Source: Pyropia yezoensis
Taxonomy: Eukaryota; Rhodophyta; Bangiophyceae; Bangiales; Bangiaceae
Assembly (NCBI GenBank): GCA_009829735.1
Contig: CM020618.1
Span: forward strand, 7,008,627-7,072,626
Length of the DNA: 64,000 nucleotides
Direction of reading: 5' to 3'
Within the stretch, counting starts at the first letter, position 1; every line of letters starts with the position of its first letter. The notes beneath the pieces are model-generated. The model was not told the origin of the DNA and ran no database searches. It saw only the letters and a list, made by a program, of their open reading frames with translations. A program made the translations under genes and the position numbers. Positions 1-64,000 of the stretch are shown here, piece after piece.

Positions 1-1
1 G

Positions 2-1459
2 AACGCTAACTCGCGGTACGGGGAAACACCTGAAGGGTTACTTGTACGACTGGCTCCTCTGGACCGAGCCGTTCAGATTGTGGTCCCCAAGGAACTACAG
101 CAGGAGATACTGACTTTGGAACATGAACCAGGCCACGCGGGACACCCAGGGATTAACAAGATGTATACCTCTATGAGACGAACGTTCTACTGGGAAACTA
201 TGGTGGCCGATGTGCACGCTTTTGTTACCAACTGTACCGCTTGTTCAAAGGGCAAGGTTCAAGGAAGGCGACGTACCAATCCGTTGAAGCTGTTCCCCGC
301 AACGGATCCCTTTAAGGACGTATGCCTTGACCTGTTGGGACCCTTGCCTGAGACAGTGAACGGGAACAAGTACCTTTTGGTTATCGTGGACAGGTTTACC
401 AAGCTGACCAGAGTGGTACCCATTAGCAGTCAGGACGCGGAAGTGGTGGCCTCGGCCTTTTTGGATACGTGGGTCGCTTCTTACGGGCCCCCGGAAACGT
501 TACTGACTGACAACGGGCCCCAGCTGGCGTCCACGCACTTCCGTGGCGTCTGCAGTATGCTTGGGATCAAACACGTAACGTCTACCACGTACCATCCGCA
601 GACCCAGGGACAAGTGGAACGCTTTAACCGTACTATCGTGGCCCAGTTACGTACGTACATTGAGGACCATCCGGACCAGTGGGACAAATTGGTTTCCGTG
701 CTTACCGTGGCGTACAGTACCAGGCCACAACAGAGTACCGGCGTGGCCCCATTTGAGTTCGTTATCCCTGAACGCGTGCGTACCTTTGCACTGGACCGGC
801 TCCCAGGGTCCCCGTATCCCAAGGAGTTCATTGGCATCGCACGCCAGGTACGCGAGATGAGACGGGCCCACCTAAGGAACCTAGCTTTTACGTTACGCAA
901 GAACCTTGACCTGGCCCAGCGTCGGTACAAGCGGGGTTACGATAAACGGGTTACGCCTGTGAACGAGACCCTTCGCGTGGGAGACTGGGTGTACGTGGAT
1001 ACCAACGACGACAGTTGGAAGAAACTGGACCAGAGGGTCAAGGGTCCCTATCGGATCGTGGACCGGGATGGGCACACGTTCACGGTACTAGTTGAAGGGA
1101 TCCGTGACCGGGTCAGTAGTGACCATGTGGCCCGTGCACCCACACCCTCTGGCCAGACGGATTCCACGTCCATGTTACATGGTCCGCAGGAACCGGTTGT
1201 ACCCCTGGACCTCGAGGACTCTGGCACCCCTTTTGTTTGGGAACGTTTCTTGGGGCACGACAGGGACCAGGAAGGGAACCTTTGGCTCTTGGTACGCTGG
1301 TGGGGTTACGCCCAGTCCGAGGATACCTGGGAACCTTACCACAAGTTCGACAGGGCCAAGGTTATCCAGTACTGTGAACGCGTTGGGACCGAACCTCCAC
1401 TGCGGGAGGAGGGGGCCATCGTACTACTGGAACCGTTCAAGGCTATCTATGCTGTGTAG
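2..1459 (+). CDS. Element A pol 3' end: integrase with chromodomain
   Basis: The frame is already open at the window edge, so this is the C-terminal part of a longer polyprotein. An H2C2 zinc-binding module comes first (HEPGHAGHP then CTACSKGK, about 105-250). The RNase-H-fold core follows, with catalytic acidic residues in DLLGPLPET, LTDNGPQLAS and QTQGQVERFNRT (about 325-630). A basic linker leads to a C-terminal chromodomain (FVWERFLGHD, then LLVRWWGY and DTWEPY, about 1230-1350). In chromoviruses the integrase inserts the cDNA and the chromodomain steers it towards marked chromatin. The frame looks intact in this stretch. The next gene downstream is convergent. Confidence 0.93.
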   Translation, partial: NANSRYGETPEGLLVRLAPLDRAVQIVVPKELQQEILTLEHEPGHAGHPGINKMYTSMRRTFYWETMVADVHAFVTNCTACSKGKVQGRRRTNPLKLFPATDPFKDVCLDLLGPLPETVNGNKYLLVIVDRFTKLTRVVPISSQDAEVVASAFLDTWVASYGPPETLLTDNGPQLASTHFRGVCSMLGIKHVTSTTYHPQTQGQVERFNRTIVAQLRTYIEDHPDQWDKLVSVLTVAYSTRPQQSTGVAPFEFVIPERVRTFALDRLPGSPYPKEFIGIARQVREMRRAHLRNLAFTLRKNLDLAQRRYKRGYDKRVTPVNETLRVGDWVYVDTNDDSWKKLDQRVKGPYRIVDRDGHTFTVLVEGIRDRVSSDHVARAPTPSGQTDSTSMLHGPQEPVVPLDLEDSGTPFVWERFLGHDRDQEGNLWLLVRWWGYAQSEDTWEPYHKFDRAKVIQYCERVGTEPPLREEGAIVLLEPFKAIYAV

Positions 1460-1882
1460 CCCTGGAACCTTGAACCGGGTGCAGACATGTGTCCCCGTTG
1501 CTAACCCTGGGCCCCGCACCCTTGACCTGGTCAGCCGGTTCCCCGAGACCAAGTGCTGGTTGAAACACCCGAGTAGGTGGACAGGTTGGTGGTTCGACTC
1601 GGGACACCAAGGGCCACATTTAGTTCCTGCAAAGATTGTTTTCCTTTGAAAGGAGGGCTACTTGGAATTCTGTTTCTGGTTAACCTTGGGTTGACTCTTT
1701 CCCCCTTTTCCCCATTACTCTCACCTCCCATCCAGGGATTGCAAGAAAGGGGGGTTTACTGGAAGGGAGCAGGACTACCAAGAGGATGACAAGAAGCAGT
1801 GGAAACTTTATGACTCTCCAAGCAACAAGACGTAGGGTCAACACATGGAGCACGCACACAGAACCCTCATACCCTCGCTAAC
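1460..1882. other. Convergent gap between A pol and antisense ORF
   Basis: No gene. Two purine-rich stretches on the + strand (about 1646-1660 and 1741-1757, the latter with a run of six G) resemble polypurine tracts, but neither is next to an LTR. The gap probably holds the 3' untranslated regions of two transcripts that meet tail to tail. Confidence 0.4.
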
Positions 1883-3730
1883 CTAGTACCTACGGAAACG
1901 ACTGTCGGGACGAGAAGACTCTTCCTCGTCCATGTCGTCTCGACCACGGACACGAGAACCTTCCTGGGTCCCCGTCCAGGCACGTCGCGCGGCCGCCTCG
2001 GCGTTACCCAGCTCCGTACCAAGGTCCCCACGGATCCCGTTACGGTCAACCAGGTTCAATAGCCCTTTGTAGTCTGGGTTACTGGAGCCCCCTTGAGCAC
2101 GGGTCCACTCGGCTACACGGGCCCCAAGGTTAAAAGTCGTGTGAAGGGAAGCCGACAACAGGGGCCCGACATGAGCGTTCGCAAGGACGTCCGCGGGACC
2201 CCCAAAGAAACTGCGTAGCCCAAGAACCGCCGTGGTAGTCAGGTTTCCCTCCAGGTCCATAAGTTCCGCGTCGGGCACGTCCCCATGGTCCAGAAGGTTA
2301 GCCACGTACACGGTACGACCCCCGGGAGGGTTGGAACGATGACCAGCTGACCCCGATGACCGAGCGCCCGGGAACCCAGAGGGACCTGCGGGAACCACCT
2401 CGTCCGACTGATCAGCGTTCTCGTCCTGGGCCCCGAGGATCTCACGCCCTTCCAGTACGTCCGATGAGTACGGTAGGTCCAGTGGGGCCAGGTCCTCGTC
2501 TACCAGGGCCGCCCATACCCCGTCCCGACTCTCGAACCGAACCCGAACGAAGGAACCGCGATCCTTGCGACGTTTCCCGGAAGCGAGGAGACGCGCACGG
2601 AGCCCCGCGGCGGAAGCCACTTGGTCACTAAGGGTCAGAAGGGCGTCCAGGTCCCGCACGGCGGCCTCGTCCACGCCACCGGGACCCTGACAGATGGTAC
2701 GGGTACCGACACGCTGGATCCACGTACGCAGGGGCCGAGAGAAGAGGCACAGGTAACCTTCCAGACGGGCGAACTCAAGCAGGTACACAGCACAGTTGGT
2801 AGCCCATTCCGTTCGAAACACGTACCAGGCGAACGCGTCCGACAAACGAAGAAGTTCCGTGAAGTAACACTGGACCGCAGGAAGTTCCACAAGGGCCCCG
2901 TATGGTAGTTCCACGTTCTCGAACCAGTGCGGAACCCGAACGTAATGGAGCCCACGGGTAGTCGCGGAACAACTGGGGAACTCTTGTTGATGCCACCCGA
3001 CCAGGAACCGACTCTTGTCACGATGGTGCCGACTGAACACCAGGCTAGGTAGGGTCACTTGGTACCCGGGACGGTTCAGGTACGGGGGAGACCCGATCAG
3101 GTAACAGGGTGAAGGTGCGGCAGGTAGGGGTCCTTGGAGGAGTTCCGTGCGGACCGTCTTGAACCGTTCGACGTACCCGACCTCGTCCGCGTGCCGTACA
3201 ACCGTGATCGACAGGGAACGGTCCGCAAGGACAGGGATCCGAGCACCCGGCACTACCGCCATCTGCTTGCGAAACGAGTTACCCGGACAGCTCCCGTCCA
3301 CGGCTCGAAGGATCCCATGGGCCCGGGTACCAGTAACCCAACCTCGCGCCTCCTCCCGACGCCACGCCGTAACCGTCTCGGATCCGAAGTCCTCAGGAAC
3401 CACGCCAACTATGGCCGCGTACGACTGGCCCGCCCCGGTTTCCTCTTGATCCATTGGGAGAACGTCTGGCCCAGTAACGGGGCCACCTTGAGCATCGCGT
3501 ACACCTTGCCCAGCTGGTACCCCGGAACCAGGAGCGGGTACACCTTGCCCAGCTCGGTCACCTTGTCGCTCAGGGGCCCCAGGGCCCGCGCCAGCAGGCG
3601 AACCCGCCGCGGCGCTGCCGGTTACCATAGGGGCCAGGGTGGAGGGGAACGTGGGGGTACGGGTGATAGGGTACGGGGGCACGGAGACGGAGAAGGGGAA
3701 CGAGGAAACGGGGGAGAACGAGGTGACCAC
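1883..3730 (-). CDS. Element A antisense ORF, new conserved family
   Basis: A 615-codon frame opposite to pol. The first 34 codons read through a purine-rich tract, so the ATG at 3628 is the more likely start (about 582 residues). The N-terminal ~120 residues are Gly/Pro/Ala-rich. A central domain of about 250 residues contains PPYLNRPGYQV, VQCYFTELLRLSD and, about 37 residues later, EGYLCLFSRPLRTWI. An acidic linker leads to a helical C-terminal part (VYVANLLDHGD onward) and an Arg-rich tail ending RFRRY. It aligns by eye with antisense ORFs in elements B (5117-7595) and C (25494-27458) in domain order and spacing. No known family or catalytic motif is recognised. The position between pol and the 3' LTR suggests an accessory element protein with its own promoter. 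Confidence 0.65.
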   Translation of the reverse strand: MVTSFSPVSSFPFSVSVPPYPITRTPTFPSTLAPMVTGSAAAGSPAGAGPGAPERQGDRAGQGVPAPGSGVPAGQGVRDAQGGPVTGPDVLPMDQEETGAGQSYAAIVGVVPEDFGSETVTAWRREEARGWVTGTRAHGILRAVDGSCPGNSFRKQMAVVPGARIPVLADRSLSITVVRHADEVGYVERFKTVRTELLQGPLPAAPSPCYLIGSPPYLNRPGYQVTLPSLVFSRHHRDKSRFLVGWHQQEFPSCSATTRGLHYVRVPHWFENVELPYGALVELPAVQCYFTELLRLSDAFAWYVFRTEWATNCAVYLLEFARLEGYLCLFSRPLRTWIQRVGTRTICQGPGGVDEAAVRDLDALLTLSDQVASAAGLRARLLASGKRRKDRGSFVRVRFESRDGVWAALVDEDLAPLDLPYSSDVLEGREILGAQDENADQSDEVVPAGPSGFPGARSSGSAGHRSNPPGGRTVYVANLLDHGDVPDAELMDLEGNLTTTAVLGLRSFFGGPADVLANAHVGPLLSASLHTTFNLGARVAEWTRAQGGSSNPDYKGLLNLVDRNGIRGDLGTELGNAEAAARRAWTGTQEGSRVRGRDDMDEEESSRPDSRFRRY

Positions 3731-4666
3731 GGGAAGCGCCGCGGGGACGATGGTACAATGGGACCCGGGTGCTGGGGACGAGGGAACCCGTGAGGGTGCT
3801 CTTATCCACTGGCCCCCTGCGTTCCAAATGGTACCGGGGCTGCGCCCACGTTCCGCTGGCCCCCGCCTGTGCCCCTACACCGCGTCACCCCCCCTGGCGT
3901 ACGGCGCCACATGGGGAGGGCGACGGGGAGGAGGAATGCAGGTGGGCAGCCGGCGCGGGCTGCGCCACACCCCCTTTGGTTCCCCTGCGCGTGGCCTGCA
4001 CCTCTCCTGTACCCGCCCGTGGCCAGTCTGAACGGGTTCCCCTGGCACGAGACATTTGTCGGGGGGCCCCTGTTGACAGACACTCGCCCCACAACCCGTT
4101 CGTTGTGGCCCTGTTGTAACCCTGTCAGAAGTTCCCCAGTCCCTTTCCTCGGTTTCCTTGTTGGCCGGCGGGACGCTCGGCCCTAGTGAGGGGGCCATGT
4201 GGCGTTCTGAGCCCCTGGGACCGTTGGAACCCGGGAGACTGACTTGGGACCCGGCCGGCAGCGTTACGTGGAACCACGCGCTGGCCGAGGATCCCTGCAT
4301 CGGTGGTCCGGGGCAGTGGCGACACGCCCGGTGCCCTGATTGGTCACCCGGAGCGGTGGACTTGCCGGGTTGGGGCATACTGACCTTCGCGTTATTTGTC
4401 TGATTTTTCGCATTTGTTTCCCTTGCGTGATTTCGTGTCTTTCCCCTTTTTCCCACTGGGTTTTTTTTGGGGATTGACATTTGTGTGTGGGGGGATTTCG
4501 CTTGCTTTTTGTGTGTTGGCCCGGTGAGCGGCCGGTGCCTTGCTGGCACTTGGCCCGCTGGGGGCGCCCTCTGGGGGCCTCGCTCAGGGCCCCTGGAGGG
4601 GCCAGGGGGGGAGGTTCTTGAGGGGTGCTCCGGGGTTCTCCCCGGGGCCATCTTGTAAAATCAACA
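3731..4666 (+). repeat. Probable 3' LTR region of element A
   Basis: Non-coding. The right half (about 4380-4520) is T-rich on the + strand, as in the LTRs of elements D and E. The right end TCAACA (4661-4666) is taken as the LTR end. The start is uncertain: TGTTGA at 4071 is the exact inverse of the end (596 bp LTR), while TGACCA near 3721 directly follows a purine-rich tract. Only one copy is in the window, so the boundary cannot be proved by comparison. Confidence 0.45.
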
Positions 4667-5116
4667 GTACTTTGGGTTCCTTCTCCCTCGGGCTTTTGTC
4701 CTGTTTACCTTTGCCTCTTATCGTGGCGGGCGAGTGGATCAGCAAGGGCTCTTACCTGTTCCTTCCTGGGCTTCGGACTGTGGTCTCTGAGTGTGTGGTT
4801 GTGGCTTCTGGGTCCGGGAATCTGGGTTCCATTACGCTACAGGCCGCTGCCCGCTTTTCGCGGGGGCGCTTTCGGGGTGACCCGTTCGTGGTTGCCCCGT
4901 ACGGGGGTGTGGCCCAGCCCGCCCAGGTGCCTGGGTGGAGCGCGTTCATAGCTCCGTGGGGCGCGGGTCGACCCGCGCACTTGCATCGCTTCTCGTGGCC
5001 TTTTGTGGTCATAAACGCGGGTGCCCGCGCTTCCCTGGCTCGTCCTGGTGGTCCCACCGTACCGGGTCGTAGCCGTCGACGGCTTGTGGGCGCGGGGGAC
5101 GGTGCCACCCGTTACC
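4667..5116 (+). other. Leader of the B antisense ORF
   Basis: No gene. It starts with a pyrimidine-rich stretch (about 4679-4700) that may be B's polypurine tract on the minus strand. It contains a perfect 18-bp palindrome at 4961-4978 centred on GGGTCGACCC. The segment probably supplies the promoter and 5' untranslated region of the antisense gene, but no core promoter motif is clear. Confidence 0.4.
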
Positions 5117-7595
5117 ATGTCCTATCCCCAGGTGCTTGGGAAGGAGGAAGACCTCCTGATCGGGGAGGAGATGGAGGACGACGCGCCTGTCGGTCCTGCC
5201 GCCGCGCGTTACGGGGCGAGCTCGTCGGAAGACGACGAGCCTGTGGCGTCCGTCCGTGTGTCGGCCGGAGGACTGTCGTCCGTGTGCAGCGGCACGAAGG
5301 TGCCGTCGGTCGGGGGTCAACCCGGCGGTCAACCGCGCGTGTCTGCTTTTACCCCCTCTCTGCCGGCTGCCCGGATGGAGCCTGGTGCCGGTGCCGGCTC
5401 GCCGCAGCTACCCCAAGATGGCCCGCCTTACGGCGGAAGTGGCGATTCCCGGCCGACTCCGGCTGGGCAAGGTGGTCCGGGTGTCCGGACGGTGATTCCT
5501 CAAGGCGATCCCGACGTTGACGTGGGTGGTGGTGGCGGTGCGAAACCCGGTGCGGCGAGTCAAGACGGTGCGGGTGTCCGCACGGCCGGTGCTTCGGCTC
5601 CGGAGGCTGTCCAAGTACCTTCCCTTTCCGAGGCGGGGGCGACGTCGACGGGTGGTGCCGGCGCCGGTACCCTACCCGCGGTGCCGCGGGCGTCGAGCGG
5701 TCAAGACGCTCCTTCCCCCATGGCGGTTGACACCGGGAGCTTCTCCGGGCGGGTGCCCGCCCTACTTCTTCCTCCTCGTCCCTGTGCCCCGGCGCCGGTG
5801 CACCTACCCGTTGGGCGGCCATGTCGGCCTGGTCGGTGGCGGCGTCGCCTCTGCGGGTGGCGGTACCGCTTCCGCGCGGGGCGGTGCCGCCTCTGCGGTG
5901 GGACACCCCCCGTTGTCGTTCTCCGAGCTGGTGGCTCGGGTGCGTAGCCTGACGGTGCAAGAAGCCATGGACTCAGGCGGTCGGATGCGGGTGGACTTCC
6001 ACCCGCCGGGCCGTCGTGGAGGTACCTCCCGTCCGGTTTCGTTGGACCCCTGTTGGGAGCGGGAGCTGGCTCGGATGGTTGCCCAGCCTGACGCGGTTCG
6101 CGTCGAGCATCATTGGGTACTCAGCCAGCCGGACGACCGGCATGCTCAACTCTGGCGCGCCCGGGTCGGGCGGCCTGAGGCTACTCTGCACCCCGCTTTT
6201 GGGGTGTGCGACTTGGTTGCCCCCGCGCTGCCGCGGGAGGTGGATTACCCTGCGGGTGCCCGCGGGGTGGCTGCTACCCAGACCCCTGTGGCCTTCGGGC
6301 AGCGTGTGCCTGGTACCAACCGGTATCCCGGGTTGGACTACTACCCGGGGGATCCCCCGTATCTGTGGCTGACGCCGCCCTTTCCGACCATGGGTGGCTT
6401 GAAGTCAGCTTCCAGCTGGCGTCGAAACCATGGTGTCATGGCGGACCCATTCCACACGGATATAACGTGCGCGTTGCAGACCGGTAACGGTCGTGCTCCC
6501 GTGTACACTTTGTTGCGCCCGCATGGGTGGCAAGAAGGGTGGGAGCCCGCCCCGGCTTTCCGGTTTGACACCGGTCCTTGCCTGCGCTACTTCGGCAGTG
6601 TGCTGGCCGCTCGGCCCACGCATGTGCTGCAGGGTGTCTTCACCCTCGAGGTTACCCTCGGGCAGGTCTCTTCCTTCCTGTTGTCGGCCCGCCGACAGGG
6701 TCGGCTTTTCCATCTTCCGACGGGTGTCCGTCGGCACCTTGGGGAGCTAGGCGTTACCGCCATCGCTACTGGGACGGGGTTAACCCGTGAGCTGACTGCG
6801 CTCGTGGCCGTTCACGAAGCCGTGAACTGGTCGGCGGTGGCGACCTTGCCGCCGTTCCGCGACGCGCAACCGGGAACGCTCCCGCTGCCTCGTCACTCGC
6901 TACGTATCCAGCATGTTATCTCGGGTGAGGATGGATACCAGGGGTGGGTATCCACCGAGTCGGTACCAGGCCTGGGTATTCCCGTGGTTCTGCCCGACCC
7001 TCTCCAGGTGGGAACCCCCTGGTTCGGTAACCCGACTCCTATGGGGACGGGTCGCCGTCGCCGTGAGTGGGACTCTACTGGTGGGGGCCGCGAGACGTAT
7101 CGTCATCGTGGGGAGTTCCACAGGGTTCCCGGTGGGCGTTCTGCCCAGGAGTCTGGTCCTCCTTCACGGTCGTACCGTGCTCCTTACCAGCTACCGCCGT
7201 CTCCGGCGGTGGCGGTGTCCACTCCTCCGGCTGTAGCTCCGGTTCCTCCGGTGGCATCGCCGGCTCCCGTCATGCCCGACGGGGGCCCTCGCTTGTGGTA
7301 TGACGGCGTTAACGCCCTTCTCTCTCGTGAGTTGACGGAGGCGCCTCCGGTTAGCTGGGGGGACATCCCCTCAGCTGCTGCGCTGGTCGGTACCGCGTGT
7401 TGCCTCGGTTGGGTGCTCAACCGCCTACAGATGGCTTTGGATGCTGTGGAGGCTGGTGACAGCACTCTGGTGCATCTTAGCGCTGAGGTAGCTCAAGCGC
7501 TCAACCGGCGTGAGATAGCCGACCGTTGGAGTACGGAAGTGTACGTGACGACGCGTGACTGGCCCCCTTCTGCTGGCGGGGGTAACCCCTTCTGA
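5117..7595 (+). CDS. Element B antisense ORF region, same family as in A and C
   Basis: A coding region of about 2.5 kb opposite to B's gag and pol. The start is taken at the ATG at 5117 (MSYPQVLG), followed by an acidic, Pro/Gly-rich low-complexity N-terminus. The central domain includes PPYLWLTPPFP, LRYFGSVLAARPTH (about 6580-6625) and, about 35 residues later, RQGRLFHLPTGVRRHL. After an Arg-rich linker comes a helical C-terminal domain (WYDGVNALLSREL to ALNRREIADRWS). These blocks match the antisense product of element C in order and spacing, most clearly FGSVxxxxPTH and RxGxLxHLP. The function is unknown. As part of an old element it is treated as a fossil; it is not fully intact. Confidence 0.6.
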
Positions 7596-7975
7596 TGGTT
7601 GTGGGAGTGAGAGTGAGGGATCCGGTGACCCTTATGGTGGCCGGGTATTAGTGAGTATAAACTCATCCCCTTCTGGCTCAGTGGTGCCTTGCCTCCCGTC
7701 CAACTTCTTCCGGTTGGTTCATGCTTGGGGAGGTCATCCTCCCTCACTATGTGTCTTGGCTTGGGGAGGTCATCCTCCCTTGTAAGCCGCCTAGTTACTT
7801 CGATATTATCGGAGTTAGCCTTTACCTTTAAGTTAACTTATTAAGGTTCAGGTTTTACTTAGTTACCTAAGCTTGGCTGGACTTAGAAACCTAAGTCTGC
7901 CGCAACCATGTCACACCCTACTTAGTAGGACTAAGCCCCACCCCCCTACATCCGAAGTCGGATTCGGTTCGGTTG
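7596..7975. other. Convergent gap between B antisense ORF and B pol
   Basis: No gene. This is the most AT-rich part of element B. It holds a repeated hairpin (7723-7744 and 7759-7780) and small CTTAG/CTAAG stem-loops between 7850 and 7930, including the hairpin GACTTAGAAACCTAAGTC (7879-7896). A C-rich run near 7933 is purine-rich on the coding strand of B. It likely carries the 3' ends of two convergent transcripts. Confidence 0.45.
7723..7780. repeat. Directly repeated 22-bp hairpin
   Basis: The same 22 bp occur at 7723-7744 and 7759-7780. Each copy contains GGGAGG/CCTCCC arms around the loop TCAT, so each can fold back on either strand. The position just past the antisense stop and before the pol stop suggests a role in 3' end formation for both transcripts. 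That role is inferred. Confidence 0.7.
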
Positions 7976-10900
7976 TTACAGGAGGCGGCGTCGCCTCATG
8001 AAAGGCATGAGTAGTTGGCGGGGTATATTCGCCGCCTGTTCCCAGGTGGGTGAGTCGTAACCGACCCACATTACCTTGACGTACCAGGGTTCTGGTAGAT
8101 CTGGGTCGGTATGTCCGACGATGCTCTCCACCTGGTATGGGATTCCATCCGGTCCCACCGGGTCATCCGACCGGTGGGTGGTAAGCGCTTCATGTAGCAA
8201 CCCAGCCGGTACCGGCTGAGGATGTTCTGGCTTCGGCGCTGGTGTGACATCACTCACACTGATGCGTTGGATCTCCGTATCGGAGTGTAGAATAACAGAG
8301 TGGTCATCTCTGTGGAGAATCTGGTACGGTCCCTTGACCGGTTGCATGAGCTTGTTCCCCCGGAACTTCTGGTGTCTGATGTAGACCCAGTCACCTGTCA
8401 TCAGGGTAGCGTTGCGCACCCGTAGCCGGGCGTCGAAGTTCTTCTTGTATCGAAGTTGTGTACGGTCAAGGGCCCCCTTGAGTTTCGGTGTCATCCACGA
8501 TAGCTTGGCCAACCAAGCTAGGTGTATACGTTCGGCCGGTCGGCCCTTCGGTGTATCATACCGAGTGCACCTGCCTGGTGGCAGCGTCAGGTTACCGACG
8601 CCTAGTGGCATGACCCACTCTAGAGGGGCTATGTTCGTGCTCCGATGTGGCCTGGCATTGTATGCCAGGGTGAGTACGGACAGGAGCCTGTCCCAAGTGT
8701 TCGTGTTCTCGGCCACGTAGCACTGTAGCATCTTGACGATGGTGCGGTTGAACCGCTCCACCTGCCCGTTGGTTTGCGGGTGGAAGTCGGATGCCCGACG
8801 TGGTTCGATGCCGAACATGCCCAGGACCTTAGTGCAGAATGCTGACGTAAGGTTTGCTCCGTTATCAGAGAGGAGTTGCTTCATTACTCCATACGCACTG
8901 ATCCAGTGGTCAACCACTGCGTTCATGATCGTGTATGCAGTATCATCCGGGATAGCTGCCGCTCGTGACAGCTTAGTGAATCGGTCAGACATGACCAGGA
9001 TGTACCTGTTCCCTTCTTCCGCTACTGAAAGTGGCCCGAGTATGTCGATAGCGACTTGCTCGTTGGGCCCATCGGGTGGGAATAGCTTCATGGCAGACGC
9101 CTGCCTATGTAGACTCATGCGGTTACGTGCACAGGGGTGGCATCCCCTTACGTGGTCGACCACGTCGACGGCCATTGCTGGCCAGTAGAAGAACCTTCGC
9201 ATTGCTGCGAACATGCGTGAACCCCCCGGGTGTCCGGCTGTAGGGTTCTCGTGTTCTCGTTCCATGACGGCTTGCCGTAAGGACGCAGGAACCACGACTT
9301 GATGTCGTCCATCGGCGCGTGCCCGCCGGTATATGAGTCCGTCTTCATTCTCGGAGAAGATGCCGGCCGTACCGGCCAGGAGGTTAGCACGATGACGTCT
9401 ACAGTCATCGTCATTGGCTTGTGCCTCGCGGAAGTCCGCGAGAGTCAGTGGGCATGCTCGGTGCGCCATGGTATGGTCAACCATAACCTTGGGTGGCGTT
9501 ACCCACCATGCAGACCGGTACCACCGGGATGTCTTCGTCCACCGGGCGGGTATCCCCGCTTGGGGTGTCGAGTCGAGACAACGCGTCTCCGAGGTGGTGG
9601 GTTGACCCAGCCTTATACACGGTGCGGTAGTCGTGCTCGGCCATCTTCAGCCTCCATCGGGCTAGCCTCCCATGGCTATCGGAATCCTTGTCACCAAGGT
9701 TGAGGAGCCATCGTAGGGGTTCGTGGTCGGACCTCACGATGAACCTGGAGCCCTCCAGGTATGGACGGAGCAGTTGCACTGCCCATATAACCCCGAGGCA
9801 CTCACGCTCGGTGGCACTATAGTTACGTTCAGCCGGGTTGAGTGTCCGGCTGAAGTACCCTACCGGACGTAGGTCCGGGATAACGTCATCGGTACCGATC
9901 AACGTCTCTCCCTGTAACAGGGTGCATCCCAATTGTGTATCGCACGCATCGACATCGATGACGAAGGTACCCCGTCTGTGCGGTATCGCAAGGACGGGTG
10001 GGGACAGTAGGGCTCGCTTCAGCGACTCGAATGCCTCCTCTTCGCTAGGCGAAGGGGGTTGGAGTACCTTGGGCAAGGTACTGCTCGTAAGAACCGTTAA
10101 CGGTTTAGCTATCCGAGCGAAGTCCTTGACGAACCGTCGGTATACGTTGCACATTCCCAGGAAGCTCTTGAGCTGCGTCTGGGTGTTAGGGAACCGGGCA
10201 TCCCGGAGTGCCCGGGTACTGGCTTCGAGTACCCCTAGTTTACCAGGGGTTATCTGGTGGCCCAGATACTCGACCGTCTGTTGGAAGAAGGCGCACTTCT
10301 TCAGACGCAGGGTTACCCCGGCGTTCCTCAAGAGGGTGAGTACCTCGTCAACATGTTGCACATGGTCATCCATGTTACGCGAGAAGACGATGACGTCATC
10401 GAGGTACACTAGGCAGTTACGACACTTCACCCCCGACAGTATAATGTCGATAGCCCGCTGGAATGTAGCGGGGGCGTTGGACAATCCGAAGGGCATCCTT
10501 AGGAACTCGTACACTCCACTGTGACAGACGAACGCCGTCTTGGGGATATCCTCGTCCGCCACCGGGATCTGCCAGTATCCGGCATTGCAGTCGATGGTGG
10601 TAAACACCGTAGCTTCCTCCAGGGAGTCGATGCATTCATCCATCCTTGGTAAAGGGTATGCGTCTTTCTTGGTAACCAAGTTGAGGCGTCGATAATCGAT
10701 GCAAAACCGAGGGGTTTGATCCTTCTTCGGTACGATAACGACTGGGGCACCCCACTCCGACATCGAAGGTCGTATCACCTTCGCTTCGCTCATCCTCTTC
10801 ACCTCTCCATCAACGATCTCTCGTTGCATAGGTCCCGCTCGGTGCGGCTGTGACCGGGCAGGTCGTGCGCCTGGTACCAGGTCTATACGATGTTGGGTTG

Positions 10901-12143
10901 CCCCAATGGTACCCAAGGCCCCGCCTGTCCACATGACGTCATGCTTTCTTAGCATCCGTCGTACCCCTTCGGCTACCGAAGGGGGAAGGTGGTCGAGGTC
11001 AGCCTCGGCCAGGGCCTTCAGTGCTTCTTGGTCCTTCGGCGGAGTATCCGCCGGTAATGATGGTCGACTAGGCTTCCCGACGTCGGGATCGTCCTGCTCG
11101 GGTGTGTCGGCGACCGCCAGCACTTCAAGTGGTTCCGCTTGGCCCCCCTCGTCTGGGGTAAGGATGTCTCCTTCGTACAGCTCGGCGATTCCGAGGATAG
11201 TTCCCTTCGGGAGGGTGACTGCCTTACGGCGATAGTTCGCCATCACTAGGAGGGACGACCCTCCTGCTGGGAGGTCTATGAGACCGTTGGTCATGGTCAA
11301 CCCATGGCGCTTGTACGTCCGCAGGTTGGACAGGACTCTGCAGATGCCTGCAAGGTCACAGTTAACCGGGAGGACTGTCTCCGACAACGGCTCAAAGCGA
11401 GCTCGCTTGGCCAACCGAAGTGTCTTCGGCTCGACGCTTGCGTACACCTCAGCCACGTTAACGTGGCTCCCTTGTAGCGTCAGGTCCCTGACGATAGCCG
11501 TATGTCCTCGCTTCGTCCCGTCGGCTTCTTGAAGCTCGACGGTCCTCCGGCCTGGCCGGATTGCATCCACGTGAACGTTGATGAAGGTGCATCCCCGTAT
11601 GCAGGGCACTGATAGGGTCTCACACACCAGGAAGTCAACTTCCGTAGTGAGCTCTCCGATGGTGACCTGCAGCGACATCGCTGCGGTCGTACCAATGAGA
11701 CGCCCATTCGCATCCTTGATCGAGGGTCCCCGAGCAGCTCGGACTCGCGGGAGCCACTTGTCCGGGAGGGTATCCTTCCGGACAAGGTTGGGTCCAGCCC
11801 CTGTATCCAGTACAGGGTAATACGATCGGGTCGACTGGGGGTCAACCCCCAGTGTGGCTGATACCTTGAAGTTCTCCAAGGTAAACAGCACATGTCCTAC
11901 ACCGATATCCGGTGTAGCTCGGGCATCCTGCACAGGGCCCTTGTCTGGTTCCATGTGACGGGGCTTCCCGTCCTCTCCTCCCATTATCGGGGGATTCTCA
12001 TCATTCCCCTGACTCCGTGTCGTCGGGGCCGGAAGGTGTACCCGGGGATTGATGCGGCGCCGGCTCAAACGCGCTCGCCGTGGGGCTTTCCCCGCGGTAC
12101 TCCGGGGTGGCTTGCTTGGGTAACCCCAGCGCCCCCCGGTCAT
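7976..12143 (-). CDS. Element B pol region: protease, RT, RNase H, integrase, chromodomain
   Basis: Read on the minus strand. The first domain is a retropepsin (VLDTGAGPNLVRKDTLP, about 11820-11765). Reverse transcriptase follows, with FCIDYRRLN and the active-site YLDD in CLVYLDDVIVFS (about 10420-10385). Then come RNase H (FVIDVDACDTQLGC, about 9965), the integrase zinc module, and the integrase core (AIDILGPLSV, LSDNGANLTS, QTNGQVERFNRT). A C-terminal chromodomain ends the region (VESIVGHTD, VKVMWVGYDSPTWE, about 8130-8040). The domain order is that of Ty3/gypsy. The region is not fully intact. It is followed downstream by the convergent antisense ORF. Confidence 0.92.
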
Positions 12144-12151
12144 CCTTCCTC

Positions 12152-14341
12152 TTACTCGTTTCCCGCCCTTGGTAGGGTGCTGTCCGCCGGGACATCCGGC
12201 TGAGGAGGTGCCTCCTCGACGGCCAGTACTCCGCCTGGAGCTGGCTGCCTACCCGGTGCGGGTCCGGGTGCTCTGGCGGGATACCCCCCGGTGGATGCCT
12301 TGCGTTGCGCCGCTGCCCGCCGAGACTCCTCGGGGATGAGTGGGCAGGAATACACCCAGTGCTGGGGATCCCCACACAACATACATCCGGACGTGCCGGT
12401 CCCCCCTTGAGTTCGCATCGGGGTGGCCCCGTAGCTGCGGTTGCCTCCCTCGGGCGCCCGAGTGCCTGCTCCCTGGTAGGCCTTGGGTCCTTGGGTCAAC
12501 CGGAACATGGACTCCCCCAACCGGTTGGGTCGGCCCGCAATCTGCGGAGGTGCCTCAGTGCGCACCGCCCATGTTGGCAAGGGTTGGTGAGGGTTACCCG
12601 TCTCCGGGGAGTACCCCGTAGTCCGTACGTACGGGACGCGACGTCCCGTGCCCTCGCTGACCTGGAACTGGGTCCCCGCCGGAGCGATGTACGCTACCGT
12701 ACCTTGCTCATCAATCACCGGCGTAGCCGGTAACAGCAGGTAGCCCTGCTGGTCAACAAGTGGTTCCTCCTCGCCCGTGGGGGCGTACTCGGTAGCCAAC
12801 GGTACCGGTGCGGCCTTCCGTTCCATCTTGTCTTGCCTCGGTATCGGGGTAAGATTGAGCTTGCTCCCCTCACCCTTGGGCTTTGAGGCAAGAGCACAGT
12901 CCGGGTGAAGCACCCGGTAGGCGTCCCCCAGGGACTTGCACATATGCATCAGTCGACTGAAGTTCGTCCGTGCCGTGTTGGCGCCCCGTGCGGATATCCG
13001 CACGTAGTTGGGTACTCCTGCGAACAGGATGGCCCGTAGCTCCCCTTCTCCGAGGAGTTTCCCCAGCTATTAGTCGAGCTCTTGAATCCGTCGTCCGAAC
13101 ATCTCCTCATCCTCCCAGCTCTGGGCGGTGGCAGTGCGCAGGGCCCGGTAGTGGTCCTCGCACTTGTCCTCACTGAGGTAACTGCTCAGCAGCTCCTTGA
13201 GAATCCCACGGTAATCCATGGGGGTGGCGGCAACCCTCATTCCCGGCATCGGGGATGCCTGGCAAAGGATGCCTCGCACCCGCTCATCAACAAAGAACGG
13301 GAGGATCTCCAGGGCCAGCCCCTCGTTGACGAGGGCCTTGTCCGCGGCTGCCTTGAAGCTAGTCAAGAAGCCGATGACTGCCAACGGGCGTCCGTTGGGC
13401 CCCCCGAACATAGGGACTCCCTTCATAAGGGTCTGCATGGAGCGGATCGCCCGATGCGACGTATTACGCATCGATTCCGATACGGTGGTAGAGCGGTCCT
13501 CCAAACGATAACGTTCCGGAGTAAGAACCGCCCTGAAGACCTCGTTGACGATCTCCGTGTCAGCGTCCTGGATATCCAGTCGCTTAGCCAGTTGATGAGC
13601 AAACTCATCGGACTCCACCCGCTTCAGTAGGCTCGCAGTTACCTGCGCGGTCATAGCTTCCACCACTGAAGATGGTACTTCAGGCGTCGGCACCTCGGGA
13701 GCCCGAGTTGCCTGGCCTCGTTCGTCGTGGGGATACTGTGAGAGGGTACCCCCTCCCCCAATAACCGACTCTCCACCGGCGTAAGTATCCGCCGGGTCGT
13801 GTCCGCGGAGTCCGCTTCGGGTGCTCCGAGCGTATCGCTCCGTGTGACTCCGTTCCAACTCTGCCGACGAGTCGGATCCATACCCAATTGTGTCCGGGGG
13901 TTGTCCGGGAGTTGCTGAGCCGGGGTCGACCCCGGTGGACTCCGAAAGTAGTCCGGCCGGTTCAAACCGTACCGGTGTGGGAGGAACACGACGGGGTCCC
14001 GTCGTGTGGCGTGTTGACATCATCACTGCCATCGCGTCCTCCGTCCGCTCTTGACGAGCGTCGAGTCCGGAAAACCGGGCCTCGATGCGGGCCAATGATG
14101 CCATCAGGGAATCCCCTGGTGAAGTAGGCGGCGGAGTGAGGTCGGTCGATGACAGTTGAGGCGGGCCCCCGCCTGCTGCCGTCCGAGCCGTGCCAAACGT
14201 CGATCCGGCACCGGAGAGCATCGGCGTCTCAATGTTGTCGATCGGGTTCCCGATCACGGCTCCCGTAGTTACCTCCGGAGTCGGCGTCGACGCCGATCCG
14301 TCATCTTGAACGTTCCCCGTCTCTTGGGTAGACATAGTCAC
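12152..14341 (-). CDS. Element B gag region
   Basis: The start is at the ATG at 14341 (MTMSTQETG), about 200 bp downstream of the primer-binding site. The N-terminal third is low-complexity and Pro/Thr/Ser/Gly-rich. A helical middle section (from about 13700) matches the gag-like helical region of elements C and E in character. A CCHC-type zinc knuckle (CMLCGDPQHWVYSC, about 12390-12345) lies near the C-terminus. Gag forms the particle and packages the RNA. The protein ends AGNE then stop, directly over the heptamer GGGAAAC, as in element C. The region is not fully intact. Confidence 0.82.
12158..12164 (-). promoter_or_regulatory. Candidate -1 recoding heptamer at B gag end
   Basis: On the minus strand the sequence is GGGAAAC, in the phase G GGA AAC relative to gag and two codons before the gag stop. 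The pol frame is the -1 frame here. GGGAAAC is a known retroviral slippery sequence, and the same word sits in the same phase in element C (31534-31540). Confidence 0.55.
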
Positions 14342-14540
14342 ACTCAGTCAACCGACGTAACAATCACCACGAATAAGAGAGCGAGGGGGTAGATTGGGGA
14401 GAGTAACAGTAGGTCACAGTCAAAGGTAAAAACTCAACACAATCGAACAGGTCGCAACACCACGAGTACAAGAAAAGGACCGGATCCCTATCCGTGTGCC
14501 AGGGCCGAAGACGGCGTCACCACAAGGGTGACGGAAACCC

Positions 14541-14560
14541 GTCCCCTGCTGCTCCACCAA
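14541..14560 (-). other. Primer-binding site of element B
   Basis: On the minus strand TGGTGGAGCAGCAGGGGA directly follows the 5' LTR. It begins TGG, as expected for pairing with a tRNA 3' CCA end. The same 18 bases are found next to the LTRs of elements C and D. Confidence 0.85.
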
Positions 14561-14923
14561 TTTAGCACCATAGGGATCCGCGGCACGTCCACTCTCAGGG
14601 AACACTCACCAGGGGGGATCGGCACCAACGTCACCGGGAGGCCAAGGTTGCTGTCCTTGGAGCGCAAGCCACGGGACCAAGATGGGAGCCCAAATGGGAG
14701 GGGTTTGTTGTTCTACCTTGGCCGGCGGTGGATTCGCCGCCGGCCCCCTCGTTATAAACCCTCGGAGACACTACTAACTACCTTCCACCCCAAGATGCAA
14801 GTCCCTCTGGTCATACGTAACGTATAGATACCGTGACCAGTACGGACTATCAAATTAAAAGCCAAGAATTAGAAGTAGCCCTCCTAATACTAGGTTCACA
14901 ATACGGCCGACCATATTGCTACA
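14561..14923 (-). repeat. 5' LTR of element B
   Basis: A 363-bp LTR, defined by alignment with the solo LTR at 16040-16406. On its own strand it starts TGTAGCAATATGG. Its other end is slightly degenerate relative to the TTGCTACA end of the solo copy. It abuts the primer-binding site on one side and the pol relic at 14924 on the other. Confidence 0.9.
14720..14758 (-). promoter_or_regulatory. B LTR core promoter: TATA box followed by GC hairpin
   Basis: On the minus strand TTTATAA (14758-14752) is followed seven bases later by a perfect 9-bp stem, GGCCGGCGG/CCGCCGGCC, with an 8-nt loop (14745-14720). The stem is conserved in the diverged solo LTR (16198-16223), while the TATA box there is degenerate. 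The hairpin would cover the expected start of transcription. Confidence 0.6.
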
Positions 14924-15388
14924 GAAGAACTTGAGGGCCATCCGTGAGGCCCAGTACCCCCGGGCCCAGACCCAGATGAGGAGCTTCCTCGGGATGTGTA
15001 ACGTGTACGGACGTTTCACCAAGGGCTTCGCCAAGGTGGCGAAGCCGCTGAATGAGCTAGTTAGCTCGACGCTACCGAAGAACCTGCCTCCCCCAAGTCG
15101 GGTGGAGCGGGAATCCTTTGAGACTCTTCGGGACCTACTGCTGAAGCCCCCTATCCTGGCTATTTCCAGGTTGGGAGGCCACTACATCCTGGATGTGGAT
15201 GCTAGCTATGACCAACTTGGTTGCGTGTTGCTTCAGCAGCAGCCGGACAAGGAGTACTTTCCGGTAGGATACTTCAGCAAGAGGCTGAGCTCGGCTGAGA
15301 AGAACTCTGGAGTCACCCAGTCGGAAGGACTCGCAGTGGTGTGGGCGGTCACGTCACTTCGTCACTACCTAGAGGGTAAGAAGTTTTA
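14924..15388 (+). pseudogene. Relic of a Ty3/gypsy pol (end of RT to RNase H), element C family
   Basis: About 155 residues closely match the pol of element C, from the RT thumb and connection (KNLRAIREAQYPR, SFLGMCNVY) into RNase H (YILDVDASYDQLGCVLLQQ). It starts exactly at the end of element B's LTR and stops abruptly at about 15388. It is therefore the target into which B inserted, and its upstream half should lie on the far side of B. Fossil fragment. Confidence 0.88.
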
Positions 15389-16039
15389 GGAGGATTAGGT
15401 ACCCCGTTGGTGTGGGTTTACGCCCAGACAACCACCACAGGTTTGGTCGCGAGAGAGTGTCCTGGAGATGCGTCTGGGTGAAGCCACGTCGGCGCACGTG
15501 GATTGGACCGAGCCACCTGTGGCTCCTCCCACTGCTCTTCTCTCGCGCAAGGTGGTACACATAAGCACTTGGATGCCCCATGTCCTCGCACTGTCTTCTT
15601 CGCACCGTTCTTCAACTGATAGTATTGGAGAGATATTTATATAGTAAGCAAGATGGGGCAACACCTCCTCTCTGTCTTGGTGCGCCTCATGACTGGCCTC
15701 CTCCCGAGCCGCGTCGGGCAGGGGGCAGTAGGTGCGAATTCGGGGGCGGAAAAGTAGCGCTCGGAGCATCGGGATGCGGGTGCTGCTCTGGCCGTCCCCC
15801 GTAGGGCGCTTCGCTAATGCGACCCCAGGGGTGGCCGCTGAGAAGGCGCCGTGCCCAGCACGTGACGGTTTTGTTCTCGTGCAGGTCATGGACGCGTAGG
15901 TATGCCACACCTAACACAGCAGCGTCCAAGGAAACAAATACCGTATGCGAAAAAGGTCTTATGAGAGGAAGCTTCATCTATCCTCAGAGACGCAGCTCTC
16001 ATTGGCCTGTATGCACATCGGCGGGGCATATCAGCACAA
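15389..16039. other. Unassigned segment between pol relic and solo LTR
   Basis: No coding sequence or repeat that I recognise. The overlapping frames on both strands have no motif or family resemblance. Confidence 0.5.
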
Positions 16040-16406
16040 TGTAGCAACATAGGGATCCGTTATCAGTCCACTCTCAGGGAACACTCGCCACGGGGGATCG
16101 GCAGCGAAGTCACCGGGAGGCGAAGATTGCTGTCCTTGGAGCGCTAGCCGCGGGACCAAGATGGAGCCCAAATGGGAGAGGTTTGTTGTTTAACCATGGC
16201 CGGCGGTGGATTCGCCGCCGGCCCCCTCGTAATAAGACCGCGGAGACACCCCTAACTACCCTCCACCCCAAGATGCAAGTCCCTCTGGTCATACGTAGCT
16301 CGTAGATACCGTGACCAAAGCGAACTTCCAACCTGACAGTTAAGGATTAGCAGTGGAAGTAGTGCCCCTAAATTAGGGTCGCAATACGGTCATCCATATT
16401 GCTACA
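16040..16406 (-). repeat. Solo LTR, element B family
   Basis: 367 bp with perfect inverted ends (TGTAGCAA and TTGCTACA). It is flanked by the perfect 5-bp target duplication CACAA (16035-16039 and 16407-16411). It aligns along its length with the B 5' LTR at roughly 85-88% identity by eye. It formed by recombination between the two LTRs of a complete insertion. Confidence 0.95.
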
Positions 16407-19400
16407 CACAATCGCGCGAAAAACCCTTTTTTTTTGCTTCATTCGTAAGGTGGCTAAAAGGATCGGTGTGGCGGGTTGCCACGCGCGCCGCCATCCGCAG
16501 TCAGCTTCTTTCGCAGGACGCAAGTGGTCATCATATACGTGACGCGTGCAGCCAGTGCGTGATAGCTTCACCGAAGGCGCACGATATTACACCGCGAACT
16601 ACATGACCTCCTGGTGTGCCGGCTCGCAGCGCGGACGTCAGCAGCGGTAGTGGTGGGCGGCCTGGGGCGCAAAAGAAAAACAAGACATTGTGAGTAGCTC
16701 GCGTCCACAAAAGTCACAATTGCCTCTCGCCTCACTGCCTATCACCACCGACTCATCCGCTATCGCCGCCAATGCCGTGTCGCCCAGACGATAAGCAGCG
16801 CCTCCCCGCAACTGCAATGCCTATTGGCGCGGCCGCAGCTGCCGCCTCGCCGCGCGCGACCACCACTGTGTCGGTCTCTGACAGAGCGCCGCCTCTGTCT
16901 ATCGTCGCCAGCTCGTGGTCGGCTACGCAGGTTGTCAGCGCCGAGAAGACCGACAGGAGCGGTGACGGGGGCAGGAACGGCGGCGTGTGGCCTCACTCGA
17001 CGCGAACGACGCCCACTCTTGAAAATCCAGGCGACCCCTGTCGAGCGGCAGCGGCTGCGGTCGCGACGATGCATGGCCACCTTCAGGCCGGCGACTGCTC
17101 CGCGATGCCGCCGACGCCGCCAACCACCCCCTCGCCAAGCCTCGCGCTGTGGCCCCCATCACAACCACCCTGCCATCTACGCTGTACTTCTGCCACCGCT
17201 GGGCGTACTGTATGCGTGAGTGGGGGGGTGGGCGCCGGCCCCTCGCCCGCAACCAGCCGCGGCGCCAATACCACCTAAGAGGCCGCGTCGACGGCGTTAC
17301 GGGCTGCTATTCTCCACAACAAAGGGCATTGTCGCCGTAGGGGCAACCACCCTTGACGCCGGCGTCGTGGTAACGGCAGCGACGACGAAAGAAGACTGGG
17401 AGATACCGGAAACGCGGGGGAGGCAGACGGGGGAGGGGATGCAGACAGGGGAGGAAAGGTAGAGAGGGGGGGGGTACGCCGATAGGGGAGGAGAGGAAGA
17501 CGGGAAACGGGGCGGGGCTGTGAGGACATACGAACAGTGCACAGGACGATGGTGGCGAAGGAGAGGCTCATGACGATGACGCTCAGCCGCGACGTGCACC
17601 GAGCTCGCGCCCCCATGGCCCCCTCGGTACCCCGTCACGGTGCGCCTGGGCCCCCTCCCGTCCCACCTTGCCCAATAGGGGCAGCACCACCACCGAACGC
17701 ACCCCTTGGCCACCCCTCGCACCCAAAGCAAGGGAGTACGGTCAGTCAGGGGGCATGACGTGTGCTCACGCAGGCAGGGGAGCGCACGGGGGCGGGCGGA
17801 AGCGCCACGAACGAAGAGGATTGATGTAATGCGTCCCGTAAAGAGTGGGCGTGCTCGTGTCGTGATCATGTCAAATATTGGACACTGGACCAATCAAACG
17901 CACACTGCACAACCCGTGCACGCCCACTTTTCACAAGACGCACCATACGAGCTCGTCCGGATCGGACACGCAACACAAGAACGGCTAGAACCGTCGCGTG
18001 TGGGAATGAACACTTACACGGACTGACTGTCAGCAACGTGGAGGCTGGCGTTGGTCATATGGGTGATAATCATTCTTATTGTGGCTAATGTTGGGAATCT
18101 CGATCAGCCGATGAGAGCTCCGCACTCTCTTCCATTTCTTTTTGGAGAGCGCGCACTTTCCCACCTCTGTTCCTCATGCAGGCCCTGTATGGGGAAACTG
18201 GGTCGGAATCCCGAGCTCGTTCCGAGGGTCATCCAGTCAATGCGGAATATATTTGCAATAATCCGCAGGGGCCGCCAGGCGCATCTTTCAGCCTTGATTC
18301 CGTTCCGAGACGTTGTCGGACGCAGTCGTGACGTTCCGACGGGCCCAAAAAGATCAACGAAGCACCTAATATCCTTAGTGTTAACAAACATGGTCTCGGA
18401 AAGCTTGTTGTTGGCAGCGCCCATTCGCTGTGCCGTCTTCCGGAGGACATCTCAACATGGAGGACGACAATAAAGAAAGAACGTACGTGTCTCCACACTG
18501 GCAGTTCAGGCATGGAAGGGCATATGCACGGTGGAGGGGCGGCCGAACGCGGCATTAAACCACGCTGACCCCTTCCCTCTGCTCATGGCATCCTCGCGTG
18601 AAGCTGACGGCACTCATGGACGTAGAGAAGCACGAGGTGGAACTATCCCAGCCGTACCCTGCCGCAGGCGTCGCGGCAAGCACGTTTGACGCGCCGTGCG
18701 ATGCGCGGACGAGCGCGACGCAGAGCAGCCCGCGGTCTCAGACGGTGCTGATGCAGAAGGTGCACAGGATGAGAGGGATACCCCTTGATCCAAAAGTAGC
18801 CCACCATATTGACATGAAGTCGACACGTTCCCCCCCCCCGGGGGGGCTCACCAGAGGTGTGGCGGGAGCCACGTGGTCGTCCTGCTTGAAGAGTATGGGC
18901 GGCAATGCTGAAGGCTTGCTGCCGAGGCTGAGAAACTCAGATCTTACCAATGAACGGTCGTACTGGAATCGTGACAGCTAACCAGAGCCGCGTTCATCTC
19001 GAAAAGCCAGAAGAGCCCGACGACTGGGCGTTAACTATGCGTGCGGTGAAGCGAGCGGCATGTCCGACTGACGGTTTTGGACCTCCAGGAGTACTTTAGC
19101 GGCCACATACACTGATGGAGAGAAGGCGCTAAGGGGGTGAGGGCGGGGCGCCATCTTATATACGGTGTTTGATGGCGCCGTCGGCGTGCGGCTTCCTCGG
19201 GCAGCTGTCGCAGATGACTCGAGGAGAACGACAAGAGAAGAGTGAAGGCGAGGGGAGGGGGGGGGGGTGCTATTCAATGTAGAAATAGGTGCGACTTAGT
19301 GGGGAGCCGGGGCATGGGGTGTGCTTGCATGGGTCGCGGCAATCCCTTCGCTTGGCACACGCTGACGACGCCGTCGTGCTTCGAGGGCGTCGCCTGGGTT

Positions 19401-19592
19401 ACGCCGGGGAAGGTCATCACGGCGAGCCAGGCACAGCTCTCCTCGAATTGGGGGTGGTGGTGCTGACGGAGCGGCTGACGCAGCAGCTCAACGGCCGCAA
19501 GGTGCTGTCCTACCGCGCGTAGGGCAGAAAGAAATGACTTTTGGGAATCGCTTGGAGGAGGGGGGAAGGGGGATCGGTGAGGGGGGACGAAG
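16407..19592. other. GC-rich host-like DNA, no convincing gene
   Basis: Several overlapping frames exist on both strands, but their translations are Ala/Pro/Arg-rich composition effects without motifs. Notable points are a C-run/G-run near 18832-18846 and AG-rich sequence at 17400-17500. I see no promoter, RNA gene or element end. Confidence 0.45.
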
Positions 19593-19868
19593 GTGGGGAA
19601 GAGACGGAGGAAGTTCCCGGAGGGCTGGATGCCAGGGGACTACCAGCCGCTGCCGGGGCATGCCTTGTTCAGCGGCTGTCTGAACTCGGACGTGCCGAGT
19701 CTTTGGGAGGGGTGGCGGGAGAACGGGGGCCTCCCCGCGTGCGTGATGCGAGGGGGCGACTTGAATGCCTGTGGAAAAAGAGCGCGAGAATGGACCAAAC
19801 AGACGGTGAGTGACGGGGCGGGTGCGGTGGGCAGACAGATGGGCATAGCGCAGGTGGCAAGACGGTGA
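19593..19868 (+). CDS. Possible small ORF or exon, unknown
   Basis: A 91-codon frame with an ATG start (MGKRRRKFPEGWMPGD) and a less biased composition than its surroundings, including Trp, Cys and Tyr (SLWEGWRENGGLPAC). No family is recognised. It could be an exon of a host gene or a chance frame. The neighbouring sequence gives no support either way. Confidence 0.2.
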   Translation: MGKRRRKFPEGWMPGDYQPLPGHALFSGCLNSDVPSLWEGWRENGGLPACVMRGGDLNACGKRAREWTKQTVSDGAGAVGRQMGIAQVARR

Positions 19869-22560
19869 CGGGAGGCGACAATTCGAAACCTACCCGAGGC
19901 CAACATTTGTTTCAAAAGTCAATACTTCACGTATATTTCGTGTCATTTTTTACGGTGGTTGAGGTCATGATGTGAAAGTGTTATCCCAAGGATTCTAGGC
20001 GGATGCCCGACGACCTTGCAGCGCTGCGGGCCATCCGTTAACAGGTGCGGCCAGGATAGGTCGAGAGCTCGGCACCAGGTCCCAACGTTATCAGACATGT
20101 CAGATTCTATTGGCCGGCTGAATTGGGAATCTCTTATGGGCTTGGCACCTGAGCCTCCATAGATACATATGGCCGATCTCATCATTCTTGAGAAACCGGC
20201 CATAGCCGTTTTCAAGGGCTCGGTTACCGTGCACACACGAGTTTCTTGTTTTGATTAGGGATACTTTTGATTATAGATTTGCGCTTTGCGGGCTACATGA
20301 AACGTTTTAAAGCTTTCGAACGTTCTTGCTCGCCCAGGAAGGAGGCAGTGGAGCGAACGGCGTCCTTTCGCATGACTGTGGTCGTCGGACTTTCAGAAGC
20401 CGCACTATTGATGGCATTATTGATGGCGATGTATTATGGTGGAGAGGGACCGCCGGGGGGGTAAGGAGGTGGCACCACCTTGAACTGAGTGGGGTTTGAG
20501 GGTGGCTGCGTGGCGAGGTGTCCTTGCGCAGGCCTCTCATGTGAGCGGGAAAGAACGGCGCGAGACAAGAGATCGTGCGGGGAGGTGAAAAGGTCTCTTG
20601 CAATATAGAAATGGACGAGTCATTGAGGGGAGCGGGGGCGCAGGGTGCGGCGGAGAGGGTCGCGGCTGTCCAGCAAGCTGCCCCCCCTGCTGCACGCAAT
20701 GAAGCCAACCGAAACTAGGGGCAGAGGGCTGCCGAAAGCGTCGACGGTGCTCCCTCCACCGCTTCCACCGCGCGTCCGCGACGGCGGTCGATTGCCACCC
20801 CCGCCGCGGCCGAGGGGCCTGCGCCACAGGGTGCGACGGGGCCGGGGCGTGAGCGCCGGTGTCCGCCACCAGCAGGAGGTGGGGGCCTCGACGCGGCCGG
20901 AGGGGCGACAGCGGCACTCGCGGACGCACTGACAAATGTAGTAGGGGGTGGCGGCGGCCCCATGAGCGGGAACTCGCCCCCGTCCGCGGCAGTGACCCCT
21001 CCCCATCAGCGGCGGTGACTGCGGCTGGGAGCCTGTCGGCGGGCGCTGCTGCCAGTGCCCATGCCGCCGCGCGCGCCGCCGCCAGTGTGGGCGGCGCGGA
21101 CCAGGTGGAAGCTTGCATCGACGCGGGGGCTGCGGCAGTGGTTTTCGCCGCCGCCGCGGTGGAGACAGGCGGCGGTCGCGGCGACGGTAGCGGCGGCGTA
21201 TTCGGCGGCTATTTCGGCGACGACGGCCGTCGGCAGCGGTGGCCATGCTGGGGGGGGGGGGGGGGGGCTCTCGGCATGACACGGGGTGCGAATGGTGATG
21301 GCGGTGAATGTGGTGGGGGAGCCTGGACACCCGACGGGACGAGGTATGGGGGCAGCCCCAGGGACGGAAGGGTGCAGCGAGGGGCGCGGCCACCACCAGA
21401 AGCCTGCCCCTTGGCAAAAGATTATTTCAAAGTCGAGGCGATGATGATCTTTCAAACTATTCTTCCCCTGCTCAGTAAAATATGTGAATGCAGTATTCCG
21501 GCGACTCTTTTGGCTGAAGGCCAAATGCCCTCGTGCGCTGTGAGCCGGGACATACTACATGCGGCTATATATCGTCGAGAGCGGTCGCTCCTGTCCATCA
21601 TTTACTGGACGAACCTGGGCTAGGTCGGATTCTATTGGTCGGAAGAAAATATTGGAGAAACTTAGAGCTCGTGTCTGCATGGTATCGGGGCATTTTTTTT
21701 AAGCGCATTGGTGCTCGCCCCCTTGTGCAGCCTCATCCGCTGATGGTGGAGCCGAGCGCTAAGTACGGCCCTGCCCCTGCCCGCCCGTCAAGGTGACCGG
21801 GATCGACGACGGCGGCTGCCGTCTCAACATCGGGCCGTCGCCCTTGGTGGGGGATGGCCCCCCCCCCTCGGAAGTCTCCTCGCTCCGGGCGACAATGGAC
21901 CGCTGCGGTAGGCTGTCCACGCGCGGTCACCCTGGAGTCTGTGGCCCCCCACGGGGTCAACGTGGAGCCGGTGCCGCTTTTGCATGGACACCCTGCCTCC
22001 CTCGCGGCTGGATCAACCAGACGGTCCGCGCGTCCCTGCCCTGCACCCGGCCCGCTGGCAGCGTCGCCTCGGTGAGGCGGTCGGTGCTGCGTCGCAGGGC
22101 ACCCCACCCGCGTGGCCCAGCTTGGAGGCGTGCGGCACCGGGTGCCCCCACCACTGGGCCGTCCCCGTCCATGAGCGTGGACATTGTTGGGGGAACCGGC
22201 ATGGAGCCGTGCCCGACGTACGCGGAGCGGCATGCGGAGCCGGATGGGTCGGGGTGGCCTGCGGTGGTGGTGCCGAGTGAAGGGACGAATGGGAATTTTG
22301 CGCGGTGCGAGGTGGCGGAGGAGGCCGCTGCTGTGTTGACTACAGTGTTTCCCCTGGGCGGTGACTACCTGCGGGGACCGTAGTGACGGCCAGAGGTCCG
22401 CCTTGGAGCGCCTGCGTTGTTGGAAAGTATGGAAAGTGAGGGCTGCGTGACCCGGGCGGCGGCTGTCATGCTGGCCCAATCAAAAACAGGAAGTCTCCCA
22501 AGAGCAATCCCGAAGGCTTGGGCTTTTGCACGAACGTGCGTTCAGTATTCGAGCTGAAAA
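19869..22560. other. GC-rich host-like DNA with G run
   Basis: No convincing gene. A run of about 18 G lies near 21249-21267. The stretch 20640-21400 reads as Arg/Pro-rich on one strand and Gly/Ala-rich on the other, typical of simple-sequence composition. The phrase GATTCTATTGG occurs near 20105 and again near 21628 and may mark remains of a small repeat. Confidence 0.4.
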
Positions 22561-22569
22561 TACCAGCCT

Positions 22570-22860
22570 CACAACCCTGGACGGGGTGCCGCCGCCTCTG
22601 CTTCTGCCGCCCCCACCGCTGCTTCTGCCGCCGCCACCGCTGCTTCTGCCGCCGCCATCGCTGCAGCTGTCGCCGCCGCCGTCGCCGCTGCCACGGCCGC
22701 CGCCGCCACGTCTCCTGCCGCCCCCGCTGCCACTGCTCTTGCCGCCGCCGACGCCGTCGCGGCTGCCGCCGCCGCTGCTGCCGCCACCGTCGCTGCTGCC
22801 GCCGCCGCCGCCACCGTCGCCGGCTCCCCCAGTCCCCACCCCTACCCCTCCCCGCCCTCC
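22570..22860. repeat. (GCC/GCT)n simple-sequence tract
   Basis: Imperfect tandem triplets such as GCCGCC and GCTTCTGCC, with an inner period of about 24 bp near 22600-22660. It is open in most frames, giving polyproline/polyleucine on + and Gly/Ser or Ala runs on -. Coding status cannot be judged from openness. Confidence 0.8.
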
Positions 22861-24067
22861 TGGACCGCCCATCCACGCCCCAGCCCTGCCTGTCGGCGCC
22901 TGTGCGGCCACGCTGCCGCCGCTGCCGCGGCCGGCGACCCCACCGCCGCCCTTGCCGCCATTCACGCGCGTTGGGCCGTGGCTAGTGTCTCCCGTTCGCC
23001 CAACCCGCCCCCCCCCCCTCCCCGCGCCCGGATTCTCCTTGCAACAACCGCGGCTTCTTTCCCCCTGCGGGTGGCCGGCGGGCCGCGCGGTCGTCACTTC
23101 CGCTTTCCGCGTCGGGCGGGCGTCGTCAGTGACGGACAAGCTGCCCGCTTGCGGCGTCCGTGGCTTGCGCGGCGTCGTCGGCACGGACGAGACGCGGAGA
23201 GGGCCGCCCCCGTCGACGATGGGGCGATCCCCGCCGCTGCCGCCTGGCGGAGGGGGCGCTTTCGCTTGCGGTGGCGCCCCCCGACGGCAGCGCCGGTCCC
23301 CGCCACACACCGAGCCACCGCCGGCAGTGCGCCGTCGGCACGCGCCCCGGCGGTCGGGGGCGGTCTGCAAAGGCGGCATGCCGTTGACAGGCGGGCCCCC
23401 CGCGGCAGGGGCCGCCGCCCGCCACGCGCCACGTGGTGCTCCCGCGGTGGTGGGCAGGGTTGATATATTTTGCGAAAGCATCCATCGTTAGTAAAATCAT
23501 GCAATAATTATTGAAAACGTTTTTGATAGTTATCGCCCAGGAGTCACGTGTTAGGATGACAGCAATGAATTAACCACGTCGTGCTCAGCACGAGCCGCCT
23601 AACGAGCTGCGGACACGGCTTTCGGAAAGGGCGTAGAGCCTACATTGGGCCGCGTAGTACGCAGGCGGCGGAGAACGTGCCGCGTAGGGCGGCCGCACCC
23701 GCCGTGTACAGTACGCCGCGGAGGATGTGAAGTCCTAGTCGGCGTACGTAGCTCCTATCGTCCTCGAGGTGTGGGTCTGGATCTTGGCTGGGCACGCTGC
23801 CGTACTGTCTCGCGGGTACGTATACAGTTCCGAAGACGACGACAGGGTGCGGCACTGCCGCGTGATCAGGCGGTCCGGTCTGGTCTGATGGGCCTCCGAG
23901 CCGACACGTGGTGGAACACGTGGACGTCTGATAATCAATATCGTTCCGGTTCTTCTGACGTTATTTTTTTCTGATAATTTACTCGATAATTTTGACTCAA
24001 TGATTATCGTCTCTCAACCCTGGTGGTGGGCTGACCTGCAGGGCGGACGTCGACGCCGCGGGCGGAC
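22861..24067. other. Host-like DNA, GC-rich then AT-rich
   Basis: Up to about 23480 the sequence remains GC-rich and low-complexity. From 23490 the composition drops, with an AT-rich stretch at 23930-24010 containing GATAATCAAT and AATGATTATC in loose inversion. No gene is identified. Confidence 0.4.
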
Positions 24068-24687
24068 GTGCTGTGCCGCATGGGCGCCCTTCGCCCCGAC
24101 GCGCTCGCCGCGGCGCCCGACTGGGCGACCGTGCTGCCCAAGCATCCGGACGACTCCCCTGCGGAGGTGTCGCGCGCGGAGCTTGTCAAGAGCACCACGG
24201 AAGCTACGCGATGCGGCGTGTATGAGCCAGGACGTGCGCATCCTGCTGGTGTCGCTGGCTGCGTCCTCTGGAATGGGCAAGAGCCACCTGTTGCAGCTGC
24301 TGGCGCGGTGGCGTGCGGGTGGCTTTTCTGAGCGCGCTTTTGATGATCCCGCGCTTACGTCATGGGCTGCCTCGGTGGTCTTCTTTGGCATCAACTTCAA
24401 CAGCGGCTTCCAGGTCACCGAGAGAGAGGTGGGGCTGCTAAGGAAGGGGCTTCTTGATGTCAAGCACCTGACCGCTTTGCGACTCGTTTTCTTGGAGCTG
24501 GCGGCCCTGTCTGAGCCCGTCGAGACGTTCAGGGGCTTCATAAAGTGGATCACGGGGGCACTGTGGTCCGGCAGTCGATCCAAGAAGCTGATTCGGCGCG
24601 AAGCGAGGGCCCTGGTAAAGGCGTGCGCTGGACGCGGGCCCTGCATGCCCTGGTAGTCCTACTCATGTACGATTCAGCCAAGGTCAT
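24068..24687 (+). pseudogene. Fragment of a Crinkler/RHS-type P-loop NTPase
   Basis: The translation contains a Walker A motif, SGMGKSHLLQLL (about 24270-24305). Two strand-like segments follow (SVVFFGINFNSGF, then the FRGFIKWITGALW region), and a hydrophobic stretch just before 24688 matches the Walker B region of the full-length gene at 41882-45292. It resembles that gene in motif order but is clearly a different paralogue. It is incomplete: element C begins at 24688 and the remainder does not reappear beyond C. It is treated as a broken effector-type gene and not examined further. Confidence 0.6.
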
Positions 24688-25156
24688 TGTGGCAAAAACC
24701 ACTTACACACACGGCACTCAAGTTGGGGCGGAGTACAAGGGCTGCCTCCCGTGTCGGGGGAACCGGAAGAAGTGCAAGTCGCACACACTCTATCCCTGCT
24801 GTGGTGCAATCCCCCCACTGACAAACAAGAAGATGGTGTGTGGTCCAACAGTTTCTTGGTCGGGACGGGGACGCAGAGCCAAGCCCCGCTGTCCCCCCCC
24901 TTATCCCCCCAGGGTCCCCTCAGAATCTCGCCGCTCAGAATCTCCCACCCCAGCACCTGCCCACCGGGCCACACGAAAATTCAAGACGATAAATGCAGAA
25001 AACCCTCAAATCCAAGTTGGATTTACTACTAAGCTAACTTTCCCAAACTTAGGGAATATGGACCCAAATGCAGGGGGAGGAACGGATCAGGCTAGTGGCC
25101 TGCCGCCCCTTGCATGGCACGTGTTGCCCCCCTACCTGGGGGTCAATACTGCCACA
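24688..25156 (-). repeat. 3' LTR of element C
   Basis: It aligns with 33593-34062. Ends on its own strand are TGTGGCAG and TTGCCACA. It contains a 17-bp palindrome around TCCAAGTTGGA near 25010-25025 that is also present in the 5' copy. Confidence 0.93.
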
Positions 25157-25493
25157 CTCCCCTCTCCTCAGTTCCGACCGACCCGGTCGGCCCTGTGAGG
25201 GGGTGCGTAAACGCACGTCTCGGCGTTGGGGGCGCGACTTGCTGTCCCCCCTTGAGTACGTAACGCGGATGTGGAGGCGGTCACGTTGACCGCCCCTCTC
25301 CTCAAGCTTGCCCACTCGGCAGCTTGCTCTCCTCAGTTCGCACTTCACCATCACCACCACATCCCCTCACCTTCCCCTGGGCCGCCCCACGCTGGGGAGG
25401 CCACCCGTCCACCCACGATCCGAGTCCCCCTCAACTCGAGGCGGGTCTCGTGCCGCTGTAGCCAGGGCGTCTATCCCCAACTTGGGGAGAGCC
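25157..25493 (-). other. Polypurine tract and leader of the C antisense ORF
   Basis: The first ~18 bases (CTCCCCTCTCCTCAGTTC on +) are purine-rich on the element strand and touch the 3' LTR, as expected for the plus-strand primer. A second CCCTCTCCTCAAG stretch lies near 25294-25308. The remainder is the 5' leader of the antisense gene, with a 15-bp palindrome CCCCAACTTGGGG near 25476. Confidence 0.7.
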
Positions 25494-27458
25494 ATGGCGA
25501 CCCCGGGGGTGGAGACGGGCTCCCTCGATGAACGTATGGAGGACACCTCCTTCGGTGCAGCGCCCGCCGGGACTTCCGGCGGGGGCTCCGCGATCGCTCC
25601 GGGGGATGGGACTCCCGCGTCACCCGGCTTTGGGTTGACGGCGGGATCTCCCCCGGAGGCGGGACAAGTTGTCCCGCGTGAGGCCTTGGGGCGGTGGTTT
25701 TACCCCGCTTGGCCTCTGTATGAGGAGGGGTTGACTGTTCTTCGCTGTGGCCGACTTGGCGCAGCGATTGGTCGGGTATGGGACCGCCTACGGGAGAAGG
25801 ATCCCCGTAGGGTCGGGTTCCCTGCCGGCTCCAGGACGGACCAGTTTGTATTCCTGGACGATGAGGAGGTCGAGGACGTTCAACGGGCCAAGGCCATGGT
25901 GGACCGCGGGGGAGCTATCCCGGGTCCCGGCGCCTTGCCGACCTTTACTTGGGACGCGGTGGCAACTCGTCCCCCGTACTTTCACGAGGCCGATCCGCAC
26001 ACTCATCATTTTGATGTGCGGATGGAGAAGGACTTTCGGCAAGGTCCCTACTTGGTGACCTCGGCTCAACTTGATTTTTCTCAGCAGTCTGCTGCCAGTA
26101 AGGAGCAGTACTATCCGAAGAAGCCCGAGTGGTGGCCTCAAGTTGAGGTCCCCTACGGGTTCCCGGCGTTGTTGCCACGGTTGCTTGACCACTTCGGCTC
26201 CGTCATGTTGACGGCTAGCCCAACCCATCTGGTGTGGGCCATGTTGGCCACCCAGTGGCTCCTCGAGGTCATGTCGACCTGGGTGTCCTGTGTCCAGCGG
26301 CGGGGGATGCTTTGGCATCTTCCCCTCCGGCTTATCCAAGGTTTGGAACAGCTCACCTCTCAGCTAGTTGCTGAGGGGTGCTCATCAGGACAACTCACTC
26401 TACTTGAGGAGATGCTCCGCCTCCACAAGCTTATCGAGTGGGAGAGCATTGAGCACAAGTTGCGCCGCCCCACTCGTGGGCTCAACGACGATGGCGCACT
26501 TCGCCAGTTCGTATGGGTAGCTCGTGAGCTTCACGACGGCCGTGTGGTACTACGAGAGGGGTTGGGCATCGGGGACTACCCGTATGCCCCGGAAGTGTAT
26601 CGCCACACTGCGCCACCCCCGGACAAGGCCATAGTTATGGCCGTGCCCTCACATGATGACCATATGACTCAACCCACTGCGGGGGCCCCGAGTAGGGGTC
26701 GCAGTTACATCCGGGCACCGCCACCTCGGCGTGCCCCTCCACTTCCTCCTGTCCCCTACCAGCCACACGGGGACATCCCGATTAGCGTGGCCGTTGAGTC
26801 GTCCACCCCGGTGTCCCCCAACTTGGGGGCAACCCTCCTGACGGTATACCCCAAGTTGGTGTTACCGCCCGCGCCTCTAACCTCGGAGATGATGATCACC
26901 ACGTTGGTGCGCACCATTTCCTGGTTGGCCGCGTCGACTGCAACCCTTCAAACTTCCGAGACTCCTCAACTTGAGGAGCGCGTTCGTACTGCAGTGGCGA
27001 CCGCGAGCAGCGAGTCGGTGGCGGAGTTTATGACGGCCGAGTTGGCTCTCATCGGGGCTATTATGCCCCAGCCAGCCCCACTTGGGCGTGGCAAACGTCG
27101 GGCGAGCCGGGCATACTCGCCTCCTCGCCGTCGTCGCCGACGCTCGCGGCGCTCTCCCCCCGTGTCGGAAGACGAGTTGACTTACTCCGTCTCGGAGTCC
27201 TCGACTCAGTCAGAGTCGGAGTCGGTCCGGCGTCTGCGTCGCCAACTTGCGCGCAAGACTAAGCAGAAGAGCACCCGCGGTCGTCGCCACTTGCGCGACC
27301 ATGAGTGGCGCGACGGGTCCGACTTGGAGCCGCCGGGCCCTCCGACTGGTGGGGAGCTTATCGCCGTGGGTCTCGCCGCTCGCCTCCACGTGAGGGCGAG
27401 GGCCGTGGGGTTGGAGAGTCTAGCATGCATGCCTAGTTGGCAGCTGCCTTTGTTGTGA
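25494..27458 (+). CDS. Element C antisense ORF, best-preserved member of the new family
   Basis: The frame is open from 25308, but the ATG at 25494 (MATPGVETGSLDER) is preferred because the preceding codons are low-complexity; this gives about 655 residues. The N-terminus is Gly/Pro/Ala-rich. The central domain spans roughly residues 130-370, with PPYFHEADPHTHHFDV, DHFGSVMLTASPTHL (about 232) and RRGMLWHLPLRLIQGL (about 268), and is rich in aromatic residues and helices. A helical C-terminal region (TSEMMITTLVRTISWLAAS) and an Arg/Ser-rich basic segment (SPPRRRRRRSRRSPP) follow; the latter could serve as a nuclear signal or bind nucleic acid. The start lies about 340 bp inside the 3' LTR and the end is 90 bp from the pol stop, tail to tail. 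The function is unknown. Confidence 0.75.
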   Translation: MATPGVETGSLDERMEDTSFGAAPAGTSGGGSAIAPGDGTPASPGFGLTAGSPPEAGQVVPREALGRWFYPAWPLYEEGLTVLRCGRLGAAIGRVWDRLREKDPRRVGFPAGSRTDQFVFLDDEEVEDVQRAKAMVDRGGAIPGPGALPTFTWDAVATRPPYFHEADPHTHHFDVRMEKDFRQGPYLVTSAQLDFSQQSAASKEQYYPKKPEWWPQVEVPYGFPALLPRLLDHFGSVMLTASPTHLVWAMLATQWLLEVMSTWVSCVQRRGMLWHLPLRLIQGLEQLTSQLVAEGCSSGQLTLLEEMLRLHKLIEWESIEHKLRRPTRGLNDDGALRQFVWVARELHDGRVVLREGLGIGDYPYAPEVYRHTAPPPDKAIVMAVPSHDDHMTQPTAGAPSRGRSYIRAPPPRRAPPLPPVPYQPHGDIPISVAVESSTPVSPNLGATLLTVYPKLVLPPAPLTSEMMITTLVRTISWLAASTATLQTSETPQLEERVRTAVATASSESVAEFMTAELALIGAIMPQPAPLGRGKRRASRAYSPPRRRRRRSRRSPPVSEDELTYSVSESSTQSESESVRRLRRQLARKTKQKSTRGRRHLRDHEWRDGSDLEPPGPPTGGELIAVGLAARLHVRARAVGLESLACMPSWQLPLL

Positions 27459-27547
27459 GAGTGTAAGGGTCAGGGCTGTAGTCAAAAGCCACTCTGCGTA
27501 CCACATCGACTTGAAGCACTCTCTTGGCACTGCTACGCAGCCTTCAC

Positions 27548-30436
27548 TCACGTTGAGGGAGGGCTGTTAGGGTCTATCTCATTCCGGCCACAGTATGCCG
27601 GGACCTTCTCAGCGGGAAGGTTCTCCACATATTCCCACGTATCATCCTTGGCTTTGTAGCCGAACCAACGCACCCTCAACATGAGGCGGTCAGTGTCCTC
27701 ATCCCAGCCGTGGTCGATGAACTTATCGAAGACGTACTCCTGCGGGCCCTGTTTGGCCGCGGGCAGTGAGGGGAGGCGCCACGCTTCCAACGCACGCGCC
27801 CAAGCTGGGTCGTCTGCAGGCAGTGGTGCAACTTTGACCACGTCCTGTCCGTTCACTGTGCGGACCCCATCGTCACTTTCGATGGTGAAACGCCGCCCAT
27901 CAGTACGAAGGACCTGGTACGGCCCCTTCGTCTGGAATACCAACTTACCCCAAGTTGGGGTGTGTGAGTGAACCAGTACCCAGTCACCCTGCTCGGGGTC
28001 GTGTTTGGCGTTGCGCATGTTTTTGTCAAAGGTACGCTTGTAGCGCTTTTGTGCTTTGTCCATCTCAGCCCTGACTTTAGGGATGAGCTTTTCAAGCCTA
28101 GCAGCGACCTCCGCCTTAGTCTCAGTAGAAATAGGCGTACTGCCACCATCCTCCCTAGTTGGGAGCGGCCGCCGCATGGCAATAGACCGCACGCGACGGG
28201 GGGTCACGAAAGCGAGGGGTACTTCCCCGGTAGATGAGTGAACCTGCGAATTGTAGGCAGTGGTAAGAATAGAAATGTATTGGTCCCACGTTTTCATGTG
28301 CTCACTCACATAGTGGCGCAGCTGCCGAGCAATAGTTTTGTCGAAGCGCTCCACCTGCCCATTAGTTTGTGGGTGGTAGGGGGTGGCATAGTTTGCCTCA
28401 ACCCCCCACATATCCAGCACCCCCTGAAACAGTACGGACGCAAATTTCGGTCCATTGTCCGATAGTGTACTATCCGGAATGCCATACGCGGCAACCCAGT
28501 GATCTAGGAAGGCTGACACGACCGACATGGCCGTGATCTCTGCCAGTGGGATCGCTCGCGTAAGTTTCGTGAAGCGGTCACAGATAACCAGGAGGTACTG
28601 GTTGCCCTCCTCGGTCACTGGCAGTGGCCCAAGGATGTCCATTGCCAACGCGGCAAAGAGCTCCTTGGCCGGGAACAGTAGCATAGCCGTAGTAGGCCGC
28701 CGTTCCATCAGACGGTTCTGCCCACAACTTGTGCAGGCAGCCACCCAACTGTAGATGTCCACCACCCTGGACGGCCAGTAGTACCTGGTCCTCAGGGTCT
28801 GGTACAGTTTACTAGACCCCAGGTACCCACCTGTGGGAGCGTTATGCTCCCTCTCAAGGATACTGTCCTTGAGGGATGCGGGGACGACAAGTTGTTCGGT
28901 CCCCTGGAATACCCCCCTCCTCATGAGGAGGCCAACGTCTCCCAAAAAGAACCATGTCTCCGCCACTGTATCCAGTGTATCCCTCTGCGACTTGCAGAAG
29001 GGATCCTCGGCCTGGGCCTTCACCACCTCGTCCAGGGACAGGGGCAAGTACTTCTTGTTCCCTGGCGCCTCGGGGTTCAACGCCTGACCCGAGCGCGTGA
29101 CTACCCCCACGATGGGGATGTCCTCATCGACTGGGTTAGTGTCCAGCCCCTCGCTAGGTACCCGAGAAAGGCCGTCGGCAAGGGCATGTTGCCTGCCAGG
29201 TCGGTACTCAATAGTAAAGTTGAAGGGTGCCAGTCGCACCCTCCACCTGTTGAGGCGTGTGTTCGTGCAATCCGTCTTGAAGATAAACTGCAACGCGCGG
29301 TGATCGCAGCGGATGAGGAACTTCTCACTCTCTAGGTAGTGACGAAGTGACGTCACCGCCAACACCACTGCGAGTCCTTCCAGCTCGGTGACTCCATAGT
29401 TCTTCTCAGCCGAGTTCAGCCCCTTGCTGAAGTATCCCCCCGGCAAATACTCCTTGTCCGGCTGCTGCTGAAGCAGTACACAACCAAGTTGGTCGTAGCT
29501 AGCGTCCACATCCAGGATGTAGTGGCCTCCCAACCTGGAAATAGCCAGGATAGGGGGCTTCAGCAGAAGGTCCCGAAGAGTCTCAAAGGATTCCTGCTCC
29601 ACCCGACTTGGGGGAGGCAGGTGCTTCGGTAGCGTTGAGCTCACTAGCTCATTCAGCGGCTTCGCCACCTTGGCGAAGCCCTTGGTGAAACGTCGGTACA
29701 CGTTACACATCCCGAGGAAGCTCCTTATCTGGGTCTGGGTCCGGGGGTACTGAGCCTCACGGATGGCCCTCAAGTTCTTCTCGTTGACACTGAGGCGCCC
29801 CGGTCGGACAACATGTCCCAAGTACTCCACCTCTTGAGTGAAGAGGTGGCACTTACTCGCCTTCAGTGACACACCGCCGTCAGCAAGTAGATTGAACACC
29901 TGGCCAAGATGGCCAATGTGTTCCTCCGGACTTCGGGAGAACACAAAGATATCGTCTAGGTACACGAGACAGATCTGCCACCGTACTCCGGCCAGAATCA
30001 TGTCCATGGCGCGCTGGAAAATTGCCGGCGTGCTACTTAGTCCGAACGGTAGTCGCTTGCCCTGGTAGGTACCACAGTGACAGGTAAAGGTAGTTTTATG
30101 CCTGTCTTCCGGGGCAATGGGAATTTGCCCGTACCCCGCGTTACAGTCAAGGGAAGAGAACACGATAGCCTCCCCCAGAGAGCCCAGACAGTCGTCCATC
30201 CTGGGTAGGGGATAACTGTCCTTCACCGTGCTCTCGTTGAGCTTACGGTAGTCGATACAGAACCGTGGGGTCCCATCAACTTTGGGGACAATAACCACCG
30301 GACTCGCGCACTTGGCGTTGCTGGCCTCGATCACATCAAGGGCCTCCATGCGGGCAACTTGCTCCTTAACGAGGGCCCTTAAACGGGGTCCTCCCCTATA
30401 CGGTTGTTGGCGTATAGGGGGTGCACCGGGCTTCAA
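27548..30436 (-). CDS. Element C pol: RT, RNase H, integrase, chromodomain
   Basis: An uninterrupted 962-codon frame. The RT palm has FCIDYRKLN and the active-site YLDD in CLVYLDDIFVFS (about residues 155-170). RNase H has YILDVDASYDQLGC. The integrase zinc module comes next (EREHNAPTGGYLGS, then CTSCGQNR). The integrase core has AMDILGPLPV, LSDNGPKFAS and QTNGQVERFDKT. A GPY/F-like segment (TKGPYQVL) precedes a C-terminal chromodomain (YVFDKFIDHG, LRVRWFGYKAKDDTWE). The polyprotein makes and inserts the cDNA. The frame lies in a separate register from the protease upstream (30461-31531). It is the best-preserved pol in the window. Confidence 0.95.
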   Translation of the reverse strand: MKPGAPPIRQQPYRGGPRLRALVKEQVARMEALDVIEASNAKCASPVVIVPKVDGTPRFCIDYRKLNESTVKDSYPLPRMDDCLGSLGEAIVFSSLDCNAGYGQIPIAPEDRHKTTFTCHCGTYQGKRLPFGLSSTPAIFQRAMDMILAGVRWQICLVYLDDIFVFSRSPEEHIGHLGQVFNLLADGGVSLKASKCHLFTQEVEYLGHVVRPGRLSVNEKNLRAIREAQYPRTQTQIRSFLGMCNVYRRFTKGFAKVAKPLNELVSSTLPKHLPPPSRVEQESFETLRDLLLKPPILAISRLGGHYILDVDASYDQLGCVLLQQQPDKEYLPGGYFSKGLNSAEKNYGVTELEGLAVVLAVTSLRHYLESEKFLIRCDHRALQFIFKTDCTNTRLNRWRVRLAPFNFTIEYRPGRQHALADGLSRVPSEGLDTNPVDEDIPIVGVVTRSGQALNPEAPGNKKYLPLSLDEVVKAQAEDPFCKSQRDTLDTVAETWFFLGDVGLLMRRGVFQGTEQLVVPASLKDSILEREHNAPTGGYLGSSKLYQTLRTRYYWPSRVVDIYSWVAACTSCGQNRLMERRPTTAMLLFPAKELFAALAMDILGPLPVTEEGNQYLLVICDRFTKLTRAIPLAEITAMSVVSAFLDHWVAAYGIPDSTLSDNGPKFASVLFQGVLDMWGVEANYATPYHPQTNGQVERFDKTIARQLRHYVSEHMKTWDQYISILTTAYNSQVHSSTGEVPLAFVTPRRVRSIAMRRPLPTREDGGSTPISTETKAEVAARLEKLIPKVRAEMDKAQKRYKRTFDKNMRNAKHDPEQGDWVLVHSHTPTWGKLVFQTKGPYQVLRTDGRRFTIESDDGVRTVNGQDVVKVAPLPADDPAWARALEAWRLPSLPAAKQGPQEYVFDKFIDHGWDEDTDRLMLRVRWFGYKAKDDTWEYVENLPAEKVPAYCGRNEIDPNSPPST

Positions 30437-30460
30437 CTCGATCCGGTGTTGGGTGGCTCT

Positions 30461-31531
30461 CTAGAGTCCCAATTGACCATCCCACAACTTGTGATATTGG
30501 TCCAAGAGATGTTCAACTTGAACCCTCAACCTGGGTGGAACACTCTCCATGTTCACATGGGGCCGAGGAGAGGCGGCCGACTTGGCTTGGTGCTTCTCCT
30601 TTTCGGACTTCGGGTCGCTACTCGCGCCCGCGTTGAGGGTGACCGCTGCTACCGGTCCCTCATGTTGGTCGATATAGCCGAACTTGGCTCCCGACTTGAA
30701 GAACTTGGGCGACGAGCTCAGGTTCATAACCTGGATCCTCCACGGGACCCCGGCTTTGGAGTCCATCGTGCCAAGGGCAACATGCACTTGGTGCTTGCGA
30801 GCAAGACGGGGGTGAGGGTGCACCAACCCGTTCCCCGTATAATCAGTTACAACGTCAACGTGCGCCACCGAGTTGGGGGGCACCGTGACTTCACGGGCTA
30901 AGCGAAGGGTAGCAGTAACCCCTTCTCTCACAGAGCAACCAGGATTAGACTGTGAGACTGTCACAGGAGCCACAGACTTTCCCTTACCAAGGATGGGGAT
31001 GGTCTCCCCATTCATCAACTTGACCCAATACTCTGGGCCACAAATCAAAGGCACTTGTGTTACAACATAAGGGGTACCCAGAAGCAGGGGTACCGATATA
31101 TTCTCAACTACACCATAGGTCACGTCGACCTCATGGGTCCCCAACCTAGTTGGTAGGGTCACGGCACCAACGATGGCAAGTACCCAACCATTGATGTCAA
31201 TCATATGGTCAGCTTTGGACCTCCAGCGTTGGAGCTTCACCTCCTTTGGTAATAGCGACTTGCGTATCAAGGAGGCTCCTGACCCAGTATCAAGCACGAT
31301 ACGGGCACAACAGGCACGGCCGGGGGCTAGTTGCACCCGTCCAGCCACCTGGAAGTTCTCACCCGTCAGCACCGCGATGACCCGACGTGGGTTTACGTTC
31401 TTGGGGAGTCCTACCCGAGGTGGGCGGACTCCCTTAGGTCGCCGCAGTATCCGGCAGGGTTGGTTCGTCCTCTTGACCCACTTGGCCGAGGCTGCCGATG
31501 TGAGCTTAGGACGGCCAGCTCCATTGGTCAT
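30461..31531 (-). CDS. Element C retropepsin region
   Basis: A 356-codon frame. The aspartic protease signature is ARIVLDTGSGASLIRKSLLP (about residues 78-97), with hydrophobic flap and strand segments after it. The first ATG (31531) overlaps the gag stop in an ATGA arrangement, and GGGAAAC lies just upstream. The protein can therefore be reached by -1 recoding from gag or by re-initiation. The protease processes the gag and pol polyproteins. It resembles the protease regions of elements B and E (VLDTGxGPxLxRxxLLP). Confidence 0.88.
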   Translation of the reverse strand: MTNGAGRPKLTSAASAKWVKRTNQPCRILRRPKGVRPPRVGLPKNVNPRRVIAVLTGENFQVAGRVQLAPGRACCARIVLDTGSGASLIRKSLLPKEVKLQRWRSKADHMIDINGWVLAIVGAVTLPTRLGTHEVDVTYGVVENISVPLLLGTPYVVTQVPLICGPEYWVKLMNGETIPILGKGKSVAPVTVSQSNPGCSVREGVTATLRLAREVTVPPNSVAHVDVVTDYTGNGLVHPHPRLARKHQVHVALGTMDSKAGVPWRIQVMNLSSSPKFFKSGAKFGYIDQHEGPVAAVTLNAGASSDPKSEKEKHQAKSAASPRPHVNMESVPPRLRVQVEHLLDQYHKLWDGQLGL

Positions 31532-32970
31532 TCGTTTCCCGCCGACTGGGCGTCTGAATCCGAGGGCGAAGGGGAAGACGACGAGTCCGAGGACGACGTG
31601 TCCGCCCCCTCCGCCGAGGGTGTGGCGACCGCCACTACCGGTCGAGACCCACCCTCGCGGCGTGAACGTACTTCGTTCGTAGCCGACTTCGTACTCGCAT
31701 TCCTAACAGGTTGTTGAATGCGTTTACTCAATTTGGGGCAAGCATATGCCCAGTGTTCATCGGAGATGCAGTTCCAACACCGATTGTCTGTTCCCGGAGG
31801 AGTCTTCCCGACTGGGGAAGACGAAGAGGTACCCTGGGAAGTTTCCACGGCAGCTACCACCCTCTCCTTGCGAATTCGGCGCGCCTCCCTCAACTCTCTG
31901 GCCTGGCGCGCCTCCTCTCGTTCTTTGGCCAACTCGGCCTGAAGCTCCTGGCGTTGTTCCTCCCGCAACCTGCGGTAGGCCTCACCTCTGCGGTAGGCGA
32001 ACCTAGCCAACTCCGCTAGTGTCGCCCGGGCAGTATTATGCTCCCGGGTCTCCATCCGGGCTGACCAGTGGAGTCCCTCCACGAACCGACTCTTCACCAC
32101 AGCTTGTGGATGAAGAAACCCACAAAGATTGTTGAGCTTACGAACTCGCTCCGCAAAGGACAACTCGTCCTCCGCCTCTTCCTGATGGTCTTGCGTAAGC
32201 TCCTCGACTTGAGAAGCCAACGCTGCTTCATCCACCATGGCTCTCAACAACCAGTTGACGAGCTCCAAGTAGGACGTCACCTCACCAGCGCCTCCACTTG
32301 AGGAACTGTGCATGACGGACATGAGTTCTGTCCGGAGGTCGCGCTTGGTAAACTCCTGTAGCATATAGAAAGCCATGCCTTCACTTATCGCATTGTCGTC
32401 ACAGGCTGTTGTGAAACGACGTAGAAGCTCAAAGACACGGGGGGGGGGAGCTCCATTCCACTCCGCTTTGTGCCCAAAAGAGTGAGGTGCATTCTTCTTG
32501 GCACTGCCCATGGCTCGGGCCTGGACAGGACCATACGCCGCCGACTTGTTGTGGAGGGCGTAGGTCTCACGGTCAAAGATCCTCTGGTAGACCGGGTTGG
32601 CCACCTGGATCTTGGGCGGCATCTCACGTTGAGGGAAAAGCCGCTGAGGCACTGGGGTAAGTTGAACCGCAGTGCCTGTCGTCTGCCGCGGCGAGCTTGG
32701 TGTAGCAGCCGGCGTTTCCGAGGGGAACTCCCCCGCAAAGGGCGTACGCCCCACTGAGTATCGTGTGGCTCCCTCGTTGGGAGTCACAGGTGTCGCCCCC
32801 TGCTCGGGGCGACCCGAGATAGGCGTGAGGAGGGATTCCCCCTGCGCCTGCGGGCTCGAAAGCCCCAATCCGGTCTGGACATTAAGGCCATCTAGCAAAC
32901 TCGCCACAATCTGATTCAGAATAGTATTCGGCATCGTGACCACCTGGTCCGGCAAAGTCTGCCGTAACAC
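31528..32970 (-). CDS. Element C gag
   Basis: A 480-codon frame (MLRQTLPDQ at 32970; MPNTILNQ slightly downstream is an alternative start). After a Pro/Thr-rich N-terminus comes a segment shared with element E and D gag (PVYQRIFDRETYALHNK). A helical capsid-like region follows (FELLRRFTTACDD to SRFVEGLHW), then a charged coiled-coil stretch rich in EERQELQAEL. The zinc knuckle is CWNCISDEHWAYAC. The tail is Ser/Asp-rich and ends AGNE. Gag assembles the particle. Confidence 0.92.
   Translation of the reverse strand: MLRQTLPDQVVTMPNTILNQIVASLLDGLNVQTGLGLSSPQAQGESLLTPISGRPEQGATPVTPNEGATRYSVGRTPFAGEFPSETPAATPSSPRQTTGTAVQLTPVPQRLFPQREMPPKIQVANPVYQRIFDRETYALHNKSAAYGPVQARAMGSAKKNAPHSFGHKAEWNGAPPPRVFELLRRFTTACDDNAISEGMAFYMLQEFTKRDLRTELMSVMHSSSSGGAGEVTSYLELVNWLLRAMVDEAALASQVEELTQDHQEEAEDELSFAERVRKLNNLCGFLHPQAVVKSRFVEGLHWSARMETREHNTARATLAELARFAYRRGEAYRRLREEQRQELQAELAKEREEARQARELREARRIRKERVVAAVETSQGTSSSSPVGKTPPGTDNRCWNCISDEHWAYACPKLSKRIQQPVRNASTKSATNEVRSRREGGSRPVVAVATPSAEGADTSSSDSSSSPSPSDSDAQSAGNE
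31534..31540 (-). promoter_or_regulatory. Candidate -1 recoding heptamer at C gag end
   Basis: GGGAAAC on the minus strand, in the phase G GGA AAC with respect to gag, one codon before the gag stop. The protease frame is the -1 frame and is open across the site. Confidence 0.6.
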
Positions 32971-33572
32971 ATTGGCCGCCTCCCGACGGACAGTTTCCGC
33001 GAGGAGTGGATTTTCGACTCCAGTTGAGTCTCGGTCCGCCTCCGGGAGCCACCTGAGGGGTAACCACGTTCCTCAGGGGTCTCAACCGGGGGCAAGGGCG
33101 CGAGCCCATCGCCGACCAACGGAGATCCGCCGTCCTCCGAAAGCCTAGTTGGCGACGGCTCCAAGCCGAAGATGGCTCCAACCCGAGTAGAACCCGCGGG
33201 GACAGTCCTCTTACCTTGGGACGTTCCCGTTGAGTGTACCACACGGTGGCCAGACTTCGGCCCACCCACATCAGAAGTGTCACCCGAATGAACTCCCGAC
33301 TGAGTCGGGGTCGCCTGCTGCCCGCCCGCACTTCCATTACTTCTGGCTTAAGGGACCTCGAGTCCCTCTGCAACCCCAGGTAAACCCACCTGTGTCTCAC
33401 CAGTACTCGAAGGCACTGAAGTACGTGCGTCACCCGTGTACTCCCCAGACGATGGGGGGTGCGAACTTGCCATGTTGGCTGACGATCCGTATGACACGGT
33501 CCAAGTCCACCGTTCCTCTGAGACAGAGGGCCCCCTACACCCGGGTGCACCCGGAGGTAAAGTTTACCTCTG
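32971..33572 (-). other. 5' leader of element C
   Basis: About 600 bp between the primer-binding site and gag. No separate gene is recognised. It probably contains the packaging signal and gag translation leader. Confidence 0.5.
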
Positions 33573-33590
33573 TCCCCTGCTGCTCCACCA
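33573..33590 (-). other. Primer-binding site of element C
   Basis: TGGTGGAGCAGCAGGGGA on the minus strand, two bases inside the 5' LTR. It is identical to the sites of elements B and D. Confidence 0.9.
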
Positions 33591-33592
33591 AA

Positions 33593-34062
33593 TGTGGCAA
33601 GAACCACTCGCACACGCGACACCCAAGTTGGGGCGGTGTACAAGGGCTGCCTCCCGTGTCGGGGGGAACCGGAAGAAGTGCAAGTCGCACACGCTCGATC
33701 CCTGTTGTGAGGCAATCCCCCCACTGACAAACAAGAAGATGGTGTGTGGTCCAACAGTTTCTTCCTCGGGACGGGGACGCAGGGCCAAGCCCCGCTGTCC
33801 CCCCCCTTATCCCCCCAGGGTCCCCTCAGAATCTCGCCGCTCAGAATCTCCCACCCCAGCACCTGCCCACCGGGCCACACGAAAATTCAAGACGATAAAT
33901 GCAGAAAACCCTCAAATCCAAGTTGGATTTACTACTGAGCTAACTACACCAAACTTAGAGAATACGGACCCAAATGCAGGGGGAGGAACGGGTCAGGCTA
34001 GTGGCCTGCCGCCCCTTGTATGACACGTGTGGCCCCCCTACCTGGGGGTCAATACTGCCACA
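33593..34062 (-). repeat. 5' LTR of element C
   Basis: A 470-bp copy of the LTR at 24688-25156, with most differences concentrated in the first 50 bp on the + strand. Its outer end abuts the transposase-like gene at 34063. Confidence 0.93.
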
Positions 34063-35625
34063 CTGCTGCACCGCAGCAGATATGTCGTCGGCCCGGTCCA
34101 GGGTGGGCACGATCCCACGCCACAAGTCCCAAGCCTCTGCGTAGCTGCTGCTAAGCCCTTCCGACACGAGCCCGTCCAGTGCTTGACAGACGATGCCGCT
34201 CCGCGCGGCAATCCGGTGGCAATGCCTGCCAATGAAGTTGCCCCCGTGGTACGGGACCGGCCGCTCTCCAACGCCCCAGAGCAATTTGCTCGCAAGCTCG
34301 AACGCAAAAAGAAGCGCAGCTGCGGCGCCGCGCTCAAAATGTACGGCCTCAACCGCTAGCCGCAGCAGTCGCAGCGTAACTCCAATTGTCAGGTGCAGTG
34401 GTACTGGAACAATCTGGCGGGGATCTACGGCCATAAGGGGGATGTACTCGACCGACAAGTGGGTGGCTTGACTCATGGTCTCAATGCGTGTGCACATGAG
34501 CGCCTCACGCATGCCCGATAGTTGTGAGTACAACCTAGAAAACGTTAACGGAGGGGGAGGTTTAATGTCCTGAAGTGTGCCGTACTTGACGTCGAGGGCG
34601 CGCTGCGCCCGACTGGGTGCTCGTGTGCGGAGACACCACAGGCAGGGCATCGTTGCGCTCTGTCCCTTTTGTCCAACCACGGTGCACAGCGCCTCGTAAT
34701 CTCCTGACAGGAAAAGACGGACGGCTCGTCGGTGACCGCCAGCCACAACACCAGACAGTAACAGGTCTTGAATCGGCGCCACGTGAGATTCCAACATAGC
34801 CGCCACCTGTGGGTACTTGTCTTTCTGGCAGGGGCACGCAGCCAAAAGGAGGGTGTTGCGGATGTTGTTTGGTTGGTCTTGATTCATGAAGCCGAGCACA
34901 ATCTTCTCAGACGCTGGCGCGCCACCCTTGTCCAATCCGAGTGACAACTGCATGTCGCGCATGTCGTCAGGCGGACACCCGTCGGGATACGCTGGTTGTC
35001 CATCATCTGGTACCACGTAGTCACGCATCTGCCTCGCGAGCGCACCCTCGCGAGTGCGCACTGGGCGCTCCCTGAAGACACCGGCGTTCCACAGGGCGCT
35101 CAAGCGTTGCTCTACAGCAGCGCTCATATTCTTGATACGCGCACCTGATTCATCAATCTGCACTGCTGCTGCAGGGCTCCGTGCCATAGCCGCTCTGGCG
35201 CTCCTGAGGGCGTTGGTGCTTGCAATCCCACAATTCTCATTGCCAAGAGATAGTCGTAAATAGTCGTACTTCTTGTCGCTTAAGCCGAGAGCTGCTAAAA
35301 CGCCGACCTGGTCGGCTGCCGACAAAGGAGTTGAGGTTGACGACGCGCATCTTCCTGCTCCGTTCGAGCGTCTTGCACCACCGGCTAAGCGCTTGTTTCT
35401 CTGGCTCTTGAGGAACTTGTCCTTCAGCTGCATGCCTGTGAGGCTGTAAAAACTAACCCGGCCATTCCTGTGCTTCACAAGGATGGTCTCAGGCTTCGCA
35501 CGTGCGAGCAATGCCGTCATCGTCTGTACCCCAACAAGTTCCTCAACATCTTTGGTTGTCCGCGCCGCCAGTACTCCACCCAGATAGACACGCGCGACAC
35601 GACGAAGATCCGACTCCTCCGCCAT
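34063..35625 (-). CDS. DNA-transposase-like protein with RNase H fold (3' truncated)
   Basis: About 520 residues from the ATG at 35625 (MAEESDLRRV); the frame is also open for another ~580 codons upstream. Conserved-looking blocks are LSLGLDKGGAP (Asp near residue 230), VRLFLSGDYEALCTVVGQKG (Asp near 306) and a CLWC zinc-type pair about 20 residues later. A later acidic helix (SSYAEAWDLWRG) could supply the Glu. This D...D-CxxC...E layout is known from several eukaryotic cut-and-paste transposase superfamilies of the Zisupton/KDZ/Plavaka type, but I cannot choose among them. The C-terminus is cut off where element C begins at 34063. It could be an immobile domesticated copy; no terminal repeats are identified. 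Confidence 0.5.
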
Positions 35626-37371
35626 CACACAGCACGTGACGGGGGGAGCGCCGGCGCACGTGGCGGGGACGCCACCCAAACCGCACGCGAGCCTTGCAGG
35701 CGCGCTGTCGACAGCGGAACTTCCAGTCGCGCGCGGGCAGCACCTGAGACAAGGGGCGCTACCGCCGACGGCGATGCCGCCACCCAGCCGGCGGGTGCAA
35801 CTTGCACGCGTGCTGTCGACCGTGGGCGGGTGAGCCGCGCTGGGGGAGCACGTGTGGGAGGGGGCGCTAGCGCCGACGGAGATACCGCCACCCAGCCGGC
35901 AGGTGCAACTTGCCCGCGCGCTGTCGACTGTGGGCGCGTCACCCGCGCTGGGGAAGCACGTGTGGGAGGGCGCGCCAACGCCGGCGGCGACGCGGCCACC
36001 CGGCCGGCAGGTGCAACCTGCACGTGCGCCGTCGATCGCGGGAGCGCCAGTCGCGTGCGGGCAGCACCTGAGGCAGGGGGTGCCACCGCCGACGGCGAGG
36101 CCACGACCCAGACGGCAGCTGCACCCTGCACGCACGCCGTCGACTGCGACAGCGCCAGTCGCGCGCGGGGAGCACGTGTGGGAGGGGGCGCTAGCGCCGA
36201 CGGCGATGCCGCCAGCCAGCCGGCAGGTGCAACTTGCACGCGCGCTGTCGACCGTAGGCGCGTCAGCAGCGCTGGGGGAGCACGTGTGGGAGGGCGCGCC
36301 ACCGCCGGCGGCGATGCGGCCACCCGGCCGGCAGGTGCAACCTGCAAGTGCGCCGTCGACCGCGGGAGCGCCAGTCGCGTGCGGGCTGCACCTGAGGCAA
36401 GGGGCGCCACCGCCGACGGGGACGCCACCACCCAGACGGCAGCTGCAACCTGCATGCACGCCGTCGACTGCGACAGCGCCAGTCGCGCGCGGGGAGCACG
36501 TGTGGGAGGGGGCGCTAGCGCCGACGGCGATGCCGCCACCCAGCCGGCAGGAGCAACCTGCACGCGCGCTATCGCTCGCGGGAGCGCCAGTCATGCGCGG
36601 GGGGCAAGTGAGGGAGGTGGCGCCGCCGCCGACGGTGATGCCGCTGCCCTGATGGCAGGTGCAACTTGCACGTGCGCTGTCGCCCGTGGGCGCGTCAGCC
36701 GCGCTGGGGTAGCACGTGTAGGAGGCGGCGCTATCGCCGACGGCGATGCCGCCACCCACACAGCAGGTGCAACTTGCAGGCACGTCGTCCACAGTGGAAG
36801 CACCGCTTGCGCGGGGGAAGCACGCACGGGGTGGGGCGCCACGGCTCGCGCGGAGGATACTTCCCAGACCGCACGCTAGAGTTGCAGGCCCGCCCCTCAC
36901 AGAGGAACCGCCGGTTGTGCGCGGCTGTGCCGCCGGCGCACACGCGGCACCGGCGATTCCGTCACTGTCCAAAAGTAGGGAAAGTCCATCAGCAAGGCTC
37001 CTACGCCTCTTCTTGCGCATTTCGCGTTGGTAGCAAGGGTTGCACTCGCCTCTTGGAACCCCATCCAAGTCGTTGTAAGTAGGGTTCCGGAGTCTTGATG
37101 TTGGTAGTGCTGCAACCGACAGGAGTAGGAGCTGGTCACGTGCGCGAGCCGGGTTGCCCTCGGCCGCTCGCTTCCACTCCTCGGCGGTGGCACAGTCTTT
37201 CAAGAAGAGCAGGGAACATCGGCTACAGCAGAAAGCAAGCGCAGAGCCAGAAAAAACTTTGTTTATCTCCGAGGAAGAGAACACACGCCTGTTGGGATGT
37301 GTTAGATCAGCCCTTGCAAAGAAAACATGCAGGCTCATCGCTGAGAAGGAGAACAGTGGTTCACAACACAT
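35626..37371 (-). CDS. N-terminal extension of the transposase-like frame, through the minisatellite
   Basis: The frame stays open from 37371 (MCCEPLFSFSAMSLHVF) to the transposase-like domain. The first ~150 residues include Cys-rich and Lys/Arg-rich segments (CCSRCSLLFLKDCATAEEWKRAAEGNP; shown here only as start CCSRCSLLF). The rest is the 36-residue Cys/Gly repeat. Whether this is translated with the transposase domain or is an upstream non-coding array is not decidable here. The repeat length being a multiple of three weakens openness as evidence. Confidence 0.35.
35640..36870. repeat. 108-bp coding-length minisatellite
   Basis: About ten full and two degenerate tandem units of 108 bp (36 codons). 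On the minus strand the unit reads as CxCRxGGGIAVGxxAP then a CSPRATGAxAVD-type half. Units differ by position: units 4-6 and 7-9 (counted along the minus strand) match as triplets, giving a 324-bp higher-order repeat. As 108 is divisible by three, the array is open in several frames on both strands. It lies in frame immediately upstream of the transposase-like ATG at 35625. Confidence 0.88.
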
Positions 37372-37856
37372 AGCCAGAACGGCCTGCGCTCAAGGAACAG
37401 AATAGCCGTCACTAAGAGGGCACATCACAGTGTTTGTCGGGGCGATGCACAGATAATTGGCAAGCGTACCTCTGTCCGTTGACCGGCGAATGCCCGTACT
37501 CATTGCGTCCCTGCATTCCGCGCGGTGGCAGTCCTCAAGAAGAAATGAGTCTGGAACTGACCACACAGGGAAGCGAATCCGCCTGTATGTCTGGATGCAG
37601 CCGCGGGTCACTGTCTTGGTCGCAGTGTCTGGAAGCGTCGCCGGACGCAGACACCCTGCCACGAATCGTTGACCGCTGCTGCGAGCAAGGATGGTTCACT
37701 TCCCACGATGACGGAAAGCGCGCGCCCCGGCACGCAACCGATTTGTGGGGGCCGCAATTGATTTTGCCTTCTCCAGGCAGTGGCAGTTTCCATGGCCGTG
37801 CTGAAATGGGGCATCGTATTTTCGTCCGAGTTTCAATCCAAAAGAGCCACCTTGAG

Positions 37857-38312
37857 TATTGCAGTTCTCCCAATTTTGTCCCATGTGGACAAGAGCAAGA
37901 GCAAACTGTGTTTGACCAATGGTATGACTCAGATGCTGCCTCTCTGGCCAATGACTGCTCTGCATGAGGGTCCGTTGTTGGACGAACAGTGGGATCGGGG
38001 GTTCTCTCGGGATTTCTGATCACATTGAGGGCCGACCAAGCACCGGTCGAGCGCTTCGGACAGTTCTTGACAGAGATGACCTGAGATAAAGGGCCAACCG
38101 GCGAGATCCGATGAAAAAACAAGAGTGTGTTGACCAACCGGCGTTCGTTGCGAGAGCAGTTGTGGCCATAGCCAATCATCAGGCTCTTCCGACAGACGTG
38201 TTGCAGCACGCCATTGGTCAGCCCTCTGCTGCGAGCATGCGATTGGCCCTTGCTCTTGTACACTTGCTCTTGCTCTTATCCACATGGGACAAAATTCGGA
38301 AAACTGCAATAG
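37857..38312. repeat. Imperfect inverted repeat, MITE-like
   Basis: Arms at 37857-37922 and 38211-38312 (inverted) share GCAGTT, AATTTTGTCCCATGTGGA, AAGAGCAAGAGCAA and GACCAATGG. One arm has about 40 extra bases. The spacer is roughly 290 bp. No target duplication is seen. Confidence 0.6.
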
Positions 38313-38394
38313 GCGTGCCAGGTATGCCTGGGCGAGTCAGGGCGCTTTGGCCCACGGCGCGCCCTCAGAGCGCTGACGCTCCGTGGCACCTCCT

Positions 38395-39043
38395 GCGCAG
38401 CACTGCTTATCCCCTGTCAAGATACAAGCCCGATTTTGGCCAGATCTCTTGCTTCGTTGTGCAAATTCTTGCCCTACTCGAGCACGAAAATGAACGGCTC
38501 GAGCAGAATTTTGCTGTTCTGATCGAGGGGATGGGCTGAGGCCATAGAATCTCCACAAGGATGACCGACACGACGGCCGCTGTCGATGCTCTGTGAACCA
38601 ATGACAACAGCGGTGGCGCTGCTGTTTGCTGGACGGAGCGTTCCATTGGTCAGAACTCACGTTGTAGATGTTGAGCAAAGCGGAGAGATTTTTCCGTGCA
38701 CACCCTCGAAAGCTGTCGTCGCGCAGGTTTTTGCTTAACCAGTGCAAGAGATTGCGCGGTTTTTAACCGCGTTTGTATAAACATTGCTCCCAAGCGTAGC
38801 GATGGTCGGTCGCTTCTTTGCGCTTCACGAGAGTGCTCTCCTGCCCCGTGCGCTCCCGGTCATACCTAGGGAGGTGGGGACTACCAATCGCACGAGCTGT
38901 TGTAGGCAGAAAGCAAGAAGCGGGGGTAAAAGCGGTGTCTATGATGCCTTGAGGGGGGGTCGATGCAGGTTTTATGCAGGTTTTTGCTCGAGAATTTCCC
39001 AAAAAAGCAAGAAAATTTTGACAGGCGATAAGCAGTGCTGCGC
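38395..39043. repeat. Second inverted-repeat unit, MITE-like
   Basis: 26-bp ends (38395-38420 and 39018-39043, inverted) differ at one position and begin GCGCAGCACTGCTTATC. A weaker inner match (TGCTCGAG near 38480 and 38985) suggests longer degraded arms. No transposase is inside and no clear target duplication is seen. Confidence 0.55.
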
Positions 39044-39083
39044 TGGGTGTCCGCTCCACCGCGCCCGCCGGCCGCCTGCCACC

Positions 39084-39236
39084 GCGCAGTGGGTCTAACA
39101 CCGAGTACCTACATTTTCGTGCAAGACGGCCCTCAGGGGGTCGTGAGGGCCTGCTTACAGAAGCCAACCCCCCCACAGAGGCCGTAAAGGCCATCTTGCA
39201 CGGAAATGTAGGTACTCAGTCTTAGACCCACTGCGC
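39084..39236. mobile_element. Short palindromic MITE
   Basis: About 153 bp, almost all palindrome. Arms of about 48 bp (39084-39131 and 39190-39236) are roughly 88% complementary and begin GCGCAGTGGGTCTAA. The inner spacer is about 58 bp. If the true end is CAGTG the terminus resembles hAT-type ends, but the flanks show no clean 8-bp duplication. It has no coding capacity. Confidence 0.7.
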
Positions 39237-41881
39237 CGCAGCGCGTGTGGCTCCCGCCGCCGCCTGCAGCGCCAGCTGGCGCTGCCGCTTCGACCAACTG
39301 CCGCCGCTACCAGCTGCCCGCTGCCGCTGCCGACTGCTTCCGTTGGCCGGCTGCCCCGCCACGGGCCTCTGCCGGCTACTACTGGCTGCCACCGCCCCCA
39401 CCACCACCCTCACTACCGCCCCCATCGCCCCCACTGCCGCCGCCGTCGCCGCCGCCACTTGTGCAGCTCGCGTCGAAGCCCCCCGTCGCTCCCTCGAGGC
39501 ACCCCCCCCCTGCCGCCTCGGCCGCCACCGCCGCACCGCCGCCGACCGCGGGTGGCGGGCCTGCCGACGCGCCCGACCCAGCGGCAGTGACGGTGGCTGC
39601 CGCCGCCGCCTCCACTGCAGTCGCCGCCCGGCCCGCCCGCCGGGCGGCCGACCGCCGGACGGCGGCCGCGGCGAAGCCGGCGGCCTAGGCGGGGTGCAGC
39701 GTCAGCGCCCCGCTGGCCGCCGGCACGTCGTCTTTTGCCGCCGCGGAGTCCGCCAACCAATCGATCATCGTCGGCCGACGCAATCAGCTCTCCGTCGTTA
39801 GACGTGCCCAGCCCGTTGTGGTCCGACTCCCCACGCCCGCCGTCGTCGAACGCGCGCCGCCCGCCGTCGGTGGTGGCCTATCGCCCGCCACCACCGCCAG
39901 AGCCGCCGCAGTCTCGCAACGGCGGCGGAAGCGGTGGCGATGGCGGCGACACCCCCCCGTGTGGGTGGTCGCCCCCTGCCCCTCCGCGCAATGCACAGAA
40001 GCCTACCCCCCCCCCCCCCAAGCCCCCCTACCACCCACCCCTCCGTCCCTGCACACGCTACATTCATTCAGCTCGCGGTGTAGCCCGCCGCCCAGCGGGC
40101 TGCGGCGGCCGCTGCCCAGGCCGCGTCGGGGGTGGCACGTGGGAAGGGTGCGGCGGCCGCAGGGGCGGCAGTGTCGCCGGCACCGGTGACGGCGGCCGGG
40201 GGCGGGGCGCCCGCCCACCGGGGGGGGGGGCGGGGGCGGCCATGGCCGTGGTGGCTGGGAGAAGTAAGGTAACAGGGAGGGACAGAGCGAGGGGGGGTGG
40301 GTGGGAACGACGCCGCAGGTAGAGAGGTGGGTGGGGAGCGCTGTGGCTGGCCCAGGGCGCACGCGGGGACGGGGGTGGCGCCGTCTGCCGCGAAGACGCC
40401 CACCAACCCAACAATGCGAGAGTCGCCTGGGCCGCGATTGTTTCTTTCGGCACACACCAGCTCGCGCGCGTTGATCCGCTCCGAAGGGTATTGCATCACG
40501 CACTGCGTGCGCGGCTGAAACGGCGAACGCTGCCAGAGGGGGGGGGCCCGGCCAGTCCCGTTGCGTGCTCCCCCGCTCGGCGAAGCTGCTCCCTCCCCGT
40601 CAAGCTGCTCCCGAACACAGCTACGGTAACGCCACCCCGCCGCGCCTTCCCCCCTCCGCTTATCGCCCCATCCCCGCCCTGTGCACCTGGTGCCGCGCCT
40701 ATTTTTAATCTTTTTCTATTTCCCTTCCCCCCACCCATCGACGCCACCTCCCCCCCTCCCCACCCACTCCCCCGCCCTCTCCCTATCACCACCGCTGGGA
40801 GATTGGTGGCGATGGCCTTCCTCCAGACGCCCGCGCTGCCGCTGACACGGCCCGCCGAAGGCGGCCAGCCCCTGCCCGCCCAGGCCGCCCGCCGCGGCGG
40901 CGGCCGTGCGGGGGGCCGCCCAGGATGCCGTCTCGTTGGCTTCTGGGCTGTTGATAAGCGGGTCGGGCGGCGGCGCGGAGGCCAGGGAGTGCGCGAGCAT
41001 CGTCGGCGCCACGCCGGGTTTGACGCGGGGGGCCGCGACCGCCGCAACGGGGGGAGGCTCGGCCGTCGGCGCGCCGACCAAGGGGGCCCCGAGGCTCACG
41101 TCCATTGCGGCGATGGAGACGAGGAGCGTGACCGCGGTGCGCGCGGTTCGCCATGCGCGGATGGGCCGCCGGAGCGTGGGCCGCGAGAACACCATGGTGG
41201 CGGCGCTCCCGAGCGGGACCGCACGAAGGAGAGGAGCGCGCGGTGACCCCCTCGGCGCCAGCGATGCAGACGGCAGGCGAGGCCGTTGACAAGCCCCTGG
41301 AACGGGCAACGCTGGGGGAGCGGTGCGACGCTCTGAAAACCGCCCGCGCCCGGCGCTGGACGGGACAGCCGACATCTCCGCCGCGGACGGGCGGCCCGGT
41401 CGTGCCCCCAACGGCGCCCCCGGCGGTCACGCGCGGCGGCTCAGCCAGCCCGACCACAGCGCGCACCGGGCCGTCCCATCGGCACGACCACCGCATCCAC
41501 CCAGTCACCGCCTCGGCGTCGCCGTGTGTGGCCCGCCGTACCGCTGTCAGTCCGGGCACCGTCACCGCCACAACGCTCCCCCCCCCCCCATCTCCCCACC
41601 CTCATCCAACTCAAACCAGCCGCCTGGCCATCCACGCGGCGCCGTCCGGCACTCACCGCCCGCCAATGCCGCGGTCGGGTCTGCCGTGGCCGCACGCGCG
41701 GCCGCCGCTCGCGCCACCAGCGTCTCGGGTGCGGTGCGGCGCCGCGTCCCACGTCGCGCCGCGTCGTCCACCTTGCGCCACCGTCGCGACCGCTACGCTA
41801 GATACGCGTCCGACAAAACGGCGGCAGGGCGCTACTGGCGACGGGTCCGTCGTCGCCGCCACGCCGTCGGCTGCCCACGCG
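39237..41881. other. Very GC-rich host-like DNA, no convincing gene
   Basis: Pro/Ala/Arg-rich frames overlap on both strands (for example 39245-39688 and 40716-41411). None shows a recognisable domain. C-runs and G-runs near 40008 and 40221 and (GCC)n-like stretches at 39390-39620 are present. Confidence 0.45.
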
Positions 41882-44800
41882 TCACTCGCTCTTCAATGTG
41901 GAACCAAACAACGCGGGACCCTGCCCCACAAAGCCGCTCAAAGCTCTGCCGTACATGGCCAGGTGGTTGTCCCGTCCGATGATGATAACTCTAGACGACT
42001 CAGTGGGCGCTAGCTTCGCCGTCGCCTTCGGCTTCTTGGCGGTCCTCAAGTTGGTCGCCACCACTAAAATACTCCGGTGCTTCCACTGCTCCCAGCAGTC
42101 ACCAAATGCTCCCTCCATCATCATCAGACTGGAGCGCACGTCAGACTCGATGTTGAGGTATCTCTGCGAGACGCCCGTGTATTTGCATGACGTGCATATG
42201 GCGAAGAGCTCCCCGGTTTCACTAGGAAGAAACTTGAGGTAGTCAAAGCCTGTTTGCTCGGGCTTGCACTTGAACACCGTCGACACTAGCACCGCCGTGT
42301 CTCGAGCCAATACCGCGGGTATACTGTCGAGCGCCGCGTCCGCATCCGCGTCATCATCGACCATTACCTTCTCGGGGACAGCATTAAACAGCACTGTATC
42401 CAGGAGCGGGTAGGGCCCTCCAGTGTGATACGTTCGCGTGCCAGGATAAAGATCCGAGAGGGTCAAAGACTCGTAGTCGTGCGGCAGCAACAAACCAGGC
42501 GCTGGCTTGCTCCATACTGGAGACGCAGCACGGAGCCGCGTCAACGTGATGTCCGCCCAGAGGGACACGTACTCCCACACCTTGCCACCCCCCCCAGTGG
42601 AGCCGCAGCAGGTGTACACAGACAAAAGGGCGTCCATGACGTCACGCAAGCGAATGAAGTCCTTCGGGGATGAATATGATTCCTCCAAAGAGCTCCTTTG
42701 CTCGTTCCACTTACGCAAAAGCGCCACAAGAAAGAGGGGCGGCATGCAAGGGTCCTTGTACGCACCAGCAGAATTGGAGACTGCGTCTGTCAGTATGTTG
42801 TCGGCAAAGAGATCGTCCCACGTCTTGAAAGAGCCCTTCAGATTGATGCCGCTGGAGAGTGGCAGCTCAGCGTTGAGCGTGCAGTTGTGCACTGCAGCCA
42901 GGATGACGACCGGCACCGACAGCAGGTCATCGAGGAGGTCGTCCAGCTTGGACTTATCCGAAATGTCCTCCGCTGCAGGGACGACGACCGATGACCAAAC
43001 AGGCCCAACAGATTCTTCCAGTTTGTCCCGCAAAACAGCTGCACTGCGAGGGTGGCCGCCGCTGATCCAGGCAAACGCCTCAGCTGATAAACGTGCCGGC
43101 TGCTTGTACGACGAACGGTACGCTTCCGACATGTGCACGACACGCGGGCCGCGAAAGAGCGGAAGAAAGAACACGGTGGCAATACGCCGCCAATCCAAGA
43201 ACCCGACCTTGACAGCACACAAAATGTAGTACGGAGAGCCCTTTCGGTGCCGAGATGACATGGACGTCACAAGCAAGGAGTCTATCGCTGTACTGGCGTT
43301 GGACACCTTCCGGATAATCTCGTCCACCTCAGCATCAAGGGCAGCCCTCTCGTCCGACTGCTCTGAGTCATCTAGTAAGGCCCGCACGTCCTGCAGCAGC
43401 ATTCCAGGGCAAGGAGTCGTGAAGACCATCGAGATGAGGCTTGACCGAGTCAGAGTGCATAGCTCATGGCGGTACAGCAAAGACAGCTGCACCGCAGCAC
43501 TTCGCCGCGACTCCGTGTCAACGACCATAAAAATGTTCTCGGCAGGACTGTCGCCGTCATACACTGCCTTGAAGAGCGGCACCTTGCTCAGCTCCTCGAC
43601 GACAATGATTGTGGGTTGATCTTTGAGCACGTCCAGCGCCTCTCTGCAAATCTCATCAACGGTGACTGCATTCGACCTTAGCATCTTGTTAATCAGGTTG
43701 CAGAAGGTCCCGAAGTCACACCCGTCATTGCAGCGTAGGCACCAAAAAATGCGAAGATATATAGGAAGGAACACCGCCATAGGCGCCTCCTCGTACGTCT
43801 TGATGAAGCCATCGTCCGTGCTGCTCCATGCACAGAGGCCGTTAAACGAGACGACGCACACCCGGGAGTGCTTCAAGCTCTCGACCACCGTGTGCCATCG
43901 AGGAAGCTGGGCAGCCTGAGCAGCCTGCGCGAACCGGTCGTGGTCGATGTCCGCCAGCGCCTCAAGCAAGTCCCACACAAAGTGCGTCTTGCCCATCCCA
44001 GGGGAAGAGGCCAGGTACCAGGCCACTCGAGTGGAGGTGAACTTGGCCAGGTGAACCAGAGTGAAAACCAGCTCAGTGTCCCGCGCAATCAGTACGCGCT
44101 CATCTCGAGCAGGTTGCGGCATCAGCGTCACTTGCGGCGCACGTTGCTGACCAGCCGGAAGCAAAAGACCCTCAGACGCCACCTCGTGCGTGACTGGCGA
44201 GCGCGCGGCCAACACTGTTAGTAGTTCGAAAACCAGAGCACGCAGCCGTTCATCGTACTCCAGCAGACGGGTCCTTAATCCGTCCAAAAAGGCATGGACA
44301 GCCGTTAAACTAGCCTTGCGTCTGGTCTCTTCCGGCCGACAGCTGTACAAGTACCGCTTCGCACTCATCCACGTCGTTGTCACAGACCGATTCGGCTCTT
44401 CCAAAGCCGCTGTCCACAGCCGCACCACGTCAAGGGCACACCATGCGGCCATGGTATCGCGCGAGCAGCGTTGCACAAGCTTCTTGGAGTCTTGTTCCAT
44501 TACTTGCAGCAAGCCCAGAAGCACGGCGTTCCAAAACACAGGGACACCACTAGGCCCCACCCAGCGATCCAGAAGAACATCTCCCTCCTCCAAGGTTGAC
44601 CGTGCCGACTCAATCGAGGCAGTGAGGTGCCCAAGCAGCTCACAGGAGTGATCCCAAAAGTCCGCAACTGCTGGTTGCACAGGTTTAGGGGTGTACTCTT
44701 GAAAAACGGGCTCTGGCCCGATCCCTCCCATCAAGCCATCCGTGTTCATGGACGGAGTGATCACCTTCCCATGCACATTGCAAGGGAAGCGATGCCGTGC

Positions 44801-45292
44801 ACGGCCCGCACGACACCTGCGCGCTCGGCCAAGAGCCGCGCGAGACACCAATGCAGCCTGGAATGGCCGCCAGGGAGTCCCAGATGACAGCGTGCAGTTG
44901 CGCGCCGCGAGCAGAGGCGGCATCACAAAGCCAACGGCCGTTAAAGACCCGCAAGCTCGTCGCAGGGCAGCGTTAGGTCCAGCGCCACCGCCAATCTCGT
45001 ATGCATCCTTGCTCCATGTTGCATGTGCTCCCGCCGTGGGCCCATCCTTCACGCGTATGGATGCCATTAGGGGAAGGCCGCAGCTTCGGCCGCACCAGCA
45101 CAACTGCCAAACGGCCACAAGCGGCGCATAAAAGCAGTAGGTCCAGCTGCGCGCCTTCGCTATTAGGTGGGTGAAAGCCGCCCGATGGCATGAACAGGCA
45201 TGGCTAGTCGCAGAAGAATGATGATTTCCAAGGGAAGCCACAGCACGTTGCAGCAAACCGCTGACTCTTGGTGTAAGCCTACTTACGTGCAA
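41882..45292 (-). CDS. Crinkler/RHS-type P-loop NTPase with nuclease-like C-terminus
   Basis: An uninterrupted 1136-codon frame. The true start may be downstream of 45292, since the first ~180 residues look unlike the rest (MNTDGLMGGIG is one candidate). The NTPase has a Walker A, ASSPGMGKTHF, at about residue 427, a Walker B, PTIIVVEELSK, at about 560, and ISGGHPRSAAVL near 740, a phrase typical of STAND-like and Crinkler/RHS ATPases. The C-terminal ~130 residues contain GFDYLKFL and, after a turn, AICTSCKYT, which fits the D...xxK layout of restriction-endonuclease-fold nucleases. Proteins of this architecture are known as oomycete and fungal effectors, trypanosome RHS proteins and transposon-linked proteins. 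This copy looks whole and is likely a host or mobile-linked gene. A paralogous fragment lies at 24068-24687. Confidence 0.6.
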   Translation of the reverse strand: MHVSRLTPRVSGLLQRAVASLGNHHSSATSHACSCHRAAFTHLIAKARSWTYCFYAPLVAVWQLCWCGRSCGLPLMASIRVKDGPTAGAHATWSKDAYEIGGGAGPNAALRRACGSLTAVGFVMPPLLAARNCTLSSGTPWRPFQAALVSRAALGRARRCRAGRARHRFPCNVHGKVITPSMNTDGLMGGIGPEPVFQEYTPKPVQPAVADFWDHSCELLGHLTASIESARSTLEEGDVLLDRWVGPSGVPVFWNAVLLGLLQVMEQDSKKLVQRCSRDTMAAWCALDVVRLWTAALEEPNRSVTTTWMSAKRYLYSCRPEETRRKASLTAVHAFLDGLRTRLLEYDERLRALVFELLTVLAARSPVTHEVASEGLLLPAGQQRAPQVTLMPQPARDERVLIARDTELVFTLVHLAKFTSTRVAWYLASSPGMGKTHFVWDLLEALADIDHDRFAQAAQAAQLPRWHTVVESLKHSRVCVVSFNGLCAWSSTDDGFIKTYEEAPMAVFLPIYLRIFWCLRCNDGCDFGTFCNLINKMLRSNAVTVDEICREALDVLKDQPTIIVVEELSKVPLFKAVYDGDSPAENIFMVVDTESRRSAAVQLSLLYRHELCTLTRSSLISMVFTTPCPGMLLQDVRALLDDSEQSDERAALDAEVDEIIRKVSNASTAIDSLLVTSMSSRHRKGSPYYILCAVKVGFLDWRRIATVFFLPLFRGPRVVHMSEAYRSSYKQPARLSAEAFAWISGGHPRSAAVLRDKLEESVGPVWSSVVVPAAEDISDKSKLDDLLDDLLSVPVVILAAVHNCTLNAELPLSSGINLKGSFKTWDDLFADNILTDAVSNSAGAYKDPCMPPLFLVALLRKWNEQRSSLEESYSSPKDFIRLRDVMDALLSVYTCCGSTGGGGKVWEYVSLWADITLTRLRAASPVWSKPAPGLLLPHDYESLTLSDLYPGTRTYHTGGPYPLLDTVLFNAVPEKVMVDDDADADAALDSIPAVLARDTAVLVSTVFKCKPEQTGFDYLKFLPSETGELFAICTSCKYTGVSQRYLNIESDVRSSLMMMEGAFGDCWEQWKHRSILVVATNLRTAKKPKATAKLAPTESSRVIIIGRDNHLAMYGRALSGFVGQGPALFGSTLKSE

Positions 45293-46561
45293 TCGTCACA
45301 AGAGTGTGGTTTTCCAACGAGGGCCTAAGAGCAGACCCTTCAATAGTGAGACCAAGAACAAGCGAATTTCATTTTAGGCTGAAATGGGAGCACGTGGCGG
45401 CTTGTGACTGGACGACCAAACAAAACCGTGCTTCCCCAACCGGGGGGCAGGACTTGTGTAGAATGATGTCAGAGGGCGGCAAAATCGGGCGTAAAATTTC
45501 GGAGCCATTGCTACACCGTGCCGGACCAAAGCCCATTCCCATTAGAATATTTCATAGGGACCACCGAAGCGCGATACCTTGGCGGGGGAGATACTGTCCG
45601 AGCCTCCCGGATCGCCTGCGATCGTATCCTTCCGAAGCTTCCGTGGGGAGTGCAGTGCGAGCCGCCCGCCCCTCGACGCCCCCCCCCCTCGTCATAACCC
45701 CCCCATACGGCATGGACCGCAAAGACGCAGTGAAAACCGCCCCCTGACCGCCCCCCCCCCTTCAATCCCCGCACACAGCGTGGATCGGGGGGAGCACACC
45801 GCGAAAACGCCCCCGCCCCGTCTATGCCCTCCCCCGCCCGCCCCCCCCCCCCACGACGTGAATCTGGGCTGAACTCCCAACAGCCCCAACGACCGGACAC
45901 GCACCCCCCCCGTCTCCTCCTCAAGGGTGGGGGGGGGGGCGCAGGCGTTGCTCTGGCGAAAGGCACGCTCCCACCCGCCGTCGACGCTTTTTCTTGGGAG
46001 GGGGCGGGGACGTCGCGACACTCTCCGGGCCGACAACACCCCGCCCACCCGCCACCGATAGCCGCGCCCCGCCCCGCACGACGCTCGCCACTCTGCTTAC
46101 CCCCGCCCAACCGTACCCACCATTCCGTCTCCCGCCTTTCCCTCTCCCGCCTTGGGGCCGGCACGGCCGACCCCGCCCCCGCTTACGCCAACCGTTCCCT
46201 TCCCCGCCCGTAACGACATGCACGGCCGCGGTGCTGGTGGCCCCTCCGCAGGGGGCGCCTGGATGCTGCCTCCCCGCAACGGCGCATGGATGCCTACCGC
46301 GCCCCCGCCGACTGATTGGATGCCGTGCGCAGCAAGCAGCGCGCCCCGCGGCGCCTGCCACTGGGCTTGCCCGTGCCCTTGGGCGGCGCCCCCGCCTCCT
46401 GGCTGGACCTACACGCCGCCGCCGACTACTTATGGTGACGGACCTGCCCCTCCACGTAGGGATCATCACGGCCACTACGGCGGCCGCGACAACGACAACT
46501 TTCGACGCCGCCACCCCCCCCGCGTGGAGCAGGAAGAGCCGCCGCGCCCTCGCAGCCGCAC
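45293..46561. other. GC-rich spacer upstream of the SANT/RGG locus
   Basis: C-runs and G-runs near 45840-45945. From about 46150 a + frame has a less random composition (HGRGAGG, WTYTPPPTTYGDG, YGGRDNDNFRRR) and could be an exon of the gene at 46562. No confident start is found. Confidence 0.35.
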
Positions 46562-46820
46562 ATGCGCACCGCGGTATCGGGACGACCAGCGCCGGCGCCT
46601 CCCAGTCCCGGCTGGGAGGAGGACGGCGGCGACCACAGGGTCTCACCTGACGCCCTGCCCCCGCCCTACGTCGAGCGCATGCCCCAGCTCTACAACGAGC
46701 GCCAGCCCGCTGCCTACAGCGAGCGCCCGCCCCCAACGTACAGCGAGCGCCCTCCTGCGCTCTTCGACCAGCGGCCGCCACCGCCGCCGCCGCCCTCGCC
46801 TGCCGCCGACCTTGGCCCCC
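46562..46820 (+). CDS. Host frame with YxERPP repeats, interrupted by element F
   Basis: The end of a Pro/Tyr-rich reading frame, with about five 8-residue repeats of the type xxYxERPP (LPPPYVERMP, LYNERQP, YSERPP twice, LFDQRPP). A proline run and PAADLGP follow at the junction. Element F starts at 46821. The same register is open again at 61803-61882 on the far side of F and ends in an RGG-type tail (GGRGGYRGQG), which fits insertion into the coding part of one host gene. Such Pro/Tyr and RGG tails occur in RNA-binding proteins; no folded domain is visible. Confidence 0.4.
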
Positions 46821-47692
46821 TGTAAGGATATGCCCCCTAAATCCCCAAGACTCTAGCTTCGGGGATAAGGACTGGGGCCTCTCCTTCCCTGTCCTTCTCA
46901 GCCAACTCCCTCCAAGACGCATCAACTCCCTGGTAATCTGGAGATGCCGCGGTGTCCGGCCGAGATTCTACGGGTCGCGGACGGTCAGCACGAGAGCCGC
47001 GGATCGGCTACCCGGTAGTACCCTGACTCATCCCCGGACGGATGTTTTCTCTCCGCGGATCAGAGGACTAACGGATCACAGGACAAGCCACATCTCTGAA
47101 TCATCGGCCAGCCGGAACAATCTCCCCAAGAGCCGATGGGAATGGCAAGATTTGCTGACCCACGGGAGATTTTCGACCCGAAGACTGGCGTCTGGCTTAC
47201 ACGCCTCTGCGGCCTTTCCGGCCGACCGGCGTGTGAGGCCAGCCGCGCGGCGCCACGAGCGCCGCACGCCGCCCCCGCTCCCGCTTGGGGCTGTCTGTTG
47301 GGGCGCCTTGGGGCGCACACACCCACCTTGACTTGTTCTGAGAGCCTATGCCTTGTTTTGAGCCCATTGGTGCCGCCCCCCCGGCGGCACGGGCAATCGC
47401 ATGCTTTGGGGCACCCTGGGTGCCCCTCCGGGGGTATATAATGCGTGAGTGCGGGCGCCACCCGGGGAGACCTCGGGGGGACAACAAACACAGACACAAC
47501 GACCTCCTTTACCCTCTTACCCCTCGACCCCCTCGACCCTCACCGACGTCACGCCCATCTTCTTTCCCACCCCCATCACCGTCACCCCGCCCGTCACCTT
47601 CCCCGCGCCCCGCAGCCTCATTGGCTTGCGCAAGCAGCTGACACCGTTCACCAGTACGTTGAGGGCTGCCCGGGTGTGGGTGGTGCCTCGCA
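46821..47692 (+). repeat. 5' LTR of element F
   Basis: 872 bp, the same length as the 3' LTR. It starts TGTAAGGATATGCC and ends with CA before the primer-binding site. It contains a TATA box (47435-47441) preceded by a 19-bp palindrome. Confidence 0.93.
47408..47441 (+). promoter_or_regulatory. F LTR promoter: palindrome plus TATA box
   Basis: A perfect 9-bp inverted repeat, GGGGCACCC/GGGTGCCCC, with a 1-nt centre (47408-47426) lies eight bases upstream of TATATAA (47435-47441). Both are unchanged in the copies at 54328-54361 and 61513-61546. The palindrome is a likely factor-binding site. Confidence 0.7.
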
Positions 47693-47694
47693 TG

Positions 47695-47710
47695 TGGTAG
47701 CTTCAGGTAG
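47695..47710 (+). other. Primer-binding site of element F
   Basis: TGGTAGCTTCAGGTAG, two bases after the 5' LTR. It differs from the site shared by B, C and D and from that of E. A second copy at 54615-54630 is part of a duplicated block and is not at a functional position. Confidence 0.7.
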
Positions 47711-47928
47711 TTTGACTTCCTCCGGTCGGTGACGTTGCGATTCCGTTCCCGATTTGGCCCCCCCTGCGTTTGTGCCCTCGTGCTGCCCCCTGTGTTCGGC
47801 GTGCCTCGGGCATTGTAATACGAACGCAGCGGGTTCCACGAATCACACCGAAAGAACACGGCCCTGACACTGCCCTGGTGGCCCCTGTCACGGTTTTTTT
47901 CTTTTGGTCAACGGATTGTTGAAACCCA

Positions 47929-48618
47929 TGTAGGGACCCTATGGGCCCTCCACGTGGGGGGACCTCGAAGAGATCGCGTCGTACCCCTGTGCCCACCTTC
48001 CTAGTGAGGAGGACGGGGCCGATTTGGCCCCTTGGGATTTTACTGGCTTCCGATTGGTCCCCTCCTATGGAGATGGGACCGGGTCGCCATTGGTTCTGGA
48101 GCCCATGTTGGGATTTCCAGTGTATGGGAATTTCCCCTGACCGGAATTGGCCATTGGTCAATATTCCGGGATGGGATGCATTTGGGGTTTGGATTTTGAT
48201 TGTGTATTTTGCGTGATTGTGAGATTGGGGAGATCTTGAGTGTTGGCACTGATGTCCGGCGGGGCTCCTCTTCCCCGTATCTTGGAGATTCCTGCCCCGC
48301 TGGCAGGGATGATCCGTGGGGGAGGGGGCCCTCCGGACATGTTGGAGGGTTTTGATTGGCTCGCACGTGGCCCGGGTTGGAGGGTTCCTGGGTGCGGGTG
48401 AGAGAGGGTAAGAGTGTGCGTGGGGGTGCGCGTTGCTTCCCCCTTCGAAAAAAACAGACTTGCGTGTGCTTGAACACTGTCGTCCTGGTCGCGGATCCCC
48501 GCGTGAACCAGCCAGGCGGTCGGCGGTTCGGTATCTCTCCTGTCTCCCCGCGTTCTTGGTGGGTTGTTTCTCTGTGTGTTCTGGGTGCTACGCGCCTAAG
48601 GTACGTAAAACCACTACA
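47929..48618 (+). repeat. 5' LTR of element E
   Basis: 690 bp, TGTAGGGACCC to CCACTACA, with ACCCA directly before it. It includes ATTGG boxes near 48030 and 48090 and a T-rich R/U5-like part near 48180-48230. It is followed by the primer-binding site TGGTCGATCAGCGGGG at 48621. Confidence 0.92.
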
Positions 48619-48734
48619 TTTGGTCGATCAGCGGGGGAGGGGAATAGGTTCCTTCTGGCCAAAGGGGTCTACCCCTTCTTCGTACTCTTTCTGTTGTTGT
48701 GCTCTGTCTTCCCTAAGTGAACGCGGTTGTAGTG

Positions 48735-50455
48735 ATGTCTGATAACGAGCAGAATCCCCCTCAGGGGGAGACGGGAGTCCTGGAGGGCGGTTCATCCGTG
48801 ACGAAGGAGAGCGCGATTGGAGGCGCTGCTCCTCCGCGCGCCCAAGGGGCTGGAGTTGATGACCTGGCCACCCGTAGGGTGACTACCCGGCTACCCCCGC
48901 TGGAAATTGGTTCGGAGGGCCCATCGAGCGAACCGTATTCCCAGCCGCGCGGGAAGCGCGAGGGAGCGCATTCAACCGGCTTCGGCAATTTTCCTGGGAT
49001 TCTCCCCTTTGCGGGGGTGGATTCTGAGGGAACGCCCACCCCTTTGGTTCCCCTCACGGGGGCATCGTCTCCTAAGGAGACACCTCGAGCATTTGTGGCC
49101 CCTAGATCGGATACTCCTACGGAGGAATGGAAGAAAGCGATGGTGGAGGCTGTTAGCGGCCTGCTGACTCCACTCAACCAACGGTTGAGTTTTGTGGAGC
49201 AAAGTGTGAAGAAACGGGAGCGCCAGCGTGGCCGGCAGCCCAGTTCTTCATCTGAGTCGACTTCGGATTATTCCGGAGGGGAGGCTTCGCCTCCCGAGCG
49301 CCGTCGGCGCCCGCGACCTGTAGTCCGAGCGGTTTCCGCTCAGGCAGGACCGGGGCGAGTCACCCTACGGGAGATTCCCCCCAAAATTATTCCGGCAGAC
49401 GATCGTTATGCGAGCCTGCTGGACTGTGAGACATATGCTCTCAAGAACAAGGACAACCGAGTATCGGGAGCCGAGGCCCAAGGCCTGGGTAAAAAGCGAA
49501 AGGACCTGGCCAGTATATTTGGTCGCGATTGTGAATGGGGGGGAGACCCTCCTCTGGGAGTCTTCGAATTTCTTAACCGCTTCGTAAATGCGGCAAATGA
49601 TAACGGCCTCTCAGAGGGGCGAGCTTTGCTTCTCCTCCCGGAATTTACTAAGGATCCCTTGACGAGGGACCTTTATCGAATTCGCCCGTCCGTCGATGAC
49701 GGCCGGCGCACTGGGGAGGTGACCTCCTATTTGGAACTGGTGAATTGGCTTCTGCGCGCGTACGCAGATGAGCATCTCCTGAATGAACAGGAGGCCATTT
49801 TTAATGGTGCCTCCCAAGAGGAGGATGAGACAGAGACGGCGTTCCACCGCCGCCTCATGGAACTCCACGCGAAGTGTGGATATATACAAACCTCGGGCCA
49901 GGTCCGAGCCCGCTTTATGCAGGGCACCTGGTGGGAAATTCGGCACGAGGTACGGAACTACGTGGCTGACCACCCTCATGCTCCTATTGAGCTGGTGGTA
50001 CAGTATGCCCAACGGGCAGGAGATTTCCGGCGGCGGGTTCACGCCGCCGCCAAGGAGTTAAAGGCTAAAGAAGACGCGGAGCGTAACGCTCGCCGCATGG
50101 CGCGTCGGGCTCTGGCGGCTGTTACGTCGTCACCCCAGGAGGTGGGGGAGGCCTCTGGCTCTACCCGCAAGGATTATCGACCCTCTGGGGGGTCCAGATG
50201 GACGGACGGGAAGCGGGAACTCTTCCCCTGCCACGTATGTAATAGTACCTCCCACTGGATGTCAAATTGTCCACACCTCCCGGAAGCGACTCGAGCACAG
50301 ATGGCCAAGGCGCGCGCGGAGCGCAAGGAGGCCTGAGACTCCGCCCGCACTGGCGGGGCAATTGCTGCGGTCACGCCCTCCCCAAAGGGGAAGGTAGATC
50401 GACCGAGTTCCCCCAAGGGGAGCTCCTCTGATTCCTCATCTTCGGGAAACGCGTA
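48735..50455 (+). CDS. Element E gag region
   Basis: The start is taken at the ATG at 48735 (MSDNEQNPPQGE), about 115 bp after the primer-binding site. A Ser/Pro-rich N-terminus with an Arg-rich patch leads to a gag block shared with C and D (RYASLLDCETYALKNK). A helical capsid-like region follows (FEFLNRFVNAANDNG to RARFMQGTW), then a charged helix and a zinc knuckle (CHVCNSTSHWMSNC, about 50232-50275). A GGGAAAC heptamer (50444-50450) lies near the expected gag/protease junction, in line with B and C. The region is not fully intact. Confidence 0.85.
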
Positions 50456-50518
50456 AGGGTCGGTCCCCCTAGAGCTTCTCCCACTACGTCTCCTGATACG
50501 GGGGGGCCTAAGAGGATT

Positions 50519-51022
50519 TTGCGCCGCCCCCCAACGAACAAGCCTGCATTATTGGCACTCCCTAAGGGGGTGAAACGGGAAAATGTTATTTGCGCGATTA
50601 TGCCTTCATCCAGTTATCAGCTGGCTGTACATCTGTTTGCTACTGAAGGGTTAGAGCATGCTTTGCACGCTGTCCTGGATACCGGCAGCGGGCCCTCCCT
50701 GATTCGAAGCTCCTTGCTCCCGAAGGGAATGGGGCTCCAGCCCCTAGGGGAGCTGGAGAATATATTGTACTTTGACCTGAATGGGGGGTGGCTCCCCATT
50801 CGAGGAACTGTACGCTTGGGCGTACAAGTGGGAAACCAGGTCTCCTACGTCTGCTTTGGAGTGATCGATAATATGGCGGTACCCGTCATATTAGGAAATT
50901 CATTTGGTGACACGGAGGTGAAAACCATCTCCTGTGAGGACCAGACGGTGACCCTCAAGACAGGGATGGTTGTACCCATTCTCCGGGATATGGAGGATGT
51001 GGAAACGGGTCCCATTAAGTGA
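50519..51022 (+). CDS. Element E retropepsin region
   Basis: It contains the aspartic protease signature HAVLDTGSGPSLIRSSLLP (about 50665-50720) and the strand-rich pattern seen in the element C protease (YFDLNGGWLPIRGTV, VPVILGNSF). It lies between gag and RT as expected. Confidence 0.85.
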   Translation: MRRPPTNKPALLALPKGVKRENVICAIMPSSSYQLAVHLFATEGLEHALHAVLDTGSGPSLIRSSLLPKGMGLQPLGELENILYFDLNGGWLPIRGTVRLGVQVGNQVSYVCFGVIDNMAVPVILGNSFGDTEVKTISCEDQTVTLKTGMVVPILRDMEDVETGPIK

Positions 51023-51028
51023 AACCCT

Positions 51029-54000
51029 GTGTGCGCTTGGCCACAGGTCAAGACCGCAAAACTCACCTTGTGTCACATGTTGAGGCTGAAGCCTGGGGTT
51101 ATCTCGCACGTGAAGGTGCGAGGGAATTTCCAAGGCCACGGGATTATTTCCAGGCAGCCCCGTATCGCCTCCAAGTATGGTGTTCACGTGGCGAACGGCC
51201 CCGCGGAACGTAACTGGGACGCCCCGTACACCGTGCAAATGATGAATCCTACGCCAAGGTTGGTCCGCCTTCCCGTTGGGACGGTGGTGGCGTCAATATC
51301 ATCCTATCAAGGACCTATACTGAGCGTCTCTCAAGAAGAGATGCAGAAGCTGAGCGAAGGTCCTGTGGTGAAGGAGGAGGGCGCCCATTCTGAGGTTGAC
51401 CTAGGAGAGGTCCCTGAAGCCCTACGTGGCCAGCTCTTGGAGCTGGTGGAGAAATACAAATCCCTATGGGATGGTACTCTTGGGCTCATCAAGAATACCG
51501 TGCACCGTATCCGCTTAAAACCCGGGGCAACCCCGGTGAGGCAACATCCCTACGAGGCGGGGCACAAGCATCGCCAGTTGGAAGGGGAAGAAGTGGAACG
51601 AATGCGAAAACTTGACGTTATTGAACCCGCCGAGGGCGAGTGGGCTAGTCCCGTAGTAATCGTCCCGAAGTCGGACGGCACGCCCCGGTTTTGTATTGAC
51701 TACCGGCGGCTCAACCTCGTCACGGTGAAGGACGCATATCCCATCCCAAGGATGGATGAATGCTTGGACTCCCTAGGGGAGGCCAGGGTGTTTAGCACCC
51801 TAGATTGTAACGCTGGATATTGGCAAATTCCTATTGCACCAGAGGATAAGCATCTGACGGCATTTACGTGCCATAAGGGCATATGGCAATGTACGCGGTT
51901 GCCCTTTGGGCTCTGCAACGCTCCAGCGACGTTCCAGAGAGCTATGGATATTATCCTGGCTGGTGTGAAGTGGCAGACCTGCCTCGTATATTTAGACGAT
52001 GTTATCGTCTTTTCTCGTTCTGATGAGGAGCACCTGCACCACTTGGAACACGTTTTGAGCCTCCTCAAGGAGAACGGCGTGTCGCTGAAGGCGTCTAAGT
52101 GCCACCTCTTTCAGAGGGAGGTCGAATATTTGGGACATGTCATCCGCCCAGGGCGGGTGGCCGTGAATGAGAAAAATACCAAAGCCCTGAAGGGGTTGCA
52201 TTATCCGCGTACACAAACGCAGCTGAAGAGCTTCTTGGGCATGTGTGGGGTATACCGAAGTTTTGTCCCGAATTTTGCCCGTATCGCCCGACCGCTGAAC
52301 GTGCTGACTAGTACGCACCTAGCCAAGGAGCTACCTCCTCCAACGGAGGAGACTCAAGCGGCGTTCGAGGAGCTTCGCGACTGCCTTCTGAAGCCTCCTA
52401 TTTTGGCCATCCCTCGGGAGGGAGCCCATTATATCTTGGAGGTGGACGCCAGCTATGAGCAGCTGGGCTGTGCCTTGCTGCAACAACAGGAGGACGGGGA
52501 GTATCTCCCCGTCGGGTATTTTAGTCGGGGTCTATCCCCGGCCGAGCGGAACTACTGTGCCACTGAAATTGAGGCACTAGGAGTGGTTTGGTCAGTGACC
52601 TACCTGCGTTCCTTCTTGGAAGGATCCGAATTTCTGGTGCGCTGTGACCATTCTGCCCTCACTTCTGTGATGACAAGCAATAGCCCTAATCGACGACTTA
52701 CGGGCTGGAGGCTCCGCTTGGCGGAATTCTCGTACCAAATTAAGCACAAACCGGGGGAGGACCACAAAGTGGCTGATGCCCTGTCTCGCCTTCCTACGGA
52801 TGGCTTGGATAGGACACCTTTGGATGACCAGATACACATATTGGCGGTGACCCGGTCAGCAAAGGCCCTCACAGACCGAAGCCCTAAGGGCCTCGGGAAG
52901 ATTACGCTTCGAGAGCTCATTGAGGCCCAGGCCTCTGATGAATTTTGCAAGCAACGCCGGATGGAGGGGCCTCTCATCCCTCCAAAGGATGCCCGTTGGC
53001 AGCGAAACGCCTTCTTCTTTGAAGACGACGATGGTGTATTATGTCGCCACTCCCTACTCGGGGGGAATAACCAATGGGTCATCCCGGACACACTGCGGAA
53101 GCGTGTTCTGGAAATGTATCATGACGCGCCTACGGCGCGTCATCCGGGTTCCCGGAAGATGTACAGGACGATGCGCCAGTATTTTTATTGGCCCGCCCTA
53201 GTGGCGGACGTATACGAGTATGTTTATAACTGCCCAGGATACACCAAGAACCGCGTATCGGATAGGAGGCATAAGTCTCCTATGAAGCTATTTTCGCCCA
53301 TGAGCCATTCCAATCGGTGGCCATGGATTTGCTGGGTCCTCTTCCAAGGACGGAAAATGGGCACACCATGCTCCTGGTGATATGCGACCGGTTCACCAAA
53401 CTGGTGAGGGCGGTCCCAATATCGGACACGACTGCCCTTGGGGTAGCCTCTGCATTTATCGATTATTGGGTGGCTGCCTATGGCATCCCGGATTCTACGC
53501 TGACGGAGAACGGACCACAGTTTGCGGCCGTCTATTTCCAAGGAGTCATGGGGCTCCTAGGGATCTCCACAAACTATACGACTCCGTATCACCCACAGAC
53601 CAACGGTCAAGTGGAACGGTATAACAAGACAATCATGCGGCAGCTACGGACGTATTCGTCCGAGCACCCACGGGAATGGGATCGCTATGTGTCCCTCCTG
53701 ACGACTGCATATAATATGCAGGTACATTCGAGCACTGGGGTAGCCCCAATGACTTTTGTGAGCCCTCGGCGCTTGCAAGCGTCGAATATTGAGCGCTTAC
53801 CTAAGGTACGCTCTGTGGACACGGAAGAGCCTGACGCCGATACGGCGGCGGTTCAATATGTGAAGGAAATGCGCCACCTAATCCCCCGGATTAGGAAAAT
53901 TTTGGATAAGGCCCAAGAGGCCTACAAACGCGTTTTTGACGCTGGCATACAACAAGAAAAAGAGACTATGTCTCAAGGAGATTGGGTTTATGTGAAATCC

Positions 54001-54238
54001 TATGCTAAGGGGCGGACAAAAATGTCGTCAAGGACGAAGGGACCGTATATGGTGCTAGGCACGGACGGGCAACGGTTTCTTATTGAAACACCTGCGGGAG
54101 AACAGACCCAGAGCAAAGACAATATCACACGTGCTCCCCCGCCTAAGGCAGGGGATCCAGTATGGATGCGGGCACGGGAAGCCCGGGACGCGTTCAACGA
54201 ATGCCCCGAGGAATCCCCAGGGAAGGACGTGTTCAAAA
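51029..54238 (+). CDS. Element E pol region: RT, RNase H, integrase
   Basis: RT has FCIDYRRLN and the YLDD motif in CLVYLDDVIVFS (about 51985-52018). RNase H has YILEVDASYEQLGC (about 52430). The integrase zinc module includes HDAPTARHPGS. The integrase core shows MDLLGPLPRT, LTENGPQFA and QTNGQVERYNKT. A GPY-type segment (TKGPYMVL, about 54040) follows. The sequence is closest to elements C and B among those here. The region is incomplete at its 3' side and not fully intact. Confidence 0.9.
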
Positions 54239-54848
54239 ACACCCACCTTGACTTGTTCTGAGAGCCTATGCCTTGTTTTGAGCCCATTGGTGCCGCCCCC
54301 CCGGCGGCACGGGCAATCGCATGCTTTGGGGCACCCTGGGTGCCCCTCCGGGGGTATATAATGCGTGAGTGCGGGCGCCACCCGGGGAGACCTCGGGGGG
54401 ACAACAAACACAGACACAACGACCTCCTTTACCCTCTTACCCCTCGACCCCCTCGACCCTCACCGACGTCACGCCCATCTTCTTTCCCACCCCCATCACC
54501 GTCACCCCGCCCGTCACCTTCCCCGCGCCCCGCAGCCTCATTGGCTTGCGCAAGCAGCTGACACCGTTCACCAGTACGTTGAGGGCTGCCCGGGTGTGGG
54601 TGGTGCCTCGCATGTGGTAGCTTCAGGTAGTTTGACTTCCTCCGGTCGGTGACGTTGCGATTCCGTTCCCGATTTGGCCCCCCCTGCGTTTGTGCCCTCG
54701 TGCTGCCCCCTGTGTTCGGCGTGCCTCGGGCATTGTAATACGAACGCAGCGGGTTCCACGAATCACACCGAAAGAACACGGCCCTGACACTGCCCTGGTG
54801 GCCCCTGTCACGGTTTTTTTCTTTTGGTCAACGGATTGTTGAAACCCA
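54239..54848 (+). repeat. 610-bp copy of element F sequence inside element E
   Basis: It corresponds to 47319-47928 at a constant offset of 6920 bp: the 3' part of the F LTR with its TATA box, the F primer-binding site and the F leader up to the E target site. Together with the E 3' LTR, the copied block runs 54239-55538 against 47319-48618 and is almost identical. The left junction falls at a short shared word (ACCCACC region). Confidence 0.93.
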
Positions 54849-55538
54849 TGTAGGGACCCTATGGGCCCTCCACGTGGGGGGACCTCGAAGAGATCGCGTC
54901 GTACCCCTGTGCCCACCTTCCTAGTGAGGAGGACGGGGCCGATTTGGCCCCTTGGGATTTTACTGGCTTCCGATTGGTCCCCTCCTATGGAGATGGGACC
55001 GGGTCGCCATTGGTTCTGGAGCCCATGTTGGGATTTCCAGTGTATGGGAATTTCCCCTGACCGGAATTGGCCATTGGTCAATATTCCGGGATGGGATGCA
55101 TTTGGGGTTTGGATTTTGATTGTGTATTTTGCGTGATTGTGAGATTGGGGAGATCTTGAGTGTTGGCACTGATGTCCGGCGGGGCTCCTCTTCCCCGTAT
55201 CTTGGAGATTCCTGCCCCGCTGGCAGGGATGATCCGTGGGGGAGGGGGCCCTCCGGACATGTTGGAGGGTTTTGATTGGCTCGCACGTGGCCCGGGTTGG
55301 AGGGTTCCTGGGTGCGGGTGAGAGAGGGTAAGAGTGTGCGTGGGGGTGCGCGTTGCTTCCCCCTTCGAAAAAAACAGACTTGCGTGTGCTTGAACACTGT
55401 CGTCCTGGTCGCGGATCCCCGCGTGAACCAGCCAGGCGGTCGGCGGTTCGGTATCTCTCCTGTCTCCCCGCGTTCTGGGTGGGTTGTTTCTCTGTGTGTT
55501 CTGGGTGCTACGCGCCTAAGGTACGTAAAACTACTACA
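54849..55538 (+). repeat. 3' LTR of element E
   Basis: 690 bp, almost identical to 47929-48618. It ends CTACTACA and is followed by the target duplication ACCCA at 55539-55543, where element F resumes. Confidence 0.93.
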
Positions 55539-55543
55539 ACCCA

Positions 55544-56164
55544 GTGGGTGCCACATCAGGTTCCGAATGTTCTTCCTCGGCGTTGGCGGGCGCCCCTACT
55601 TCCTCGGCGGCGACTGCGCGCGCCCCGGCAGCGCGCGCGACCGCGGAGGCACGCGTCACCCCGGCGGCGCGCGCATCACCGGCGGCGGCATCCACATCAT
55701 CCTCTGTGCCGGCGACGGCCGACTCGGCGGCAGCAGCCGCATCCAAGCCCCCCCTCTCGCGCAAGGGCAAGGGCCCCGCGACGCCCGGCTCGGCGGGCTC
55801 GGCCAGTCGGGGCCTGTTGCTGCCCCCGCTGGACCCCGCGCGGCGATACACTGCGCAGCCCGCCCCACGTATTGGGCACATCCGACCCACGGCGGCGCGC
55901 GCGGCGGAGCAGCGGGAGCAGCGCCGGATCGCCAAGAGCATCCCCAAGGAGAAGTACGTGTGCAAGCCCTGTGGCGTGCGTTGCAACAGCCAGACAGTGC
56001 TGCGCGATCATCGCTGGACGCGGCGCCACCGCAATACGGTCAACTATCCAGCCACGCGCCAGCGGTGCGACATCTGCGATCGCGAATTCGAGACGGTGGA
56101 ACACTTCGAACGCCACCAGCGTGGCAAGTATCACCACCGCACGCAGGCGCGCCACACCAGTTGA
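55544..56164 (+). CDS. Two-finger C2H2 (U1-like) zinc-finger frame in the F leader
   Basis: About 205 codons without any internal ATG. The N-terminal ~100 residues are Ala/Ser/Pro-rich, then a basic stretch (AAEQREQRRIAKSI). Two zinc fingers follow with identical spacing C-x2-C-x12-H-x5-H (YVCKPCGVRC..., about 55956-56035, and RCDICDREFETVEHF..., about 56065-56140). This spacing is typical of U1/matrin-type fingers, which often bind RNA. It lies between the F primer-binding site and F gag, about 360 bp before gag. It could be an F leader ORF, a captured host exon, or part of an older insertion. The lack of an ATG argues for an exon or a non-AUG start. Confidence 0.5.
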   Translation: MGATSGSECSSSALAGAPTSSAATARAPAARATAEARVTPAARASPAAASTSSSVPATADSAAAAASKPPLSRKGKGPATPGSAGSASRGLLLPPLDPARRYTAQPAPRIGHIRPTAARAAEQREQRRIAKSIPKEKYVCKPCGVRCNSQTVLRDHRWTRRHRNTVNYPATRQRCDICDREFETVEHFERHQRGKYHHRTQARHTS

Positions 56165-56521
56165 CACCTCGCAACACCCCCCAGGATCTGTGCGAGAGGC
56201 GCGATTTGCCACGTGGATTACCGCCCGCTTGGAAATCCGGCGCGACCCGACTCGGGCCCGCGCGCGGACGCCGGCAGCAAAATCCGATTGCATGTTTGAG
56301 TCGTCGAATTCTGTTTCATCGCATCACTAGTGAACCATCAAATAGTGTTGTACATCTTTGGAATCGTTGCAGCCACTACGGCCGCACACGTCCAGAAGCT
56401 CGTGTACCACTACTTTGACGGATCAAATTACCTTGCACATCTTTAAGGACCTGCCCGGCGCCCAACCGGAGTAAGTCGATTTAGATCTGCTTAGTTGATT
56501 TTGATCGTTGCGAATTTTACC
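56165..56521 (+). other. Leader segment before F gag
   Basis: No gene. AT content rises from about 56300. A GGCGCCCAACCGGAG word near 56458 resembles retroviral primer-binding sites but does not follow an LTR of F. Confidence 0.4.
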
Positions 56522-57400
56522 ATGGATCCCCCTAATCCTTCTGGTATTTGCCCGACTAATCCAGGCACGGCCTCAACAGCACCCTCAGCGGAATCATGCA
56601 ATCAACTAACTGCGTTCGTCTCGCAGATGAGCGCCGAACTCGAGGCTCACAAGGTAGAACTGGCGGACGCCAAGAAACAGCTGCCGGACGCCCAGGCCAA
56701 GACCACCGGTGCAGGCACGACGACTGCGAGGCCGCACAAGCCCGCACTGTTCTCCGGCAAGCCCGGGACAATTGAAGCGTGGTGCTCGCACATGGACTCT
56801 TATGTGCGGCTGACTGACCCTGACGAAGCGTGCCGGATCACCTGCACCCACCTGGACGGTAAGGCGTTCACTTGGTGGCATACCTACAGTCGTACCATCG
56901 CGGTCCCCGACTGGACTGCCCTGCGGGCTGCGCTCATCCGTCGCTTCAGCCCACTGAACAAGACGCAGGCGGCGCGGGACAAACTGCACTCCTGGCGTCA
57001 AATCAAGGATATCGGGACTTTCAACAGGACGTTCCTCAGCGTCCTCTTGGATATCCTCGACATCACCGAAGCGGAAAAAATCGACCGCTATAGCCGAGGC
57101 CTTAAGCGAGACATCTGGCAGGCACTGTGCCTGAAGATCTACACGGATCTTGAGTCCCTCATGACGGACGCCCTGCGCGTCGAAGCGGCCAAGGCTGGAG
57201 CGTCCCGTATTACCAGCAATGTTAACAGCACTTCTGCGAAGCCACCGACGACGGGTGTTATCCCAATGGACATTTCCAGCATCAAGGTCGACAAGCTGAC
57301 GCCAGACGAACGCCAGCGCTGTATGCGCGAGGGTGTGTGCCTCCGCTGCCGCGAGAAAGGTCACTTGGCTAAGGACTGCCCAAAAGGCCAGCGGAACTGA
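56522..57400 (+). CDS. Element F gag
   Basis: The ATG at 56522 (MDPPNPSGICP) is in a good context (ACCATGG). An N-terminal coiled-coil-like segment (QMSAELEAHKVELADAKKQL) precedes a classical retrotransposon gag domain (FSGKPGTIEAW, WWHTYSRT, RFSPLNKTQAARDKL), about residues 75-215. A single CCHC knuckle (CLRCREKGHLAKDC) ends the protein. The gag is of the chromovirus type and differs from the gags of B, C, D and E. The frame of this part is open throughout. Confidence 0.92.
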   Translation: MDPPNPSGICPTNPGTASTAPSAESCNQLTAFVSQMSAELEAHKVELADAKKQLPDAQAKTTGAGTTTARPHKPALFSGKPGTIEAWCSHMDSYVRLTDPDEACRITCTHLDGKAFTWWHTYSRTIAVPDWTALRAALIRRFSPLNKTQAARDKLHSWRQIKDIGTFNRTFLSVLLDILDITEAEKIDRYSRGLKRDIWQALCLKIYTDLESLMTDALRVEAAKAGASRITSNVNSTSAKPPTTGVIPMDISSIKVDKLTPDERQRCMREGVCLRCREKGHLAKDCPKGQRN

Positions 57401-60400
57401 AGCAGCAACCGTCATCAACACTTGTGAAAGACGCTTCTTCGGTTCCTGAACATATGTCGTCACCGTTCGAAGGCCCGCGACTCGGGCTTCTGCTTTCTAC
57501 TGCTTCTGTCAATGGCAAAGTTATTAAGGTGCTGTTTGACGATGGATCTCCCATCAACTTCGTCTCAAGGCGCTCGTGACCTCCCTGCTTGTGAATACTA
57601 AGGAAACGGACTTTGCGGCAAGCATGCCCGATGGCCGCTCTCATGTCCTCGCTGAAACCATTGATCCCCTTGAGATTCACATTGGACCGTATCAAGAACG
57701 ACTACGATTTGCTGTATGTGACTTTAACGCATACGTCTTCTTGCTGGGAAAGAAGTGGCGCGATGACAAGGACGCCAAAATCAATAACAAGAAAAACAAG
57801 ATCTCCTTCAAGTTCAACCACAAGAACATCTCTATCACAGCCTCCCTGAAGAAGCCTGATCCTCTGATCAGTCGGCAACGCCTCGCCCGGGACCTCGTCC
57901 GAAGGTGCCCGGTTTTTGCCATCTACCTGCAGTCCGAAGATCCCTCTACCAACTTCGACTTTAACGCCATTACGCTGGGACACGCCGACGACAAGAGAGA
58001 AGTTCAAGAGATTCTCAAAGATTACGCCGACGTCTTCCCAGACGAGCTCCCCGACGGACTTCCTCCTGAGCGCAGTCACAAGTTTAGCATCAAGCTTACC
58101 GACGATGCCCAACCACGTCGTAGCGGAATTTACCGACGAGCCGAACGGGAGCTCGAAGAACTCAAGACCCAATTTGCCGTACTCATAAGGAAGGGATTCA
58201 TCCAACCAAGCGCCTCACCGTGGGGCTCTTCCGTCCTCTTTGCGGCAAAAAAGGACGGTGGCTGGCGAATGTGCATCGACTACAGGGCCCTAAACAAGGC
58301 CACCATCAAGAACGCGTAACCACTACCACGCATCGACGACATCTTCGACCAACTGCGAAAGGCCAAGCACTTTACGAAGATCGACCTCCGTTCTGGCTAC
58401 CACCAGATTCGCCTTGATCCGGAAACAATACCTCTGATGGCGTTTCGAACCAAGTACGGACTCTATGAGTTCACGGTCGTACCCTTTGGTCTTACGAATG
58501 CACCCGCGGTCTTCATGAACCTAATGAACGATGTCTTCAGACCCTACGTGTACGACTTCATCTGCGTCTACCTCGACGACATCCTGGTCCACAGCGAAAC
58601 CTATGACGATCACCGCAAGCACCTAAGATTAGCACTCGACAAACTACGAGAACACAAGCTCTACGCCAAGTTGAGCAAGTGCCAATTCGATCGGACCACT
58701 GTGGACTACCTCGGTCACGTCATCTCCGAGAAGGGCTTCTCCATGGAAGACTACAAGGTCCAAACCATTCGTACATGGGCAACACCGAGAAGCAAAAAGG
58801 ACGCGCAATCCTTCCTCGGTATGGTCAACTTCTACCGCAGATTTATCAAGGGAATGGCGGCCGTAGCCACGCTTTTGACGAGGCTGACTGGGAATGTCGA
58901 CTTCGAGTGGACCCCAGACGCCCAGAAAGCTTTCGAGCAGCTGCAGAATCGGACAACAACCGCACCAGTACTAAGGCCTTTCGACAAGAGGTCTCCAATC
59001 TACGTGTCTACCGATGCCAGCGGATATGCTGTTGGCGCAGTCCTTGAGCAAGATGACGGACGCGGACGGCGTCCAGTGGCATACTTTTCGTTAACTCTCA
59101 ACATCCACGAGCAACGCTACAGCATTCGTGGACGAGAACTTCTTGCAGTCGTACAAGCCATCCGCCATTGGCGCTGCTACCTCTACGGAAGAACCTTTGA
59201 GGTCCACACCGACCATAAGTCCCTGAGATACCTAAGAACCCAAGAAAAGCTCAACGATCTTCAAGTGAAATGGCTGGAGCTTCTGGACCAGTTCCAGTTC
59301 AAGATTGTCCCCATCAAGGGCACTTCAAATCCCGTGGCTGATGCCCTTTCCAGGCAGCCACAAGATGCTCCCGACAAGCACGCCCCCAATCAAGTCCTCC
59401 TTAGTCGCGTGCTGGCCAAGACCATCAAAGCCATCCCCAAGAAGACTGAAATCAACAACCTCATGACCATCAACCAAAGTGATCAAGACCTTGCCACCTT
59501 AGAACGAGAGTACGACGCGCACCCCGAGTTTGCCGACCTAGTCAAAGACCCGGTATCTCCCTACCGGCTGCACAGGAGGTTGTTGAAGCGAGGTGACCGT
59601 ACGTGTATCCCTGTCGGTACTCTACGCCAAAGACTTCTCCACGACTACCACGATGTCCCGTGCCAAGGGCACATGGGAGTCAAGAAATCAACGAAGGCCA
59701 TTTCTTCGAAGTACTACTGGAAAACAATGCGAAAGGACATCCAAAGACACGTACAAACATGTGATTTGTGCCAGCGAAACAAGGCTAGCACCCATTCACC
59801 TCTGGGTCACCTCAAACCTCTAGATCCCCCGAACCAACGATGGGCAAGTGTCTCCATGGACTTTATCACGCCTCTTCCTCTGACTCCAAGAGGTCACAAG
59901 GGGATTTACGTCGTTGTCGACCGCCTCTCCAAAATGATTCGCCTCGCCCCTATGAAGCCGGACTGTACCGCGCCAGTTGCAGCACAGCTCTATCACGATC
60001 ATGTCTATCGACACCACGGACTCCCTGCTGATGTCGTCTGCGACAGGGACCGCATCTTCTTCTCCAACTTTTGGCGGTCACTCACGGAGATCCTCAAAGT
60101 CAAGGTCAAGGCATCTTTAGCCTACAACCCGCAAACTGACGGACAGACTGAGATTATGAATAAGAAGATTGAGGAAATCCTGCGAAACTTCGTCAACCAT
60201 CACCAGGGCGATTGTGACTCATTCTTGGTTGCTGCTGAAGTAGCCTACAGCCGGTCGCCGAATGCTGTGACGACGTACTCACCCTTCTTCCTGAACTATG
60301 GATTCGAACCCAAGACAGTTCCAATGGACATCCTCGACAAGTCAGAATCAAGTATACCTGCAGTGTCTGACTGGCTAAGCGGTCTCCAACGTGCTCAGGA

Positions 60401-60912
60401 GACTGCCATATCAGCCATCAAAAGTGCAAATGAGGCGCGCTCGGCGTACGCGAATCGCCATCGCCGACCTTGCAAGATTGCCGTCGACGATCTGGTGCTT
60501 CTAAGTACCAAACACCTTATGCCAGACGCCTTCCAAGGCGCTCGGAAGCTGATGCCCTAGTACTCAGGACCCTATCGCGTCACTGAAAGCATTAATGATA
60601 TGACTTTCCGCCTGGATCTTCCCCAAGCGGTGCTCGATCGCAAGGTTCACAACTCCTTCCATGAGAGCTTGCTAAAGCCATACCGCGCTGACCCGTACGG
60701 CCGACTTCCTCCCGTTTCGCTTCCGGTTGCATTTCCGGACGGTTCGGTGGAGTACGAAGTCGACTCCATCATACGGTCATGAAAGCGCCGAGGACGACTA
60801 CAGTAAATCGTCAAGTGGAAAGGCTGTGACGTCAGCGAGAACTCCTGGCTGACCAAGCAAGACCTTGGGCACGCACCTGAGGTTTTGGACGCGCTCCTTC
60901 GCCGCTCGTTTT
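57401..60912 (+). CDS. Element F pol region: protease, RT, RNase H, integrase, chromodomain
   Basis: The protease-like segment ([14 protein letters not shown], about 57525-57570) is followed by RT with [20 protein letters not shown] and the YLDD motif in [13 protein letters not shown] (about 58558-58597). Next are RNase H ([15 protein letters not shown]), the integrase zinc module ([18 protein letters not shown]) and the integrase core ([35 protein letters not shown]). A C-terminal chromodomain includes EYEVDSII and [14 protein letters not shown] (about 60750-60850). By sequence this is a typical chromovirus of the type widespread in fungi, plants and oomycetes, and distinct from E. It is broken in several places. 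Confidence 0.9.
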
Positions 60913-60925
60913 AAGGGGGGGGAGG
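60911..60925 (+). other. Polypurine tract of element F
   Basis: TTAAGGGGGGGGAGG immediately before the 3' LTR at 60926, the expected plus-strand primer. Confidence 0.85.
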
Positions 60926-61797
60926 TGAAAGGATATGCCCCCTAAATCCCCAAGACTCTAGCTTCGGGGATAAGGACTGGGGCCTCTCCTTCCCTGTCCT
61001 TCCCAGCCAACTCCTTCCAAGACGCATCAGCTCCCTGGTAATCTGGAGATGCCGCGGTGTCCGGCCGAGATTCTACGGGTCGCGGGCGGTCAGCACGAGA
61101 GCCGCGGATCGGCTACCCGTTTGTACCCTGACTCATCCTCGGACGGATGTTTTCTCTCCGCGGATCAGAGGACTAACGGATCACAGGACAAGCCACATCT
61201 CTGAATCATCGGCCAGCCGGAACCATCTCCCCACGAGCCAATGGGAATGGCAAGATTTGCTGACCCACGGGAGATTTTCGACCCGAAGACTGGCGTCTGG
61301 CTTACACGCCTCTGCGGCCATTCCGGCCGACCGGCGTGTGAGGCCAGCCGCGCGGCGCCACGAGCGCCGCACGCCGCCCCCGCTCCCGCTTGGGGCTGTC
61401 TGGTGGGGCGCCTTGGGGCGCGCACACCCACCTTGACTTGTTCTGAGAGCCTATGCCTTGTTTTGAGCCCATTGGTGCCGCCCCCCCGGCGGCACGGGCA
61501 ATCGCATGCTTTGGGGCACCCTGGGTGCCCCTCCGGGGGTATATAATGCGTGATTGCGGGCGCCACGCGGGGAGACCTCGGGGGGACAACAAACACAGAC
61601 ACAACGACCTCCTTTACCCTCGAACCCCTCGACCCCCTCGACCCTCACCGACGTCACGCCCATCTTATTTCCCACCCCCATCACCGTCACCCCGCCCGTC
61701 ACCTTCCCCGCGCCCCGCAGCCTCATTGGCTTGCGCAAGCAGCTGACACCGTTCACCAGTACGTTGAGGGCTGCCCGGGTGTGGGTGGTGCGTCACA
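60926..61797 (+). repeat. 3' LTR of element F
   Basis: 872 bp, TGAAAGGATATGCC to CGTCACA, about 97% identical to the 5' LTR by eye. It is followed by the target duplication CCCCC. The TATA box is at 61540-61546. Confidence 0.93.
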
Positions 61798-61802
61798 CCC
61801 CC

Positions 61803-61882
61803 GCCCGACGACTCCTCGACTACCTTTGCTGCGCCACGGTGGTCGTGGCGGCTACCGCGGGCAAGGCCCCCAGCGTAACTAA
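61803..61882 (+). CDS. RGG-type tail of the host frame interrupted by F
   Basis: It continues the register of 46562-46820 past one target duplication and reads into HGGRGGYRGQGPQRN then stop at 61882. The RGG/GYRG composition is typical of RNA-binding tails. The SANT frame begins five bases later in another register, so the two could belong to one spliced gene or be neighbours. Confidence 0.35.
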
Positions 61883-61886
61883 CGCC

Positions 61887-62354
61887 ATGGGCTCTGGCCT
61901 AGGGTGGTCGGAGTTGGAGCTGACGTGCTTGTCGCAGGCGTGGCTGGTGAAGTCGCGGCAGAACATTGTGGGGACGGACCAGAGTGGGGCAGGCTTCTAC
62001 ACTGGGGTGGGCGACAAGTACCTGGACCTGATGCGCACCCTCGGGGCGCTGCCAATGACAAACGACCGCACGGTGGGATCGATCACCAAGACCTGGGACA
62101 GATTCAAGAAAGGGACCAGCGCTTTCGCATCGTCATTTTAAGCTGCGCAGCGCCTGAAGCTGACCGGCAACCCGTCCGAGGAAGCGGTCATCCAGGGCGC
62201 TTTGGCCCACGGCAAGGGCATGGACATCGACGAGGCTATCCGAAAGCATCAGGCGCGTATGGACGGGGCGGAAGCGGAGACTGGAAAGCGCAAGTACTGC
62301 CTGCTGCAAAAATATGTCTCGTGCTGGAAGGTGCTGCGAAACTCGGACAAGTGA
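61887..62354 (+). CDS. Myb/SANT-like DNA-binding protein, GTDQ type
   Basis: From the ATG at 61887 (MGSGLGWSELELTCLSQAW) the frame gives a trihelix/SANT-like domain with the phrase NIVGTDQSGAGFYTGVGDKY, followed by SITKTWDRFKKG. These features are common in plant and oomycete SANT proteins related to the PIF/Harbinger Myb-like partner. The second half (AQRLKLTGNPSEE to YVSCWKVLRNSDK) matches the usual C-terminal half of that family, including CWKVLR. One in-frame TAA at 62139-62141 separates the halves, so this is either a pseudogene or has a short intron there. The family normally binds DNA with a nuclear transposase or acts as a host regulator. No transposase is next to it. Confidence 0.6.
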
Positions 62355-62603
62355 AGCGGCGCCGCTGGATCGGCCGCCGCGGGAATCGGCACCCGGAGCG
62401 GCACGGAGGGCAGCGGGGCGAGCGAGCATGAGGACCCTGAGACGGACGACCCGACGGATGGCCCCCGCACCAGTGGCAACGTCGGGGGCCCCGCACGCCA
62501 GCTTGACCCTCGCGCACCTGGCACCTGTAGCATCCCTGGCCCCGACTTTACGCCTACCCGGGACAGCGACCAGAGGTCACCTGGTGCCAGAACACGCCCG
62601 CCG
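62355..62603 (+). other. Acidic/Pro-rich continuation or 3' UTR of the SANT gene
   Basis: One + frame reads EDPETDDPTDGPRTSG and PGPDFTPTRDSDQRSP, an acidic, Pro/Ser-rich composition common downstream of SANT domains. No independent gene is seen. Confidence 0.3.
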
Positions 62604-63098
62604 TGTGGTGATGGTTGGCGGCCGTGGCCCATGCCCGGCACTGGGATGCGGTGGACTACGCTACCAACACGTGAGGGAGGGATTTCTGATGTGTTTTTGC
62701 ATACTTGTGAGGGACTTGATTTGAGAGAATTTGAGTGTGAAATTAGTGAGTGGGAATAGAATAAGTAGTGATAGTGGCCCCCGACCTGACGAGGTTAGAC
62801 TCGGGTCGGGGCCACTCGGGGGTCTGAGGGGGGCTACTTGGCCAACTTGCCGAGCCTCCCCCAGATGCACGTTAAGAGGGACAGCGAGGCGCCCTTGGCC
62901 CGCGCCCTCAGGGAAAAATGCAACTGCGCGTTGGCTTTCCTCTTCCCCGTGTGCACTACCGTGCGTATCTGTCTGCTCTGCGAGCAGGCCCGTAAGGCAA
63001 CAGACATACCACTCTCGTAGTTCTCCTTTCTGTGTTACCTGTCCCTTTCCTCCGAGGGATAATGACACGTGTCTGAGAGGATCGAGTTTCATACCACA
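62604..63098 (+). repeat. 5' LTR of element D (start approximate)
   Basis: The right end ATACCACA (63091-63098) is fixed by the primer-binding site that follows. TGTGGT at 62604 is its inverse and gives a 495-bp LTR, but only one copy is in the window. It contains a T-rich stretch (62690-62760) and a strong GC hairpin at 62774-62815. Confidence 0.6.
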
Positions 63099-63102
63099 TG
63101 TT

Positions 63103-63120
63103 TGGTGGAGCAGCAGGGGA
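63103..63120 (+). other. Primer-binding site of element D
   Basis: TGGTGGAGCAGCAGGGGA, four bases after the LTR end. It matches the B and C sites over 18 bases. Confidence 0.9.
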
Positions 63121-63306
63121 CTGGAGTGTTTGAGAAGAGACATTCGGGAGCAGCGGTTGGGTTGTTCCTGTTCTGTCTTTTTCTAGGTTTGGGAGTTTTT
63201 TGCACCCGTTCACGGGAATCCCATTCCTGGCTCCCCAACCCCTCTCTTGTGGTCTTGCGATCTTTGGACACGAAGTCAGCTGGACTGTGGCTGTCAAGAG
63301 ACCAAC

Positions 63307-64000
63307 ATGGCTACCCTCCCTGGCACGACGGTGCCCGAAGGGGTAGACCCCGCGTCCCTTGACGCATCCCTGGTCACCGCGGGGGACGGTGCCCAACCCG
63401 GCGTTCTCCCCAAGGGCGAAGCAGACTTGGGAGTGACACCCTGTAGCGGACTGGAGTCCACAGGCGGCCAAGTACCTCTTGCTCCCGTTTCTCCGGCTAT
63501 CCCTCCTGTGGGAGCCACCCCGGGGACAACGGCGTTTGAGTCCGCTCGCAGCAGACGTCTCCCTCCTGTTGGTTTTACTCCTGAACTTCCAGGGATAGCC
63601 CCTGGTGTGTTTACTCCTGGACCTACACATGGCAGCTGGGTGTATACACCTCTTCTTGTGGGCGCTAGCAGTGCCAGAGGCACCGCTGCAACTGGTTCTA
63701 CGGGTCCCCCTGAGACCTCAACTCCTGGGACCGGCCAAGCTTTTCCTCCTTTAGCGTCTTATGGGGCGGGGAGCTCCAAGACCGTTTACCGGAGCAGCCA
63801 GAGGCGTCGGCGTCGTCGTCGTCGCTCTAGCACCAGCGAGACTAGTTCCTTCAGCTCTGAGGAGGGAAACGACTGGGACGCATCCCCTGGTCCAACTCGG
63901 CGCAGGCCTGTCGATTTCGACTTCCCTGCCCACCAAGTAGGGGATGCCACCCTAAACAAGGTCGCGTATTGGGGCAACTACCGGCTGGAGAACCAAGCCC
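63307..64000 (+). CDS. Element D gag, N-terminal part
   Basis: The ATG at 63307 (MATLPGTTVPEG) lies about 190 bp after the primer-binding site. The first ~150 residues are Pro/Gly/Thr/Ser-rich, then a basic/serine patch (SSQRRRRRRRRSSTSETSS). The following DATLNKVAYWGNYRLENQ is similar to ASLLDCETYALKNK of element E gag and QRIFDRETYALHNK of element C gag. That similarity identifies it as gag and not as a member of the antisense family, whose N-termini are also low-complexity. The frame is open to the window end. Confidence 0.8.
   Translation, partial: MATLPGTTVPEGVDPASLDASLVTAGDGAQPGVLPKGEADLGVTPCSGLESTGGQVPLAPVSPAIPPVGATPGTTAFESARSRRLPPVGFTPELPGIAPGVFTPGPTHGSWVYTPLLVGASSARGTAATGSTGPPETSTPGTGQAFPPLASYGAGSSKTVYRSSQRRRRRRRRSSTSETSSFSSEEGNDWDASPGPTRRRPVDFDFPAHQVGDATLNKVAYWGNYRLENQA

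Follow-up and report, generated by a model that had tools for sequence, protein, structure and literature searches.

Antisense genes of LTR retrotransposons

Genes that run antisense to the main coding region have long been known in the LTR retrotransposons of plants, and their function is described as still unknown (PMC7264820). In flowering plants, the Ty3/gypsy elements of the Retand lineage carry antisense ORFs between pol and the 3' LTR, with a TRP28 domain (PF04195) in 97% of the clusters; DNA binding has been predicted for these ORFs and their role is given as unknown (PMC11963269). Similarly, an antisense gene is found before the 3' LTR in the maize element Grande (GENE23, for which an own promoter and a nuclear product were reported) and an antisense ORF at that place in RIRE2 of rice (PMC7264820). 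The arrangement extends beyond plants, as Boty of Botrytis and Sclerotinia has an antisense ORF between pol and the 3' LTR, and in HTLV an antisense promoter inside the 3' LTR drives an antisense gene (PMC7264820).

We have analyzed a stretch of 64,000 nucleotides of the red alga Pyropia yezoensis (the window), in which three Ty3/gypsy elements, A, B and C, carry an antisense gene. These genes share their position with GENE23 and the RIRE2 ORF of another host lineage, and their architecture with the ORF of the fungal Boty, both comparisons being of position and orientation. HBZ of HTLV-1, a small bZIP protein and nuclear regulator of an animal retrovirus, is likewise encoded antisense. The comparison with Retand reveals two differences. 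Retand is described as a non-chromovirus lineage, but a chromodomain was matched in C at E 0.0009 and, weakly, in B, in neither case reaching Pfam's cut-off. Moreover, Retand carries PF04195 (Transposase_28), whereas the products of A, B and C do not match this domain at E <= 1. A search of the genome for PF04195 gave none at E <= 10; its first pass returned no candidates and the sole control hit, from E. coli, was below the cut-off. Thus, the architecture is already known from Retand, Grande and Boty, and the protein family itself appears to be new. That red algae have a separate family at the same place, under measured codon constraint, suggests that Ty3 elements at large repeatedly benefit from a gene located there.

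Organization of the three elements

The features of elements A, B and C within the window are as follows.

2..1456, forward strand: element A, integrase part and end of pol, tail to tail with the antisense gene
1883..3874, reverse strand: element A, antisense coding region; open frame of 663 codons (1886-3874) plus stop
4642..4841, forward strand: element A, end of the 3' LTR, from copy alignments and a mate in the same orientation; left edge not fixed
5117..7595, forward strand: element B, antisense coding region, which here occupies two frames, 5015-5947 (N-terminal) and 5496-7595
7976..9646, reverse strand: element B, integrase part of pol (Pfam Integrase_H2C2, rve)
9477..12248, reverse strand: element B, protease, reverse transcriptase and RNase H of pol (Pfam RVT_1, RT_RNaseH; protease weak)
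12152..14347, reverse strand: element B, probable gag in two frames, preceding pol; 12152-13066 weakly matches a zinc knuckle (E 0.2)
14560..14923, reverse strand: element B, probable 5' LTR, judged from repeat copies; ends in TTGCTACA
24688..25158, no strand assigned: element C, 3' LTR (TGTGGCA...TGCCACA), pairs with 33593-34064
25494..27458, forward strand: element C, antisense coding region; 654 codons from the first ATG, frame open from 25290
27548..30460, reverse strand: element C, pol (Pfam reverse transcriptase, RNase H and integrase; chromodomain under Pfam's cut-off)
30464..33072, reverse strand: element C, protease-like and gag-like frames, weak matches only
33593..34064, no strand assigned: element C, 5' LTR, pairs with 24688-25158

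The initial annotation had described antisense coding regions lying tail to tail with a Ty3/gypsy pol, an orientation that is indeed seen in A, B and C. It had also placed them between pol and the 3' LTR. This is correct for A and C, where LTR pairs enclose both genes; for B a 3' LTR was sought within the window and not found. The two LTRs of C are 94.5% identical, and the antisense product of this element has Arg/Ser-rich and basic stretches close to its end. The YFGSV motif reported earlier for C reads HFGSV in the sequence.

The left part of element A lies beyond the left edge of the window. Its antisense gene had been taken to start at 3730, which is no ATG: the frame reaches 3874, with the first ATG at 3628 (from residue 83) and the next at 3454. 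The right end of the element is marked by the alignments of other A loci, 26 of 29 of which stop at 4841 or within 11 bases of it, and the 200 bases ending there have a mate of 100% identity and the same orientation 9435 bases leftward, outside the window. The distance from this LTR end to the coding region of B is 275 bases; an interruption of B by A is one conceivable idea.

The antisense region of B is opposed to its pol (reverse strand, 7976-12248) as had been claimed, but it is not one ORF, the frame being broken in this copy. In 12 of the 69 matches listed for the genome, the region is uninterrupted in one frame of 877 aa. A query with the gag leader, 14348-14900, gave 40 full-length matches, the window's own included, and four of these are situated 8.8-9.0 kb from a listed B antisense gene. 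The repeat taken as the probable LTR of B has a second copy at 16037-16406 (83%).

A homologous family

The initial annotation had proposed that the three diverged elements share one antisense family, and BLASTP and profile-profile comparison agree on this. BLASTP aligned A with C (4e-9, 22% over 189 aa) and B with C (2e-9, 23% over 230 aa), and gave no match between A and B (17.3 bits, the null level). The core scores of A-C and B-C were 43.9-47.0 bits, against a best of 29.3 bits for shuffled sequences (six directions, each with 500 full and 500 local shuffles). With deeper profiles all three pairs were collinear and significant (A-C 3.9e-9, B-C 1.4e-6, A-B 3.1e-5), and their scores of 75.4, 58.2 and 48.8 exceeded every shuffled control, the maxima being 30.9, 24.9 and 26.8, respectively (60 + 60 column shuffles per pair). 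Judged by these alignments, the antisense regions of A, B and C are homologous.

Selection on the antisense frame

The window has a GC content of 61% and many long spurious frames, and one could suppose that the antisense ORFs are chance or shadow ORFs, or that an unrelated element happened to insert there and brought them along. However, neither pol nor gag has a frame opposite them, and they form three homologous families with strong codon constraint and a constant place beside pol. The codon constraint, the adjacency to pol and the profile homology together refute this explanation, the probability of which we regard as negligible.

The constraint itself is clear in copies of all three elements, as was anticipated in the dN/dS check that the initial annotation had put forward. 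In all 45 pairs tested (38 + 7) the antisense frame had the lowest dN/dS of the six frames, which marks it as a real protein gene. For A, 15 pairs at 61-67% protein identity gave a dN/dS of 0.25-0.27 at a dS of 0.97-1.18, and closer pairs gave 0.30-0.55. The values were 0.31-0.47 for B (3 pairs) and 0.12-0.42 for C (10 pairs); averaged over every pair among 30 C loci, pn/ps was 0.21. The antisense gene evolves faster than pol: in distant A pairs (L031-L046, -L055, -L052 and L042-L046) the dN/dS was 0.25-0.26 versus 0.07-0.11 for pol, and in close A pairs 0.39-0.41 versus 0.19-0.21. The antisense ORF thus is a true protein gene under purifying selection.

A regulatory role has been suggested for the antisense RNAs of LTR elements (PMC7264820), and in principle the transcript could be what matters, as a regulator or a source of small RNA, with the ORF incidental to it. 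A dN/dS of 0.25-0.27 at a dS of about 1, the lowest of six frames, is codon-level constraint and disfavours this reading, which we consider highly unlikely.

Distribution and relatives

The antisense gene forms a multi-copy family, with homologs in a second species, that is missing from some related elements. The antisense region of A has 67 matches in the genome, and 69 and 68 were listed for B and C; 56 of the 68 C matches are free of stops. A pol in antisense orientation follows within 1.5 kb downstream of the gene at 29 of 30 C loci and 28 of 30 A loci. In addition, a fourth, distant family of the gene exists.

Among the relatives in the protein database (at least 15 for A, B and C, none with a functional name) at least seven are proteins of P. 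vietnamensis annotated as 'hypothetical protein'. Proteins of this species are 36 and 43% identical to A and, within the region searched, 57-67% identical to B; the search with C listed at least one protein. Gene prediction in P. yezoensis was run on a repeat-masked genome (PMC7423979), and standard annotation is therefore likely to miss the antisense gene.

Features of the antisense protein

The product would consist of a low-complexity leader, a conserved core that looks helical from its sequence and, beyond a linker of low complexity, another conserved domain whose tail is charged. No known family had been recognized in it before, and the database searches agree: nothing scored above the cut-off in Pfam, and there was no match in NCBIfam or PHROGs at E <= 0.1 or, by profile, in the PDB at E <= 1. 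Likewise, a search of viral_contigs gave no relative. The sole Pfam match at E <= 1, SH3_16 on B (E 0.066, 13.4 bits versus a cut-off of 25.8), was taken as chance. The Plant mobile domain (PF10536), considered as an identity for the protein like PF04195, had no match in the genome search; for neither domain does the search prove absence.

Gene transduction explains the additional ORFs of some elements (PMC11963269), and the gene might in the same way have been captured once from the host by an ancestral Ty3 element, have spread with its descendants and still act in its old cellular pathway. Yet the lack of database matches at the thresholds used, together with the absence of a functional name among the related proteins listed, argues against such an origin, and we consider it unlikely. 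A variant in which the captured host gene was rapidly evolving is possible.

Two of the roles suggested earlier find no backing. An envelope-like function does not fit the antisense orientation or the hydropathy of the products: no clear transmembrane stretch was seen in A, B or C, the highest 19-residue values being 1.31, 1.48 and 1.25, respectively, and a value of 1.65 was reached only ahead of the first Met in the N-terminal frame of B. The other suggestion, a second structural or particle protein, would have the product assemble with gag or coat nucleic acid, its dose being set by its own promoter. The size (~520-720 aa), the conserved core, the basic tail in C and the preservation across lineages, in the fashion of a structural gene, would all suit such a role. 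Nevertheless, the products of A, B and C have no match to a Pfam gag or a CCHC zinc knuckle at E <= 1, their hhalign scores against the gags of B, C and D (an element described below) are 17-21, at the null level, and related elements without the gene exist. A gag-like protein is thereby disfavoured, and we judge the structural role as a whole fairly improbable.

We infer instead that the antisense product is a trans-acting accessory protein of its Ty3/gypsy elements, probably nuclear, a reading to which we give about even credence; it is probably a helper that the element makes for itself. The antisense transcript would begin in or near the 3' LTR and be translated, and the protein would probably enter the nucleus and act in trans on element transcription, on chromatin or on host silencing. 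A role of this kind has been suggested for the antisense proteins of HTLV, Grande and Retand. The KRRK in A and the basic or Arg/Ser-rich stretches in C are compatible with nuclear entry, and no proof of it.

Elements without the antisense gene

A fourth element in the window lacks the gene.

47319..55538, forward strand: element D, gag-pol; 1300-base LTRs, 99.8% identical; no space for an antisense gene

By its pol, D is the sister of C, yet it does not have the antisense gene; its pol frame (to 54258) even overruns the start of the 3' LTR (54239). Within A, too, a subfamily with multiple copies lacks the core. Of 40 copies of the A leader, 22 have core matches nearby and 18 have none. In eight of the 11 core-less copies with a measured gap, the distance between pol and leader is 1347-1350 bases (A-short), and in three of these eight pol is covered by an open frame of 1438-1442 aa. 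The leaders counted are 40 of 43 matches, namely those with complete or near-complete coverage of the query. For the core-near-leader count the best 40 of 390 LTR candidates were combined with 52 of 149 and 30 of 107 core matches, and for the gap the same 40 leaders with 29 of 88 pol matches and 22 and 20 core matches; the rows were chosen by eye as A-like or near leaders. The two core searches behind these numbers scored 147 of 1922 candidates and all of 115, respectively, and in the full lists of core matches, checked by eye beside the 18 core-less leaders, none was seen.

The initial annotation had reasoned that three diverged families keeping the gene implies selection. Where present, the gene is indeed selected; D and the core-less A leaders nevertheless do without it. 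The protein is therefore not obligatory in cis, and the gene is labile and dispensable in cis in some lineages; this, like its faster evolution compared with pol, weighs against the accessory-protein reading. Action in trans would let D and A-short spread on the proteins of others; we count the 18 core-less leaders, and the gap common to eight of them, in its favour. The multiplication of A-short without the core could also mean that the gene is merely useful, or that a different gene replaces it. More specifically, though only tentatively, the Bangialean Ty3 supergroup may possess an undescribed, element-inherited antisense family that acts in trans as a silencing antagonist or transcriptional regulator and is modular, a different antisense frame taking the place of the core, as in A-short, with leader and gene start retained.

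The genome thus holds a natural experiment, in that core-bearing and core-less A elements are closely related and D stands next to C. The presence of such pairs makes the role of the gene testable by comparing RNA, methylation and copy numbers.

Two individual copies stand somewhat apart. The leader at C1:34670220, counted as core-less, has pieces of the core at a distance of ~11 kb and may be an interrupted copy, and the short-type copy at C3:2462770, outside the 11, lies 1519 bases from the end of its pol match, which stops 58 residues early.

Homology of the antisense genes

The Ty3/gypsy elements A, B and C each carry a coding region on the strand opposite to gag-pol, and the three antisense genes are real and mutually related. 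The initial annotation had proposed such a family, and all three frames were found where it had placed them, with slightly corrected coordinates and with the region in the window copy of B divided over two frames instead of one. The frame scan gave:

1883-3874, minus strand, antisense open frame of A
25494 (ATG) to 27458, plus strand, antisense coding region of C

BLASTP connected A to C (4e-9) and B to C (2e-9), and returned no match between A and B. The A-C and B-C cores (the conserved part of the protein) score 43.9 to 47.0 bits versus a maximum of 29.3 bits in shuffled sequences (six directions, each with 500 full and 500 local shuffles), and the A-B score of 17.3 bits is at null level. 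When the 248 stop-free window frames of at least 100 codons were compared at E < 1e-5, A retrieved only C, B only C, and C both A and B. Profile-profile comparison with deeper alignments yielded 3.9e-9 for A-C, 1.4e-6 for B-C and 3.1e-5 for A-B, which makes the A-B similarity detectable, unlike in BLASTP. The profile similarity anticipated among the products is significant for all pairs, and every pair scores above each column-shuffled or reversed control. The matches are collinear, running from PPYL via HFGSV or YFGSV and Gly-x-Leu-x-His-Leu-Pro to a further conserved stretch; A has CYFTE at the second place and a degenerate form of the third motif.

Codon-level selection

The antisense frames are coding, as judged by selection in 30 A loci, 30 C loci, one more distant A copy (L062) and two B copies, with stop-containing codons excluded from dN/dS. 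For 15 A pairs with 61-67% protein identity dN/dS was 0.25-0.27 at a dS of 0.97-1.18, and although dS near or above 1 approaches saturation, the uncorrected ratios (about 0.4) point in the same direction. The range was 0.30-0.55 for closer A pairs, 0.27-0.32 for the distant copy, 0.31-0.47 for the three B pairs and 0.12-0.42 for the 10 C pairs listed; the mean pn/ps over all pairs was 0.21 for the 30 C loci and 0.41 for the 30 A loci. Among the six frames the antisense frame had the lowest ratio in 38 of 38 pairs of the main set and in all seven pairs with B and L062, and in all pairs but one the second-lowest was the opposite-strand frame that shares its third codon positions. The codon constraint over many copies that had been called for was thus found in A, B and C. 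For seven A pairs the dN/dS of pol was 0.07-0.11 (four distant pairs) and 0.19-0.21 (three close pairs), below that of the antisense gene, which is therefore constrained and yet evolves faster than pol.

Position within LTR elements

The antisense genes belong to LTR elements. C lies between two LTRs of 94.5% identity (TGTGGCA...TGCCACA):

24688-25158, LTR of C
33593-34064, LTR of C

The right end of A is at 4841: of 29 other A loci, 26 have alignments that break off no more than 11 bases from this point, and the final 200 bases of A recur identically 9435 bases leftward. The best 40 rows of a genome search with the A LTR contain 12 same-strand pairs spaced 7-20 kb; 10 of these flank core matches (seven at 9.4-9.9 kb, three at 17.6-18.7 kb), and two, spaced 8366-8367 bases, have no core match between them. 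Antisense pol follows within 1.5 kb downstream of the gene in 29 of 30 C loci and 28 of 30 A loci. A 3' LTR of B was not found within the window; at four other genome places the distance between the gag leader of B (14348-14900) and a listed B antisense gene is 8.8-9.0 kb.

An LTR-like repeat pair (14558-14923 and 16037-16406, 83% identical) flanks a plus-oriented C-type pol fragment (14923-15385, 94% identical to 29319-29781 inverted); together they are probably the remnant of another element beside B. The long, overlapping, GC-rich low-complexity frames in several reading frames at 20600-23500 are probably not genes.

Distribution in the genome and in a second species

The repeats of P. yezoensis are described as dominated by LTR retrotransposons (PMC7423979). 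In the genome searched (107,475,971 bases, 11 contigs) C was represented by at least 68 copies scored among 4777 candidates (no stop in 56 of those 68), A by at least 67 matches of 47-100% identity, grouped near 97, 89, 63 and 50%, and B by at least 69 matches of 63-100% identity, 12 of those listed lying within one open frame of 877 aa; as one copy may give several matches, these counts are not exact or full copy numbers. With the A core as query, at least 28 further places matched at 28-32% identity (E from about 1e-12 to 1e-9), with open frames as long as 842 aa; on aligned range and identity we take them as a putative fourth family, F (for example contig C2:8313467-8314243).

Protein searches outside the genome found at least one, at least seven and at least seven proteins. 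Seven of those listed are hypothetical proteins of P. vietnamensis (order Bangiales), with identities of 36 and 43% to A and, within the searched region, of 57-67% to B. The tags of the P. vietnamensis A-type and B-type proteins MMPV_008445, MMPV_008454 and MMPV_008444 (P0005, P0013 and P0015) are consecutive or close, with a longest contig of 488,149 bases for each, and their genes are probably neighbours, resembling the A-B adjacency in the window. The gene model MMPV_002403 (P0007) joins about 200 N-terminal residues of another kind, which read as gag-like by eye and have no Pfam match, to an A-type antisense protein; this fusion may be a prediction artefact.

Elements that lack the gene

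Two further Ty3 elements lie in the window:

47319-55538, element D, gag-pol, LTRs 99.8% identical
56495-57397, gag of the distant Ty3 element E, with pol to 60557

D has no room for an antisense gene, because its pol frame extends into the 3' LTR. Phylogenetically D and C are sisters (bootstrap 97 for RT with four taxa, 79 for integrase with five), and as A, B and C all carry homologs, loss in D is a simpler account than repeated gains. E is the most distant sequence, and the position of B on integrase has a bootstrap of 47, too low to fix it. Cursory inspection spotted no long antisense frame in E. The first 374 bases of the 1300-base D LTR (54239-54612) recur with 98% identity about 7 kb downstream, at 61424-61797 beside E, and D and E may be nested or neighbouring relatives.

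An antisense core match is absent near the leader (the low-complexity N-terminal part of the A gene) in 18 of 40 A-leader copies. The pol-leader gap of coreless copies is 1347-1350 bases in eight of 11 measured (otherwise 1267, 1377 and 1418), and that of core-bearing copies 2409-2427 in 10 of 13 (otherwise 2491, 2613 and 2970); in three of the eight short-gap copies pol is covered by an open frame of 1438-1442 aa. That the gap is constant at many places would point to multiplication of this A-short form in its own right. Its LTR and leader are those of A (example copy C1:5407133-5415699). In one A-short copy (L064:1-400) the 400 bases read resemble window A only in their last 28 (3415-3442, 96%), which are in register with the leader. 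There the antisense frame encodes GAGQSYA, as it does in A, and then unrelated basic Pro/Thr/Arg-rich sequence, stop-free through the remaining stretch, a hint of module replacement. Over the same 400 bases one sense frame is also free of stops, and given the high GC content an open antisense frame is not by itself evidence enough for a gene.

Identity and likely role of the protein

The antisense protein had no match above cut-off in Pfam, NCBIfam, PHROGs or PDB, in agreement with the initial annotation, which had recognised no family. A gag-like identity, which that annotation had named as a result that would speak against its reading, was rejected, as profile comparison with the gags of B, C and D shows no gag likeness.

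The antisense-ORF architecture is already known from plants and the fungal element Boty (PMC7264820), and that review does not contain the word 'alga'. The titles and abstract openings searched, a coverage outside which most subscription papers fall, included no antisense ORFs of red-algal LTR elements. Place and orientation are the same as in plants and Boty, whereas the host lineage is distant and the protein family apparently new; it is set apart from GENE23 and Boty by description, not by sequence or fold, and a very distant common origin is possible.

The proteins have no clear transmembrane stretch; basic stretches occur, Arg/Ser-rich near the end of the protein of element C and KRRK in that of A. 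Because the gene is selected in several lineages and yet missing from related multiplying elements, its product would fit a trans-acting accessory factor. GENE23 of Grande is described as giving a nuclear product (PMC7264820) and TRP28 as having predicted DNA binding (PMC11963269). The main rival to a nuclear role is a structural protein; by analogy with GENE23 and TRP28, the product would most likely be a nuclear protein that regulates either element expression or host silencing.
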